Shown: piece after piece, positions 1 to 58,342 of the stretch | Layout of the letters: every line of letters starts with the position of its first letter | Position numbering within the stretch: the stretch's first letter is position 1 | Assembly (NCBI GenBank): GCA_018969585.1 | Contig: JAGWYB010000003.1 | Span: forward strand, 1 to 58,342 | DNA from: Actinomycetales bacterium | GTDB lineage: Bacteria > Actinomycetota > Actinomycetes > Nanopelagicales > Nanopelagicaceae | DNA: 58,342 nt | Direction: 5' to 3' | Program-made: the position numbers and the translations under genes | The notes under the pieces: model-generated | Seen by the model: only the letters and a program-made list of their open reading frames with translations | Told to the model about the DNA's origin: nothing | Database searches by the model: none

Positions 1-690
1 ATTATCCAAATCGGAACTGAACTTGCAGTAATTTTATATTTTAGAAGAGAGATCTGGCGCATACTTACTAATTGGACACTTTCTCTATCGAGAAAAGCGC
101 ACGATCATGTCGAAGCTAAATTAGGTTGGTTCATAATCATCGGCTCGCTTCCAATAGTTCTTTTTGGCTACTTTTTTCAAGAGACCATTAGAAACGAATT
201 TAGGGCTCTCTGGTTAATCGCCGTTGTTCTTATAGTTGGAGGAATATTCATCGGAGTGGCCGATAGTTATGGAAGACATCAACGAAATCTCATCGCAATG
301 AAGCGATCCGATACTTGGATCGCAGGATTTGCCCAAGCATTTGCACTAATCCCCGGCGTCTCAAGGTCAGGAGCAACTATTGGAGCCATGAGAATTCTCG
401 GGTTTGATCGCGTAGCCGCTCTAAAATTCTCATTCTTGCTTGCGATTCCCGCGGTTATGGCCAGCGGAATTTTTGAACTAATTAATTCATTTGCTAATCC
501 CGAGCTATCACGATTCTCCGGTCTCGAAACTCTAGTTGCTACTGTAATTTCATTTCTGGTCGGATATGCGGTTGTAGCTTGGCTGCTTAAGTTTGTTTCA
601 AAATACTCATTTATGCCCTTCGTTATCTATCGCTTGATTTTGGGTTCGACGCTCTTAATTCTGTTGAGCTTAGGATTTATAAATAACTAG
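1..690 (+). CDS. uppP: Undecaprenyl-diphosphatase UppP/BacA, 5'-truncated by window edge
   Basis: Reading frame 1 is open from base 1 (IIQIGTELAVILYFRREIW...) through the ORF at 256; PGVSRSGAT motif; multiple TM segments. Confidence 0.93.
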   Translation: MIQIGTELAVILYFRREIWRILTNWTLSLSRKAHDHVEAKLGWFIIIGSLPIVLFGYFFQETIRNEFRALWLIAVVLIVGGIFIGVADSYGRHQRNLIAMKRSDTWIAGFAQAFALIPGVSRSGATIGAMRILGFDRVAALKFSFLLAIPAVMASGIFELINSFANPELSRFSGLETLVATVISFLVGYAVVAWLLKFVSKYSFMPFVIYRLILGSTLLILLSLGFINN

Positions 691-1460
691 AGGATGATTT
701 GCGATCGCACAAATTCAAGTGACTTCTGAAAAATAAACTCTGCGTCAAAATCTAAAGTAGCTACGTGAAATGAATTTTCCAGTTCAATTCTTCTTTTATC
801 AGCGCTTCCAATTTCGTCCATTATTATTTCGGTATTGCTGACGGGTAGAACATGATCTGCAACGCTATGGAATAAAAGTGTCGGAATCGAAATTGCCGGA
901 AGAACGGCGCGCGTCGCTTTCAAAAGCCGATTTAATTGCGCTACTCCTTTAGTTGGGAGGGCGTCGTAACCCCACTCGGTAGTTCTTGGTTTCTTTATGT
1001 CATCTCCGACAGATGGTCGCTTTGCGACTAGGTGCTTAATCAATTCGATGAAATGAATTGCTGGATCTTTGATATGAATCATGGGATTAACGAGAACTAT
1101 TCCTGAGACCTGTCCTGGTTTATGCGCAGCTGTATAAAGAGTGTTCGCACCACCCATAGAGAGTCCGAAGATAAATACGTGCGAGCATTCATTTTTCAAT
1201 TTCTCAAATTCGAGTGAAGCCTTCTCGGTCCATTCATTCCAGGTAACCTTATTGAGGTCCTGCCAACGGGTTCCATGTCCCGGAATGCGAGGCACGCGAA
1301 CGGTGCAACCATTTTGTGACAAAAAATCTGCCCAGGGTCGCATCGAAGCCGGTGAACCGGTGAAGCCATGTAATAAAAGAATGCCAATTTTTTCTAATTG
1401 GCCGTGGCCGCGACGATAGTAATCATCTAGCCAACCAGCCGGCGCTCCCTCTGTTGCCAT
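687..1460 (-). CDS. Alpha/beta hydrolase (carboxylesterase/lipase-like)
   Basis: LLLHGFTGSP oxyanion region, GLSMGG nucleophile elbow, C-terminal Asp/His (ADHVLP, SFHVATLD). Confidence 0.88.
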   Translation of the reverse strand: MATEGAPAGWLDDYYRRGHGQLEKIGILLLHGFTGSPASMRPWADFLSQNGCTVRVPRIPGHGTRWQDLNKVTWNEWTEKASLEFEKLKNECSHVFIFGLSMGGANTLYTAAHKPGQVSGIVLVNPMIHIKDPAIHFIELIKHLVAKRPSVGDDIKKPRTTEWGYDALPTKGVAQLNRLLKATRAVLPAISIPTLLFHSVADHVLPVSNTEIIMDEIGSADKRRIELENSFHVATLDFDAEFIFQKSLEFVRSQIIL

Positions 1461-1526
1461 CGGTAAAGAGTAAAGGAATGGCCCCTACGAAACGAGATTG
1501 TCGTAGTCATCTCGTAGATTCGCGCT

Positions 1527-3314
1527 ATGGCTTACTCGGAGCGCGACTATGGGGGCGATTTCGGTTGGCAACCATCTCTTGAAGAAGTTGATCTTCCACT
1601 CTCCGAAACTACTTTTGTCGTCATTGATCTCGAGACAACTGGCGGATCGCCTCGAGATTCCAAAATCACCGAAATTGGAGCAGTTAAGATTCGTGGCGGA
1701 GAGATCGTTGGCGAGTTTCAAACTCTCGTAAATCCTGATTCCCCCATACCGCCATTCATCACCGTACTCACGGGGATAACTGATGCCATGGTTGTCGCTG
1801 CCCCAAAAATTGGTGAAGCTCTTTTCTCATTGTTTGAATTTATCGGAAGTCCAATTGAAACTGTCTTAGTCGCCCACAACGCTCCATTTGATATCGGATT
1901 TCTCAAATCGGCGGCACAAAGTCTTGAATTGCCTTGGCCAAAGTATCAAGTTCTAGATACCGCTCGGATATCTCGATATGCCTTATCCCGCGATGAAGTT
2001 ATTAATTTTAAATTACAGACACTGGCAAATTTCTTTGGGTCATCCACAAATCCCGACCATAGAGCTCTCTCTGATGCCCGCGCCACAGTAGATGTATTTC
2101 ACGGAATTCTCGAAAGATTTGGATCCCTCGGAGTTTTCACGCTCTCCGATCTTAAAAATTACTCTAATCGAGTTACTGATTCGCAGCGTCGCAAACGCCA
2201 CTTCGCTGATGGGCTCCCAGCATCACCCGGCGTCTATATTTTTCGTGACGAACAAAATGAACCACTCTATGTGGGCACTACTAGAAATTTAAAAAATCGA
2301 GTTAAGAGTTACTTTACTGCGGCTGAAACTAGGCGGCGAATTCACGACATGATTTCATTGGCGACAAAACTCGACCATATAGAGACGCAGACGATTCTCG
2401 AGGCTGAAGTGAGCGAGCTACGATTAATTGCTCAATTTAAACCGCGTTTTAATCGACGATCTCGGTTTCCCGCTAGAGCAATTGCCGCAAAACTAACTCA
2501 CGACGATTTTCCGCGAATGAGCCAGGTGCGAGGCCTCCATCTGTTAGAGAGATCTGATAGTTGGTTGGGACCATTCAGTAGCCGAGACGAGGCGGCTCTT
2601 GCTATAGAAGCGATATATGAAGTCTTTCCGATTCGCCAGTGCACTTCGAGAATTACTCTAAAAAGTATGCGAACTGCCAGTCCATGCGCGCTCTTGGATA
2701 TTAATAAGTGTGGCGCTCCATGTATTGGTCTGCAATCAACTGAAACTTATTCATCCATCTCATCTGAAGTCGCAAACGCCATTGAAAATGATGCGCGAAT
2801 AGTCCACGGAAAGTTACACGAACGAATGCGCGATTTATCCCTTCACGAGAGATTTGAAGATGCCGCCTTGGTGCGAAATCGAGCGGGAGCTTTTGCCAAA
2901 GGAGCTGCTCGTAGCCAGCGGATACGCTCCTTGACCGAGATCAAAGAATTTATCGCGGCGCGAAAAAATGGTAACGAATGGGAGATTTTCCTAATTCAAT
3001 CCGGTCGCTTAATTACCTCACTCGTTACTAAATCTTCACCAAGAGGCTTGATTGAAGAAATCAGAAAGCGAAGCGAGAAGTTGGCGCCTTCCGACAAATC
3101 TTTGCCGGCCTCGACTCACGAAGAAGTTGAATTAATCCTGCGCTTTCTTTACAACAATCAGATTGAGATTCTCTTTACCTCTGAGCCATGGCAGAGCCCA
3201 GTCTTTGGTGGTGAGTATCTTCGTTCTAAACTAGACGAAAATCGCTTTAAGTCCGAGAGCCTTGGATACAAAGAAGATTTTTCGAATTCCTTTGAATTGT
3301 CGAGGCGTAAATAG
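1527..3314 (+). CDS. DEDDh exonuclease (DnaQ-like) fused to GIY-YIG/UvrC-like domain
   Basis: VVIDLETTGG, VAHNAPFDIGFL, HRALSDARATVD exonuclease motifs; PGVYIFRDEQNEPLYVGTTRNLKNRV GIY-YIG; UvrC-like Cys region and UVR motif. Confidence 0.92.
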   Translation: MAYSERDYGGDFGWQPSLEEVDLPLSETTFVVIDLETTGGSPRDSKITEIGAVKIRGGEIVGEFQTLVNPDSPIPPFITVLTGITDAMVVAAPKIGEALFSLFEFIGSPIETVLVAHNAPFDIGFLKSAAQSLELPWPKYQVLDTARISRYALSRDEVINFKLQTLANFFGSSTNPDHRALSDARATVDVFHGILERFGSLGVFTLSDLKNYSNRVTDSQRRKRHFADGLPASPGVYIFRDEQNEPLYVGTTRNLKNRVKSYFTAAETRRRIHDMISLATKLDHIETQTILEAEVSELRLIAQFKPRFNRRSRFPARAIAAKLTHDDFPRMSQVRGLHLLERSDSWLGPFSSRDEAALAIEAIYEVFPIRQCTSRITLKSMRTASPCALLDINKCGAPCIGLQSTETYSSISSEVANAIENDARIVHGKLHERMRDLSLHERFEDAALVRNRAGAFAKGAARSQRIRSLTEIKEFIAARKNGNEWEIFLIQSGRLITSLVTKSSPRGLIEEIRKRSEKLAPSDKSLPASTHEEVELILRFLYNNQIEILFTSEPWQSPVFGGEYLRSKLDENRFKSESLGYKEDFSNSFELSRRK

Positions 3315-3319
3315 AGGTT

Positions 3320-3751
3320 TTAGTTAGCGTCTCTAGCAGTGGCTAACGAACCAGCTTTTGATAAGACTGAAATCACGGTTTTGCCAATAGTGAATGGGTC
3401 GATTGGATGAGTGATTACTCCATCGGCTCTAGACCAGCCCGCCAACCAAGCATCTTGTGATCTAGCTACGACAACAATTGTGGGAGGGCAATTGAAGAGC
3501 TCATCTTTTAATTGCTTGGCCAGACCGAGACCGCCTTCTGGCGTCGCCTCGCCGTCAAGAATAAAGAGTGAAATCTTCTTACGATTCTCGCGATTGCTTT
3601 CTACCGCGAATAGCCGGAGAGCATCTGCCGTGGCAAAATCATGGATTTCATTCTCAGGAAACTCCGGAGATAGCCGCGCTCCAAGTGCCGTTCGTAGCGA
3701 TTGTCGAACGGTGGAATCGTCTGAGTAGATAACTATCAACAACTTTGACAT
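3320..3751 (-). CDS. Stand-alone degenerate response-regulator receiver domain
   Basis: LLIVIYSDDS and SLFILDGEA (phosphoacceptor-like Asp); switch Thr and conserved Lys positions altered. Confidence 0.65.
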   Translation of the reverse strand: MSKLLIVIYSDDSTVRQSLRTALGARLSPEFPENEIHDFATADALRLFAVESNRENRKKISLFILDGEATPEGGLGLAKQLKDELFNCPPTIVVVARSQDAWLAGWSRADGVITHPIDPFTIGKTVISVLSKAGSLATARDAN

Positions 3752-3860
3752 AACAGGAAGAGTCTAGAGGCAGATTCGTGATGAGTCTCACCGGTGACCG
3801 GGCTCCCATTTGCCGGGGCGGAGTGGGCAGTTAGCCTCACTTTTGCGGAATAATCAAGGT

Positions 3861-4484
3861 ATGTCCAGCTCAGTAGCCATAGCCCGACCCAATAGGCCGA
3901 ACATTGTTGCGGTCGGAACAATTGTTTGGCTGGCCAGTGAATTGATGTTCTTCGCTGCACTCTTTGCAATGTATTTCACTACGCGAGCTGTTCAAGGACC
4001 TGAGAAATGGGTCGAGGGCGTTGAAATGCTAAATATTCCGTTCTCTGCAATAAACACTACCGTGCTGGTTCTCTCTTCAGTGACTTGCCAATTTGGAGTG
4101 TTTGCAGCGGAAAGATTCCAAAACTCTAGGGCTGGAAGTATCTTTCAATTATCAAAATGGGGAATGCGAGAATGGTTTGCCCTGACTTTTGCAATGGGAG
4201 CATTTTTCATTGGTGGCCAGGTCTATGAATACGCAGAATTAGTTCACGAAGGATTAACACTCTCTTCCTCGCCTTACGGATCGGTTTTCTACCTTCCCAC
4301 TGGATTTCACGGTCTACATGTAACGGGCGGCTTAATTGCGTTTTTAATCGTTATGGTGCGCGTTTCTAAGGCGAGAAAATTTGGGCACCAACAAGCAACT
4401 ACTGCGATTGTCGTCTCTTATTACTGGCACTTTGTTGACATAGTCTGGATTGCGCTCTTCTCCGCAATCTATCTGGTGCATTAA
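3861..4484 (+). CDS. ctaE: Cytochrome c oxidase subunit III
   Basis: COX3 family sequence ([19 protein letters not shown]..., [24 protein letters not shown]); ATG at 3861 preferred over ORF-track start 3810. Confidence 0.95.
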
Positions 4485-5302
4485 TGAATCCAATCTCTCG
4501 AATTATTGCAAGGCTCTCCAGATATCGCCGCCATAAATTTGCTGGTCCAGCGCTGCTTATCGCAGGACTCTCAATTGCAGGTATTGGTTTCTCAGTGGCG
4601 CAAGCCGCAACCACAGAAATTCAAAAGGTAACGACTTCGGATAAGGCCTCGTTAATCGCGGAAGGAAAAGAAATATTCGCCCGCGGATGTTCATCGTGTC
4701 ATGGATTAAATGCCGAGGGCGCCGGCGCTGCACCGTCGCTTATAGGTGTTGGAGCGGCTTCTGTTGATTTCCAGGTGGCTACTGGTCGTATGCCGATGGC
4801 TGATATGAGCCAACAGGCAATGCGGAAAGAGCCGGTTTACAACGAAGCGGAAGTTGCCGCGCTAGCTGCTTATGTTGCCTCGTTGGCGCCAGGACCCGCT
4901 GCAGTTACGAATGAGGAATTGGCCTGGGAGCGAAGTGGCGACACGGCTCTTGGCGGAGAACTGTTCCGAACCAATTGCGCAATGTGTCACAACTTAGCGG
5001 GCCAAGGTGGCGCGTTAACGCAAGGTAAATATGCCCCGACAGTTATGGGCGTTGAACCAAGACATATTTATGAAGCGATGGTTACCGGTCCGCAAGCGAT
5101 GCCAGTCTTTGCAAATACTGTGTTAACTCATGACGAGAAGCTTTCAATCATTAAGTGGATTAAACACGCAGAAAATGAACCTGCACTTGGCGGCGCTGCG
5201 CTAGGCCGAGTTGGCCCGGTCACGGAAGGGCTTCTGGCTTGGACCTTAGGACTTGGATTGTTAATTGGTATTGCCGTCTGGTTAACTACGAAGGCTCGGT
5301 AA
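4484..5302 (+). CDS. qcrC: Diheme cytochrome c subunit of cytochrome bc1
   Basis: Two CXXCH motifs (CSSCH, CAMCH), N- and C-terminal TM, position between ctaE and qcrA. Confidence 0.94.
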   Translation: MNPISRIIARLSRYRRHKFAGPALLIAGLSIAGIGFSVAQAATTEIQKVTTSDKASLIAEGKEIFARGCSSCHGLNAEGAGAAPSLIGVGAASVDFQVATGRMPMADMSQQAMRKEPVYNEAEVAALAAYVASLAPGPAAVTNEELAWERSGDTALGGELFRTNCAMCHNLAGQGGALTQGKYAPTVMGVEPRHIYEAMVTGPQAMPVFANTVLTHDEKLSIIKWIKHAENEPALGGAALGRVGPVTEGLLAWTLGLGLLIGIAVWLTTKAR

Positions 5303-6310
5303 ATGATGAATAATGAAAATAGCGGCGCGATAGAGAAGTTAAGTGATCCGGGATTACCCGAACACATTCATCGCAAGACTGATGTTGATCCTAGGGCAGC
5401 TAAAAAGGCTGAACGTCAAGTTTCAATACTCTTTGCGTTATCGGCTTTTGGAACTCTGCTCTTTATTTACTCATACATCTGGATTCCAGAAGATACATTT
5501 ATTTTCTTACCGATAACCGGGACTACGAATGCACATCAACTATTTCTGGGCCTTGGCCTTGCCATGGCGCTCTTCTTTATCGGTATGGGTGCAGTTCATT
5601 GGGCAAAAACTCTTATGCCAGATCACGAAGTTGTCGACTATCGAAAAGAACAACGCTCAAAAGATGAGGACCGTGCCGCGCTAGTTGCTACGGTTAAAGA
5701 GGGTGCCGCAAACGCTGGTCTTGGCAGAAGGCCGCTAATTAAGCGCACTATGGGTTTGGCCCTCGGTCTAGTTGGTCTTTCGCCACTACTACTTCTTCGA
5801 GATCTTGGACCGCTTCCCGAAAATGAATTAAATGAGACAAATTGGAAAGCAGGAACGCGACTCGTAACAGATCCGGGCGATCGACCCATTCGACCTTCCG
5901 ATTTAGAAGTTGGCGGAGTTGCCCAAGTCCAACCGGCTTTCCCGCAGGGAAAAGTCAGACACCTTGATGACATCGCAAAAGACTCAGTTCTCTTAATCAG
6001 AATTAGACCCGAGGAATTTAATCTTGACGCAGAAAGGCTCTCTTGGACATACCAGGGAATTATTGCCTTCTCCAAAATCTGCTCACATATGGGCTGTGCT
6101 GTGGCTCTCTACGAACAGACTACAAAGCATCTGCTCTGTCCATGCCATCAATCAACTTTTGATGTGACTCGTGCTGCCAAAGTTATCTTTGGACCGGCGG
6201 CCAGACCTCTGCCACAATTGCCAATTACTGTCGACAGCGAGGGTTACTTGGTTGCGCAAGCGCCATTTAATGAAGCAGTTGGCCCGAGTTTCTGGGAGCG
6301 TGATTCATAA
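5303..6310 (+). CDS. qcrA: Rieske iron-sulfur subunit of cytochrome bc1
   Basis: Rieske motifs CSHMGC and CPCHQS; actinobacterial three-TM N-terminus. Confidence 0.95.
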   Translation: MMNNENSGAIEKLSDPGLPEHIHRKTDVDPRAAKKAERQVSILFALSAFGTLLFIYSYIWIPEDTFIFLPITGTTNAHQLFLGLGLAMALFFIGMGAVHWAKTLMPDHEVVDYRKEQRSKDEDRAALVATVKEGAANAGLGRRPLIKRTMGLALGLVGLSPLLLLRDLGPLPENELNETNWKAGTRLVTDPGDRPIRPSDLEVGGVAQVQPAFPQGKVRHLDDIAKDSVLLIRIRPEEFNLDAERLSWTYQGIIAFSKICSHMGCAVALYEQTTKHLLCPCHQSTFDVTRAAKVIFGPAARPLPQLPITVDSEGYLVAQAPFNEAVGPSFWERDS

Positions 6311-7903
6311 GTGAGTGCACGGGAACGCCTTGCCGGCGGTACAGCCAACTTTATCGATGAGAGAACTGGCGCTGCTAAATGGATGAAGAAGACTTTAACA
6401 AAAGTCTTTCCGGATCACTGGTCATTTATGCTCGGTGAGATTGTCATGTATTCCTTTGTCATTCTTTTACTCTCAGGAACTTTCCTAACATTCTGGTTTG
6501 ACCCATCAATGAAAGAAGTTGAGTACGAGGGTTCCTATGAACCACTCAGCGGCGTAAAGATGTCTGCGGCTTATGCTTCCACTCTCAATATCTCTTTCGA
6601 TGTTCGTGGTGGTCTATTGATGCGACAGATTCATCACTGGGCAGCCCTTATCTTTATGGCAGCTATGGTGATTCACATGATGCGGGTATTTTTTACCGGT
6701 GCATTCCGCAAACCTCGTGAATTGAATTGGATTATCGGAGTTGCTCTTTTAACTCTCGGCATCGTTGAAGGCTTCCTTGGCTATTCACTTCCAGATGATT
6801 TGCTCTCCGGCACTGGTATCCGAATTGCTGAAGCAATAATTCAGGCAATTCCAGTTGTTGGTTCATATCTTGCTTACTTTGTATTCGGCGGGGCATTCCC
6901 AGGAGAAGTATTCATTCAACGTATTTATACAGTTCACATACTTCTAATTCCTGGAATCATGCTCGCTCTAATTACAGCTCACTTGATGTTGGTCTGGTAC
7001 CAGAAGCACACCCAATATCCCGGTCCTGGTCGAACCGAAAAGAATGTCGTCGGTTATCCATTAATGCCGGTTTATATGGCTAAGGCCGGTGGTTTTTTCT
7101 TCATAGTATTTGGCGTCACTGCTTTCCTTGGAGCGGTCGCATCGATAAATCCAATATGGATCTTTGGTCCGTACAACCCAGGACAAATCGGAGCTGGCTC
7201 ACAGCCAGATTGGTATATGGGCTGGCTGGATGGTCTAGTCCGCTTAGCTCCACCAATAGAGACTCACGCCTTTGGTTACACCATCTCCTGGAATATTTTA
7301 ATTCCTGGACTGATTGTTCCCGGAATTATTTTCACACTTCTCGCCTTCTACCCTTTTATTGAACAATGGATGACCGGCGATAAGCGAGAACACCACATTC
7401 TCGACCGTCCACGTAATAATCCAAATCGCACTGCGATTGGCGCCATGTCACTCACATTTACCCTAGTGGCACTTATCAATGGCGGTAATGACTTAATTGC
7501 GACTCATTTTGATCTTTCGATAAATCAAATTATGTGGTTCTCGCGGATCGGAATTATCATTTTGCCGCCATTGGCATTTGTAATTACAAAACGCATCTGT
7601 CTCTCTTTGCAACGAGCCGACCGAGAATTAGTTCTCCACGGTCGTGAAACTGGTCGCCTAGTCATGCTTCCTCATGGTGAATTTATCGAAGTCCACGAAC
7701 CGCTCTCGCCGCAAAAGGCTTATCTGCTTACTCACCATGAACAGAACCCGCCACTAGCGTTAACGAATGAGGACGCTCAAGGTGTAGCAAACCCGCAAGG
7801 AATTAAGGGTCGCGTTCGCTCAAGAATGTCGCGTGCGGCGCAAGAGCAAATTACGAAGCCAACCGCTAAAGAGGTATTGGAAATTGAAGAGGGTCATCAC
7901 TAA
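6311..7903 (+). CDS. qcrB: Cytochrome b subunit of cytochrome bc1
   Basis: Cytochrome b sequence with RQIHHWAA, GYSLPDDLLSGTG; GTG start. Confidence 0.95.
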   Translation: MSARERLAGGTANFIDERTGAAKWMKKTLTKVFPDHWSFMLGEIVMYSFVILLLSGTFLTFWFDPSMKEVEYEGSYEPLSGVKMSAAYASTLNISFDVRGGLLMRQIHHWAALIFMAAMVIHMMRVFFTGAFRKPRELNWIIGVALLTLGIVEGFLGYSLPDDLLSGTGIRIAEAIIQAIPVVGSYLAYFVFGGAFPGEVFIQRIYTVHILLIPGIMLALITAHLMLVWYQKHTQYPGPGRTEKNVVGYPLMPVYMAKAGGFFFIVFGVTAFLGAVASINPIWIFGPYNPGQIGAGSQPDWYMGWLDGLVRLAPPIETHAFGYTISWNILIPGLIVPGIIFTLLAFYPFIEQWMTGDKREHHILDRPRNNPNRTAIGAMSLTFTLVALINGGNDLIATHFDLSINQIMWFSRIGIIILPPLAFVITKRICLSLQRADRELVLHGRETGRLVMLPHGEFIEVHEPLSPQKAYLLTHHEQNPPLALTNEDAQGVANPQGIKGRVRSRMSRAAQEQITKPTAKEVLEIEEGHH

Positions 7904-8373
7904 CCCTTCTCTTCCACCAATCTTTTAAGTCTCACTAGGCTCTTGGCCATCGCTTTTTCAACATACTTATATGCATTTCTTCTTCGTAGCCACCATTGAT
8001 AAGGCGAAGGCCTGCCGTCAAAACTCTCTACGACTCTAGTCTGACCATTTCCTAGATCCGTCAGCTCATATCGCCAAACCCATTTTCCAAGGTGTCGCCA
8101 AGCGATTAATTTGTTTTGATTGAACTCGATAACATAATTTGTGATCCGATATGGAATCCCGATCCTCATTCTCATCCCAAATTTAGAACCTAAAGTTAAC
8201 TTCTCTGGGCCCCAATTTACGCTTTTCACTGAGTTTGAACCATCAATAAGTGGATGTTTAGCTGGATCGATTAGAAGTTCGAAAACCTCAGAAGGGCGAC
8301 CGTTGATATCAATCTGGGCAGCTTTCACCTTTGGGTGGCCCGTATTTAATATTTCAGAGCGAATTTCAGCCAT
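7900..8373 (-). CDS. SRPBCC/START-like lipid-binding domain protein
   Basis: AAQIDINGRPSEVFELLIDPAKHPLIDGSNSV...; likely ATG at 8373 overlaps the ctaF stop (ATGGCTGA). Confidence 0.8.
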   Translation of the reverse strand: MAEIRSEILNTGHPKVKAAQIDINGRPSEVFELLIDPAKHPLIDGSNSVKSVNWGPEKLTLGSKFGMRMRIGIPYRITNYVIEFNQNKLIAWRHLGKWVWRYELTDLGNGQTRVVESFDGRPSPYQWWLRRRNAYKYVEKAMAKSLVRLKRLVEEKG

Positions 8374-8770
8374 GGTTGCTTGAGTTTGGCTTCTCGTATT
8401 CGAGAACAAAACCCATAATTGAAACAATTAATGCGCCAACGGCGATAAGCGTCATCCACCAACCAATTACAAGACCAAGTCCAACTGCAGTTGCAGAAGC
8501 GGCAACTGGAAGAGGCCACCATGAGTGTGGGCTGAAAAATCCCAATTCACCGGCGCCATCCGCAATTTCTGCGGTCAAGTTATCTTCTGGAAGGACGCCT
8601 CCGGTTCGGCGATTGGAGAACCAGAAGTAGTAACCAATGATCAATGCCAATCCGGCGCTCAACGCAAGTGCGGTAATGCCGACTGGCTCATTTGCCATCT
8701 GCCAATACACGACGGTTACAAGCGCGTAGAAAAAGAAGAGGAAGAGAAATAGCTGGTAGCCAAATTTCAT
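8366..8770 (-). CDS. ctaF: Cytochrome c oxidase subunit IV (actinobacterial CtaF)
   Basis: Four-TM small protein directly downstream of ctaD; PHSWWPLP motif. Confidence 0.85.
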
Positions 8771-10434
8771 TTCTTATGTCCATCTTCAATGGCGGCATGC
8801 TCTGGATGATGGAGATCAAAGGCGGGTCGCTCCGACCGGATACGAGGCATCGAGTAGAAATTGTGTCGCGGAGGCGGACAAGAGGTTGCCCACTCCAAGG
8901 ATGCGCCATAACCCCATGGATCATCTACTCCAACTTTGGGAGCGCTCCTGGTGATCCAAACATTAATGAAGAATGGAATCATCGAAAGTGCAAGTAAAGC
9001 CGCTCCGACGGTTGAAACCATATTCATAAATGTAAATCCATCGGTCGCGAGATAGTCAGCGTATCGGCGTGGAAAACCTTTTATACCTAACCAGTGTTGA
9101 ATCAAGAAGGTGGTGTGGAAGCCAATAAATAGCGTCCAGAAATGAACCTTTCCGAGCGTTTCATTTAACATCCGTCCGGTCATCTTTGGCCACCAGAAAT
9201 AGAACCCTCCAAACATCGCGAAGACCACGGTTCCAAAGAGAACATAATGGAAGTGAGCAACAACGAAGTAAGAAGCGGAAACTGCAAAATCAAGCGGCGG
9301 GCTCGCCAATATAACGCCGGTGAGTCCGCCTAGAAGGAAGGTAATCAAAAAGCCCATTACAAAGAGCATCGGAGTCTCAAAAGTCAGCGAGCCCCGCCAC
9401 ATAGTTCCAATCCAGTTGAAGAATTTAACGCCGGTAGGGACAGCAATCAGGAATGTCATAAATGAGAAGAATGCTAGGGAGACCTGGCCGGTTGCGTACA
9501 TATGGTGGGCCCAAACTGCAACTGAGAGTGCGGCGATTGCAATAGTTGCGGCAATCAAACCTTTGTAACCGAAAATTGGTTTTCTGCTAAATACCGGGAG
9601 GATTTCAGTCGCAATTCCAAAGAAGGGAAGGGCGAGAATGTAAACCTCGGGGTGGCCGAAGAACCAGAAAAGATGTTGGAAGAGCATGGCGCCGCCATTT
9701 GCGGGATCAAATATGTGGGAGCCAAATAGTCGGTCCGATTCCAATCCAAGAAGTATTGCTGCAAGTGGCGGGAAGGCAATTAACACCAAGATTGAAGTCA
9801 AAAGCACGTTCCAAGTAAAAATCGGCATTCTAAACATAGTCATGCCCGGTGCGCGCATCGTGAAGATTGTTGTTACAAAATTTACGCCACCCAAAATGGT
9901 TCCAAGTCCGCTAACGGCTAATCCCATAATCCAAAGATCGGCGCCGATTCCAGGTGAATATATGTGGTTCGAGAGTGGTGCGTATGCAGTCCAACCAAAA
10001 GATGCTGCGCCACCTGGAGTTAAGAATCCAGCAGTAGCGACGGTTGCGCCAAATAGATAGAGCCAATACGAGAGCATGTTCAGTCGCGGGAAGGCGACGT
10101 CAGCTGCACCGATTTGCAGCGGCATTATTACGTTTGCAAAGCCAACGAATAACGGAGTAGCAAACATCAGAAGCATGATCGTGCCATGCATCGTGAAAAC
10201 TTGGTTGTACTGCTCTGAACTTAGGAATTGCAGTCCAGGCTGGGTCAATTCGGCGCGAATCGCTAGCGCAAGCAGACCGCCAATCAAGAACCACACAAAT
10301 GAGGTGATTAAATAAAGATAACCAATTACCTTATGATCTGTTGTAGTGAGGATTTTTACGGCGAGTTGGCCCTTAGTGAGCTTTCTTGGCGGAATATATT
10401 CGCGCTCTTCTGGTTTTGTTGCATAAGTTGTCAT
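8767..10434 (-). CDS. ctaD: Cytochrome c oxidase subunit I
   Basis: Heme-copper oxidase subunit I motifs ([39 protein letters not shown]). Confidence 0.97.
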
Positions 10435-11189
10435 GCGCCAGCTCCCGCCTTGAGGTTATCAATATAAGCCTGATATTCAGCAGGCGTCACCACTTTTACT
10501 GTGAAAAGCATTTGAGAGTGTTGTCTTCCGCAGAGAATGTTGCATCGTCCCGGATAGGTACCAAGTTCGTTAGCAGTAAATTCAACTTGATTTTCGACTC
10601 CAGGAATATTTTGAATCTGCATCATAAATGCTGGAACCCAGAATCCGTGAACCACATCTGAGGCGGTAATTTTGAATCGAACTTTCTCTCCTTGAGGCAT
10701 GTAGAGAGTTGGCGGCTGCGCTGGAGTTCCGGTAACCGTGGTTCCCGGCCCCGCTTCTTTATATGTAAATTGCCATGACCATTGGATCGCATTCACCGTA
10801 ACATCGTGAACGTCTGTTGCAGTTATCGGCGAAACCTCTTTGATGGCATTTTGGGCTCTTGCGGTATATCCAAAGAGAACTGCGATAATTAAGAAAGGAA
10901 TTACGGTGTACGCAATTTCAATTGGAATGTTGTACTGGAACTGTTTAGGAAACTTCTCATCTTTTTTACGATGAAAAATTGCCGGCCAGATGATCAATAT
11001 CATGGTGAATACGCCAACTAATGCGGCGGCGATCCAAGCTCCTTGCCAGAGGGTGAAAGAGTGCTGATTTACGCTCGAAACATTTCCGGTAAATCCAACT
11101 CCTCGAAACTCCTCGGAAGAGCAACCGGCGAGAAGAAATACCGAAGCGAACGAAATTAAGGCCCCGAGTACCCGTCTCTTTAAGCGCAC
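10431..11189 (-). CDS. ctaC: Cytochrome c oxidase subunit II (lipoprotein)
   Basis: Lipobox LLAGC, two TM, CuA motif [14 protein letters not shown]. Confidence 0.96.
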
Positions 11190-11245
11190 CCGCTAAGGAT
11201 AGTAGTCACTCGCGGTGGCGCCGATTAGGAGGTAGCGTTCCAAGG

Positions 11246-12325
11246 GTGTCCCCCATCACAAACCTAGATTTCCGAAGTGAACTTCGCCAATCCCCCAGCT
11301 CTCAGCAAGCTTTGATTGATGCTTTGGATTTGGCGGGATTAGATCCAAGAAAAATTCATCACGATTCGGCTCGTTTACGAAATGCTTTGGGGCAAGCGCG
11401 CGAGAGCATTGCTGCCGATTTAAAAATCTCACCAGCAAATATCGAATTTGTTGGTGAGTTGGGAGTTGGATTTTGGCTCGCCATAGAGGGAATGCTCCGC
11501 GCCTCTGAAAACCAATTCGTTTATTCAGCAATAGACCGGCAGTTAATCCACGCGATAGCGAGAGAACAATTATCGCGACCGGTTATGGAGCTACCGGTCG
11601 ACGAGTCGGGCGTGGTTGATTATGAATCTACCGCAATCTCAGAGGGTGCAATTCTCACCTGGCAGGCTGTCAATAGAGAGACCGGAATTACTCAGTCGCC
11701 ACCAGCTCGCAACTCGCTCAGAGTTTTCTCCGATATGACAGCAACGCTAATCCCAAGTTCGTTACCGAAAGAGTGGTGCGCTGCAATCTGGGATCCCAGA
11801 AATTTCGCTGGACCTGAAGGGCTTGCAATACTGGCGATTTCTGATGATTCAAACTCTTGGCTAAGACCACTTCCGAATATCGATAATCGAAGGAGTTTTG
11901 GATCTCATTCAAAGAGCGCGGTTATTGCAACTGCAGTGGCACTACGGGATTGGACTGCAAATCAAGCTGCGCTTGAAGAGAAGTTGTTTAAATTAAATTC
12001 ATACCTCCGCAAACTTATTCTTGAAAAAATTCCTGGAGTGCGTATCGCTGGATCAGAGATAGGCGATCCGCAGCGACTTGCTCTCGTAGTAAACGACATT
12101 GTCGCCGAGCAATTACTTCGGGAGATGGAGAAAAACCAGATACTTATTGATGCTGGCTCAGCTTGTTCCGCAGCCGCCCTATCCCCCAGCCACGTACTTT
12201 CTTCGATGGGTCTTGGTGAAGATGGTCAATTGCGATTTACCTTGAAGTCAAGTCACAACGAGGAGGCGATTGAAAATCTAGTTGCCGTACTGGAAACTGA
12301 AATCTCGAAATTACGAGCTAATTGA
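11246..12325 (+). CDS. NifS/IscS-like class V aminotransferase-fold protein lacking the PLP lysine
   Basis: C-terminal DAGSACSAAALSPSHVLSSMGL matches the IscS Cys loop; expected SxHK-xxGPxG region reads DPRNFAGPEG. Confidence 0.82.
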   Translation: MSPITNLDFRSELRQSPSSQQALIDALDLAGLDPRKIHHDSARLRNALGQARESIAADLKISPANIEFVGELGVGFWLAIEGMLRASENQFVYSAIDRQLIHAIAREQLSRPVMELPVDESGVVDYESTAISEGAILTWQAVNRETGITQSPPARNSLRVFSDMTATLIPSSLPKEWCAAIWDPRNFAGPEGLAILAISDDSNSWLRPLPNIDNRRSFGSHSKSAVIATAVALRDWTANQAALEEKLFKLNSYLRKLILEKIPGVRIAGSEIGDPQRLALVVNDIVAEQLLREMEKNQILIDAGSACSAAALSPSHVLSSMGLGEDGQLRFTLKSSHNEEAIENLVAVLETEISKLRAN

Positions 12326-12338
12326 GTGCAGAAACTTT

Positions 12339-12680
12339 TTAGTTGAAAGAGTCGCCGCAGGCGCAAGAGCCTTGAGCGTTTGGATTATCAATCGTAAAGC
12401 CTTGTTTTTGAATAGTATCCACAAAATCAATCGTTGCGCCCATTAAATAAGGAGTGCTCATCTTGTCGGTAACTACCTTAACGGTGCCAAATTCCGATAC
12501 AGAGTCGCCATCAAGCGCTCGATCGTCAAAGTAAAGTTGATAGCGAAGTCCAGAACAGCCGCCTGGCTGTACTGCTACACGTAAGCGCAGATCATCGCGA
12601 CCCTCTTGAGATAAAAGCGAGGCAACCTTCTCAGCGGCTACCTGAGTTAGAACGATGCCAGTCTTGGTATCAGTGCTCAT
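12339..12680 (-). CDS. erpA: A-type Fe-S cluster carrier (HesB/IscA/ErpA family)
   Basis: GGCSGLRYQL and GSCACGDSF conserved cysteines. Confidence 0.9.
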   Translation of the reverse strand: MSTDTKTGIVLTQVAAEKVASLLSQEGRDDLRLRVAVQPGGCSGLRYQLYFDDRALDGDSVSEFGTVKVVTDKMSTPYLMGATIDFVDTIQKQGFTIDNPNAQGSCACGDSFN

Positions 12681-12736
12681 CTCGACTCCTATCGATTCAA
12701 ATCCGAGTTTACTCTTTAGCAGAGGATAATGCTGCC

Positions 12737-13885
12737 ATGGCCAAAATTCTCTCTGAACTCCATCTATTAGGAACTGAGTCAGACCTTTCCAGCGAACGAG
12801 GAGTTTCCTGTACGGGTGATCTTCCAGAGCCTAGCGACCCTAAGATGGTTGAGCGTGCCATCGCTGCAAAAGCAAAATTGGGAGATCGCGCGCTAATACT
12901 TGGCCATCATTATCAACGCGATGAAGTAATCGAATTTGCAGACATCACAGGTGATTCATTTAAGTTAGCCCGAGCCGCCGCAGATCGAGGAGATAGTGAG
13001 TACATCGTTTTCTGCGGAGTGCATTTCATGGCAGAGAGTGCGGATATTCTCACCAGCCCAAAACAGCAAGTAATACTTCCTGATTTGGCGGCAGGCTGTT
13101 CCATGGCAGATATGGCGGCGGCAAATCAAGTTAAAGATGCCTGGAAGATATTTGAAAAATTGGGAATTGCACAACGCACAATTCCGATTACCTACATGAA
13201 CTCGAGTGCGGCTATAAAAGCATTTACTGGTGAAAATGGAGGAAGCGTCTGCACCTCATCAAATGCGGAACGGGCTATGAGATGGGCGCTTGAGAAAGGT
13301 GAGAAAGTCTTCTTTCTCCCCGACCAACATCTTGGTCGCAATACCGCTGTTCTTAGACTTGGATTTTCGTTAACGGATTGCGTCGTATGGAATCCATGGA
13401 AAGCTAATGGCGGATTGACTGATGATGAAATTCGCAGCGCAAAGATAATTCTCTGGCGGGGCCACTGTTCAGTTCATGGTCGCTTCACAATTGAGAATGT
13501 AAACGAGATGCGAAGCCGCGTGCCGGGCGTCCAAATTTTGGTACATCCAGAATGCCAATACGAGGTCGTGAGCGCTGCCGATGTTGTTGGAAGTACAGAG
13601 AGCATCATCAAAACAATCGAAAACGCCCCTCAAGGCTCATCGTGGGCGATTGGAACTGAACTCAATCTCGTTAAGCGGCTGGCGCAAGATAACCCTGAAA
13701 AACAGATCACCTTTCTGGATAAAACAGTCTGTTACTGCTCCACCATGAATCGAATTGATCTACCACATCTGGTCTGGGCGATGGAATCCCTCGTCCGCGG
13801 AAAAGTAATCAACCAGATCCAAGTTCCTGAGAAAATTGCCAAAGCGGCAAGAGTTGCGCTCGAGCGCATGCTCGCTCTACCTTAA
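12737..13885 (+). CDS. nadA: Quinolinate synthase
   Basis: LILGHHYQRDEVIEFADITGDSF, VHPECQYEVV, KTVCYCSTMNRI. Confidence 0.95.
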   Translation: MAKILSELHLLGTESDLSSERGVSCTGDLPEPSDPKMVERAIAAKAKLGDRALILGHHYQRDEVIEFADITGDSFKLARAAADRGDSEYIVFCGVHFMAESADILTSPKQQVILPDLAAGCSMADMAAANQVKDAWKIFEKLGIAQRTIPITYMNSSAAIKAFTGENGGSVCTSSNAERAMRWALEKGEKVFFLPDQHLGRNTAVLRLGFSLTDCVVWNPWKANGGLTDDEIRSAKIILWRGHCSVHGRFTIENVNEMRSRVPGVQILVHPECQYEVVSAADVVGSTESIIKTIENAPQGSSWAIGTELNLVKRLAQDNPEKQITFLDKTVCYCSTMNRIDLPHLVWAMESLVRGKVINQIQVPEKIAKAARVALERMLALP

Positions 13886-13890
13886 CTCTC

Positions 13891-14409
13891 GTGAGCGAGA
13901 AAAAGGGAAGACCGACGCCAAAGCGCAAGGAAGCTGAAAAAGAACGAGTCCTAAAACGATTAGCGCCTGCGGCAACTAAGGAAGCGAAGAAGTTACAGAA
14001 GAAGCAATCCCGTATTGCGCGCGGCGCTCAACGTGAGGCGTATATGCGCGGCGAAGAGAGCGCACTCCCTCCTCGTGATCGAGGCCCCATTCGAAAATTT
14101 GTAAGAGATTACGTGGATGCACGCAGATCCATCGGAGAGTTCTTTTTACCAGTCATCGTATTAGTTCTATTTATGACAATCGTTCCGGTGATTCAAGTTC
14201 AACTCGCAGCGATTATTTTAATGTACTCAATTCTTGGACTCTCCTTTATCGACGGCTTCTATCTGAGTAGGAAAATAAAGCGAGAAGTTGCAAAAAGATT
14301 TCCTGGTGAAAATCTAAAGGGTGTTGGCATGTACGGCTGGCTACGCTCAACACAGATTCGACGGCTGCGGGCGCCCCTTCCCAGAGTTACGCGCGGAACT
14401 AAGCTCTAA
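13891..14409 (+). CDS. DUF3043 family membrane protein
   Basis: GRPTPKRKEAE basic N-terminus, RGPIRKFVRDYVDARRSIGEFFLP, two TM. Confidence 0.85.
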   Translation: MSEKKGRPTPKRKEAEKERVLKRLAPAATKEAKKLQKKQSRIARGAQREAYMRGEESALPPRDRGPIRKFVRDYVDARRSIGEFFLPVIVLVLFMTIVPVIQVQLAAIILMYSILGLSFIDGFYLSRKIKREVAKRFPGENLKGVGMYGWLRSTQIRRLRAPLPRVTRGTKL

Positions 14410-14415
14410 ACTGAA

Positions 14416-15417
14416 CTAAGCCCTGGGTTTTGGAGATTCGGTTTTGGCCGGATCTTTTTCAGGAAGTGATCCAAGCGCTTTATCAATCTCCTTCATTGTC
14501 TCCGCGCTCAACTGAACACCGCTAGCGGCAACATTCTCTTTTATCTGCTCCGGTTTAGATGCTCCGATAATTGCACTGGAAACATTGCGATTTTGTAAGA
14601 CCCAAGCAACGGCTAGTTGTGCCATCGTTAGCCCTTCGTTTTTAGCGATCGGCTTCAAACGTTGAACTGCAGCTAAAACCTCATCTCGCATCCATCTCGA
14701 GATCATTGAGGCTCCACCCTTTTTATCAGTCGCTCGTGAGCCCGCTGGAGGTTTCTTTCCTGGTAAATACTTTCCGGTTAACGCACCTTGAGCTATTGGT
14801 GACCAAACAATTTGGCCGATGCCATTTGCTTTAGAGAGCGGAACCACTTCCTTTTCAATAACGCGCCAGAGCATGGAGTACTGGGGTTGGCTGGAAACAA
14901 ATTTATCGAATCCTCGTCGTTCTTGAATGCGTAACGCTTCCTTGATTTCTTCAGAACGCCATTCCGAGAATCCGATATAAAAAACTTTTCCTTGGCGTAT
15001 CAAGTCATCGAATGCGCTCAAGCTCTCTTCCAGGGGTGTTTCATAATCAAAGCGGTGAAATTGATATAGATCAATATGATCGGTCTGAAGTCGTTTTAGC
15101 GAAGCATGGACCGATTCCATAATATGTTTTCTAGATAGTCCGCGATCATTTTTTCCAGGACCAGTTGGCCAATAAACCTTCGTTAATAACTCGTAGGATT
15201 CGCGGCGCACGCCCTTAAGTGCTCTTCCAAGTACAGACTCGGCGCGAGTTCCAGCATAAACATCCGCGGTATCTAAAGTTGTAATTCCAAGATCTAGGGC
15301 CGTCCGGACGCATTTGATAGCTGATTTTTCTTCCACCTGAGAGCCATGAGTAAGCCAATTTCCAAAAGTAATTTCACTTACATACATTCCCGAATTGCCA
15401 AGTTTGCGATGTCTCAT
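14416..15417 (-). CDS. Aldo/keto reductase
   Basis: TLDTADVYAGTRAESVLGRAL, HIDLYQFHR, YIGFSEW. Confidence 0.92.
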   Translation of the reverse strand: MRHRKLGNSGMYVSEITFGNWLTHGSQVEEKSAIKCVRTALDLGITTLDTADVYAGTRAESVLGRALKGVRRESYELLTKVYWPTGPGKNDRGLSRKHIMESVHASLKRLQTDHIDLYQFHRFDYETPLEESLSAFDDLIRQGKVFYIGFSEWRSEEIKEALRIQERRGFDKFVSSQPQYSMLWRVIEKEVVPLSKANGIGQIVWSPIAQGALTGKYLPGKKPPAGSRATDKKGGASMISRWMRDEVLAAVQRLKPIAKNEGLTMAQLAVAWVLQNRNVSSAIIGASKPEQIKENVAASGVQLSAETMKEIDKALGSLPEKDPAKTESPKPRA

Positions 15418-15444
15418 AGGCTGTAGATTAGCGGCAAGTAGCTT

Positions 15445-16548
15445 TCACTTAACTCTTGACTCGACAAATGGCGGTTTCACTACTTCGGCCTCAAGTAACT
15501 TGCCTCTAACATCAATAGAAACCCTTGATCCAATCTGGATTTCTGGCTCAAGAAGCGCCAACGCTATTCCGCACTTGAGCGATGGCGAAAATGTTCCACT
15601 GGTTACGATTCCAGCGCGGTTTCCATTTACTTGAACTAGCATTCCTAGTCTTGGAATTCCTTTATCAATAAGGCGCAACCCTCGGAGAATTCTCTTTGGG
15701 CCAATTTCTCGTTCATTTAACAGAACTTCTCTGCCCCAGAAACTCTCTTTCTTCCAGCCGACGGCCCAGCCTGAATTTGCCTGTACTGGCGTAATCTCGA
15801 GAGAGAGTTCGTGGCCATGTAATGGATACCCCATCTCAGTTCGCAACGTATCGCGGGCACCCAGACCACAAACTCGTCCACCAAAATTCATTATCTCTTC
15901 TGAAAGTACATCCCAAATCTTTGGCGTATCCGACCAAGTGGGAAGAATTTCAAATCCATGTTCCCCCGTGTATCCGGTGCGGCAGATAATTACCTCGACC
16001 CCTTTGATCTTCGCGATTTGGAAAGACATATAAGACAAATCAATAGAGATGCCGAGTTTATCTAGGACTTTACTTGCGTCTGGACCTTGAAGTGCTAAAA
16101 CTCCGTATTTCTCGTGGCAATCAACGATCGAAATTTTTCTTGATCCAATTCCGGCCTGGAGCCGCCGTACCACCTCAGCCGTGTTTGCTGCGTTTGGAAC
16201 TAATAAAAACTCATTCGCTGATTTTCGATAGGCAATTAAGTCATCTACAACGCCACCTGTTATTTGATCACAGAGCATCGTGTATTGGGCCTGTCCATCA
16301 GTTATTTTTGTCAGGTCATTTGTTAGCGCTTCATTTAAAAAATCTAACGCTCCCTCACCAATTACTTCAGCTTTGCCGAGATGGGATACATCAAATAGAC
16401 CTACATGTTCTCTCACCGCAATATGTTCATTTACTACGCCGCCACCTGTGGTTGCTGGATATTCAATTGGCATATCCCAACCACCAAAATCTGCAAGTTT
16501 CGCACCTAGAGCGCGATGCTTCTCATGTAATGGCGAATATCGTGGCAC
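15445..16548 (-). CDS. gcvT: Glycine cleavage system T protein (aminomethyltransferase)
   Basis: SPLHEKHRALGAKLADFGGWDMPIEY, CRTGYTGEHGFEI; GTG start. Confidence 0.95.
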   Translation of the reverse strand: MPRYSPLHEKHRALGAKLADFGGWDMPIEYPATTGGGVVNEHIAVREHVGLFDVSHLGKAEVIGEGALDFLNEALTNDLTKITDGQAQYTMLCDQITGGVVDDLIAYRKSANEFLLVPNAANTAEVVRRLQAGIGSRKISIVDCHEKYGVLALQGPDASKVLDKLGISIDLSYMSFQIAKIKGVEVIICRTGYTGEHGFEILPTWSDTPKIWDVLSEEIMNFGGRVCGLGARDTLRTEMGYPLHGHELSLEITPVQANSGWAVGWKKESFWGREVLLNEREIGPKRILRGLRLIDKGIPRLGMLVQVNGNRAGIVTSGTFSPSLKCGIALALLEPEIQIGSRVSIDVRGKLLEAEVVKPPFVESRVK

Positions 16549-16565
16549 TCCAATAACCTAGCCCA
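16549..16565. promoter_or_regulatory. Compact divergent leaderless promoter between gcvT and pepA
   Basis: Top strand TAACCT (16554-16559)+6 nt+ATG 16566; bottom strand TAGGTT (16560-16555)+6 nt+GTG 16548. Confidence 0.65.
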
Positions 16566-18062
16566 ATGACCAAGATCAGCGCGAGTGAATCTCCAACATC
16601 AGATGTCATCGTTATTGGTCTGGCAAAAATTGAGGGCAAGGGTGGCGTAACCACTGCGGTTCGACCAGTAAGTTCTAATTTCAAGCTTGATGAAAACTTG
16701 CTAATAAAGACCCTCGCTGAACTCGGGGCAACCGGGGCAAAGAACGAGGTTCTAAAGATTCCTGGCGTCAACCAAAAACTACTAGTGGTGACTGGCCTGG
16801 GAGTGCACTCCGATAATTACAGCCATGAAACGCTCCGTGCAGCTGCCGGAGCAGCGGCAAGATCGCTAGCCGGAATCAAAAAAGCTACCTTCTCTCTTCC
16901 GCATAAAGATTCGATTGGATTCGCCGCGATAGCCGAGGGCGCGCTGCTTGGTTCTTATTCCTTCGATAAATTTCGCGGAAAGACAAAAAATGATCAGAAG
17001 GCACCTTTAACTGCAATCGAAATACATACTCGTTTTGGCCGAGAGAAATCTATTTTGCGTCGCGCCGAAATTCTCGCAAAAAATACCCATCTGGTTCGAG
17101 ATCTGATTAATACTCCACCTAGCCACTTAACGCCGATCTCGTTCTGTGAAGAAATTCGTTCACTTGCCAAGCAGTTTTCGTTAAAAGTTGAGATTACTTC
17201 CGATAGCCAACTAAGGAAGTTAGGTTACGGCGGAATAATTGGTGTTGGACAAGGATCCGCAAACCCGCCACGACTATTACATATTTCTTACCAACCCAAG
17301 AGCGCCAAAAAATCAATGGCATTTATCGGTAAAGGAATCACTTTTGATACTGGCGGACTCGCACTTAAACCTGCTCAAGGAATGGAGGCGATGAAATCTG
17401 ATATGAGTGGCGCGGCTGCTGTCTGCGCCGCGATTCTTGCAATTGCAGAATTAAAGTTGCCGATACGAATTGATGCTTGGGCTCCTCTCGCAGAGAATAT
17501 GGTTAGCGATAACGCAACTCGACCGAGCGATGTAATCAAAATATACGGTGGCAAGACTGTGGAAGTGCTAAATCCGGATGCAGAGGGTCGGTTAATACTC
17601 GCTGATGTGTTAGTTCGCGCAGCCGAAGTCGGCCATGCCGATAAGAAAAGAAAATTTGAAGGTTTGGTTGATGTCGCTACTCTCACCGGTGCTCAGGTAG
17701 TTGCGCTCGGAACGAGGACGAGCGCTGTCATGACTAACGACGACGCGTTTTCTAAGAAATTTTTAGCGTGCGCTGACTCAACCGGCGAATTGTTCTGGCC
17801 TATGCCACTCCCCGAAGATCTGCGAGCTTCTTTAGATTCACCTGTTGCGGATATCGCAAATATCGGTGAACGAATGGGAGGGATGTTGGTGGCAGGACTC
17901 TTTTTGAGAGATTTCGTAGCGCCAGAGACTCCTTGGCTACACCTAGATATTGCGGGACCGGCCTACAACGAGAAACATCCTCACGGATACACCCCCGTGG
18001 GCGGTACAGGTGTCGCACTTCGCACTCTCGTTGCGCTCGCAGAATTAACTGCCCGCCGCTAG
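16566..18062 (+). CDS. pepA: Leucyl aminopeptidase (M17)
   Basis: FIGKGITFDTGGLALKPAQGMEAMKSDMSGAA and NPDAEGRLILADVL. Confidence 0.95.
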   Translation: MTKISASESPTSDVIVIGLAKIEGKGGVTTAVRPVSSNFKLDENLLIKTLAELGATGAKNEVLKIPGVNQKLLVVTGLGVHSDNYSHETLRAAAGAAARSLAGIKKATFSLPHKDSIGFAAIAEGALLGSYSFDKFRGKTKNDQKAPLTAIEIHTRFGREKSILRRAEILAKNTHLVRDLINTPPSHLTPISFCEEIRSLAKQFSLKVEITSDSQLRKLGYGGIIGVGQGSANPPRLLHISYQPKSAKKSMAFIGKGITFDTGGLALKPAQGMEAMKSDMSGAAAVCAAILAIAELKLPIRIDAWAPLAENMVSDNATRPSDVIKIYGGKTVEVLNPDAEGRLILADVLVRAAEVGHADKKRKFEGLVDVATLTGAQVVALGTRTSAVMTNDDAFSKKFLACADSTGELFWPMPLPEDLRASLDSPVADIANIGERMGGMLVAGLFLRDFVAPETPWLHLDIAGPAYNEKHPHGYTPVGGTGVALRTLVALAELTARR

Positions 18063-18125
18063 TGCTGGCAGGATAGGACTACGGGCCTGGTTTGGAATCG
18101 GCAAGAGAAGAGCAGGAGAACTTAG

Positions 18126-19493
18126 TTGGCTAATTTTGATCTAGTAATCCTTGGCGGCGGCAGCGGTGGTTACGCCTGCGCTCTGCGCGCATCGCAACTT
18201 GGATTATCAGTTGTGCTTATCGAGAAAGAAAAGCTGGGCGGCACCTGCCTCCACCGCGGCTGCATCCCAACTAAAGCCCTTCTTCACTCAGGCGAAATTG
18301 CAGATAACGCAAGAGACGCCGCCGAATTTGGCGTGAAAGCTGAATTTCATTCGATTGATATGGCTGGCGTTAACTCATATAAAGATGGCGTCATCGCCCG
18401 TCTCCACAAAGGACTCCAAGGATTAGTTAAATCTCGCGGTATTACTTATGTAGAAGGACTCGGAAAGTTAGTCTCAAAAGATACGATTGAAGTTAATGGC
18501 GAGAAATATGTTGGAAAAAATATTGTTTTAGCTACAGGTTCATATGCCAAAACGCTTCCCGGGCTAGAGATTGATGGTGAGCGAATAATCACCAGCGATC
18601 ATGCACTTCACATGGAGAAAGTTCCGAAGTCGGTAATTGTGTTAGGCGGCGGAGTCATCGGATGCGAATTTGCATCAGTGTGGCGTTCATTTGGCGCAGA
18701 AGTCACGATTATCGAAGCTCTGCCTCATCTAGTAGCACTCGAGGATGAATCTTCAAGTAAGCAACTAGAGAGAGCCTTTAGAAAACGTGGCATAAATTTT
18801 GAATTGGGAACGAAGTTTAAGAGCGCAACTAAATCCAAGAAAGATGTGACAGTCACGCTAGAAGATGGCAAGACTTTTTCTGCTGAAGTATTACTCGTTG
18901 CAGTCGGTCGCGGCCCAGTATCTGAGAATCTTGGGTATGAGAACGCCGGGGTAAAAATTGAGCGTGGATATGTAATTGTCGATGAAAAATGTCGAACAAA
19001 CGTACCGGGCATTTGGGCGGTCGGAGATTTGATTCCAACTCTTCAGTTAGCGCATGTGGGCTTCGCGGAAGGAATCCTGGTCGCAGAAGAGATTGCCGGC
19101 CTTAACCCTCGACCAATTAATTACGACGGAGTTCCAAGAGTTACTTACTCGGAGCCGGAAGTTGCATCTGTTGGCTTGACTACGGCCGGCGCGAAAGCGC
19201 GCGGACTAGATGTAGTTGAATTAAATTATGATTTAGCCGGAAATGGAAAAGCCCAGATCTTGAAGACCGCTGGCTCAATTAAATTAGTAGCGCAAAAAGA
19301 TGGTCCCATTCTCGGGATACACATGGTTGGTTCTCGAGTTGGCGAACTCTTAGCTGAGGCTCAATTAATTTTTAATTGGCAAGCAGAAGCCATTGATGTT
19401 GCGCCGTTAATTCATGCCCACCCAACTCTCTCCGAGGCGATGGGAGAAGCCCACCTAGCTCTAGCTGGCAAACCACTCCATGCACATGGATAA
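18126..19493 (+). CDS. lpdA: Dihydrolipoyl dehydrogenase
   Basis: GGTCLHRGCIPTKALL redox disulfide, NAD/FAD motifs, HAHPTLSEA; TTG start. Confidence 0.95.
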   Translation: MANFDLVILGGGSGGYACALRASQLGLSVVLIEKEKLGGTCLHRGCIPTKALLHSGEIADNARDAAEFGVKAEFHSIDMAGVNSYKDGVIARLHKGLQGLVKSRGITYVEGLGKLVSKDTIEVNGEKYVGKNIVLATGSYAKTLPGLEIDGERIITSDHALHMEKVPKSVIVLGGGVIGCEFASVWRSFGAEVTIIEALPHLVALEDESSSKQLERAFRKRGINFELGTKFKSATKSKKDVTVTLEDGKTFSAEVLLVAVGRGPVSENLGYENAGVKIERGYVIVDEKCRTNVPGIWAVGDLIPTLQLAHVGFAEGILVAEEIAGLNPRPINYDGVPRVTYSEPEVASVGLTTAGAKARGLDVVELNYDLAGNGKAQILKTAGSIKLVAQKDGPILGIHMVGSRVGELLAEAQLIFNWQAEAIDVAPLIHAHPTLSEAMGEAHLALAGKPLHAHG

Positions 19494-19519
19494 TCAGATT
19501 ACGGATTGGAGAATATGAG

Positions 19520-21226
19520 ATGACTTTTTCGGTGAAGATGCCAGCCTTGGGCGAGAGCGTCACTGAAGGAACTGTCACGCGTTGGCTAAAGGCTGAGGGT
19601 GATCAGGTTGCACTCGATGAACCGCTGCTAGAAGTTTCTACAGATAAAGTCGATACTGAAATTCCATCACCCGCAGCCGGAGTTCTGGAAAAAATTGTGG
19701 TCTCTGTTGATCAAACTGTGGCAGTGGGAGCTGAGTTGGCTCTAATTGCAGATGGCGCAAGTAGTTCAGCCCCGACACCTGTGATTGAGAAACCAGCAGC
19801 ACCACCTGTTGTTGAAAAGCCAGTGGCAGCGCCAATTCCAGCGCCTGCAAATACTCAAAACGTAAGTTCTAGCGCAGCAACAATTGTGGCAATGCCGGCG
19901 CTCGGTGAATCAGTCTCCGAGGGAACAGTAACCCGTTGGTTAAAGTCTGTCGGAGATCAAGTAAATGTAGATGAGCCACTTCTAGAAGTTTCCACCGACA
20001 AAGTTGATACTGAAATTCCATCGCCGGCCACGGGAATTCTTCTCTCAATTGATGCCCCCGTGGATTCCACAGTTCCGGTCGGCGCTCGCTTAGCTTCAAT
20101 TGGCTCCAGCCAATCCACGCCACAAACTTCTTCCGTGAAAACTCCGGCGCCAAGTGCCCCGGTCTCAAGCCCAGTAGGCACTAGCCAGGCACCTAGTGCG
20201 CCTCCCGCGCAACCACAGATTCAAACTCCTCAAGTTTCTGCTCCACAAAACGTCGCGACGACAAAATCCATGACCAAATCAAATGGTGCGCTAGTCGATG
20301 CTTATGTGACACCAATTGTTAGAAAACTCGCTAATGAAAATGGCGTCGATCTTGCGAAGGTAAAGGGAACCGGAGTTGGTGGGCGAATTCGAAAAGAAGA
20401 TGTGCTCTCTTCGGTAGCAAAACCGAATATCTCCCCTTCGCCAGTAATCGTTAATCCTCCAGCATCAAGCCCAGCTCAAAGTTACTCAAAGCCAGTTGCT
20501 GCCTCACCGCTTCGTGGGACAAAAGTTACAATGACGCGGCTTCGCAAGGTAATTGCAGCTCGAATGTTGGAATCGCTTCAAGTAAGCGCCCAATTAACAA
20601 CTGTCATCGAAGTAGATATAACTCGTATTGCCAGGTTGCGCGAACAATCTAAAGCAAACTTCGAAAGTCGCGAAGGCGTAAAGCTGAGCTTCCTCCCATT
20701 CTTTGCGGTTGCAGTATGCGAAGCGCTAAAAGTTCATCCGGTACTTAATTCATCTGTTGAAGGTGATGAAATTACATATCATGCGGCGGAACACCTTGGC
20801 ATTGCAGTTGATACCGAACGCGGTTTGCTAGTCCCTGTTATTCGCGATGCTGGCGACCTAAATATGGGCGGTATCGCGCGAAAGATTGCTGATGTTGCAG
20901 CGCGGACTAGAGATAATAAAATCTCTCCTGATGAATTAGGTGGTGGAACTTTCACCATTACAAATACGGGTTCCCGCGGCGCGCTCTTTGACACGCCAAT
21001 TATTAATCAACCACAGGTTGCGATACTTGGTATTGGTTCTGTTGTGAAACGACCAATGGTCGTAAAGGGTGAAGATGGCGGCGAAACAATTGCCATTAGA
21101 TCTATGGTCTATTTGGCGCTTTCCTATGATCATCGCATCGTAGATGGCGCTGATGCTGCTCGTTTTCTCGCTACTCTGAAAGAGCGTCTCGAAGCAGGAA
21201 GATTCGATTCGGATTTAGGACTGTAG
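19520..21226 (+). CDS. sucB: 2-oxo acid dehydrogenase E2 with two lipoyl domains
   Basis: Two EVSTDKVDTEIPSP lipoylation motifs, E3-binding domain, C-terminal SYDHRIVDGADAARFL. Confidence 0.94.
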   Translation: MTFSVKMPALGESVTEGTVTRWLKAEGDQVALDEPLLEVSTDKVDTEIPSPAAGVLEKIVVSVDQTVAVGAELALIADGASSSAPTPVIEKPAAPPVVEKPVAAPIPAPANTQNVSSSAATIVAMPALGESVSEGTVTRWLKSVGDQVNVDEPLLEVSTDKVDTEIPSPATGILLSIDAPVDSTVPVGARLASIGSSQSTPQTSSVKTPAPSAPVSSPVGTSQAPSAPPAQPQIQTPQVSAPQNVATTKSMTKSNGALVDAYVTPIVRKLANENGVDLAKVKGTGVGGRIRKEDVLSSVAKPNISPSPVIVNPPASSPAQSYSKPVAASPLRGTKVTMTRLRKVIAARMLESLQVSAQLTTVIEVDITRIARLREQSKANFESREGVKLSFLPFFAVAVCEALKVHPVLNSSVEGDEITYHAAEHLGIAVDTERGLLVPVIRDAGDLNMGGIARKIADVAARTRDNKISPDELGGGTFTITNTGSRGALFDTPIINQPQVAILGIGSVVKRPMVVKGEDGGETIAIRSMVYLALSYDHRIVDGADAARFLATLKERLEAGRFDSDLGL

Positions 21227-22122
21227 TGGCGCTCCCTCCACAACGAATTGCCATTACTGGCGCTACCGGAATGATCGGCGCCGCACTCCTGGGCCACTTA
21301 AAGTCTGAAGGTCACACTGTTCAGAAGTTAGTACGACGAAAACCCATTTCTTCTGATGAAGTTTTCTGGGATCCCAAGAGAGGCGAGATCGACCTAGCTT
21401 CACTTGAGGGCGTAGACGCGTTAATTCACCTTGCGGGCGCCAATGTTGGAGATAAACGTTGGAGCAAGAGTTACCGAGCTGAAATATTGAATTCGCGATT
21501 ACTTGGAACCACAACTATCGCCAACGCGGTTACCCAGCTAAAACCTTCGGTATTCATCTCAGCGAGTGCAATTGGATGGTACGGCGAAACTGGAAATCGC
21601 GCTGTTACTGAAAGTGACCGACCAGGAGATGATTTCTTAGCCGCAGTATGTAAAGAATGGGAAGCTGCAGCGGATTTAGCAAAAGATGTACGAACTGTAA
21701 AACTTCGAACAGGTTTAGTTCTTGAACCAAATAGCGGTGCACTTGGCAAGATGCTGCCTTTATTCCGCCTTGGATTGGGCGGAAAACTTGGCAGCGGCCG
21801 ACAATGGTGGTCCTGGATTACTCTTCATGATCAGATTCGAGCAATCTGTTACCTACTAGAAAGTGATATTTCTGGCGCAGTTAATTTAACCTCGCCAAAT
21901 CCGGCAACGAATCAAGAGTTCACTTCAGCCTTAGCAAGAGCGCTCCGCCGACCAGCTCTATTCCCCGTCCCGAGCATTGCGCTAAAAATCGTTTTAGGTG
22001 GGTTCTCAACTGAAGTTTTGGGATCTAAACGAGTGCTTCCTCAAAAGTTAACCGATGCTGGTTTTGTCTTTGATTTTCCGCATCTTGCGCCAGCGCTCGA
22101 TGCGCTTATTGAGAAGAATTAA
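21226..22122 (+). CDS. TIGR01777 family NAD-dependent epimerase
   Basis: ITGATGMIGAALL, SASAIGWYG, LRTGLVL. Confidence 0.9.
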   Translation: MALPPQRIAITGATGMIGAALLGHLKSEGHTVQKLVRRKPISSDEVFWDPKRGEIDLASLEGVDALIHLAGANVGDKRWSKSYRAEILNSRLLGTTTIANAVTQLKPSVFISASAIGWYGETGNRAVTESDRPGDDFLAAVCKEWEAAADLAKDVRTVKLRTGLVLEPNSGALGKMLPLFRLGLGGKLGSGRQWWSWITLHDQIRAICYLLESDISGAVNLTSPNPATNQEFTSALARALRRPALFPVPSIALKIVLGGFSTEVLGSKRVLPQKLTDAGFVFDFPHLAPALDALIEKN

Positions 22123-23273
22123 TATTGAAACGAACTAATCGCATTCGCAACTAGTTTCCCGCTGAGCAAGGCGCCCTGTTGCGAAGGCGTAGTGCGCCAA
22201 TCACCAGCACACCAAATGCCCGCAACTCTTAATTCATCAACCATTGCGCTCTTAGAACCTTTAAAAGGTAGCGAATAAGGAATCTCCCTCTTTGTTATCA
22301 ATCTCCAATGTTGAGTCTCCACGCTCCAGAGTTTTGATAGATGGCTCCTCACCGAAAATTCACTTGCTGACTGTAAGGTTGTTGCCGCCACCAGTGTTCG
22401 ACCAGATGGTGCAAAGCTAGGCGCAACATTTGATAGCGCAATTGAATTTACAACTGGACCTTCACTGCCTACGCGCAGAAATTTACTTGTTATGGTTCCT
22501 TCGGCAATATCAAAATACCAAGTCTCACTGTAATTCATTTTCGGCATATTCAGTTCGAGCAATCTGCTCGCAGTAATTGGATCGGTTGCAACAACAACTG
22601 TGTCAGCTGAAATTTCACCTCGCGTTGTGGAAACTGTTCGCTCCGTAACAGATTTCACTTCAACATTAAACTCGATATCCAGACCCGCTGCGAGCGCCTC
22701 AGAAACTCGACCAACGCCACCATCAATTAGTACTGGATTGCCTTTAATAAACCAATGTATCAACTCTCGAGCCACTCGATTTGAAACTGATGAAACATCA
22801 GTTAAAACGACTCCATCTAAAAATGGCTTTAAAAGATTTGTAAAAAGATTTGGGAAATCCCCGAGCGCTTCACCAAAAGTCTTATCTTCAGTCGCCCGGC
22901 GAAGATATCCGAGAAAAGATAACTTCTCAAAGGTAGAGCCGAATTTGGCGGAGAGTAGATCAGGAATGAACCGAAGATCACTTCGCGGATCGCCAACTTT
23001 ATAAATTCGATTCGTTTCAACTATTTCAAGGCCTTTAGCTAATTTGAAACTTGCTAGTCCATCCATGATGGCGGTTTCACGTAATTCGGCATAAGCGGGA
23101 TTTACAACCTGGAAACCGTTATCGATCGTAAAGCCGTCCACAAAATCCGATGTGATACGGCCACCAGGCCGATCACTCTTTTCTAGAACCTGGACGCTAA
23201 AACCTCTCTCTTGAAGAACGCGGGCACAATTCATTCCAGCCCATCCCGCACCACAAATCACCGCCTGCGGCAT
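22119..23273 (-). CDS. FAD-dependent amine oxidase/desaturase-like oxidoreductase
   Basis: AVICGAGWAGMNCARVLQERGFSVQVLEKSDRPGGRITS dinucleotide-binding motif. Confidence 0.85.
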   Translation of the reverse strand: MPQAVICGAGWAGMNCARVLQERGFSVQVLEKSDRPGGRITSDFVDGFTIDNGFQVVNPAYAELRETAIMDGLASFKLAKGLEIVETNRIYKVGDPRSDLRFIPDLLSAKFGSTFEKLSFLGYLRRATEDKTFGEALGDFPNLFTNLLKPFLDGVVLTDVSSVSNRVARELIHWFIKGNPVLIDGGVGRVSEALAAGLDIEFNVEVKSVTERTVSTTRGEISADTVVVATDPITASRLLELNMPKMNYSETWYFDIAEGTITSKFLRVGSEGPVVNSIALSNVAPSFAPSGRTLVAATTLQSASEFSVRSHLSKLWSVETQHWRLITKREIPYSLPFKGSKSAMVDELRVAGIWCAGDWRTTPSQQGALLSGKLVANAISSFQY

Positions 23274-24289
23274 TATCTGAAGTTTTCCCACTCTCTTGCT
23301 TGGTCAATCATTCGAGCCACTGCAAGTGCAAATTCGCGATCAACAGGCATTTGTGAATTTGCTTTAAGAGCTTCTTTTACCCGTCGATAAAACTCAACGT
23401 AATTCCCGGCAACGCCTGGATGATTTATTGCCCCTTCGCCTTTCCAAATTTCAAATTCGCTCGTCGCTGCTTTTTTATCTTGCCAGCCAAATTCTTGCGG
23501 CTTCAAACCCGATCGCAACATTGCCTCTTGCGGATCTAATTCTCGACAGATTAGCGCCCCAGATCTTCCAAGAAGTCTAACCCGAGGCCCGGGTGCTCCC
23601 GATATGGAGCTGGCGCTCAAATGCGACTCTAGCCCCGATTCATGTTTAAGTATTAGAAAAACGTCGTCGTCAGAAACGTTTTTCACGCTTCTTATCGAAG
23701 AATATTTAAGTTCTGCCGGGCCAAATAAGTGAAGCGCTATCGAAATCAAATGCGTCTGAAGGTCAAGGAGAATTCCACCACCTTCAGCAGAATTAAGTGA
23801 CTCGCGCCAAGAATCTAGATTTGGTTCAGGCCGGAACCTTTCAAATCTAGACTCATATCTGAACAATTCGCCAATTGAATTTGCCGCAATTAACTCTTGT
23901 ATTGTCAAGGTGTCGCTATCAAAAAGTCGATTAAAAAATGCTGTTACTGGAACCCCTCGATTATCTGCGTAATCAAATAATTCAAGCGTTTCGAAATAAT
24001 TTCGGCCTACAGGCTTATCAACAACCACTGGAATTCCGGCATCAATTGCGAGTTTGGCATGTTCAACGTGAAATTCATTTGTAGAGGCAACTACGACTAA
24101 ATCAAGATCTTCCGCGACCAGCTCTTCTGTTGATGCGAGAATGGTTGCGAGTGGAAAATCTCGATGAGCTTCACCTCGCTTTTCAAGTGATCGTGAAGCG
24201 ATAGCAGCGATAAAGAAACCAGCTGATTGAAGTAAGGGAGCGTGAAAATAACGACCGGCTAGGCCGTATCCAATTACTCCAACTCGCAT
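23273..24289 (-). CDS. Gfo/Idh/MocA family oxidoreductase
   Basis: MRVGVIGYGLAGRYFHAPLL, VDKPVGRNYFE. Confidence 0.92.
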   Translation of the reverse strand: MRVGVIGYGLAGRYFHAPLLQSAGFFIAAIASRSLEKRGEAHRDFPLATILASTEELVAEDLDLVVVASTNEFHVEHAKLAIDAGIPVVVDKPVGRNYFETLELFDYADNRGVPVTAFFNRLFDSDTLTIQELIAANSIGELFRYESRFERFRPEPNLDSWRESLNSAEGGGILLDLQTHLISIALHLFGPAELKYSSIRSVKNVSDDDVFLILKHESGLESHLSASSISGAPGPRVRLLGRSGALICRELDPQEAMLRSGLKPQEFGWQDKKAATSEFEIWKGEGAINHPGVAGNYVEFYRRVKEALKANSQMPVDREFALAVARMIDQAREWENFR

Positions 24290-26463
24290 CAGTTTGGCTG
24301 ATGTTGCAACTTGGAAGGCCACCAGATTTTTGGACCGATGACTTTGACCAGAGCGGGCACCAAGAGTGAGCGAACCACAATTGTGTCTAACAAGACTCCG
24401 AAAGCTACTGCGAAGCCAATTTCTGCCAAGAAGACAAGAGGAAGAATTCCGAGAACTCCAAAGGTCGCTGCAAGAACCACTCCGGCTGAGGTGATAACTC
24501 CGCCGGTGACTGTTAAGCCTTTGATTACACCCGCGCGAGTTCCAATTTTCTGAGCTTCTTCTCGGACTCGAGTCATTAGGAAGATGTTGTAATCAATGCC
24601 GAGCGCCACGAGGAAGACGAATGCAAACAATGGGAACGAGGCGTCGGTTCCTGCGAATCCAAAGACGTGTTCAAAGACCAAGGCGCAAACTCCAAGAGTT
24701 GCAGCAAATGAAAGTACAACTGTTGCCAGAAGCAATCCAGCCGCCAAAATACTTCGTAAAAGTAGACCTAGAATTACGGCAATTAGAATTAGAACTGTCG
24801 GAATGATTACTCGATTATCTCGCTTTGAAGATTCGTCAATATCGTAGCCAACAGCAGTCTGACCTCCGATAAGTACGCTCTCATCTACCCCTTTAGCGGT
24901 TTCTCGCATTAAAGGAATTAATTCTTTCGCCTCTTTGGAATCAGCTGGCACATCTAAAGTTGCATAAAGAAGCGCCTTGCCGTCTACAACTTTTATCTCC
25001 GATGTTGGTTGCCTGGTGGCTGGGTCGATTTCAGTAACTGGGACCACGCTCGCCACATTTGGAACACCTTTGATTGCGGCAGAAACAGCGTCGATTTTCT
25101 CCAGAGGAACGATTAGTTCTACTGGCGAACCTTCACCACTTGGAAAATGCTCACCAAGTTTCTCTAAGCCGATTACCGAATCGGTACGGGAGGTGAATGC
25201 TTCGGTTTGAGAGAGGCCATCACTCTTTAATGTTGTCGAAAAACCAGCCAAGATAATCAAACCAACGGCTGTTGAAATCCAAATCGGCTTGGGGCGACGA
25301 TCTACAAGATTGCCAACTTTCGACCAGAAGCCCGATAACTTCTCATCAACATCATCAAATCTCGGAATCCTTGGCCAGAAAACCCAACGACCTACAACTA
25401 ATAGAAGTGAAGGAAGTAATGTCAAAGCTGCGAACATAGCAGATGCAATTCCAATAGATCCCACTGGTCCAAGGCCACGATTGCTGGAGAGATCGCTTAA
25501 TAGAAGGACCATCAAACCCGCAATAACGGTTGATCCAGAGGCCAAGATCGGCTCAATCACGCCGCGCAGCGCGATTCGCATAGCTTCGTATCGAGACTCG
25601 TGGTGATGTAATTCTTCTCGATATCGAGAGATTAATAAGAGTGCATAATCCGTCGCAGCGCCTAGTACAAGCACATCGAGAATTCCTTGAGTTTGGCCAT
25701 TTAAATCAACAACATTAGCTTTGGCAAGATAATAAACAATCATGGTTCCGAGACCGAGGGCGGTTCCAGCTGTAAAGAGCGGGATTATCCAGAGAATTGG
25801 CGAGCGATAAACCAAAATAAGAATTAGCGCTACTACGATTAAAGTTGTACGAAGTAATGTCGTATCAATAGATCCAAAAGCATCAAATAAATCTGAGAAA
25901 ATTCCACCGGGGCCGGTTACGTGCGAATCTATTCCCGGTACTGATGATTTCATTTCTTCTCTTATGAATTCCACAATCAAAGGCAGTGCAGGTTCATCAC
26001 CAATATTTTCGCCAGCGATGTCTGCATTTAATTGAACATTGACTAGAGCGGCTTTCCCATCCGCAGATGGAATGGCTTGTAACGGAACTCCTGGAGCGAA
26101 GTATGTTGAGAGCGGTTTGCCTGATGCTGGCAGAACCTTTGAACCTAAGTTTGTAGCAAACTCGTTGACCTTTTGAAAGCCAGCTGGGTTACTTGAGGGG
26201 CTTAACTCGCCAACAAAAATGAGAAGTGTCGGAAGCAAGTTAGCGCTTTGATCCTGAAACTTAATAGTTATCTTGCTAGCGGCTGTTGATTCAGCGCTAT
26301 TTGGCAAGAAAGCGGAATTGTCATTCTCTTGAACATTGGAGATCTTGGAGAACGCTTGGCCCGAAAACCCACCGATTGCCAGCCAGGCGATGATGGTCAC
26401 AATTGCAATCCATAGGGCTTTTCTCGCCTTACTGCGTAATTTCTTCTCATCTGTGATTGTCAT
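24289..26463 (-). CDS. MMPL/RND family transporter
   Basis: 12-TM architecture, GAATDYALLLISRYREEL and ALGIDYNIFLMTRVREEA motifs. Confidence 0.93.
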   Translation of the reverse strand: MTITDEKKLRSKARKALWIAIVTIIAWLAIGGFSGQAFSKISNVQENDNSAFLPNSAESTAASKITIKFQDQSANLLPTLLIFVGELSPSSNPAGFQKVNEFATNLGSKVLPASGKPLSTYFAPGVPLQAIPSADGKAALVNVQLNADIAGENIGDEPALPLIVEFIREEMKSSVPGIDSHVTGPGGIFSDLFDAFGSIDTTLLRTTLIVVALILILVYRSPILWIIPLFTAGTALGLGTMIVYYLAKANVVDLNGQTQGILDVLVLGAATDYALLLISRYREELHHHESRYEAMRIALRGVIEPILASGSTVIAGLMVLLLSDLSSNRGLGPVGSIGIASAMFAALTLLPSLLLVVGRWVFWPRIPRFDDVDEKLSGFWSKVGNLVDRRPKPIWISTAVGLIILAGFSTTLKSDGLSQTEAFTSRTDSVIGLEKLGEHFPSGEGSPVELIVPLEKIDAVSAAIKGVPNVASVVPVTEIDPATRQPTSEIKVVDGKALLYATLDVPADSKEAKELIPLMRETAKGVDESVLIGGQTAVGYDIDESSKRDNRVIIPTVLILIAVILGLLLRSILAAGLLLATVVLSFAATLGVCALVFEHVFGFAGTDASFPLFAFVFLVALGIDYNIFLMTRVREEAQKIGTRAGVIKGLTVTGGVITSAGVVLAATFGVLGILPLVFLAEIGFAVAFGVLLDTIVVRSLLVPALVKVIGPKIWWPSKLQHQPN

Positions 26464-26539
26464 AACTCACAATCCTAGAGCAGCGGTAAGAGCAAGCCCG
26501 CCTGCGACGACACATCAGTATTGAAAGTAGGCTAAGGGG

Positions 26540-27184
26540 GTGAGCACGACCACATCGGCGCTGGCGATTCGTCAGCTAGGCGTAGTTGAGTATGAAACAG
26601 CTTGGGAATTGCAGCGAAACCTCCATCAAAAAATTGCATCCGGAGATTTGGAAAATACCTTGCTGATGTTGGAACACACTCCAGTATTTACAGCCGGTAG
26701 AAGAACTCTGGAGTCAGAGAGGCCAGTAGATGGCTCAAAGGTTATTGATGTAGATCGAGGCGGAAAAATCACATTTCACGGACCTGGGCAAATTGTTGGA
26801 TATCCAATTGTGAAGTTAAGAGAGCCGGAAAATGTCGTCGGCTTTGTCCGGGAGTTAGAAATGGCGTTAATTGATTTCTGTATCTCCTTAGGAATACCTG
26901 GAGAGAGATATTGTGAAAGAAGTGGCGTTTGGATTAGAGATGGAAAAGGTGACCGAAAGATTGCTGCTATTGGAATAAGAGTAGCCAAGGGCGTCACGAT
27001 GCATGGATTTGCGATTAACGTAAATCCTGACCTCTCTTATTTCAATCGAATTATTCCCTGTGGAATACCAGACGCAGGAGTGACCTCGATAAGTAGAGAA
27101 TTAAATAGAAATATTGAGACTGTTGAAGTCCTTCCGCTTCTAACGGAGCGCATAAGCGAAGCACTCAAGAAAGTTGCCATTTGA
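26540..27184 (+). CDS. lipB: Lipoyl(octanoyl) transferase
   Basis: [46 protein letters not shown] start. Confidence 0.95.
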
Positions 27185-28116
27185 TGGTTGCTCCAGACGG
27201 ACGAAAACTACTTCGAATCGAAGCGCGAAATGCCGAGACTCCGATTGAAAAGAAACCAGAATGGATAAAAACTCGAGCAAAAATGGGGCCTGAGTACATG
27301 TCGTTGAGATCTCTTGTTTCTCGAGAGGGGCTTCACACGGTCTGCCAAGAGGCGGCTTGTCCAAACATTTTTGAATGTTGGGAAGATCGAGAAGCTACAT
27401 TTTTAATTGGCGGCGAACAATGCACCCGACGATGCGATTTCTGCAATATCGATACTGGAAAGCCCGAACCTCTGGATCGCGATGAACCACGCCGAGTTGC
27501 AGAATCAGTTCAAACTATGTCACTTCGTTATGCCACGGTTACTGGCGTTGCTCGTGATGACCTCGAAGATGAAGGAGCATGGCTATATGCCGAAACCATT
27601 AGGGCGATTCATACGCTAAATCCTGATTGCGGAGTAGAAATGTTAGCTCCGGACTTTTCTGGAAATAGTGAACTTTTAAACCTAGTGTTCGAATCTAGAC
27701 CAGAGGTTTTCGCTCATAATCTTGAGACGGTACCGAGAATCTTCAAGAGGATTAGACCAGCATTTAATTATGCTCGATCACTTGATGTAATTACAAAAGC
27801 TCGGGATTTTGGATTAATCACAAAATCAAATCTCATTTTAGGTTTAGGTGAAGAACGGGCAGAAGTCTCACAGGCTCTGGTTGATCTTCGGACAGCTGGT
27901 TGCGAACTGATAACAATTACCCAATATCTTCGCCCCTCCCCTAGGCACCATCCGGTAGAGCGTTGGGTTAAGCCGCAGGAATTCGTTGAGTTAGCCACAG
28001 AAGCAAGAGAGCTCGGATTCTTAGGTGTCATGAGTGGTCCACTCGTACGTTCCAGTTATCGCGCCGGTCGCCTTTATAAAGAGGCGATGGCCGCTCGAGC
28101 GATTAACAATGGCTAG
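27184..28116 (+). CDS. lipA: Lipoyl synthase (radical SAM)
   Basis: [12 protein letters not shown] and [11 protein letters not shown] Fe-S motifs. Confidence 0.97.
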
Positions 28117-28118
28117 TT

Positions 28119-28850
28119 ATGGCTGAACTCGTTTATCCCCCAGTGATTGGGATCTTTAAAGGACTTTGGAAATCTCTCGGACTGAGATTTAGATTCGAAG
28201 GCCAATCTCATATTCCCATTAAGGGCCCAGCCTTACTCGCTATGAACCATGTTAGTTATCTTGACTTTGCAATCGCCGGAACTGCTCTGCTCTCATCAAA
28301 AAGACTTGCTCGGTTCATGGCAAAGCGCGAGATATTCGATCATCCAATCGCAGGTCCACTTATGAGAGGAATGAAACATATAAGCGTTGATCGAAACAAT
28401 GGCGGACCATCTTTTGTTGCTGCCCTGAAAGCTCTCGAAAAAGGCGAAATAGTTGGTGTCTTTCCGGAAGCTACGATTTCGCAGAGTTTTGAATTAAAAG
28501 AGATGAAAACCGGAGTCGTGCGATTGGCTATGGAATCCGGGGCGCCAGTGTTGCCAACGATAATTTGGGGTAGCCAAAGAATTTGGACGAAACGTCAGCC
28601 TAGGAATTTCACTAGGTCAAATTTTCCAATAACGGTGGCAATCGGAGAGCCAATGTTTTTCGGCAAAGATCATGATCCTGAATTAGGACTGCTGGCGCTA
28701 AAGGAATCAATGGCAAAGTTGCTGAAAAATGTACAAGAAAGTTATCCCGATTCGCACATTGGAGAGCGCTGGGCGCCGGCCAGCCTTGGTGGAACCGCAC
28801 CGACCCTCGAGATGGTTGAATTGGAGAAGCGAAGGAGAAAGGATCCGTAA
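28119..28850 (+). CDS. 1-acyl-sn-glycerol-3-phosphate acyltransferase family
   Basis: NHVSYLD HX4D motif, FPEATIS block III-like motif. Confidence 0.9.
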   Translation: MAELVYPPVIGIFKGLWKSLGLRFRFEGQSHIPIKGPALLAMNHVSYLDFAIAGTALLSSKRLARFMAKREIFDHPIAGPLMRGMKHISVDRNNGGPSFVAALKALEKGEIVGVFPEATISQSFELKEMKTGVVRLAMESGAPVLPTIIWGSQRIWTKRQPRNFTRSNFPITVAIGEPMFFGKDHDPELGLLALKESMAKLLKNVQESYPDSHIGERWAPASLGGTAPTLEMVELEKRRRKDP

Positions 28851-28851
28851 C

Positions 28852-29526
28852 GTGTTCGGACGAAAGAAGAGAGACCCGAAAGAAAAGCGCTTTAAAACTA
28901 TTCGAGATGCTTACGCGCTCGCAAAGGGACAGTATTCCTTTGTACTTTTGCGTTGTCTCGCGGTCTTTGCTCCACTCTGGGCGCTTGGTATTGGTCTTGG
29001 AGCGATTTGGAATCGTCCCGGTTATGCAGCATTTGTCACTTTCCCAATAGCGCTTCTTGGTGGATTCTTTTTCTTTACTCGATTGGCAAGCAATGCGGCT
29101 TACGCTTCAATTGAAGGTCAGCAAGGTGCTGGTGCTAGCGTTCTGATGTCAATTAGACGAGGCTGGACAGTAACCCCCGCCGTTAACGTAAATAAAAATC
29201 AAGATATGGTCCATCGCGCAGTTGGCCGACCCGGAATTGTTTTAGTAGCCGAAGGAGGAATGGCGGTTCGCGCCTTGCTGAATGACGAGCGCCGCAAGAT
29301 GGAGAGATTCGCTCCTGGCGTACCAATTTACGAGTTAATGGTTGGTAATGACCCAGATCAAGTTTCCGTCAGAAAATTACAACGGAGAATGAAGAAATTT
29401 CCGAAGAAATTAGCTGCGATTCAATTACGAGAGTTGCGAGCGAGGTTAAAGTCCATCGGTGGAATGAATATTCCAATTCCCAAAGGCCCGATGCCTAAGA
29501 ATCTGCGGATGCCAAAACCTCGGTAA
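28852..29526 (+). CDS. DUF4191 family two-TM protein
   Basis: FGRKKRDPKEKRFKTIRDAYALAK N-terminus and two TM; GTG 28852 chosen over track start 28729. Confidence 0.85.
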   Translation: MFGRKKRDPKEKRFKTIRDAYALAKGQYSFVLLRCLAVFAPLWALGIGLGAIWNRPGYAAFVTFPIALLGGFFFFTRLASNAAYASIEGQQGAGASVLMSIRRGWTVTPAVNVNKNQDMVHRAVGRPGIVLVAEGGMAVRALLNDERRKMERFAPGVPIYELMVGNDPDQVSVRKLQRRMKKFPKKLAAIQLRELRARLKSIGGMNIPIPKGPMPKNLRMPKPR

Positions 29527-29529
29527 TTT

Positions 29530-29892
29530 TTATCGCACTCGTAAGACAGTCGTCTTACTAAATTTTTCGTGGTAACCCCGGCCCTCGCTATCAATCAATA
29601 GAGCAGGTATTACAAGCGCTACCAGAAACGTTCTTAGAAATGCTGAACTTGTTCTTACGTATAGATAATCCGGCCAAGTGACAACTCGTATGCCGAACAT
29701 CCGCTTACCGATTGATGCGCCTCCTAGCGCAGTTAATAAACCAACTTCAATCACAAAAACAACCAATCGGGCTAACGATGGGGCAAGTGAACTTGATTGG
29801 AGTGGATAGATCAAAGCCACGGTAAATGTCGCAATCGCCCAATCCACAGAAAGCGCGCCCAGACGCCTTGGAAAACTAGCTCTCTCCCCCAT
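29530..29892 (-). CDS. RDD family membrane protein
   Basis: RRLGALSVDWAIATFTVAL and GASIGKRMFGIRV. Confidence 0.85.
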   Translation of the reverse strand: MGERASFPRRLGALSVDWAIATFTVALIYPLQSSSLAPSLARLVVFVIEVGLLTALGGASIGKRMFGIRVVTWPDYLYVRTSSAFLRTFLVALVIPALLIDSEGRGYHEKFSKTTVLRVR

Positions 29893-29917
29893 GGCTGAAC
29901 GCTAGCCCAGCTGCGCG

Positions 29918-29955
29918 GAAACATAGTTGTAACAAGGCGGTCATGCCTCATTCAC
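29918..29955. promoter_or_regulatory. Candidate GlnR-like operator upstream of glnA
   Basis: GAAAC-n6-GTAAC-n6-GTCAT-n6-TTCAC, four 5-mers at 11-bp periodicity, ~70 bp before glnA. Confidence 0.45.
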
Positions 29956-30026
29956 GGCGAACATCTACGCTTCAGCCCTAGGACATCGGGGTCCGAATAG
30001 CCGGCCGGAAAGAAAAGAGAAATTCA

Positions 30027-31457
30027 ATGTTTAAATCTTCATCTGAGTTGATTAGTTACATCAAAAAAGAGGGCGTAGCGCTTGTTGATGTTCGCTTCAT
30101 AGATTTACCAGGAATTCAACATCACTTTAATGTTCCTGCGCACGAAATGACAGAAGATGTATTCACAAATGGCTTCATGTTCGATGGGTCATCAATTCGT
30201 GGCTTCCAATCAATTCATGAATCCGATATGAAACTTCTACCTGCGGCGGAAACTGCATTCATTGATCCATTCCGAAAAGAGAAAACTCTCGTAGTTAATT
30301 TCTCTGTAGTTAATCCCGATGACAACTCACCTTATTCAAGAGATCCACGACAGGTGGTAAATAAAGCTGTCGAGTACATGCGTTCTACCGGAATCGCAGA
30401 CACGGCCTATTTCGCTCCTGAAGCAGAGTTCTATGTCTTCGATCGCGTCAGATATTTGACTGGTATGAATACAGGTTATTACGAAGTAGATTCATACGAA
30501 GGCGCGTGGAACACGGGAATCGTTGCTGATGCCGATGGAACACCAAATCGCGGTTATCGCACACGAATCAAAGGTGGATATTTCCCCGTATCTCCAACTG
30601 ATCAATTCGCAGATCTCAGAGACCAGATGGTCATGAATCTCGAGAAGGTTGGATTGTCAGTAGAGCGAGCCCACCACGAAGTAGGCACCGCCGGACAGAT
30701 GGAGGTCAACTATAGATTTAATGACATCCTTCATGCTGGCGATGATCTAATGAAATTTAAGTACATTGTTCGTAACACTGCATGGCAAGCAGGCAAAACA
30801 GTAACTTTCATGCCTAAGCCACTCTTTGGTGATAATGGTTCTGGAATGCACTGCCATCAATCACTTTGGAAAGATGGAAAACCACTCTTCTGGGGTGATG
30901 GCTACGCAAACCTTTCTGACGTTGCACGTTGGTACATCGGTGGACTTCTAAAGCATGCGCCATCGCTACTGGCCTTCACTAATCCGACCGTGAACTCTTA
31001 CAAACGTCTAGTTCCAGGTTATGAAGCTCCAGTGAATTTGGTTTACTCTGCACGAAATAGATCAGCTTGTATCCGTATTCCAATAACCGGATCCAGCCCG
31101 AAGGCAAAGCGAATCGAATTCCGTTGCCCAGATCCATCGTCTAATCCATATCTAGCATTCTCCGCGATCTTGATGGCAGGTCTAGATGGAATTACCAACA
31201 AGATCGAGCCGCCGGCTCCAGTTGATAAGGATCTTTATGAATTGCATGGCGATGAGGCCAAGTCGATCCCACAAGTTCCCGGTTCGCTAGATGCCGTAAT
31301 AGATAGTTTGGAAGCCGATCACGAATTCCTCACTAAGGGTGGCGTCTTCACTAAAGACTTAATCGAGACATGGATTAACTGGAAACGTCAATCAGAAATT
31401 GATTACGTTCGCCTAAGGCCGCACCCAGCTGAATTCGAACTCTATTTCGACATCTAA
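30027..31457 (+). CDS. glnA: Glutamine synthetase type I
   Basis: [31 protein letters not shown], adenylylation-site-like KDLYEL. Confidence 0.97.
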
Positions 31458-31458
31458 A

Positions 31459-32673
31459 TCAGCCAACATTACGCAACCGCGCCACAAGTGGCGGGTGGGT
31501 GTAATTGAAGGCGACGTATAGTGGATGTGGAGTCAAATTTGAAAGGCTGTCTGTAGATATCTTGGAGAGCGCCGAGCGCATCGGCGCTCTCTTGTAAGTT
31601 TCAGCGGCAAATGTGTCTGCGGCTAATTCATTTTTCCGAGATAACGAGTTATTTAATAGGCCAAGCAATATTTGGAGCGGCGTCAACAAGATAAAGAAAG
31701 TCAAGGCCGAGAGGTGGAAACTTGGGGTTTCGGCTCCGAGCGCAACTGATAATTCTTCATATTGCAAAGCCCAGCCAAATAAGGCAAATATGGCGAAGGT
31801 TTGAAAATTAGAAGCTATAAAAGATGCCAGCGTGTGACGCTTCTTGTAATGGCCGATTTCATGTGCGAGCACGGCGACGATTTCATCTTGAGTTAATTTC
31901 GAAATCAAAGTGTCAAATAGGACGATGGTTTTACTCTTACCTAGACCGCTAAAAAATGCGTTTGCCTTGGTAGAGCGTTTAGATCCATCCATCACATATA
32001 AATTCTTAAGAGAATATCCCTGGCTATCGCAATAGTTTGAGATAGCTGTCTTTAAGGCACCATTTGGTAGCGGAGTTAATTTATTAAAGAGAGGAAGAAT
32101 TAATTTGGTGCCAAACATGAACATGAATAGTGAGACCGCAGCAACCAAGAACCAGGCATAAATCCAAAAGCTCTCTTGGAATTCTTGGTAGAGCCAGATC
32201 ACTAGAGCCAATACTGGGCCCCCGATGACGAGGCTGACCAAAGTGCCTTTAATTGAGTCACTTATGAACAATTTTGGAGTGGTTTTATTAAATCCGTATC
32301 GCTTTTCTATTGAAAATGTGGAGTAAAGAGTGAAGGGAAGGGATATCCACCAAGAAATTACGGAGAGAAGCCCAATAAAAATTAGTGAAATTATCAACTC
32401 ATTATTTATCGAGTTCGATATAAATCTATCCAGTTCCGCAAACCACCCGAAAGTGAGAGCCAAGATCAAAAGTGAGAGTGAAAATGCTCCCGAAATTAGG
32501 CTTAACCGATTTCGCTCGGCGCCGTAACTAATAGATTTTTCCCGTCCTGACTTGTCGTATAAATCAGCGACCAAGGGATCAGGTTTTTTTAGCGCGCTTC
32601 CTTGATTCAACTGTTCAAGCGATGCTTCTAATATGAAGGCAGCAACCAAGATAAGTACGATAATTTCAATCAT
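31459..32673 (-). CDS. M48 family (Ste24-like) metallopeptidase
   Basis: LAHEIGHYKKRH, NELAADTFAAE, LYSTFSIEKRYGFNKTT, multiple TM. Confidence 0.9.
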   Translation of the reverse strand: MIEIIVLILVAAFILEASLEQLNQGSALKKPDPLVADLYDKSGREKSISYGAERNRLSLISGAFSLSLLILALTFGWFAELDRFISNSINNELIISLIFIGLLSVISWWISLPFTLYSTFSIEKRYGFNKTTPKLFISDSIKGTLVSLVIGGPVLALVIWLYQEFQESFWIYAWFLVAAVSLFMFMFGTKLILPLFNKLTPLPNGALKTAISNYCDSQGYSLKNLYVMDGSKRSTKANAFFSGLGKSKTIVLFDTLISKLTQDEIVAVLAHEIGHYKKRHTLASFIASNFQTFAIFALFGWALQYEELSVALGAETPSFHLSALTFFILLTPLQILLGLLNNSLSRKNELAADTFAAETYKRAPMRSALSKISTDSLSNLTPHPLYVAFNYTHPPLVARLRNVG

Positions 32674-33596
32674 GCTTCCCGTCTCCTTTTACTTTCGCTA
32701 GTTACGACAACCAACACTCCTAGGATAATAATGATGCCTCCAATTGCGTAATTGAAGGTAATTATCTCTTCTAGAAATAGAACACCTAACAACACAGCAA
32801 TCACTGGATTTACGTAAGCATAGGTGGCCACGAGCGAGACTGGAGCGTTGACTACGAGCCAGAGGTAAGCGGTAAAGGCGATAATCGAGCCAACAATTAC
32901 TAGATAGGCAAACCAGAACCAAGATTCAAATGAACTTTCCGAAAATTCGGAAAATCTCTCACCGTATATATAGCCCGCTAAAAGTAGAGCGATTCCAGCT
33001 GCTGTCATTTCAATTGCAGTAAAGAGAAGTAGATTCTTTGGCAATTGAAGTTTGGGGGCTATAAATGTAGAAAACGCCCAGATAAAGTTTCCGATAACAA
33101 CCAGAAACATATAGAAGATAACTTCGTCAGAATTTGAGCTACTAATGGGTTTAATGCCACCCGGCTGAACAAGAATGATGACCCCAAGAAAACCAACTAA
33201 CGTCCCAATCCAAGTCGAACCAGGAATTCTTTCTCGACTTAGCGTTCGAAAAAGAACTACCCACAAAGGCAGTGCTGCGATTATCAAGGAAGCCACACCC
33301 GTTGGGATGTGTTTCTCAGCGATTGCCACCGTCCCGATTCCCAGTGCCAAAGCTCCGATACCGAGTGAAGATGCTGTTAGATATTCACGTCGTGGTATCC
33401 GAAATATATTTCGGCCATGAGAAATTAGTAGATAGAGAAATATTAAAACTGAGGCCGTAAGAAATCGGACGCCCATGGAAAGTAAAGGTGGCATCGTCTC
33501 GACGACCTTGGCGATACCGAAATAGGTCGATCCCCAGACGACGTATACCGTCCAGAGCGAGAGCCAGGTCCTGGTTCTCAAACTCATCCGGCTCAC
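32670..33596 (-). CDS. EamA/DMT superfamily transporter
   Basis: 10-TM pattern with two EamA repeats; WGSTYFGIAKVVETMPP; GTG start. Confidence 0.9.
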   Translation of the reverse strand: MSRMSLRTRTWLSLWTVYVVWGSTYFGIAKVVETMPPLLSMGVRFLTASVLIFLYLLISHGRNIFRIPRREYLTASSLGIGALALGIGTVAIAEKHIPTGVASLIIAALPLWVVLFRTLSRERIPGSTWIGTLVGFLGVIILVQPGGIKPISSSNSDEVIFYMFLVVIGNFIWAFSTFIAPKLQLPKNLLLFTAIEMTAAGIALLLAGYIYGERFSEFSESSFESWFWFAYLVIVGSIIAFTAYLWLVVNAPVSLVATYAYVNPVIAVLLGVLFLEEIITFNYAIGGIIIILGVLVVVTSESKRRREA

Positions 33597-33640
33597 GCCT
33601 TAAATCTAGGGGGAAACACGAAGGTGTTTTCGCGATATCT

Positions 33641-33669
33641 TTGCAGATGCAAACGATTTGCAATAAGAT
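33641..33669 (+). promoter_or_regulatory. Candidate promoter of NiCoT gene with Nur-like box in the spacer
   Basis: TTGCAG-N17-TAAGAT followed by 6 nt then ATG 33676; ATGCAA-N5-TTGCAA at 33647-33663. Confidence 0.65.
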
Positions 33670-33675
33670 CGGTAT

Positions 33676-34821
33676 ATGGATTCCAAGATGAGCCTCAGGC
33701 AACACCTCAAATTCAGCCGAGAGGAAATACCTTCGCTGATTGGAATTTTCGGAACAGTGATTGCGCTGCACGTAATTGGTTGGGGACTCTTCTTCTATTA
33801 CAACTCAAATCCGGAATATCACGCACTTACTAATTCCACCGGAGTATTGGTTTACGCCGGCGCTGGTGCACTCGCCTACTCGTTTGGCTTGCGCCATGCC
33901 TTCGATGCCGATCACATCGCGGCGATAGATGACACCACTCGCCTCATGTTGGCGAAAGGGAAAAATCCCCTCGGAGTTGGTCTCTATTTTTCACTTGGTC
34001 ACTCAACAGTTGTGCTCGCCCTTTCAATCGGCGTTGCATTTGCAGCTCAAAAGGCAGTGCAATTTCAAGAAGGTTTTGCGGAAACGGGCGGAATTATTGG
34101 AACATCTGTCTCCGGTTTCTTCCTTTATTTAATTGGAATATTAAATCTCATCATTCTTGTGGGAATAATTGATGTTTGGCGGAAAGCTAAATCTGGAAAA
34201 TTTGCTCATGATCATCTCGAAGATTTACTAAACGATCGAGGGTTAATGCGCCGAATATTTCGCGGTAAATTTAAGAAAGGTTTTGATAACTCTCGACAAA
34301 TCTACCCAGTAGGAGTCCTATTCGGCCTGGGTTTTGATACCGCAACTGAAGTTGCGATTTTAGGCTTATCAGCGACAGCGGCAATTGGAACTATTGGCGG
34401 GGTCTTGCCTCCGTTAGCAATAATTGCACTTCCTATTATTTTTGCGGCTGGAATGTCGCTTATGGACGCTTTGGATGGCGTATTTATGACAAAGGCATAC
34501 GGCTGGGCATTTACCTCTCCATTGCGAAAGATTTACTACAACTTAACAACAACGTCTATTTCAATTTTTGTGGCTTTAGTTATTGGCACCATACAAATTA
34601 TCAATGTTCTCGCCGCAAAAACTGATATTGAGACTCTGCCGGGCTTTAAACAGATTGCTGAGATTGATTTGGGCGGAATTGGCTTTTTTATCGTTGCTAG
34701 TTTTGTTGCGGCCTGGCTTCTCTCCGTTGCAATCTGGAAACTAGGCAAATTCGAAGAACGTTTCCCCTCTGGAATAGCTGAGACTGAACATCAACATTCA
34801 GAGTTGAAAATCAAAGATTAA
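33676..34821 (+). CDS. HoxN/NixA (NiCoT) family nickel/cobalt transporter
   Basis: RHAFDADHIAAIDDTTR HX4DH signature, LGHSTVV, LFGLGFDTATEVAIL. Confidence 0.95.
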   Translation: MDSKMSLRQHLKFSREEIPSLIGIFGTVIALHVIGWGLFFYYNSNPEYHALTNSTGVLVYAGAGALAYSFGLRHAFDADHIAAIDDTTRLMLAKGKNPLGVGLYFSLGHSTVVLALSIGVAFAAQKAVQFQEGFAETGGIIGTSVSGFFLYLIGILNLIILVGIIDVWRKAKSGKFAHDHLEDLLNDRGLMRRIFRGKFKKGFDNSRQIYPVGVLFGLGFDTATEVAILGLSATAAIGTIGGVLPPLAIIALPIIFAAGMSLMDALDGVFMTKAYGWAFTSPLRKIYYNLTTTSISIFVALVIGTIQIINVLAAKTDIETLPGFKQIAEIDLGGIGFFIVASFVAAWLLSVAIWKLGKFEERFPSGIAETEHQHSELKIKD

Positions 34822-34824
34822 AAA

Positions 34825-35655
34825 TCAATCAAGAAAGAAATCGAGCAAAAAGTCTTTCGTCCCAGGAACCACTGCATATTTATCAAGATCAGTGATACCT
34901 ATCGAAGCTAAAACTTCGTCATCCACAAAGAAGTTCCCGGTGCATTCAGCGCTTGGGCGCTTCAATATTTCATAGGCAGCATCTGCCAAAATTTCGGGCT
35001 TTCGGCAAGCTGCCGTATCTATACCCGGAATCATTTGGAGCGCTGCGGTATCAATCGCGGTACGCGGCCAAAGTGCATTAATTGCGATTCCATCCCGCCT
35101 AAATTCTTCGGACATGCCAAGCACGCACATACTCATGCCGTACTTGGCCATGGTGTATGCAACATGGTTCTTAAACCATTTCGCTTTCATGGAAAGCGGT
35201 GGCGAGAGCGTCAAAATATGCGGATTTCGCCCAGCTTTTGCCGAATCCTTTAAATGTGGGATTGCTGCTTGAGAGGTCAAAAATGTGCCTCGGACATTTA
35301 CATCAAACATCAGATCAAATCGTTTTGCAGGGGTGGCTAGCGTCGGCGTTAGATTTATCGCACTTGCGTTATTGATCAAGATATCTAATCCACCAAATTC
35401 TGAAACCGTTTTATCTATAGCTTGAGCGATCTGCTCTTCATCTCGAATATCGCATTGAATAGGAAGCGCTGTCCCGCCAGCAGAATTAATCTCTTCTGCG
35501 GCGGTAAAGATTGTTCCAGGTAATTTTGGATGAGGATCAGCGGTTTTGGCTGCAATAGCAACCTTGGCGCCATCAGCAGCGGCGCGAAGCGCTATTGCAA
35601 GTCCGATGCCACGCGATCCGCCGGTTATAAAAATTCGCTTATCTTTAAGTGACAT
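34825..35655 (-). CDS. Short-chain dehydrogenase/reductase
   Basis: FITGGSRGIGLAIAL, NNASAINL, YTMAKYGMS. Confidence 0.93.
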   Translation of the reverse strand: MSLKDKRIFITGGSRGIGLAIALRAAADGAKVAIAAKTADPHPKLPGTIFTAAEEINSAGGTALPIQCDIRDEEQIAQAIDKTVSEFGGLDILINNASAINLTPTLATPAKRFDLMFDVNVRGTFLTSQAAIPHLKDSAKAGRNPHILTLSPPLSMKAKWFKNHVAYTMAKYGMSMCVLGMSEEFRRDGIAINALWPRTAIDTAALQMIPGIDTAACRKPEILADAAYEILKRPSAECTGNFFVDDEVLASIGITDLDKYAVVPGTKDFLLDFFLD

Positions 35656-36398
35656 TATTTACCTCGTTTCGCTAGAAAGGCCATAAATGCCTCTCTTGCC
35701 TCATCGGATTGAAGAGCCATTTGAAATAATTCGCCTTCCGCTCGCATGACGGCAGCAACTTTTTCGTGAAGTTCACTCTTAAGTAACGCCTTTGTTTGAA
35801 TGACCGCATTGGGCGGCTGTTCGGCAACCTTGTTGGCAAAAGTCATTGCAATTTCAAGTGGTGATTCAGAAATTTCAGCAACGAGGCCAAATGATTTAGC
35901 TACGTTGGCATCGAACGGTTCGCCACTTAGAAATACCTGGCTAGCAATCTGATGGCCCACGAGCCTTGGAAAAAGTAACGAAGAGCCCGCTTCTGGCACC
36001 AATCCCAAACTTACAAACGGCATGGAGAAGCGTGAATTTGGATGGGCGGTTACGTAATCACAGTGAAATAACATCGTTGTACCGATTCCAACGGCGTTCC
36101 CAGTAACAGCTGCAATTAGCGGTTTAGCGAAATTATGAACCGCTTCAAGAAAATTCATCACCGGAGATCCTGGTTCAATCGGTGGCTCATTGAGAAAATC
36201 GAATAGGTCATTCCCAGCGGTGAAGTGGCCTGATGTTGTTGTAATGACCACAGCTCTAATTCCGAAATCGCCATGAGCTTCATTTATCGCATTTGCTAAA
36301 TCTTGATACATATCACGCGTAAGTGCGTTCTGCTTTTCGGGTCGATTTAATTTAAGAATGAGGATTGCGCCCTGCAATTCACGCTCAATCAAACTCAT
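35655..36398 (-). CDS. Enoyl-CoA hydratase/isomerase family
   Basis: FTAGNDLFDF and GNAVGIGTTMLFHCDYV crotonase motifs. Confidence 0.9.
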   Translation of the reverse strand: MSLIERELQGAILILKLNRPEKQNALTRDMYQDLANAINEAHGDFGIRAVVITTTSGHFTAGNDLFDFLNEPPIEPGSPVMNFLEAVHNFAKPLIAAVTGNAVGIGTTMLFHCDYVTAHPNSRFSMPFVSLGLVPEAGSSLLFPRLVGHQIASQVFLSGEPFDANVAKSFGLVAEISESPLEIAMTFANKVAEQPPNAVIQTKALLKSELHEKVAAVMRAEGELFQMALQSDEAREAFMAFLAKRGK

Positions 36399-36422
36399 CT
36401 CATAATCCTACAGATGCAAGCA

Positions 36423-36448
36423 AGCGCCCCTCCGCAATCAGGGGCGCT
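36423..36448 (-). terminator. Stem-loop downstream of ino1 (9-bp perfect GC-rich stem, 8-nt loop, no clear U-tract)
   Basis: AGCGCCCCT-CCGCAATC-AGGGGCGCT. Confidence 0.55.
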
Positions 36449-36459
36449 GCTACTTACTC

Positions 36460-37545
36460 TTAGCTATCGCGCTTTCCGCTGATAAATTCTTTAGTGCGGA
36501 TTAAGGCCTCTTCATCTGTGTATTGCTCTGGTGGAGATTTCATGAAGTAACTCGATGGTGAGAGCAATGGCCCCCCGATTTTGCGATCTAGCGCCAACTT
36601 GGCACAACGGACCGCATCAATAATTACGCCTGCCGAGTTTGGTGAATCCCAAACCTCTAGCTTGTATTCAATATTTAGCGGCACATCGCCAAAAGCTCGA
36701 CCCTCAAGACGAACAAAGGCCCACTTGCGATCGTCCAACCAACGGACGTAGTCAGATGGTCCGATGTGAACATTGCCGGCGCCCATATCGTAATCGAGTT
36801 GAGAAGTAACCGATTGGGTCTTGGAAATCTTCTTTGATTCTAAGCGATCACGCTCCAACATATTCTTGAAGTCCATATTTCCACCGACATTTAATTGATA
36901 AGTTCGATCAACTTTTACGCCTCGATCTTGGAACAATTTCGCCAGAATTCTATGGGTGATTGTTGCTCCAACTTGAGACTTAATATCATCGCCAACAATT
37001 GGAATACCGGCTTTCTTGAACTTATCAGCCCATTCCGGTGTTGACGCAATAAATACTGGGAGTGCATTTACGAAAGCGCAGCCGGCATCCAGTGCGCATT
37101 GGGCATAAAACTTCGTAGCCTCTTCCGAGCCGACCGGTAGATAACAGACCAAGACATCAACTTTTGCCGCTTTCAATTCTGCGACAACATCAACTGGGGT
37201 TGCTTTCGATTCGGTAATTGTCTCGCGATAGTAGCGACCGAGACCATCATGGGTCGGACCGCGAAGAACAGTAACGCCGCTCTTTGGAACATCAGCAAAT
37301 TTAATGGTGTTGTTCTCACTAGCCCACATCGCATCAACTAGGTCTTTACCGACCTTCTTGTCGTCAACGTCAAACGCTGCAACGAATTTAACGTCACGAA
37401 CGTGATAGCCGCCGACTACAACGTTCATCAACCCGGGTATCTCTTCGTTTTCGGGCGCGTTCTTGTAGTACTCGACTCCCTGAACCAGTGAATTGGAGCA
37501 GTTGCCGACACCGACAATTGCGACACGGATTTCTTTATTTGACAC
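36460..37545 (-). CDS. ino1: myo-Inositol-1-phosphate synthase
   Basis: [50 protein letters not shown] 37545 overlaps padR stop. Confidence 0.95.
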
Positions 37546-38084
37546 TAGGACTTCCTTTCCGAATTGATCATTTCTTCGAGCCAAGCGATCTCTCGCTCCG
37601 CTGTCTCTAAGGAATGGCGGCGCCATTCCACTAGGTACTTATCGAGACCAACTGCAGAGCGATCTAAATCCGCTCGGAGTATGTCGGCTCGCTCTTGAAG
37701 TCGGCGTAGCCGCCCTTCAAGAATTCTTAATCGATTTCTCTTTGATGTAGGACTAAAAAATGCAACATGAACCTCAAAATTGTCATCTTCCCAAGCGGAC
37801 GGTGAAACTTGTTCGGTCAATTGATCGAAACGTTCGCGTCCTTTTCTAGTGATTGAATAAACGAGACGAGTGCGCTTAGAACGTCCACCTTTAGGAACTT
37901 CTTCTTGTTCAACCAGACCAACTTCAGTCATGCGGCGAAGCTGCGGATAGAGAACTGAGAATGAAAGAGCGCGGAATGGTCCAAAAATAGTTCGAAGTCG
38001 CTTTCGAAGCTCGTAACCATGTAACGGGTCCTGTGAGAGCAGGCCAAGTAAGGCAAACTCCAGTGACTCCGAGCGGGATCGCAT
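37545..38084 (-). CDS. PadR family transcriptional regulator
   Basis: [21 protein letters not shown] and [13 protein letters not shown] winged-helix sequence. Confidence 0.92.
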
Positions 38085-38105
38085 GCCTCTCCTAATTCAA
38101 CCTTT

Positions 38106-38126
38106 TATATCGATTCGATATATCGA
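38106..38126. promoter_or_regulatory. Overlapping palindromes upstream of padR, candidate PadR operator
   Basis: TATATCGA-T-TCGATATA (17 bp) overlapping TCGATATATCGA (12 bp), about 20-40 bp upstream of the padR start. Confidence 0.55.
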
Positions 38127-38261
38127 GTGGATATTAGTCGTAATTTCCCAGTATTTCTTCCAATCTCCCCTAAGAATCTCCGGCGATGAATGTGGTTTTT
38201 TGCCCGATTTGGTGTTTAATTGCGCCGATTCGGGCAGAAACAGGCGGATTGCGAGGTTGAG

Positions 38262-39026
38262 ATGAGTTTATTAGCTGCTGAACGACGGCTGGAACTCATT
38301 GCGCTCGCTAAAGAGGCTGGAAAGGTCGATGCCCTAAATGCGGCAGAGCGCTTCGGCGTTGCCGTTGAGACCATTCGCCGAGATCTCGATCTGCTGCAGC
38401 GGCAAGGAATCATGCGAAGGGTCCATGGTGGCGGAATCCTTATTGATCGCATTCAATCTGAACTTTCGGTGGAAGTTCGAAGAAGTCAAAACCACCAGAT
38501 TAAACAGCGAATCGCTGAGGTTGCGTCCAATTACATTCCTAAATCAGGAACCATAATTGTCGACGCAGGTACAACCACAGAACTTCTTGCTCCATATCTA
38601 CGGAATAAATCGAGTCTTACAGTCGTAACAAATAGCCTAAATCTCTCAATTGCTATTGGCGAGAGTGAAACAAATGTTGTTCTGCTTGGCGGAAGAATTC
38701 GCCCGGTAACGCTAAGTGCAGTTGGTACTCATGCTTTAAATATGGTTTCGAGCTTGCATGCTTCAGTCTGTTTTATCGGTACAAACGGAATTGATTCGCA
38801 GGTTGGATTTACTACTCCAGATATAGATGAAGCGGAAGTTAAGCGAGTCATGATTCAGAATTCGCAAGAATCTATAGTCATGGCTGACCATACAAAATTC
38901 TCACAGATATACACATCGAGTTTTGCTTCGAATGTAGAAGTTGATCGAATAATCACTGATGTGGGCGCTCCTCTCGACCAAATTGAGACCCTACGTGGCG
39001 CCGAAATCGAAGTGGTTCTAGCATGA
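38262..39026 (+). CDS. DeoR family transcriptional regulator
   Basis: AAERFGVAVETIRRDLDLLQRQGIMRRVHGG; C-terminal sugar-phosphate sensor; ATG 38262. Confidence 0.93.
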   Translation: MSLLAAERRLELIALAKEAGKVDALNAAERFGVAVETIRRDLDLLQRQGIMRRVHGGGILIDRIQSELSVEVRRSQNHQIKQRIAEVASNYIPKSGTIIVDAGTTTELLAPYLRNKSSLTVVTNSLNLSIAIGESETNVVLLGGRIRPVTLSAVGTHALNMVSSLHASVCFIGTNGIDSQVGFTTPDIDEAEVKRVMIQNSQESIVMADHTKFSQIYTSSFASNVEVDRIITDVGAPLDQIETLRGAEIEVVLA

Positions 39027-39970
39027 TTACAACTCTTACGCCCAGCCCCTCTCTAGATTTAGAGTATCAACTAGCTAGTTTGCAAATAGGAGCGGTGAAT
39101 CGAGCCAGTTATTTCGGGCAGCGTGCCGGCGGCAAAGGTGTGAACGTCTCTCGTGTGCTAGTTCGAATGGGAGTAGCAACAAACGCTTTAGTGCCTCTTA
39201 ATGAATCAGAGAGCGGCACCTTTTTGGCTAGTGCCGCTATCGACAATATACCTATCAAACCTATCGAAATTGAATCAGGCGTTCGTTTTAATGTGACTCT
39301 ATTGCATGATCAGAAGACCACAAAGATAAATGCAGCGACTAAAGCTTGGTCAAAGAAGGAATCAAAGAAAATTTCAGATGCCTTTCATGCTCAGGCTAGA
39401 AAGAGCGATTTCGCTGTAATCGGTGGTTCACTTCCTGAATCAACTCCGATTCATTGGTTAGCAGACTTAGTAAAAGAAAATAATAAGCGGACTCGTATAG
39501 TCGTAGATTCGAGTGGGCCGGCGCTAAAAGAAGTACTGGCAGCATCTCCTTACCTCATCAAACCAAACCGTGATGAGGCAGAAGAATTATTGAACTCTCC
39601 AATCAGAGATTTAGCAGATGCCAAGATCGCAGCTCAAGAATTGAGAAGGTTGGGACCTGAAACCATTCTCTTGAGCCTAGGAAGCTCTGGAAGTATCTAC
39701 TGTTCTAGTGATTCCTTGATTCATATCTTGCCGGCTGAACTCAATGTACAAAACACTGTGGGCGCGGGTGATGCTTTGTTGGCAGGCTTTATCGGCTCAT
39801 TCGATAAAGGCCTTGAGTTTGCGCTTGCTTGTGGAACTGCCTGGGCAGAAGCAATTATCTCCAACCACGGACTACATCTCGATGTATCGGTCCAAGAATC
39901 AACCGTCAAGAGAATCATTTCCAACGGAAGAATTAAGAATTTACTTCAAGCAGAAAGCTCTCGCGTATGA
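39023..39970 (+). CDS. PfkB-family 1-phosphofructokinase/tagatose-6-phosphate kinase-like
   Basis: TPSPSLDLEYQL, GGKGVNVSRVL, NTVGAGDALLAGF; ATGA overlap with deoR. Confidence 0.92.
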   Translation: MITTLTPSPSLDLEYQLASLQIGAVNRASYFGQRAGGKGVNVSRVLVRMGVATNALVPLNESESGTFLASAAIDNIPIKPIEIESGVRFNVTLLHDQKTTKINAATKAWSKKESKKISDAFHAQARKSDFAVIGGSLPESTPIHWLADLVKENNKRTRIVVDSSGPALKEVLAASPYLIKPNRDEAEELLNSPIRDLADAKIAAQELRRLGPETILLSLGSSGSIYCSSDSLIHILPAELNVQNTVGAGDALLAGFIGSFDKGLEFALACGTAWAEAIISNHGLHLDVSVQESTVKRIISNGRIKNLLQAESSRV

Positions 39971-39982
39971 GCCAAAAACAGA

Positions 39983-40028
39983 ATTCATATTCCTTAATTG
40001 GGGATATGAATACGGGAAATTCCCGTAT
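39983..40028 (+). promoter_or_regulatory. Two abutting inverted repeats in the PfkB-EIIC intergenic region
   Basis: TTCATATTCC-loop-GGGGATATGAA (39984-40010) and ATACGGGAA-A-TTCCCGTAT (40010-40028). Confidence 0.6.
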
Positions 40029-40054
40029 CTCTTTTCGAAAAGGGAGGAAACTGC

Positions 40055-41158
40055 ATGACAAACTACATAGGTAGCGCAACAACCCACTCGGGTTGGCGTG
40101 CGACCCTACAAAAAGTGGGTGGCAATCTCGCAGGTATGGTGATTCCAAATATTGGAGCATTTATTGCCTGGGGCTTGTTAACAGCACTCTTCATTCCAAC
40201 TGGCTGGATCCCGAATGAAGATTTCGCAAAAATGGTAGGTCCGATGATTATTAACCTGCTACCAATTCTTATTGCCTTCACCGGCGGCCGAATGGTTCAT
40301 GGCCACCGCGGTGCAGTAATTGGTGCGGTTGCAACTGTCGGTGTAATTGTAGGAACTGATATCCCAATGTTCTTGGGCGCCATGATTATGGGTCCATTAG
40401 CTGCTTGGGTTCTGAAGAAAATCGATGCAGTACTAGATCCAAAAGTACCCGTTGGATTTGAGATGCTCATCAGTAACTTCTCACTAGGCATAAGCGGTCT
40501 GCTTATGGCGATGTTGGGTTACCTTGGCATTGGCCCAATCGTTAAATCAATTAGCGATGTTCTCGGCAATGCAATTCAGTCATTGGTTGACAATGGTCTT
40601 CTTCCTCTTGCCTCGCTCATCATCGAGCCAGCAAAAGTTCTATTTTTAAACAATGCCATTAATCACGGAGTTCTTGGACCTCTAGGCGTTGCTGAAGCAC
40701 AAGAGACTGGTCGTTCCATTCTCTTTATGCTTGAGACCAACCCAGGACCTGGACTCGGCGTTCTACTTGCATTCTGGGTCGCTGGACCACGTTTGATTCG
40801 TGGTTCTGTTCCAGGCGCGGTAATCATTCACTTCCTTGGTGGAATTCATGAGATCTATTTCCCATACATTCTTATGAAGCCAAGAATGATTCTCGCTGCA
40901 ATCGCAGGTGGAGCAACAGGCGTATTCGTAAACGTAGCGCTGGACAACGGCTTGACTGCAACACCGTCTCCAGGCTCAATCTTCGCCTACCTCGTGGTTA
41001 CTCCGCAGGGTTACACATTCAAAGTACTTCTAGCTATAGCCGCATCAGCAGCTGTCGCCTTCCTTGTTGGTTGGCTCTTGCTGAAATCTGATAAGTCACT
41101 TGACCAAGCAGATTTGGATGCAGCTAAAGCACGTAAAGACTCGCTGAAGAACGGTTAG
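40055..41158 (+). CDS. PTS mannitol-type EIIC
   Basis: GGNLAGMVIPNIGAFIAWGLLTALFIPTGW, FLNNAINHGVLGPLG, LGGIHEIYFPYILMKPR. Confidence 0.95.
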   Translation: MTNYIGSATTHSGWRATLQKVGGNLAGMVIPNIGAFIAWGLLTALFIPTGWIPNEDFAKMVGPMIINLLPILIAFTGGRMVHGHRGAVIGAVATVGVIVGTDIPMFLGAMIMGPLAAWVLKKIDAVLDPKVPVGFEMLISNFSLGISGLLMAMLGYLGIGPIVKSISDVLGNAIQSLVDNGLLPLASLIIEPAKVLFLNNAINHGVLGPLGVAEAQETGRSILFMLETNPGPGLGVLLAFWVAGPRLIRGSVPGAVIIHFLGGIHEIYFPYILMKPRMILAAIAGGATGVFVNVALDNGLTATPSPGSIFAYLVVTPQGYTFKVLLAIAASAAVAFLVGWLLLKSDKSLDQADLDAAKARKDSLKNG

Positions 41159-41159
41159 C

Positions 41160-41474
41160 ATGGCGAGTATTTCTGGCTCTGATGTGAAGCTTGTCGTCAT
41201 CGCCTGCGAAGCAGGGATGGGTTCCAGCGTGATGGTTGCAAATATGGTTGCCAAGCAATTAAAAGAACTTGGCATCAAAGCAACTCATTCGCCGGTAAAT
41301 CAATTGGCAAGCTCGGGCGCTGATCTCGTTCTCTGCCACCGTGGGCTATCAGGACGTGCGAAGCAAACGGTGCCCGATAAGGTCGTAATCCCCTTTGACA
41401 TGTTCTTAGGCGACCCCGCAATCGCATCAGTAGTACAAGCGATAAAGGATGGTTCTACTATCTCGGATGGTTAA
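41160..41474 (+). CDS. PTS mannitol-type EIIB (stand-alone)
   Basis: VVIACEAGMGSSVMVANMVAKQL phosphocysteine loop. Confidence 0.92.
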   Translation: MASISGSDVKLVVIACEAGMGSSVMVANMVAKQLKELGIKATHSPVNQLASSGADLVLCHRGLSGRAKQTVPDKVVIPFDMFLGDPAIASVVQAIKDGSTISDG

Positions 41475-41898
41475 ACCGTTGCTATCGCTGGAAGGTATCC
41501 ACTTAGGTGCCACCGCTTCGACGAAAGAAGAGGCGGTGGCCCTTTGCGGTAAGGCGCTACTTGAATTAGGCGCAGTGCAAAATGGTTATGCCGAAGCGAT
41601 GCAAGCGAGAGAGAAGATTTTTCCTTCATACATGGGTAACGGCGTTTCAATTCCTCATGGCACTGACGAAGCTCGTTCGCTTGTGAACTTTGGCCAACTT
41701 GTATTCATCAGGTTCGCAAGCCCCATCCCTTGGGGTGATGAGTCTGCAACCATCTGCATTGGCATTGCAGCTCAGGAAGATGAACATGGAGAAATCCTTG
41801 GTAATCTTGCCGAGGTTTTAATTGATGAGATTCAACTTCAAAAACTCAATCAATCGAACGATAAAGAAGAAATACTTAGAATTCTTTTAGCAAATTAG
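41467..41898 (+). CDS. PTS EIIA (mannitol/fructose type)
   Basis: FPSYMGNGVSIPHGTDEAR active-site His; ATG 41467 overlaps EIIB stop (ATGGTTAA). Confidence 0.92.
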   Translation: MVKPLLSLEGIHLGATASTKEEAVALCGKALLELGAVQNGYAEAMQAREKIFPSYMGNGVSIPHGTDEARSLVNFGQLVFIRFASPIPWGDESATICIGIAAQEDEHGEILGNLAEVLIDEIQLQKLNQSNDKEEILRILLAN

Positions 41899-41922
41899 CA
41901 AAAAGTTTCTCCGGAGAAAGGT

Positions 41923-42969
41923 GTGAAAGTGAAAGCAGCGCTCTTTAAGGAACCAGGTGATCTCTCGATTATTGAGATTCCTAAGCCAAATCCTGGCTTG
42001 AAAGAAATTCTTATCAGAGTAAAAACATGCGCCACTTGCGGCACCGATGCCAAAATTTTCAAACACGGCCATCCCCGCTTAAAGCCACCTCAAGTTATCG
42101 GACATGAGATTTCGGGTGAAATTGTAGAAATCGGAAGTGAAGTAACTGGATTTAATATTGGCGATCGAGTTCAAGTAATTGCGGCGATTCCCTGCGGTGA
42201 ATGCTGGCTCTGCAAATCAAATCGAATGACTATCTGTGAAAACCAATTAAGTATGGGTTACCAATTTGCTGGTGGATTTGCCGAATACATGATTATTCCC
42301 TGGGAAGTTATTCGAGTAAACGGTGTAAATAGAATTCCTGACAATGTCTCATTCGATGAAGCAGCAGTTACCGAGCCACTGGCGTGCGTACTCAACTCGC
42401 AGAAAATTGTGGGAATTACAACAGGAGACACAGTCTTAGTAATGGGAGCTGGTCCGATCGGATGTCTCCACGTCCGGCTCGCAAGAGCGCTGGGGGCTGA
42501 AAAAGTGTTTCTTGCAGATATTAATGGTGATCGACTCGCACTTTCCTCAGAAAAAGTAAAACCGGACGCTTCCATTGATATGTCAAAAGAAGATCTTGCG
42601 AATCGAATCAAATCGCTAACCGACGGTCGTGGCCCCTCAGTAGTTATTACCGCGGCTCCATCCGGTGCAGCTCAAGAACTTGCAATCTCAATAGTTGCCC
42701 CCGGTGGACGTGTTAGTTTTTTTGGCGGACTTCCAAAAGATAAACCCTTTATAAATTGTGATGCAAACATAGTCCACTACAAAGAAGTAACCCTATTTGG
42801 TGCAAATGGCTCAAGTCCTAGTCAAAATCTTGAGGCGCTACAGATGATTTCTTCGGGCAAAGTTTCTGTATCTGATTTGATAACGCATAAAGTCACTTTA
42901 GATCGAGTCTCAGATGCAATTGACGCCGTAATGAGTGGAACAGCTATCAAAGTTGTAGTGAATCCCTGA
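41923..42969 (+). CDS. Zn-dependent medium-chain dehydrogenase (sorbitol/GatD-like)
   Basis: TCATCGTDAKIF, GHEISGEI, CGECWLCKSNRMTIC structural-zinc motif. Confidence 0.9.
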   Translation: MKVKAALFKEPGDLSIIEIPKPNPGLKEILIRVKTCATCGTDAKIFKHGHPRLKPPQVIGHEISGEIVEIGSEVTGFNIGDRVQVIAAIPCGECWLCKSNRMTICENQLSMGYQFAGGFAEYMIIPWEVIRVNGVNRIPDNVSFDEAAVTEPLACVLNSQKIVGITTGDTVLVMGAGPIGCLHVRLARALGAEKVFLADINGDRLALSSEKVKPDASIDMSKEDLANRIKSLTDGRGPSVVITAAPSGAAQELAISIVAPGGRVSFFGGLPKDKPFINCDANIVHYKEVTLFGANGSSPSQNLEALQMISSGKVSVSDLITHKVTLDRVSDAIDAVMSGTAIKVVVNP

Positions 42970-42970
42970 C

Positions 42971-43234
42971 ATGTTTACTCGGAAGATGGAAGTTAAAGCA
43001 GCCGTGGGTCTACACGCAAGACCTGCCGCACAATTTGCCGAGATTGCAAAGAGTGCAGGCTTTCCCGTAAAAGTTGGTCGAAGCGAGTCCGAATTGGTGA
43101 ATGCAGCTAGCCCGTTGCGGTTATTAACCTTAAAGGTCCAACAAGGTGAGTCCATCTTCGTCGTATGCGAAACTTCTGATGAATCAATTGCTACGAAATT
43201 ATTGGACAATCTAGAAGCCTGCATAGAAAATTAA
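42971..43234 (+). CDS. ptsH: PTS phosphocarrier HPr
   Basis: AAVGLHARPAAQFAEIA active-site His; VNAASPLRLL Ser-46-like region. Confidence 0.92.
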   Translation: MFTRKMEVKAAVGLHARPAAQFAEIAKSAGFPVKVGRSESELVNAASPLRLLTLKVQQGESIFVVCETSDESIATKLLDNLEACIEN

Positions 43235-43236
43235 CT

Positions 43237-44859
43237 ATGGCTGATATAGCGGGCTACGGAGTTGGCGATCAGCCCGTAATTGGAAGAATATTTTTAGTTC
43301 AACGAAATAATTTAGACTCACAAATAATTCTCGCATCCCTACCCAAAAAAGAAGCACTTGCAAAATTAACGGAAGCAATTCAAATCGTCGCCTCTGACTT
43401 TTCTAATTCAATCAACACTTCTCAAGATTCTACTTTACAAGAAATTCTCAGGGCTCAATTAGCCATATTGACCGATCCAGAACTCTCTTCCGTAATTATT
43501 GACTTTATTAATTCTGGCGCATCTTTATCTAGCGCAATTGACTCTGCAATAAATGATTTTACTTCGCTATTAGTTGGAGGAAGCGCTGAATTTGAAGCTC
43601 GAATTGCCGACCTGAAAGAGATCGGCTCAAGACTTATCGACGCCGCAGCTGGTAAATCCAGAAAATTACAATTCCCAACTGAAGGCGAGTGGATTGTGGT
43701 TTCTGATGATCTAAGTCCATTAGAAACCTCTCAATTTACATCTGCCATAAAAGGCGTAGTAACAAGGGACGGTGGCCCTACTTCACATACCGCAATTGTC
43801 TGTCGCCAGTTGAGAATTTCAGCGGTCGTTGGATGCGGAGATATATCCAAACTCCTCTCCAATGAATTAATCACTTTAGACCCCGCGGACAATGCTGTGT
43901 ACTTTGGAGAAAGAACGATTGAAAATTCCGGTCCATGGTGGAAAAAATTACCAATCCAGAAAAAAAGTATTTTTCGCCCACTTGGAAATGTTGGTTCAGT
44001 TAAGGACGCGGATTTAGTGAGATCTTCTCAAGCGCAAGGCGTAGGACTACTAAGAACTGAACTACTGTTCCTTGATCATAAGAATGAGCCTTCCGTTGAA
44101 GAGCAAATAAAAATCTATTCTGAAGTTGTCTCGCACTGTCCGGGTGGAGAAATAATATTCCGAACTCTTGATGCTGGAACGGATAAGCCGATTCCGTTTT
44201 TAGGACTTGGGAAAGAAGAAAATCCGGCTTTAGGTCTGCGGGGTCAACGAATATCTTGGATTCGGCCGAAATTTTATGAAAATCAACTTTTAGCTATTAG
44301 AGAGACTGGCGCTAAGTTCTCGAATCGAAAAATCTCAGTAATGGCCCCGATGATTGCAAATAAGGAAGAGGCTATTTCTTTCGCAAATTCGGCTTCAAGG
44401 CTCGGCTTTGACTCCATTGGAATTATGGTTGAAGTTCCCTCCATAATTGAAGAGATTTCGACTCTTCCCGAAAATATTCATTTTCTATCAATTGGAACAA
44501 ATGATCTTTCGCAATATTTATTTGCCGCAGACCGTCAAAACTCGTCCGTAGCTCATCTGCTTAATCCCTGGCAACCAATACTTCTGAAAACTATCTCAAG
44601 AATTTGCAATCTCTCAAAAACTCGAGGAATTAAAGTTGGTATCTGCGGAGAGGCAGCGTCAGATACTCTGTTATCTGCCGTATTAATTGGTTTGGGTGTT
44701 GAATCTTTAAGTGCAGGAGCAGGCGCTGTTTCAGATCTTGTCGCTATATCTCAGGTGCTCTCACCCTCTCAGGCCGAGGCAGCAGCAAACATTGCTCTCA
44801 ATTCGATTTCCGCGATCGACGCTCAACGTTCCGTTAGAAACCTGCTATCTTCGAAGTAG
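43237..44859 (+). CDS. ptsI: PTS Enzyme I
   Basis: TRDGGPTSHTAIVCRQL active His, GVGLLRTELLFLD, GICGEAASD. Confidence 0.95.
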   Translation: MADIAGYGVGDQPVIGRIFLVQRNNLDSQIILASLPKKEALAKLTEAIQIVASDFSNSINTSQDSTLQEILRAQLAILTDPELSSVIIDFINSGASLSSAIDSAINDFTSLLVGGSAEFEARIADLKEIGSRLIDAAAGKSRKLQFPTEGEWIVVSDDLSPLETSQFTSAIKGVVTRDGGPTSHTAIVCRQLRISAVVGCGDISKLLSNELITLDPADNAVYFGERTIENSGPWWKKLPIQKKSIFRPLGNVGSVKDADLVRSSQAQGVGLLRTELLFLDHKNEPSVEEQIKIYSEVVSHCPGGEIIFRTLDAGTDKPIPFLGLGKEENPALGLRGQRISWIRPKFYENQLLAIRETGAKFSNRKISVMAPMIANKEEAISFANSASRLGFDSIGIMVEVPSIIEEISTLPENIHFLSIGTNDLSQYLFAADRQNSSVAHLLNPWQPILLKTISRICNLSKTRGIKVGICGEAASDTLLSAVLIGLGVESLSAGAGAVSDLVAISQVLSPSQAEAAANIALNSISAIDAQRSVRNLLSSK

Positions 44860-44902
44860 CGATAAGCAATGTATCCATAACTATTTGATAGATAATTGGT
44901 AA

Positions 44903-45538
44903 ATGCCGATTCCAAGTAGATTCCCGGAATATTTGATTGCATCAGTGCTAATCATTTTGGCACCTGGGCCAAGTGTTCTTTTTGCGATTGCAAGAGCAAT
45001 TGCTTGGGGACGTGCGACAGCCGTTGCTACGGTCGTTGGTAATGCGCTCGGCATGTTTTCGTTATCTATCTTGATCGCATTCGGGCTTGGTCCAATTCTT
45101 GAGAAAAGTGAATTGGCATTTATAACAGTGCAAGTTCTTGGTGGTCTGTACCTGATTTATCTTGGAATCGATGCGCTAAAGCACTCAAGAGTTGCTGCAT
45201 CAGAGATGCTTAGCCAAGGCGATATCAGGCCCTCACATCTTCGTTCAATAAGGGATGGTTTCTGGGTTGGGGCGCTCAACCCAAAAGGTCTTGTATTTTT
45301 TGCGGCGATACTTCCCCAGTTCTTAGACCGAGATAAATCAAATCTCACCGGCCAGCTCCTTCTCATGGGCGCAACTTTTGCGATTCTGGCCATCATCGGC
45401 GATGGAACTTGGGGCCTACTCGCTGGCACCGTGCGGTCATGGATGGCAAGTTCGCCGATGCGCTTAGTAGCGCTGCGCCGACTTGGCGGGGCGGTAATAA
45501 TCTTGCTGGGACTCTTCACCTTAATTTCCGTGGCGTAG
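44903..45538 (+). CDS. LysE family translocator
   Basis: ILAPGPSVLFAIARAIAWGRATAVATVVGNALG; multiple TM. Confidence 0.9.
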   Translation: MPIPSRFPEYLIASVLIILAPGPSVLFAIARAIAWGRATAVATVVGNALGMFSLSILIAFGLGPILEKSELAFITVQVLGGLYLIYLGIDALKHSRVAASEMLSQGDIRPSHLRSIRDGFWVGALNPKGLVFFAAILPQFLDRDKSNLTGQLLLMGATFAILAIIGDGTWGLLAGTVRSWMASSPMRLVALRRLGGAVIILLGLFTLISVA

Positions 45539-45575
45539 CCCAAGTTTGTCAGTCCGCAACGGCACAATCTCGCCC

Positions 45576-46250
45576 ATGAGTAAAGCGCGCGAATTTATAA
45601 GCCCAAGTGATCTGACCTTCTCCTGGGATAACTGCCACCGATGTCTCTGGCTTTATTACAACCATGGATTGAAAGCTCCCTCATTCTTCCCTCTAGTTGG
45701 CGAGCTCTCCGCCCTTCAAGAAGGCCATTTCGCTAGCGCGACATCGAAAGATCTCCACCCCGATATTCCGGAAGGCAAGGTTGTAGGCAAAGGTGGATGG
45801 GTTAAATCAATTCCAATTCCAGTAAACGGCAATTCATCACCATTTGCAATACGAGGTAAGTACGACTTATTAATGGAATTCTCGGACGGCACATATGGCG
45901 TTATTGATTGTAAATTCCAAGGAAAAGATAATGATAAAAGTGAGTTCTATTCACCACAGTTAGAGGCCTACGCATTCTCTCTTGAGAACCCAGCCTCCGA
46001 TGCCCCGAAAAAAGTCTCCGTTCTTGGTCTCTTAGTCTGGTCCCCTAAAAAACCAGTTGGAAATCCGAGCGATGGATTTAATCTAGAGCTAAATAGCTCA
46101 TGGTTCCCCATCAAGCGAAACCCTGACGCGCTAAATAATAGATTGACCGAATTTATAACAATGGTCTCTGGCCCAACTCCTGTTAGAGATAGCTCCTGTG
46201 AAAACTGTAAATTTATCTCAGAACGGCGAGAAATTTTTGGCGCAGAGTAG
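45576..46250 (+). CDS. PD-(D/E)XK nuclease family (RecB/Cas4-like) with flanking CXXC pairs
   Basis: GKYDLLMEFSDGTYGVIDCKFQ (D...DXK), SPQLEAYAFSLE; CHRCLWLYY at N-terminus and CENCKF at C-terminus. Confidence 0.82.
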   Translation: MSKAREFISPSDLTFSWDNCHRCLWLYYNHGLKAPSFFPLVGELSALQEGHFASATSKDLHPDIPEGKVVGKGGWVKSIPIPVNGNSSPFAIRGKYDLLMEFSDGTYGVIDCKFQGKDNDKSEFYSPQLEAYAFSLENPASDAPKKVSVLGLLVWSPKKPVGNPSDGFNLELNSSWFPIKRNPDALNNRLTEFITMVSGPTPVRDSSCENCKFISERREIFGAE

Positions 46251-47012
46251 TTAGCGCTTCTTTCTACTTCGTTTCGCCTCAGGTTTCTTTTTTCGTTCAG
46301 CATCTAAAGCCTCTTTGGCTTGCGAAGCATAAATATCTACATACTCTTGCCCCGACATCTCCTGTAACTTCTTCATTATCTGGTCGGTTGCTTTCCTCAA
46401 TTTTTCGGGATCACTTCCATTCTCGACCCCTTGAAAATACATCGGCTCACCAAACTTCATCTCAACCCGAAGTATTTTAGGAATAACTTTTCCAGTGGGT
46501 TGAATTTCAGCAGTATTAAACATAGCTACCGGAATAACCGGAGCTCCTGATTCAAAAGCAAGGCGAGCAACGCCGGTACGACCACGATATAAACGTCCGT
46601 CGGGCGATCGCGTACCCTCCGGATAGATTCCAAGACACTCGCCATTGGCAAGAACGGACAAACCAGTTAGTAGGGCCGCCTCGGATTTGGATCCACCGGC
46701 TCTATCGACAGGAACTTGTCCTAGCGCAATGAACGTTAACTTCTTGAGAAGCCCCTTCGGTCCAGGCGATGTGAAGTATTCACTCTTGGCCAGAAAAGTA
46801 ACTTTCCTTGGAACAACTAACGGCATGAAAATTGAATCGCTAAATGAAAGATGGTTCGAGGCAATAATTACTGGACCCTGCGACGGTACATTTCTTAACC
46901 CGCTCACCTTTGGCCTGAAGAGCAGAGTTAAAACCGGCATAAGAAAAGATTTCAGTAATCCATATGCAACCTTGTCGCCTTGAACGACGGAAGGTCGCTT
47001 CCGAAGCGCCAT
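46251..47012 (-). CDS. 1-acyl-sn-glycerol-3-phosphate acyltransferase
   Basis: ASNHLSFSDSIF, YPEGTRSPDG. Confidence 0.93.
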   Translation of the reverse strand: MALRKRPSVVQGDKVAYGLLKSFLMPVLTLLFRPKVSGLRNVPSQGPVIIASNHLSFSDSIFMPLVVPRKVTFLAKSEYFTSPGPKGLLKKLTFIALGQVPVDRAGGSKSEAALLTGLSVLANGECLGIYPEGTRSPDGRLYRGRTGVARLAFESGAPVIPVAMFNTAEIQPTGKVIPKILRVEMKFGEPMYFQGVENGSDPEKLRKATDQIMKKLQEMSGQEYVDIYASQAKEALDAERKKKPEAKRSRKKR

Positions 47013-47070
47013 GGGGTTAATTTACGACCCCCGTGCCTTGACCTGACAAACCTGTGACAAAATCGAGCGT

Positions 47071-48159
47071 GTGAGCATTCCAAATGCTGAGCCATTTCAC
47101 CTCGCCGGCAATCAAATTGCCATTCTGATGATCCATGGTTTTTCTGGTTCGCCAGTATCAATTCGACCTTGGGCGGAAGGATTACATGCAGAGGGCTATT
47201 CAGTTTACGTACCTCGGCTTCCCGGACATGGGACTAACTGGAGTGAGATGAATGAAACAACTTGGCAAGATTGGTATCGAGAGGTTGAGCAAGCATTTGA
47301 AAACATTAGATTAAAACACCAACGTATTTTCGTAGCGGGATTTTCTATGGGTGGAGCTCTGGCGCTCTATCTCGCATCGCTTAAAGGTAGAGCTATAGAA
47401 GGTTTAATGTTGGTTAATCCATCAATTGGTGATGATCGAATGGTTATGACATTAGTTCCGCTAATTAAATATTTCATTCCCTCGGTAGCGGGTCGTGGGA
47501 CTGATGTGGCAGCTCCGAATCCTCCCCGACACAGTTATGGTCGAACCCCTCTGAAAGCGTTACATTCTCTTCAGAAATTATGGCGTAAAGTCCGAAATCA
47601 ACTACCCGCCATTGATATTCCTTTGATGATTGGATATTCAATTCAAGATCATGTAGTTGATCCAAAATCATCGGAAACGGTCATCGATAATGTTTCATCA
47701 GTTGATATTCGAGAAGTTATCTTTGAGAATTCATATCACAATGTCGCGCTAGATTTCGACTTACCCCTACTTATCTCCGAATCGCACTTATTTATACGCG
47801 ATGTATTGAGCGGAGAAGTCTCATCTAAAAGTCTGGTAGATGATGAATTTGATTCAATAATCGCAGGTTTATCGCTTGATGAATCCGCACCTACCGACTA
47901 TTTAGATGAATTAGAAGTTTCCGGAGTAGAGGTATACCCGGGCGACAATAAACCACTCCCCACATTAACAACGGTTCAAAGAGCAGCGCTTGTTGGAGTC
48001 ATCGGTGGCCCGGCTTACATTTTGATAACTGCATTTACCCCGATAGACCTCCTGGGGATTGGCTTTTGGCCAGGTGCGATTGCTCTAATTGCCGGCGTGA
48101 TTACATTTTTCTGGCAGATGAAACCAGAAGCGGACGATGAGGATGGCATAGCTTTGTGA
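47071..48159 (+). CDS. Alpha/beta hydrolase with C-terminal acidic linker and two predicted TM segments
   Basis: ILMIHGFSGSP, AGFSMGG; C-terminal AALVGVIGGPAYILITAF...IGFWPGAIALIAGVITFFW; GTG start. Confidence 0.88.
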   Translation: MSIPNAEPFHLAGNQIAILMIHGFSGSPVSIRPWAEGLHAEGYSVYVPRLPGHGTNWSEMNETTWQDWYREVEQAFENIRLKHQRIFVAGFSMGGALALYLASLKGRAIEGLMLVNPSIGDDRMVMTLVPLIKYFIPSVAGRGTDVAAPNPPRHSYGRTPLKALHSLQKLWRKVRNQLPAIDIPLMIGYSIQDHVVDPKSSETVIDNVSSVDIREVIFENSYHNVALDFDLPLLISESHLFIRDVLSGEVSSKSLVDDEFDSIIAGLSLDESAPTDYLDELEVSGVEVYPGDNKPLPTLTTVQRAALVGVIGGPAYILITAFTPIDLLGIGFWPGAIALIAGVITFFWQMKPEADDEDGIAL

Positions 48160-49133
48160 ATAATTCGTTTAGGTGGGGTGTTATTGGTACTGGCGGTATC
48201 GCTCGAGCCTTCGCAAAAGATCTTGAATTAACCGAAAGACATCGTGTTGCCCACTTTGGCTCAAGAACGCTTTCAAAAGCCGAAGTTCTCGCTAAAGAGT
48301 TTGGTGCAATTCCGATAGCGGGATATGAAAATTTAGTTAATTCCGAGGTTGATGCAATTTATGTTGCAACACCACATGCCATCCATTCGCAAAATGCGAT
48401 TCTTGCGATTGAAGCTGGTAAGCCAGTTCTTGTAGAAAAGCCTTTCGCTGGTAACGCGCAACAAGCTCGCGCGATGATTGATGCAGCAAAATTTCATCAA
48501 GTACCTCTAATGGAAGCTATGTGGAGCAGATTCTTGCCGCATTTCATACGAGTGCGTGAAATTGTTGATAGCGGCGCCATCGGTGAAATCATCTCAATTC
48601 AAGCCGATCACGGCCAACAACTACCTAAAGATCCCTATTACCGATTACACGCACCTGAGTTAGCTGGAGGTGCGCTTCTGGACCTCGGAATCTATCCGAT
48701 TTCGCTGGCCTCAATGTTGCTCGGTCGCCCTGAACGCATCCTCGCAAAAGGTGTGATAAATGAGTCTGGAGTCGATTCTCAAACTTCAACAATTTTCACC
48801 TATAAAAACGGGGCACATGCAATTTTAACGACGACTTTACTTATTAGAACTCCGTGCCTTGCGAAAATAATAGGAACTTTAGGAAGAATTGAGATTGATA
48901 GTAATTTCTATACTCCGACTTCCATTCGAACTGTCATTGGTGGTGAAACAATCGAATATCCCAATCAGTATGTGGGCCATGGACTTCGCGAGCAAGCTGT
49001 AGCGTTTGAAGAGCTAATTAGCTCTGGGAAAATCGAAAGTCAGGTTATGAGCCACGCTGAAAGCCTGACAATTATGGAAACGCTAGATGAAATACGCGAA
49101 CAAATTGGATTGAAATATCCCTTTGAAAGTTGA
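48156..49133 (+). CDS. Gfo/Idh/MocA family oxidoreductase
   Basis: WGVIGTGGIARAFAKDL, VEKPFAGNAQQA, ALLDLGIYPIS. Confidence 0.93.
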   Translation: MNNSFRWGVIGTGGIARAFAKDLELTERHRVAHFGSRTLSKAEVLAKEFGAIPIAGYENLVNSEVDAIYVATPHAIHSQNAILAIEAGKPVLVEKPFAGNAQQARAMIDAAKFHQVPLMEAMWSRFLPHFIRVREIVDSGAIGEIISIQADHGQQLPKDPYYRLHAPELAGGALLDLGIYPISLASMLLGRPERILAKGVINESGVDSQTSTIFTYKNGAHAILTTTLLIRTPCLAKIIGTLGRIEIDSNFYTPTSIRTVIGGETIEYPNQYVGHGLREQAVAFEELISSGKIESQVMSHAESLTIMETLDEIREQIGLKYPFES

Positions 49134-49135
49134 GA

Positions 49136-49570
49136 TTATCCTTCTAATTTAGACTTTAATTGAGCTAGAGCCACTTCGATAGTTGCCATCTCCGCTTTTC
49201 TGCGCATCATGTCTGGAACTGGCATTGAGACTTGGACGTTTAAACTGTAAGTAACATCGCAACTATCACCGTTATCTTTAATTGAATAACTTCCGGTCAT
49301 CTCAGTCATGAGGTCGGCTTCTTCGAGGGTGAATGAGATTGAATTTGGAAATGCGGAGTAGTCGTAATTTAATTTTGCGCGATCCTTTAGTACGCCCGCT
49401 TCAATCTTCACCGTAGCTGAAGTGGGACGACTTGAACCGTCACGTTCATGAACCTCTACGCTCTTGATGGCAGACGACCATTTAGGAAAACTCTCAAGGT
49501 CTGCCAAGGTTGCCGCCACATCGCTGGCCGAAGCCTCGATCGTTACGGTCTTTGAAGAAATTTCTGCCAT
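49136..49570 (-). CDS. SRPBCC family protein
   Basis: VTIEASASDVAATLADLESFPKWSSAIKSVEV polyketide cyclase/START-like N-terminus. Confidence 0.85.
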   Translation of the reverse strand: MAEISSKTVTIEASASDVAATLADLESFPKWSSAIKSVEVHERDGSSRPTSATVKIEAGVLKDRAKLNYDYSAFPNSISFTLEEADLMTEMTGSYSIKDNGDSCDVTYSLNVQVSMPVPDMMRRKAEMATIEVALAQLKSKLEG

Positions 49571-49621
49571 AGGGTGAGGTTACCTCTTCCGATAGGTGCC
49601 CACTACCAGTAGTTTTCCGCC

Positions 49622-51409
49622 ATGACTGAATTCTTCGTCCCAGCACTTGAACCGGCGGCTACCGCGGGAAATCTAACCAACCTAATCGCTGAGCGCGCCT
49701 GGTTTGAACCAGAGCGCATAATGGTTTCGCGTCCTCTGGGTGATGGATGGCAGCCAGTTAATGCCCGTGAGTTAGAAGCAGAAGTGCGAGCGACGGCCAA
49801 GGGATTAATTGCATCCGGAGTTGAAATTGGAGATCGCGTCGCCATCATGGCGCGTACTCGCTATGAATGGACGATTCTTGATTTCGCCATCTGGTTTGCT
49901 GGCGGAGTTCCTGTGCCCATTTACGAAACATCGTCACCAGAACAAGTCGACTGGATACTCACTGATTCGCACTCCGTTGCGATCATTGTTGAGACGCCAC
50001 AGCTCAAAGAATTAGTTGCACCAGTTCTTCCAAGTTTCACCAAGAACTGTTGGACTATGACCGAAAATGTTCTCTCTCAATTATCTTATTTAGGCCGCGA
50101 TATTTCAGATGCTGAGATTGATCGTAGACGGAGCGCGTTAACGCCGGACACTCTTGCTACATTAATTTATACCTCAGGAACTACCGGCAAACCCAAAGGT
50201 GTCCAGTTAACTCATGGCAACTTCCTCTCGGAATGCGGAAATGTTGTGATGGGAGCCTCAGATTTATTCTTAAAGCCAGGAGGCTCAACCCTCTTATTCC
50301 TTCCAGTTGCACACGTATTTGGTCGCATGGTGCAGATTGGTTCGTTGCGCGCTGGATTACATCTTGCTCATTGTGGAGATGTCCTAGGCCGTCTCACTAC
50401 TGATCTCGCCTCGTTTAAGCCGACCTTCGTGTTAGCTGTCCCAAGAATATTTGAGAAGGTTTACAACAGCGCTGAATCTAAAGCCGAGGCAGCCGGAAAA
50501 GGTGCAATTTTCCGCAAAGCAGCAAATATCGCAATTGAATATAGCCGCTCACTTGATGAAGGCAAAGTACCTCTTGGTTTAAAGGTTAAGCACGCACTCT
50601 TTGATCGCCTGGTTTATTCGAAAATTAGAAATGGACTTGGCGGTCGAGTTGAGGCTGCGATATCCGGCGGCGCTCCCCTTGGCGAAAGACTTGGTCATTT
50701 CTTCCGAGGCGCAGGTGTTCGAGTTCTCGAGGGTTATGGCCTTACTGAAACAACAGCCGGTGCTACTTTGAATCTGACTACAGCTCACAAAGTTGGCTCG
50801 GTGGGAAGACCAATTCCTGGCACCACAATAAAAATTGCCGATGATGGTGAAGTTCTCATCAAGGGACCAATTGTGATGCGCGGTTACTGGCAGAACGATG
50901 CTGCAAATAGTGAAGTCTTCTCGGAAGATGGCTACTTCAAATCTGGTGATTTAGGAAAGCTGGATGAGGAAGGTTATCTATACATAGTGGGACGTAAGAA
51001 AGAGTTAATTGTTACTTCCGGCGGAAAGAATGTCGCTCCCGCAGTACTTGAAGATCGACTCCGCGCTCATCCACTTGTGAGCCAATGTATCGTCGTTGGA
51101 GATAATCAACCTTATATCGCAGCCTTGATAACGATAGATCCTGAATCAATAAAGGGATGGATTACTGCGAATAAAAAAGATGGCGCAACAGTCGCCGACT
51201 TAACTAATGATCCAGATCTTATTTCAGTAATTCAAACTGCTGTTGATGAGGCTAACAAAGCGGTAAGTAGAGCTGAATCAATTAGGAAATTCAAGATTCT
51301 TCCCGTTGACTTCACAATTGCCGGTGGACATTTAACCGCCAAACTTTCAGTTAAGCGTCACGTAGTTCAAAAGGAGTTTGCTTCCGAGATCGCAGAGCTC
51401 TTTGCCTGA
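49622..51409 (+). CDS. Long-chain fatty acid-CoA ligase (FadD15-like)
   Basis: LIYTSGTTGKPKGVQLTH, GYGLTETTAGATLN, YFKSGDLGKLDEEGYLYIVGRKKELI. Confidence 0.94.
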   Translation: MTEFFVPALEPAATAGNLTNLIAERAWFEPERIMVSRPLGDGWQPVNARELEAEVRATAKGLIASGVEIGDRVAIMARTRYEWTILDFAIWFAGGVPVPIYETSSPEQVDWILTDSHSVAIIVETPQLKELVAPVLPSFTKNCWTMTENVLSQLSYLGRDISDAEIDRRRSALTPDTLATLIYTSGTTGKPKGVQLTHGNFLSECGNVVMGASDLFLKPGGSTLLFLPVAHVFGRMVQIGSLRAGLHLAHCGDVLGRLTTDLASFKPTFVLAVPRIFEKVYNSAESKAEAAGKGAIFRKAANIAIEYSRSLDEGKVPLGLKVKHALFDRLVYSKIRNGLGGRVEAAISGGAPLGERLGHFFRGAGVRVLEGYGLTETTAGATLNLTTAHKVGSVGRPIPGTTIKIADDGEVLIKGPIVMRGYWQNDAANSEVFSEDGYFKSGDLGKLDEEGYLYIVGRKKELIVTSGGKNVAPAVLEDRLRAHPLVSQCIVVGDNQPYIAALITIDPESIKGWITANKKDGATVADLTNDPDLISVIQTAVDEANKAVSRAESIRKFKILPVDFTIAGGHLTAKLSVKRHVVQKEFASEIAELFA

Positions 51410-51962
51410 TCGTTTGGACCTTGCGCGCCGACTCCATGACGGGCCGGCGCAGCAAATTGTTGCTCTTGGATTATCCCTTGATGAGGTTATTTCTAATCCA
51501 ATTCTCAATGACGAGACTCGCATTCACTTGCGAAAAATCCGATTAGATTTATTTTCGCTCAGTCAATCTCTAAGAGATGAAATCTATCTTCTACGATCAA
51601 GATCTTTCATCGAACTCGAAACGTCAATACGCGAAATTCTTGGAGATATAAGAATTAATATTGAATTGCCGAAATTAATATTAAATCAATTCAAAGAAGA
51701 TGCAATTGTGCGATCAATTAGTGAAATAGCTCGTAACAGCGCGCGTCACTCCGGATGTGATGAATTTAATCTAAGCTCACAGGTTAGTGGAAATACTTTG
51801 ATCATTGAAATTTCTGACAATGGAGTCGGTGGAATCTCTCACTCTGAGCGAACCTTTGGTATCCATTCCATCACTGAAGCAATTGAAGTTATCGGCGGTA
51901 CGGTTACCTGGGAATCTGACGGCGCGGGGTCTCGCTATAGATTGATTATTGGTTTGGAATGA
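51402..51962 (+). CDS. Minimal HisKA_3-type histidine kinase without sensor domain
   Basis: ARRLHDGPAQQIVALGLSL H-box; EIARNSARHS, ISDNGVGG HATPase motifs; candidate TTG start overlaps fadD stop. Confidence 0.85.
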   Translation: MPDRLDLARRLHDGPAQQIVALGLSLDEVISNPILNDETRIHLRKIRLDLFSLSQSLRDEIYLLRSRSFIELETSIREILGDIRINIELPKLILNQFKEDAIVRSISEIARNSARHSGCDEFNLSSQVSGNTLIIEISDNGVGGISHSERTFGIHSITEAIEVIGGTVTWESDGAGSRYRLIIGLE

Positions 51963-52579
51963 GCATTCGAATTCTGGTCGTTGACGATCACATTTTGGTG
52001 AGGGAAGGTCTTCGCAGAGCGCTCTCTCGAGAGAAAGAATTCTCCGTAGTTGGCGAAGCAGCCACTAAACGAGAGGCCTTGGTGCAAATTCCTCATCACA
52101 GTCCGGATGTACTTGTTGTAGATCTTCATCTACCTGATGGAAATGGACTCGAAGTGATTGCATGGGCAAGAGCTCTCTCACAGCAAATGGGTATCGTTGC
52201 ATTAACTTTCTCTAAATTTCCGGAACACATATTGGCATGTATGGAATCTGGAGCGAGTTCTTACGTTGATAAATCCGCGCCGATCAGTGAATTAATTACG
52301 GCAATTAGGTCAAGTTCGACTAACCCACTTACATTTACTGCTCGAAAAATTACCGACGCAATTTCTCTAAAGAATCAAAGTGTTGGTTTAACTGCTCGAG
52401 AACTAGAAATTCTTGAGATCCTTCCTACCGGGGATACCGTTTTACAAATGGCTCAACATCTTTTCGTTACTGAGTCCACAATAAAAACTCATCTAGCGGC
52501 TATTTATCGAAAGCTGGGAGCAGCAAATCGAGTTCAGGCTATAAACGCAGCAAGAAAATTAGGGCTGTTGCATCATTAA
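51959..52579 (+). CDS. NarL/FixJ family response regulator
   Basis: ILVVDDHILVREGLRRAL, VLVVDLHLPDG, LuxR HTH TARELEILEILPTG...TESTIKTHLAAIYRKLGA. Confidence 0.95.
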   Translation: MSIRILVVDDHILVREGLRRALSREKEFSVVGEAATKREALVQIPHHSPDVLVVDLHLPDGNGLEVIAWARALSQQMGIVALTFSKFPEHILACMESGASSYVDKSAPISELITAIRSSSTNPLTFTARKITDAISLKNQSVGLTARELEILEILPTGDTVLQMAQHLFVTESTIKTHLAAIYRKLGAANRVQAINAARKLGLLHH

Positions 52580-52580
52580 A

Positions 52581-53729
52581 TTATTTAACTGAAAACTTCA
52601 ATAACTTATTAAACTCTTCGGCCCAAAATTCCCAATTCCAATTCTTTGTTGCGAACTCTCTCGCTCGCTGGCTCATTGTCGAGCGCAATTCTTGATTCCT
52701 TAAGAGCTGGAGAGATCTCTCGGCAATTTCTTCAACATCTTCGCCGTTAACAACAAATCCAGTCTCACCGTGAATGACCGCATCAGGAGCTCCTCCGGAA
52801 TTTCCAACAATTACAGGCAGGCCACATGCGCTTGCCTCCAAATAAACAATTCCCAACCCTTCAACTTCTAGACCAAACAATCTCGTTCGTGCAGGCATAA
52901 CGAAGAAATCACCAACAGATAGAAAACTCGGGAGTTCCTCATAACTTATTCGACCTAGGAATTTCACATTCTCGGTTAAATTCAATTTCTTACAGATATC
53001 TTCGAGTTCCGGTCGATGAGGTCCTTCACCAATAAGCAATAGTGTTACATCTGGGAATTCCTGTTTAATAATAGGGAGCGCTTCTATTAGACGATCTTGA
53101 CCTTTCCGATGAACTAGCCGCCCCACCGAAACAATTACTGGAACTTTCAATAAATTCAATTTTTCTCTTAACTCAGCTCCTCGAGGACGGAAATGTTGCA
53201 CATCTATTCCAGGGGCAATTTGTACAAGTTTCTCGGTTGGGACAGCTTTCGAAATTGCGCCAGCAGTGAAGGACCCGAGATATCCGAAGTTATCAATATG
53301 TCTGGAGCTAAAGCGAAGTAACCATGAGAAGGGAGGAATTTGCGCCCACCAAACTTCATGGCCATGGGTAAGTGCAACTATTTTCCGTACACCGTCCAGG
53401 CGCAGCCATTTTGCTGATATTCCAAGTGGGGCCGCAGCTCCAAACCAAACGAACTCAATTCCCTTATCTCTAATTGTTCTACGGAGCGCAGCCACAACTC
53501 TCGGCGTTGGTAAGAGAATGCGGCTTCGATCTCGAACTACTTCTACGCCAAATTTTTCTCGCCAAAGGTTGTCGTAATCTTCGGTATGAGATTGCTTTGA
53601 AGTGTAAACAGTTACTTGAGAATCAGTTAACCGCTCTAGTAATCCTATGATAAAGGTTTCGATACCGCCGGCACGCGGTCCGAAATCATTAGTCACAAGT
53701 AATACTCGAACAGACTTTTCCTTAGAGAC
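52581..53729 (-). CDS. Glycosyltransferase family 4 (PimB'-like); true start uncertain (GTG 53696 or non-canonical GTC 53729)
   Basis: VRVLLVTNDFGPRAGGIETF, VSVGRLVHRKGQDRLIEALP, VVYLEASACGLPVI-type GT4 motif. Confidence 0.88.
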   Translation of the reverse strand, partial: VSKEKSVRVLLVTNDFGPRAGGIETFIIGLLERLTDSQVTVYTSKQSHTEDYDNLWREKFGVEVVRDRSRILLPTPRVVAALRRTIRDKGIEFVWFGAAAPLGISAKWLRLDGVRKIVALTHGHEVWWAQIPPFSWLLRFSSRHIDNFGYLGSFTAGAISKAVPTEKLVQIAPGIDVQHFRPRGAELREKLNLLKVPVIVSVGRLVHRKGQDRLIEALPIIKQEFPDVTLLLIGEGPHRPELEDICKKLNLTENVKFLGRISYEELPSFLSVGDFFVMPARTRLFGLEVEGLGIVYLEASACGLPVIVGNSGGAPDAVIHGETGFVVNGEDVEEIAERSLQLLRNQELRSTMSQRAREFATKNWNWEFWAEEFNKLLKFSVK

Positions 53730-54735
53730 GGCGAGCTCCTACATATTTTTTCCGACCGAAGAAATTTCCAAATTCAGCAATCTGAACTCTCGCTCCTGGT
53801 CGCGGCGCATGCACCATCTTGCTCTTGCCGATATAAATTCCAACATGAGAAATCGGACTACCAAAGAAGACTAAATCTCCTGGAATTAAATTACCGCGAG
53901 CAACTGAGCGACCGTAACCAAATTGGGCTCTAGAGGAGTGAGGTAATCGGACGCCGGATTGTTGGAAGGCTCTCATGGTTAATCCGGAGCAATCCCACTT
54001 GATCGGACCGGATGCCCCCCATACATAGTTATCGCCAATTTGTTTGACTGCATATCTAAGTGCAATGCCTGCTCTACCGGAAACGGTATTTGCGAGTCGA
54101 GCTTGTTCTTTCGAATATTTCTCTCTCGCATCTTCATCCATTGCTTGTAGGCGAAGTAATCTTTCGCGATCGGCTTTCTCCAATCTAGAGAGCAACTTTT
54201 CAGCAGCGGCTAACTTCTGTTCGACTTGAGCTGCTTGGGCTCGATAGCGCGCTTCTGCTGCTTTAACTAAGCTCAATTTATCGCCCACAGTGAGTGAAGT
54301 GGCATCGAGTCTCTGTTTTGCGATAGCAAATTGTCGTAATTTCAAAGATTGTTTACGAGTTACGCTCTCGAGGGATCCTGCAGCAGAGAGATAAAGAGTT
54401 GGGTCTGATGAGAAGAGAAGTTCAACGCTTTCGCCAAGTCCAGTCGATTTGTAGCGAGCGACCGCGATTGAGGCGAGAGATTTTCTAATCTCATCGACAT
54501 TTTCTTTCTGACTTGCGGCTTCTTGCTGTACTGAGGCGAGCTGTTTTTGCAGGCGACCTAATTCAATTTTTGCGGCCTGGGCATTTTCGCCGGCTTCAGC
54601 AGCGTCTTCCTGGAGCCGTTCAACTTCCGCTCGCACTCTTAATAAATCGGCGTTAGGAGCCGCAGTGGCAGGGGGCGCCAGAGTTATTGCTAGCGCTGCT
54701 GAGAGCAGCGAGGCCAGGATCTTTGAGCGGGTCAT
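53722..54735 (-). CDS. NlpC/P60 peptidoglycan endopeptidase with coiled-coil N-terminus
   Basis: Signal peptide, coiled coil, WDCSGLTMRAFQQSG, LPHSSRAQ, PGDLVFFGSPISHVGIYIG. Confidence 0.94.
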   Translation of the reverse strand: MTRSKILASLLSAALAITLAPPATAAPNADLLRVRAEVERLQEDAAEAGENAQAAKIELGRLQKQLASVQQEAASQKENVDEIRKSLASIAVARYKSTGLGESVELLFSSDPTLYLSAAGSLESVTRKQSLKLRQFAIAKQRLDATSLTVGDKLSLVKAAEARYRAQAAQVEQKLAAAEKLLSRLEKADRERLLRLQAMDEDAREKYSKEQARLANTVSGRAGIALRYAVKQIGDNYVWGASGPIKWDCSGLTMRAFQQSGVRLPHSSRAQFGYGRSVARGNLIPGDLVFFGSPISHVGIYIGKSKMVHAPRPGARVQIAEFGNFFGRKKYVGARRL

Positions 54736-54767
54736 CGCTTTAGGCTAACTGCGTTCCCTGGGAGGGC

Positions 54768-54998
54768 TCAACCTGAGAGGGATTCCCCCGCCTGGGTGTT
54801 TTCTTGGAGTTCAAATCTAAGCGGCGGAACCATTCCTCGCGAGGCTAGTAGGTCGATAACTCGAGACTCCTCGTTGCCCATCGAGCGAGGATTTCCGATC
54901 AAGACCGAAACCACGCAGTCATCGCACTTAATATCTCGCACTACACATGAGTCGCAATCAATGATCATGTCGAAGAAGATATAGAGGGGCACTGACAT
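54768..54998 (-). CDS. Small Cys4 protein (CXXC-X6-CXXC), conserved-hypothetical type
   Basis: MSVPLYIFFDMIIDCDSCVVRDIKCDDCVVSVLIG...LLASRGMVPPLRFEL; lies between NlpC/P60 and the RibD-like gene; internal ATG preferred. Confidence 0.65.
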   Translation of the reverse strand: MSVPLYIFFDMIIDCDSCVVRDIKCDDCVVSVLIGNPRSMGNEESRVIDLLASRGMVPPLRFELQENTQAGESLSG

Positions 54999-55017
54999 CC
55001 TCAGTACCTTTGCGGCT

Positions 55018-55527
55018 GTGTCGAATGCAACTGGATCAATAGTGCGCGCCAACCTCATCCTCGCGGCAAATGGGGCGACGATGCTTGATGGCAGTTCTAG
55101 GCCGTTGAGTCCCAAGGCCGATCGGGAGCGATTTCACTTATTGCGAAGCCAGGCTGATGTGATTTTGATTGGTGGCAGAACTTACAGCTCTGAACCATAT
55201 CGAGGAATTTCCCAGCCGCTACTTGTTGCAAGCCGTACTCTGAGCCAGCACGAACCAGGAGTTGAATTTCACAACTGTTCGCCCGTTGATTTAGTTGCGA
55301 TTGCCAAGAATCGATATCACTCAATATTAATTGAAGGAGGGATAAATTTCTTAAACAGTCTCATTCCTGCCAAAGTAATTGATGAAGTTTTTCTGACAAG
55401 AGTCAGCATAGATGGCGATGGATATATCTTTGATGAGGGTGATTTACGGCAAAACTACCTTCTGCGCTCAGAGGAAATTCTTGAAGACCTGAGTTTCGAA
55501 CGGTGGGATATTAACCCGCAGAGATAA
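55018..55527 (+). CDS. Dihydrofolate reductase/RibD C-terminal family protein
   Basis: VRANLILAANGATMLDGSSRPLS, VILIGGRTYSSEPY, ILIEGGINFLNSLI. Confidence 0.88.
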   Translation: MSNATGSIVRANLILAANGATMLDGSSRPLSPKADRERFHLLRSQADVILIGGRTYSSEPYRGISQPLLVASRTLSQHEPGVEFHNCSPVDLVAIAKNRYHSILIEGGINFLNSLIPAKVIDEVFLTRVSIDGDGYIFDEGDLRQNYLLRSEEILEDLSFERWDINPQR

Positions 55528-56362
55528 AGGCCACTCCAGCTACTGCAAAGGCGATGCCAAGGTATTGAACTCTATGAAGTCTTTCTCCTAGGAATCTAAA
55601 GGCCAATATTGAAGTGACTATCGGGAAGAGGGAACCGAGAACCATTGCAATTGAGACTAGACCTTTAGTGGTAGCTACTCCGAGTAAGAAATTTGCGAGA
55701 AAATCAGCGATACCTATAAACAACAAAGTAGGTAGATCACCTCTAGCGAAACCGCCAAGCGACTTTGCGCGAAGTGCGATGAAAATACAGATAGTCACTG
55801 AAGCCAATCGCATAGTTGTCATGGTGTGCAATGAATCAACTCTTGCCCCAATAGCGATAAAAGTTAGCGCTCCGCCAAATCCCAGCGCTGCTATAACCGC
55901 AAAAATTAGCGGCCGAATAGGTAAACCACCTTTTACTTCTGGTCCACTCGCCAAGAAAGCGCCAAGCAATGCAACTATGAGCCCAAATGTTTGCAAAGAA
56001 GAAGGTCTTTCGCCTCCGAGAAAAGCGACTGTTAACGGTATTACAGCGGCAAGTGAGGCAATCGGGCTTACTACGCCCATTCTTCCCGTAGCTAGCCCGG
56101 TATAAAAAGCGAGTAGTCCGATAAATCCGGAGATTCCTGCAATGACTCCGGGGATGAAATAACCCGAGAAACTTAAATTGGGAGTTATAAATTCACGACC
56201 GAAAATTAAAGTTGCAAGAATTGCAAAAACGCCAAAAAGTAAACCGAAGAATTGTGAAACGCCAGTTACTGCGATTGAGCGATAACTCTTGGAAAGGTTC
56301 CCAGCCAAGTAATCCGCTGTTCCCCAGAGCAGGCTTGAGAAAAGCGCCAGAATCGAACCCAT
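55511..56362 (-). CDS. EamA/DMT superfamily transporter
   Basis: Ten-TM pattern, LLWGTADYLAGNLSK, EamA repeats. Confidence 0.88.
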   Translation of the reverse strand: MGSILALFSSLLWGTADYLAGNLSKSYRSIAVTGVSQFFGLLFGVFAILATLIFGREFITPNLSFSGYFIPGVIAGISGFIGLLAFYTGLATGRMGVVSPIASLAAVIPLTVAFLGGERPSSLQTFGLIVALLGAFLASGPEVKGGLPIRPLIFAVIAALGFGGALTFIAIGARVDSLHTMTTMRLASVTICIFIALRAKSLGGFARGDLPTLLFIGIADFLANFLLGVATTKGLVSIAMVLGSLFPIVTSILAFRFLGERLHRVQYLGIAFAVAGVAFISAG

Positions 56363-56434
56363 AACGGCAACCTACCTGATGGCATCCCCACGCGCCTTCC
56401 GCCCCAGCCGCACCAATTCTCCTACCCTTAGGTT

Positions 56435-56992
56435 GTGGCGAAAGATGGCATTCAATTTCAGAAATTTTGTAGTGAAGCAAGAGCGATGCGTTTTCGACCA
56501 GAAATTTCAATCACTGAGGTTCCAGCTCCTCAAAAATTAGCTCCCTTTTCTATTGCCTTTAGCGCCGATGTGATTATTAAAGATGATGATGTTGCAACTG
56601 GACGTTTTGTAATGCTCCATGATCCGAATGAACAAGAGGCTTGGTCTGGGACTTTTCGATGTGTTACTTTCGTAAGATCAGCCGTAGAAAGTGAGATGCA
56701 ATCTGATCCATTGATGTCAGATGTCGCCTGGACCTGGTTTCAAGATTCCCTAAAAGAGTCGGGTGCGGATAGCAAAGAAACAAGTGGAACCGTAACCCGA
56801 GTTTCTAGCGCATCTTATGGACAAATGGCTGATACCGAACATTCCGCTGAAATAGAAATCCGCGCTTCGTGGACTCCAATTTCTGCAAACCATTTAGAAA
56901 AACATTTCCAAGCTTGGGCCAGGCTCCTTGAAGTATCCTCCGGATTGACGCCTCTAGCTGACGGCGTTACTTCCTTAACGCAAAGGAATTAA
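56435..56992 (+). CDS. DUF3000 family protein
   Basis: RFRPEISITEVPAPQKLAPFSIAFSADV; directly upstream of the RNase D gene as commonly seen in actinobacteria; GTG start. Confidence 0.85.
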   Translation: MAKDGIQFQKFCSEARAMRFRPEISITEVPAPQKLAPFSIAFSADVIIKDDDVATGRFVMLHDPNEQEAWSGTFRCVTFVRSAVESEMQSDPLMSDVAWTWFQDSLKESGADSKETSGTVTRVSSASYGQMADTEHSAEIEIRASWTPISANHLEKHFQAWARLLEVSSGLTPLADGVTSLTQRN

Positions 56993-58272
56993 TGCGAAAC
57001 CTGACCGCCCCAGAGGGTGGAACGCCGAAAGTTATAGAGAACGAAACAGAGTTTTCGAGAGCGCTACAAGAATTAGCTGGCGGAACTGGTCCGATTGCTA
57101 TTGATGCAGAGCGAGCTAGCGGATTTAAATACAGCCCCCGGGCCTATCTGATTCAGTTAAATCGACGAAATGGTGGACTTCACCTGCTTGATCCAATTGC
57201 CCTACAAAACTCGCCACTTATTGCAAAATTATCTGATCTAATTTCACAGAACGAGAGCATCATTCACGCGAGTAGCCAGGACTTACCTTGTTTGCGCGAA
57301 TTCGGAATTCACCCAAAAAAACTCTTTGATACCGAATTAGGTGCACGCATTGCAGGCTTTGCAAAAGTCGGCCTAGCTCCATTATGTGAAAATCTTCTTG
57401 AGATCTCGCTAGCTAAGGAACATAGCGCAGTCGATTGGTCGATTCGACCATTACGAAATGAATGGCTGGACTACGCAGCTCTAGATGTTGCCGTATTAAT
57501 TGATTTACGGGATAAAGTCGAAGCTGCGCTTCGCGATTCAAACAAACTGGCCTGGGCTGAAGAGGAATTTGCCGCATCCCTGAAAGCAGAGTTACCTAAA
57601 ACTCGCCCAGAACCTTGGCGAAGGACCTCTGGAATGCACCAAATTCGTTCTCGTTTTGAGTTAGCAATAATTCGCTCCCTATGGCAAGCCCGCGATGAGA
57701 TTGCAAAAAAGATTGATCTTGCTCCCGGAAGATTGCTAAACGATGCAGTAATAATCGAACTGGCACGTAACAAGCCAAAGAAGCGTGAAGAATTTCTCGA
57801 AATACCTATTGTAAAAATGCGTATTCGAAACGAAATTCAAATTAGCTATATCAATCGCTGGTTATCCGTTCTTAATGAGGCATACCGAATTCCTGAGGAG
57901 AATTGGCCTGAGATGCGAGCTCGTGGCGATTCCTTGCCTGCCCCAAGAATTTGGCGCGATAAATTCCCGATTGCTAACGCACAACTCCAACATGTTAGGC
58001 GGAGTTTGGCTGAGATTTCTGAGAAATATTCCATCCCTCAAGAAAATCTTCTTTCTCCAGAAATACTGAAGCGAATAATTTTTAATAATGGAAAGGAAAG
58101 TCCAACTCCTGATTCACCTTTGGCACGCCTTAACTTGGTGGAAGTTCTAGGCACACTCGGGGCTCGTAAATGGCAGATCGATCTGGTGTTTGATGCGATT
58201 TCTAGGGCGAGGTGCGAAACCGAGCCTCCGAGCGAGCCCGAACCGCCCGAACCCGTTCATACAACCTCATAA
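56992..58272 (+). CDS. rnd: Ribonuclease D (DEDDy exonuclease with HRDC domain)
   Basis: IAIDAERASGFKYSPRAYLIQL, HASSQDLPCLREFGI, YAALDVAVLIDL. Confidence 0.93.
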   Translation: MRNLTAPEGGTPKVIENETEFSRALQELAGGTGPIAIDAERASGFKYSPRAYLIQLNRRNGGLHLLDPIALQNSPLIAKLSDLISQNESIIHASSQDLPCLREFGIHPKKLFDTELGARIAGFAKVGLAPLCENLLEISLAKEHSAVDWSIRPLRNEWLDYAALDVAVLIDLRDKVEAALRDSNKLAWAEEEFAASLKAELPKTRPEPWRRTSGMHQIRSRFELAIIRSLWQARDEIAKKIDLAPGRLLNDAVIIELARNKPKKREEFLEIPIVKMRIRNEIQISYINRWLSVLNEAYRIPEENWPEMRARGDSLPAPRIWRDKFPIANAQLQHVRRSLAEISEKYSIPQENLLSPEILKRIIFNNGKESPTPDSPLARLNLVEVLGTLGARKWQIDLVFDAISRARCETEPPSEPEPPEPVHTTS

Positions 58273-58281
58273 AGTGACCCT

Positions 58282-58309
58282 AATTACGCAACATAAAAGT
58301 TGCGTAATT
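58282..58309. terminator. Perfect 11-bp stem-loop after rnd, candidate terminator
   Basis: AATTACGCAAC-ATAAAA-GTTGCGTAATT. Confidence 0.55.
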
Positions 58310-58342
58310 CAATTATCCGCCCTAGCCTTCGCTTTATGTTAA

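Follow-up and report, generated by a model that had tools for sequence, protein, structure and literature searches.

Roughly a third of the transcription-unit heads in this freshwater acI (Nanopelagicaceae) genome carry a TANNNT hexamer that ends 6 nt before the start codon, and much the best reading of this arrangement is a promoter whose transcripts begin on the start codon itself. TANNNT at −12 to −7 is the mapped −10 geometry of M. tuberculosis, hence our preference for leaderless transcription. The sharp peak at these positions, its concentration at unit heads, the depletion of Shine-Dalgarno (SD) sequences and TTG starts and the conservation in relatives all support the leaderless reading that an earlier note had put forward. 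We are highly confident of the overall explanation, in which leaderless −10 promoters are tightly packed along the genome. The basic leaderless finding is a known actinobacterial trait; a promoter that gcvT and pepA would share, and stop codons lying inside the next gene's −10, go beyond it.

Probable leaderless signal in the window

The window is the whole analysed stretch of 58,342 nt. All 16 strict TANNNT sites followed by 6 nt and RTG that the earlier note had listed were found exactly as written, and its three near-matches at gap 6 (GATAAT twice, AATAAT) and three TANNNT sites at gap 7 (11246+, 15417−, 55018+) also lie at the positions given there. Candidate −10 hexamers and associated features are as follows, with a gap of 6 nt to the start codon unless stated otherwise.

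1467..1472, minus strand: −10 TACTCT, hydrolase gene, start 1460
1515..1520, plus strand: −10 TAGATT, RNase_T/GIY-YIG gene (dnaQ-uvrC like), start 1527
3849..3854, plus strand: near-match AATAAT, ctaE (COX3), start 3861; not strict TANNNT
11196..11201, minus strand: −10 TATCCT, ctaC (COX2), start 11189
11233..11238, plus strand: −10 TAGCGT, gap 7, class-V aminotransferase-like gene, start 11246
12725..12730, plus strand: near-match GATAAT, nadA, start 12737
13878..13883, plus strand: −10 TACCTT, gap 7, DUF3043 gene, start 13891; absent from the earlier list
13883..13885, plus strand: nadA stop codon TAA, overlaps the DUF3043 −10
15425..15430, minus strand: −10 TAATCT, gap 7, aldo/keto reductase, start 15417
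16549..16565, no strand: gcvT/pepA 17-bp intergenic region around symmetric TAACCTA; putative bidirectional leaderless promoter
16555..16560, minus strand: −10 TAGGTT, gcvT, start 16548
16554..16559, plus strand: −10 TAACCT, pepA, start 16566; 5-bp overlap with the gcvT −10
26528..26533, plus strand: −10 TAGGCT, lipB, start 26540
29899..29904, minus strand: −10 TAGCGT, RDD gene, start 29892
33603..33608, minus strand: −10 TAGATT, EamA gene, start 33596
33664..33669, plus strand: −10 TAAGAT, NicO (NiCoT) gene, start 33676
36405..36410, minus strand: −10 TAGGAT, enoyl-CoA hydratase, start 36398
44891..44896, plus strand: near-match GATAAT, lysE, start 44903; not strict TANNNT
47019..47024, minus strand: −10 TAAATT, acyltransferase (plsC), start 47012
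49577..49582, minus strand: −10 TAACCT, SRPBCC (Polyketide_cyc2) gene, start 49570
49610..49615, plus strand: −10 TAGTTT, fadD (AMP-binding), start 49622
54742..54747, minus strand: −10 TAGCCT, NlpC/P60 gene, start 54735
55005..55010, plus strand: −10 TACCTT, gap 7, RibD_C-like gene, start 55018
56369..56374, minus strand: −10 TAGGTT, EamA gene, start 56362
56423..56428, plus strand: −10 TACCCT, DUF3000 gene, start 56435

For ctaE, the longest open reading frame begins at a TTG at 3810, upstream of the start at 3861.

With every start placed by the longest open reading frame and the motif ignored, TANNNT stood at gap 6 before 15 of the window's 32 unit heads, and every other gap from 0 to 25 had 0–3 matches, about one per offset (binomial p ~5e-15 at a 3% background). 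Each gap-6 match among these heads falls on the longest-ORF start, and start choice is thus not the source of the signal. Among internal genes of the window, the motif preceded 1 of 29.

Genome-wide frequency and sequence context

The genome assembly (1.09 Mb in 67 contigs, 46% GC) is an 81%-complete metagenome-assembled genome in which 48 kb of sequence reads N. A home-made 3-periodic Markov caller gave 937 genes, with starts that are blind to the motif but unverified. At divergent heads, TANNNT stood at gap 6 in 69 of 220 cases, compared with 6, 11, 12 and 11 matches at gaps 5, 7, 8 and 9 and a mean of about 3 per offset at gaps of at least 11. In the window and the genome alike, the hexamer is hence commoner at heads at gap 6 than at other offsets, the control that had been called for. 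Frequencies were 41/218 (about 18%) for same-strand genes with a spacer and 38/442 (8.6%) for close same-strand genes, the latter differing from divergent heads with an odds ratio of 4.9 (p 5e-13). The expected split between head and internal genes holds in that the signal is concentrated at heads, but it is not clean, given the positive fraction of close same-strand genes. Similarly, the enrichment behind the proposed window-wide, pervasive rule is real, but the rule applies to about a third of heads genome-wide and not to all; about 60% of divergent heads are without the signal, and the window lies on the rich side of the genome. The uniform spacing that had seemed to stand out is not unusual and is typical of actinobacterial leaderless promoters.

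An EM model gave a mixing fraction of 0.38, with an excess above control offsets of 0.30–0.34, and a motif TAgnnT with T at −12 (0.87), A at −11 (0.96) and T at −7 (0.93). A search for a −35 element yielded no positional information. Overall, 148 of 880 genes had the strict gap-6 motif. SD-like sequences preceded 12 of these 148, which is background level, versus 216 of the 732 others. Their starts were 101 ATG, 46 GTG and 1 TTG, versus 140 TTG among the 732 others, a depletion that may stem partly from wrong TTG calls by the gene caller. The 16S tail, sought for its anti-SD, was not found in the assembly. A count of TARNNT-gap-RTG free of gene context was too noisy and was dropped for cross-genome use.

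Judging from these features, we infer the transcription start site (TSS), the sigma factor and the mode of translation as follows. The hexamers would be −10 elements of ordinary housekeeping-sigma promoters that have no recognisable −35. RNA polymerase would initiate 6 nt, sometimes 7 nt, past the hexamer, at the first base of the ATG or GTG start codon, and the resulting mRNA would be translated with neither leader nor SD site. This mode would serve some 30–40% of divergent heads, about 18% of spaced same-strand genes and about 8% of close ones.

Conservation in relatives

Members of the family retain both the motif and its spacing. In relatives, TANNNT precedes gcvT at gap 6 in 59 of 78 and at gap 7 in 19 of 78, lipB at gap 6 in 38 of 41 (35 of these with TAGGCT), and ctaC at gap 6 in 9 of 20 and at gap 7 in 11 of 20. 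The aldo/keto reductase has it at gap 6 in 17 and at gap 7 in 12 of 39 relatives, the class-V aminotransferase-like gene at gap 7 in 3 of 4, and the DUF3043 gene at gap 6 or 7 in 47 of 48. For nadA, a strict TANNNT at either gap occurs in only about 10 of 42. Neighbouring genes that lack the motif had no TANNNT in relatives (18126+, 0/79; 19520+, 0/61; 21226+, 0/56). Other acI genera show the same signal, three high-GC members of the class show it more weakly, and E. coli lacks it.

Proposed promoters packed into gene junctions

Because no leader is needed, such promoters could be packed tightly, either by sharing one symmetric −10 or by enclosing a stop codon. The start codons of gcvT (16548−) and pepA (16566+) lie 18 bp apart around a single symmetric hexamer, and we propose from the sequence that both genes use this one −10 inside a 17-bp interval. 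In TAACCTA, positions −7 and −11 are reciprocally shared. When the start codons are taken as TSSs, the distance equals the published modal TSS separation for symmetric bidirectional −10 elements, which supports the leaderless reading. Identity over the 17 bp reaches 95% between species that agree at only 35% of their fourfold sites, and the compact form is present in 13 loci. Divergent spacing shows no genome-wide peak at 18 bp (1 of 110 pairs at 18, 2 at 23 and 1 at 24); as read from the sequence, these four pairs share −10 bases.

Enclosed TAA or TAG stops occur at many co-directional junctions. Among co-directional genes spaced by 9 nt, a spacing that is itself in excess in the home genome, the upstream stop lies within the next −10 in 18 of 21 pairs. 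T at −7 in 18/21 junctions has p ~3e-8, and all 21 stops are TAA or TAG with no TGA (p ~1e-5). In the home genome the overlap thus exceeds what sharing of TA explains; in the acI strain IMCC25003 this is weaker (5/9). In the window, the nadA stop codon begins with the T that ends the DUF3043 −10 TACCTT. This overlap is retained in 37 of 43 assessable relatives, and the −10 persists in 47 of 48, whether the nadA stop occupies one of two registers or sits outside them. The mutM/smc (TAAGTT/TAGGTT) and lgt/VIT1-like (TAGTAT/TAGGCT/TAGAGT) junctions keep the motif while other bases vary. Three 9-nt junctions keep the overlap among the relatives compared; pgk/tpiA and dnaN/recF do not.

We incline, by a modest measure, to the view that the acI leaderless −10 traps the preceding gene's stop. 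Frames would end at offset 0, 2 or 5 within a conserved TANNNT, and stop and promoter would form one element under double selection. Genes joined by distance-based operon calling across 4–10 nt spacers would then be served by separate promoters, one per gene, and ribosomes terminating a few nucleotides upstream on read-through mRNA may also reach them. Our literature searches found no prior report of leaderless transcription combined with stop-codon overlap or divergent promoters, which is weak evidence as they covered only open papers.

Alternative explanations

TANNNT is a weak and frequent motif, and the earlier note had no control count, so that starts might have been picked to fit chance matches. 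The motif-blind offset controls in window and genome, together with the conservation of motif and spacing between species, refute this reading and leave it a negligible chance. The fixed distance to the start codon could also suit a translation signal, i.e., an A/T-rich ribosome-binding element in leadered mRNA, and the FCB group does have non-SD A/T-rich ribosome sites. However, close same-strand genes also need translation and rarely have the hexamer, which moreover is identical to the mapped mycobacterial −10, and divergent sharing at 18 bp fits the symmetry of RNA polymerase; we regard a translation signal as highly improbable. A possible though rather unlikely variant accepts the promoters and places the TSS a few nucleotides upstream, or adds leadered promoters, the leaderless RNA being one form of several. 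The mild enrichment at gaps 7–9 agrees with this, as does the existence of both forms for some M. tuberculosis genes, but gap 6 is sharply dominant and gap 5 is close to background.

For the stop codons, one may object that the overlap is a by-product: TAA or TAG supplies TA, and a nearby T completes a false motif within an ordinary operon. With a TAR stop at −12, T at −7 alone is needed (~0.27), and it occurs at only 5 of 9 junctions of 9 nt in IMCC25003 and at 3 of 12 in the pepA-locus pool. The home-genome surplus of T at −7, the lack of TGA and the excess of 9-nt spacings argue against this, as do the two junctions that keep the motif despite other base changes and the DUF3043 −10 that persists wherever the nadA stop lies. 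We thus consider a by-product unlikely.

Significance and comparison with known systems

Leaderless promoters as described here extend known biology to acI, the most abundant freshwater bacteria, and the gap-6 signal can be used for correcting gene starts and for reading acI metatranscriptomes. The junctions matter more. A streamlined genome would fit promoters into 9–17 bp, their bases being used at the same time by a stop codon or by a second promoter. By implication, many gene pairs 4–10 nt apart that distance-based operon calls merge might be separately transcribed.

In M. tuberculosis, 73% of primary TSSs have TANNNT 7–12 bp ahead of them, a −35 motif was not detected, and transcripts start on a purine; of the genes with a primary TSS about a quarter are leaderless, and some genes have leaderless and leadered forms (Cortes et al. 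2013, PMC3898074). TANNNT at −12 to −7, the missing −35 consensus and the predicted purine start are common to the acI genome. There, in contrast, TSSs were mapped in a high-GC pathogen, whereas here they are deduced in a streamlined freshwater lineage of 46% GC. In silico, TA-led genes, in which TAnnnT precedes the start by some 10 bp, make up ~20% of actinobacterial genes in the part of Zheng et al. 2011 (PMC3160421) considered here, a share similar to the strict acI count; acI genomes, conservation and the junction types are not covered in that part. At short spacers, stop codons can overlap the next gene's SD site (PMC2784483). The passages concerned likewise describe a stop codon doubling as the downstream gene's expression signal, but that signal is a ribosome site on RNA, whereas here it would be a promoter −10 on DNA, and promoter overlap is unmentioned in those passages. 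Warman, Grainger and colleagues described bidirectional promoters with a symmetric −10, whose divergent TSSs lie 18 bp apart, with 23 bp also common (PMC12825309, PMC10268837); the word 'leaderless' is absent from the text of PMC10268837. The gcvT/pepA starts, 18 bp apart with a shared −10, resemble this arrangement, but their RNAs would start on the start codons, and the 17 bp are the whole intergenic region.

A −10 hexamer at a fixed distance from the start codon

The analysis was extended from the window (contig C57) to its home genome (1.1 Mb, 67 contigs, 81% complete), taken in stretches that total 1,094,707 bases including 47,898 N, in which 937 genes were called with upstream signals left out of the calling. 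The window PepA finds its nearest match (89%) in an actinobacterial MAG from surface water, and other relatives carry the names acI, Nanopelagicaceae or Planktophila. acI-type PepA, 63–65% identical to that of the window, also occurs in several public MAGs titled 'Bifidobacterium breve' (L009, L017, L022, L024, L050, L066), and L031 and L078, titled 'Streptomycetaceae', look the same; these organism names are probably wrong.

An earlier note had proposed a window-wide rule of a −10-like hexamer 6 nt before the start codon of leaderless genes. Its 22 sites all match in position and sequence on re-reading, and its gene names, where tested, agree with Pfam. In the scan by distance that it had called for, TANNNT peaked at a gap of 6 nt before heads, i.e., genes beginning a transcription unit, both in the window and genome-wide. 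With longest-ORF starts, 15/32 window heads had the hexamer at gap 6, compared with 0–3 at any other gap, and 1/29 internal genes. Genome-wide, it preceded 69/220 divergent heads, 41/218 same-strand genes with spacers of at least 20 nt and 38/442 with shorter ones (controls about 3–4 per offset). An EM model (T 0.87 at −12, A 0.96 at −11, T 0.93 at −7) assigned the signal to 38% of divergent heads, and the excess over control offsets to 30–34%. The rule thus covers about a third of heads rather than every one. The strict total, 148/880 genes, is near the roughly 20% given for Actinobacteria (PMC3160421).

Among orthologs, TANNNT stood at gap 6 or 7 for gcvT (59/78 and 19/78), ctaC (9/20 and 11/20) and an aldo/keto reductase (17/39 and 12/39), and at gap 6 for lipB (38/41). 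At either gap it was absent from orthologs of the motif-free window neighbours 18126+ (0/79), 19520+ (0/61) and 21226+ (0/56). Gap-6 motifs preceded 28/94 divergent heads in acI strain IMCC25003, 12–44% in further acI genomes (small samples), 15, 8 and 3% in three high-GC members of the class, and 0/30 in E. coli.

Probable leaderless initiation

Shine-Dalgarno (SD)-like sequences occurred in 12/148 motif genes, a background level, against 216/732 other genes; TTG starts numbered 1/148 against 140/732. In M. tuberculosis, mapped transcription start sites (TSSs) have TANNNT 7–12 bp upstream, without a −35 element (PMC3898074), exactly the geometry found here if the start codon is +1. Together with SD loss, TTG rarity and ortholog conservation, this strongly favours the leaderless reading of the earlier note, in which the TSS would lie on the start codon and RNA synthesis would begin there. 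The position, enrichment and conservation of the hexamer are observed directly, as is the loss of SD sequences, and the trait falls within the leaderless class already described for actinobacteria.

The divergent genes gcvT (16548−) and pepA (16566+), both listed previously, start 18 bp apart, and their hexamers, TAGGTT (−) and TAACCT (+), have 5 bp in common within the symmetric TAACCTA. For divergent TSSs at symmetric −10 elements, 18 bp is the commonest distance, because positions −7 and −11 then coincide reciprocally (PMC12825309, PMC10268837). The agreement between start-codon and TSS distance hence lends independent support to start codons as TSSs. The compact form is kept in 13 loci, window included. 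When loci whose PepA proteins are less than 75% identical are paired, identity is 95% over the 17 bp between the genes, compared with 35% at fourfold-degenerate sites, and only 2/17 positions vary. In other genera the gcvT −10 is mostly kept, and as a rule the spacer before pepA is longer, frequently with an SD-like GGAG. It appears that pepA moved between leaderless and SD-led initiation among acI genera (L077 and other loci), while the divergent gcvT stayed leaderless.

Three more home-genome divergent pairs, with starts 23 bp (two pairs) or 24 bp (one pair) apart, share −10 bases on inspection of the sequence. Five called divergent pairs have start codons only 1–6 bp apart, which points either to miscalled starts or to promoters located within the opposite gene.

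Stop codons inside the −10 hexamer

A DUF3043 gene absent from the earlier list starts at 13891, 5 nt after nadA. It is apparently operon-internal and has a conserved, predicted leaderless −10 within 13878-13891:

13878-13883, + strand: DUF3043 −10 hexamer TACCTT, its last T common to the nadA stop
13883-13885, + strand: nadA stop codon TAA, overlapping the DUF3043 −10

TANNNT at gap 6 or 7 precedes DUF3043 in 47/48 related loci. Where the nadA stop could be placed (43 loci), it began at hexamer offset 5 (TACCKTAR) in 20 and at offset 2 (TATART) in 17; in the remaining 6 it lay elsewhere, with the −10 still present. The promoter is constant here, and the stop codon shifts among the registers that it offers.

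Same-strand gene spacing in the home genome showed a spike at 9 nt (21 pairs; 2 at 8 nt, 1 at 10 nt). The upstream stop was TAA or TAG in 21/21, and in 18/21 a TANNNT at gap 6 began with that stop codon, although T at −7 is expected in only about 27% once the stop supplies TA (p about 3e-8). The pairs are largely housekeeping genes; judging from their proteins, they probably include xseA|xseB, pgk|tpiA, coaX|lysS, mutM|smc, dnaN|recF, an SDR gene|leuS and folP|folB. One of the three exceptions is pgk|tpiA (TAGGAA). In the sister species, TAGAAT is unchanged at one junction, and mutM|smc has TAGGTT for the home genome's TAAGTT. The lgt|VIT1-like junction carries TAGTAT, TAGGCT and TAGAGT in three genera; in the relatives compared, the motif was not found at pgk|tpiA or dnaN|recF. 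In IMCC25003, 5/9 nine-nt junctions had the stop in the motif.

Over gaps 6 and 7, same-strand genes with and without the motif had a stop within the hexamer in 21/80 vs 28/571 (home genome), 9/38 vs 27/220 (IMCC25003) and 4/30 vs 15/192 (other acI). This excess is in part mechanical, since TA comes with any TAR stop. At C31:51161+ of the home genome and at similar, likely orthologous junctions in genomes G061, G071 and G062, TAGGGT is kept before the start, and the upstream stop, TAG or TGA, begins at its last T.

The −10 may give a stable stop codon to an upstream frame running into it, and on read-through mRNA, ribosomes terminating there could restart on the next gene. We found no earlier report of such an overlap in the open-access literature, which is not proof of novelty. 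The arrangement recalls the known overlap of stop codons with SD sequences (PMC2784483), with the difference that the signal overlapped here is one of DNA.
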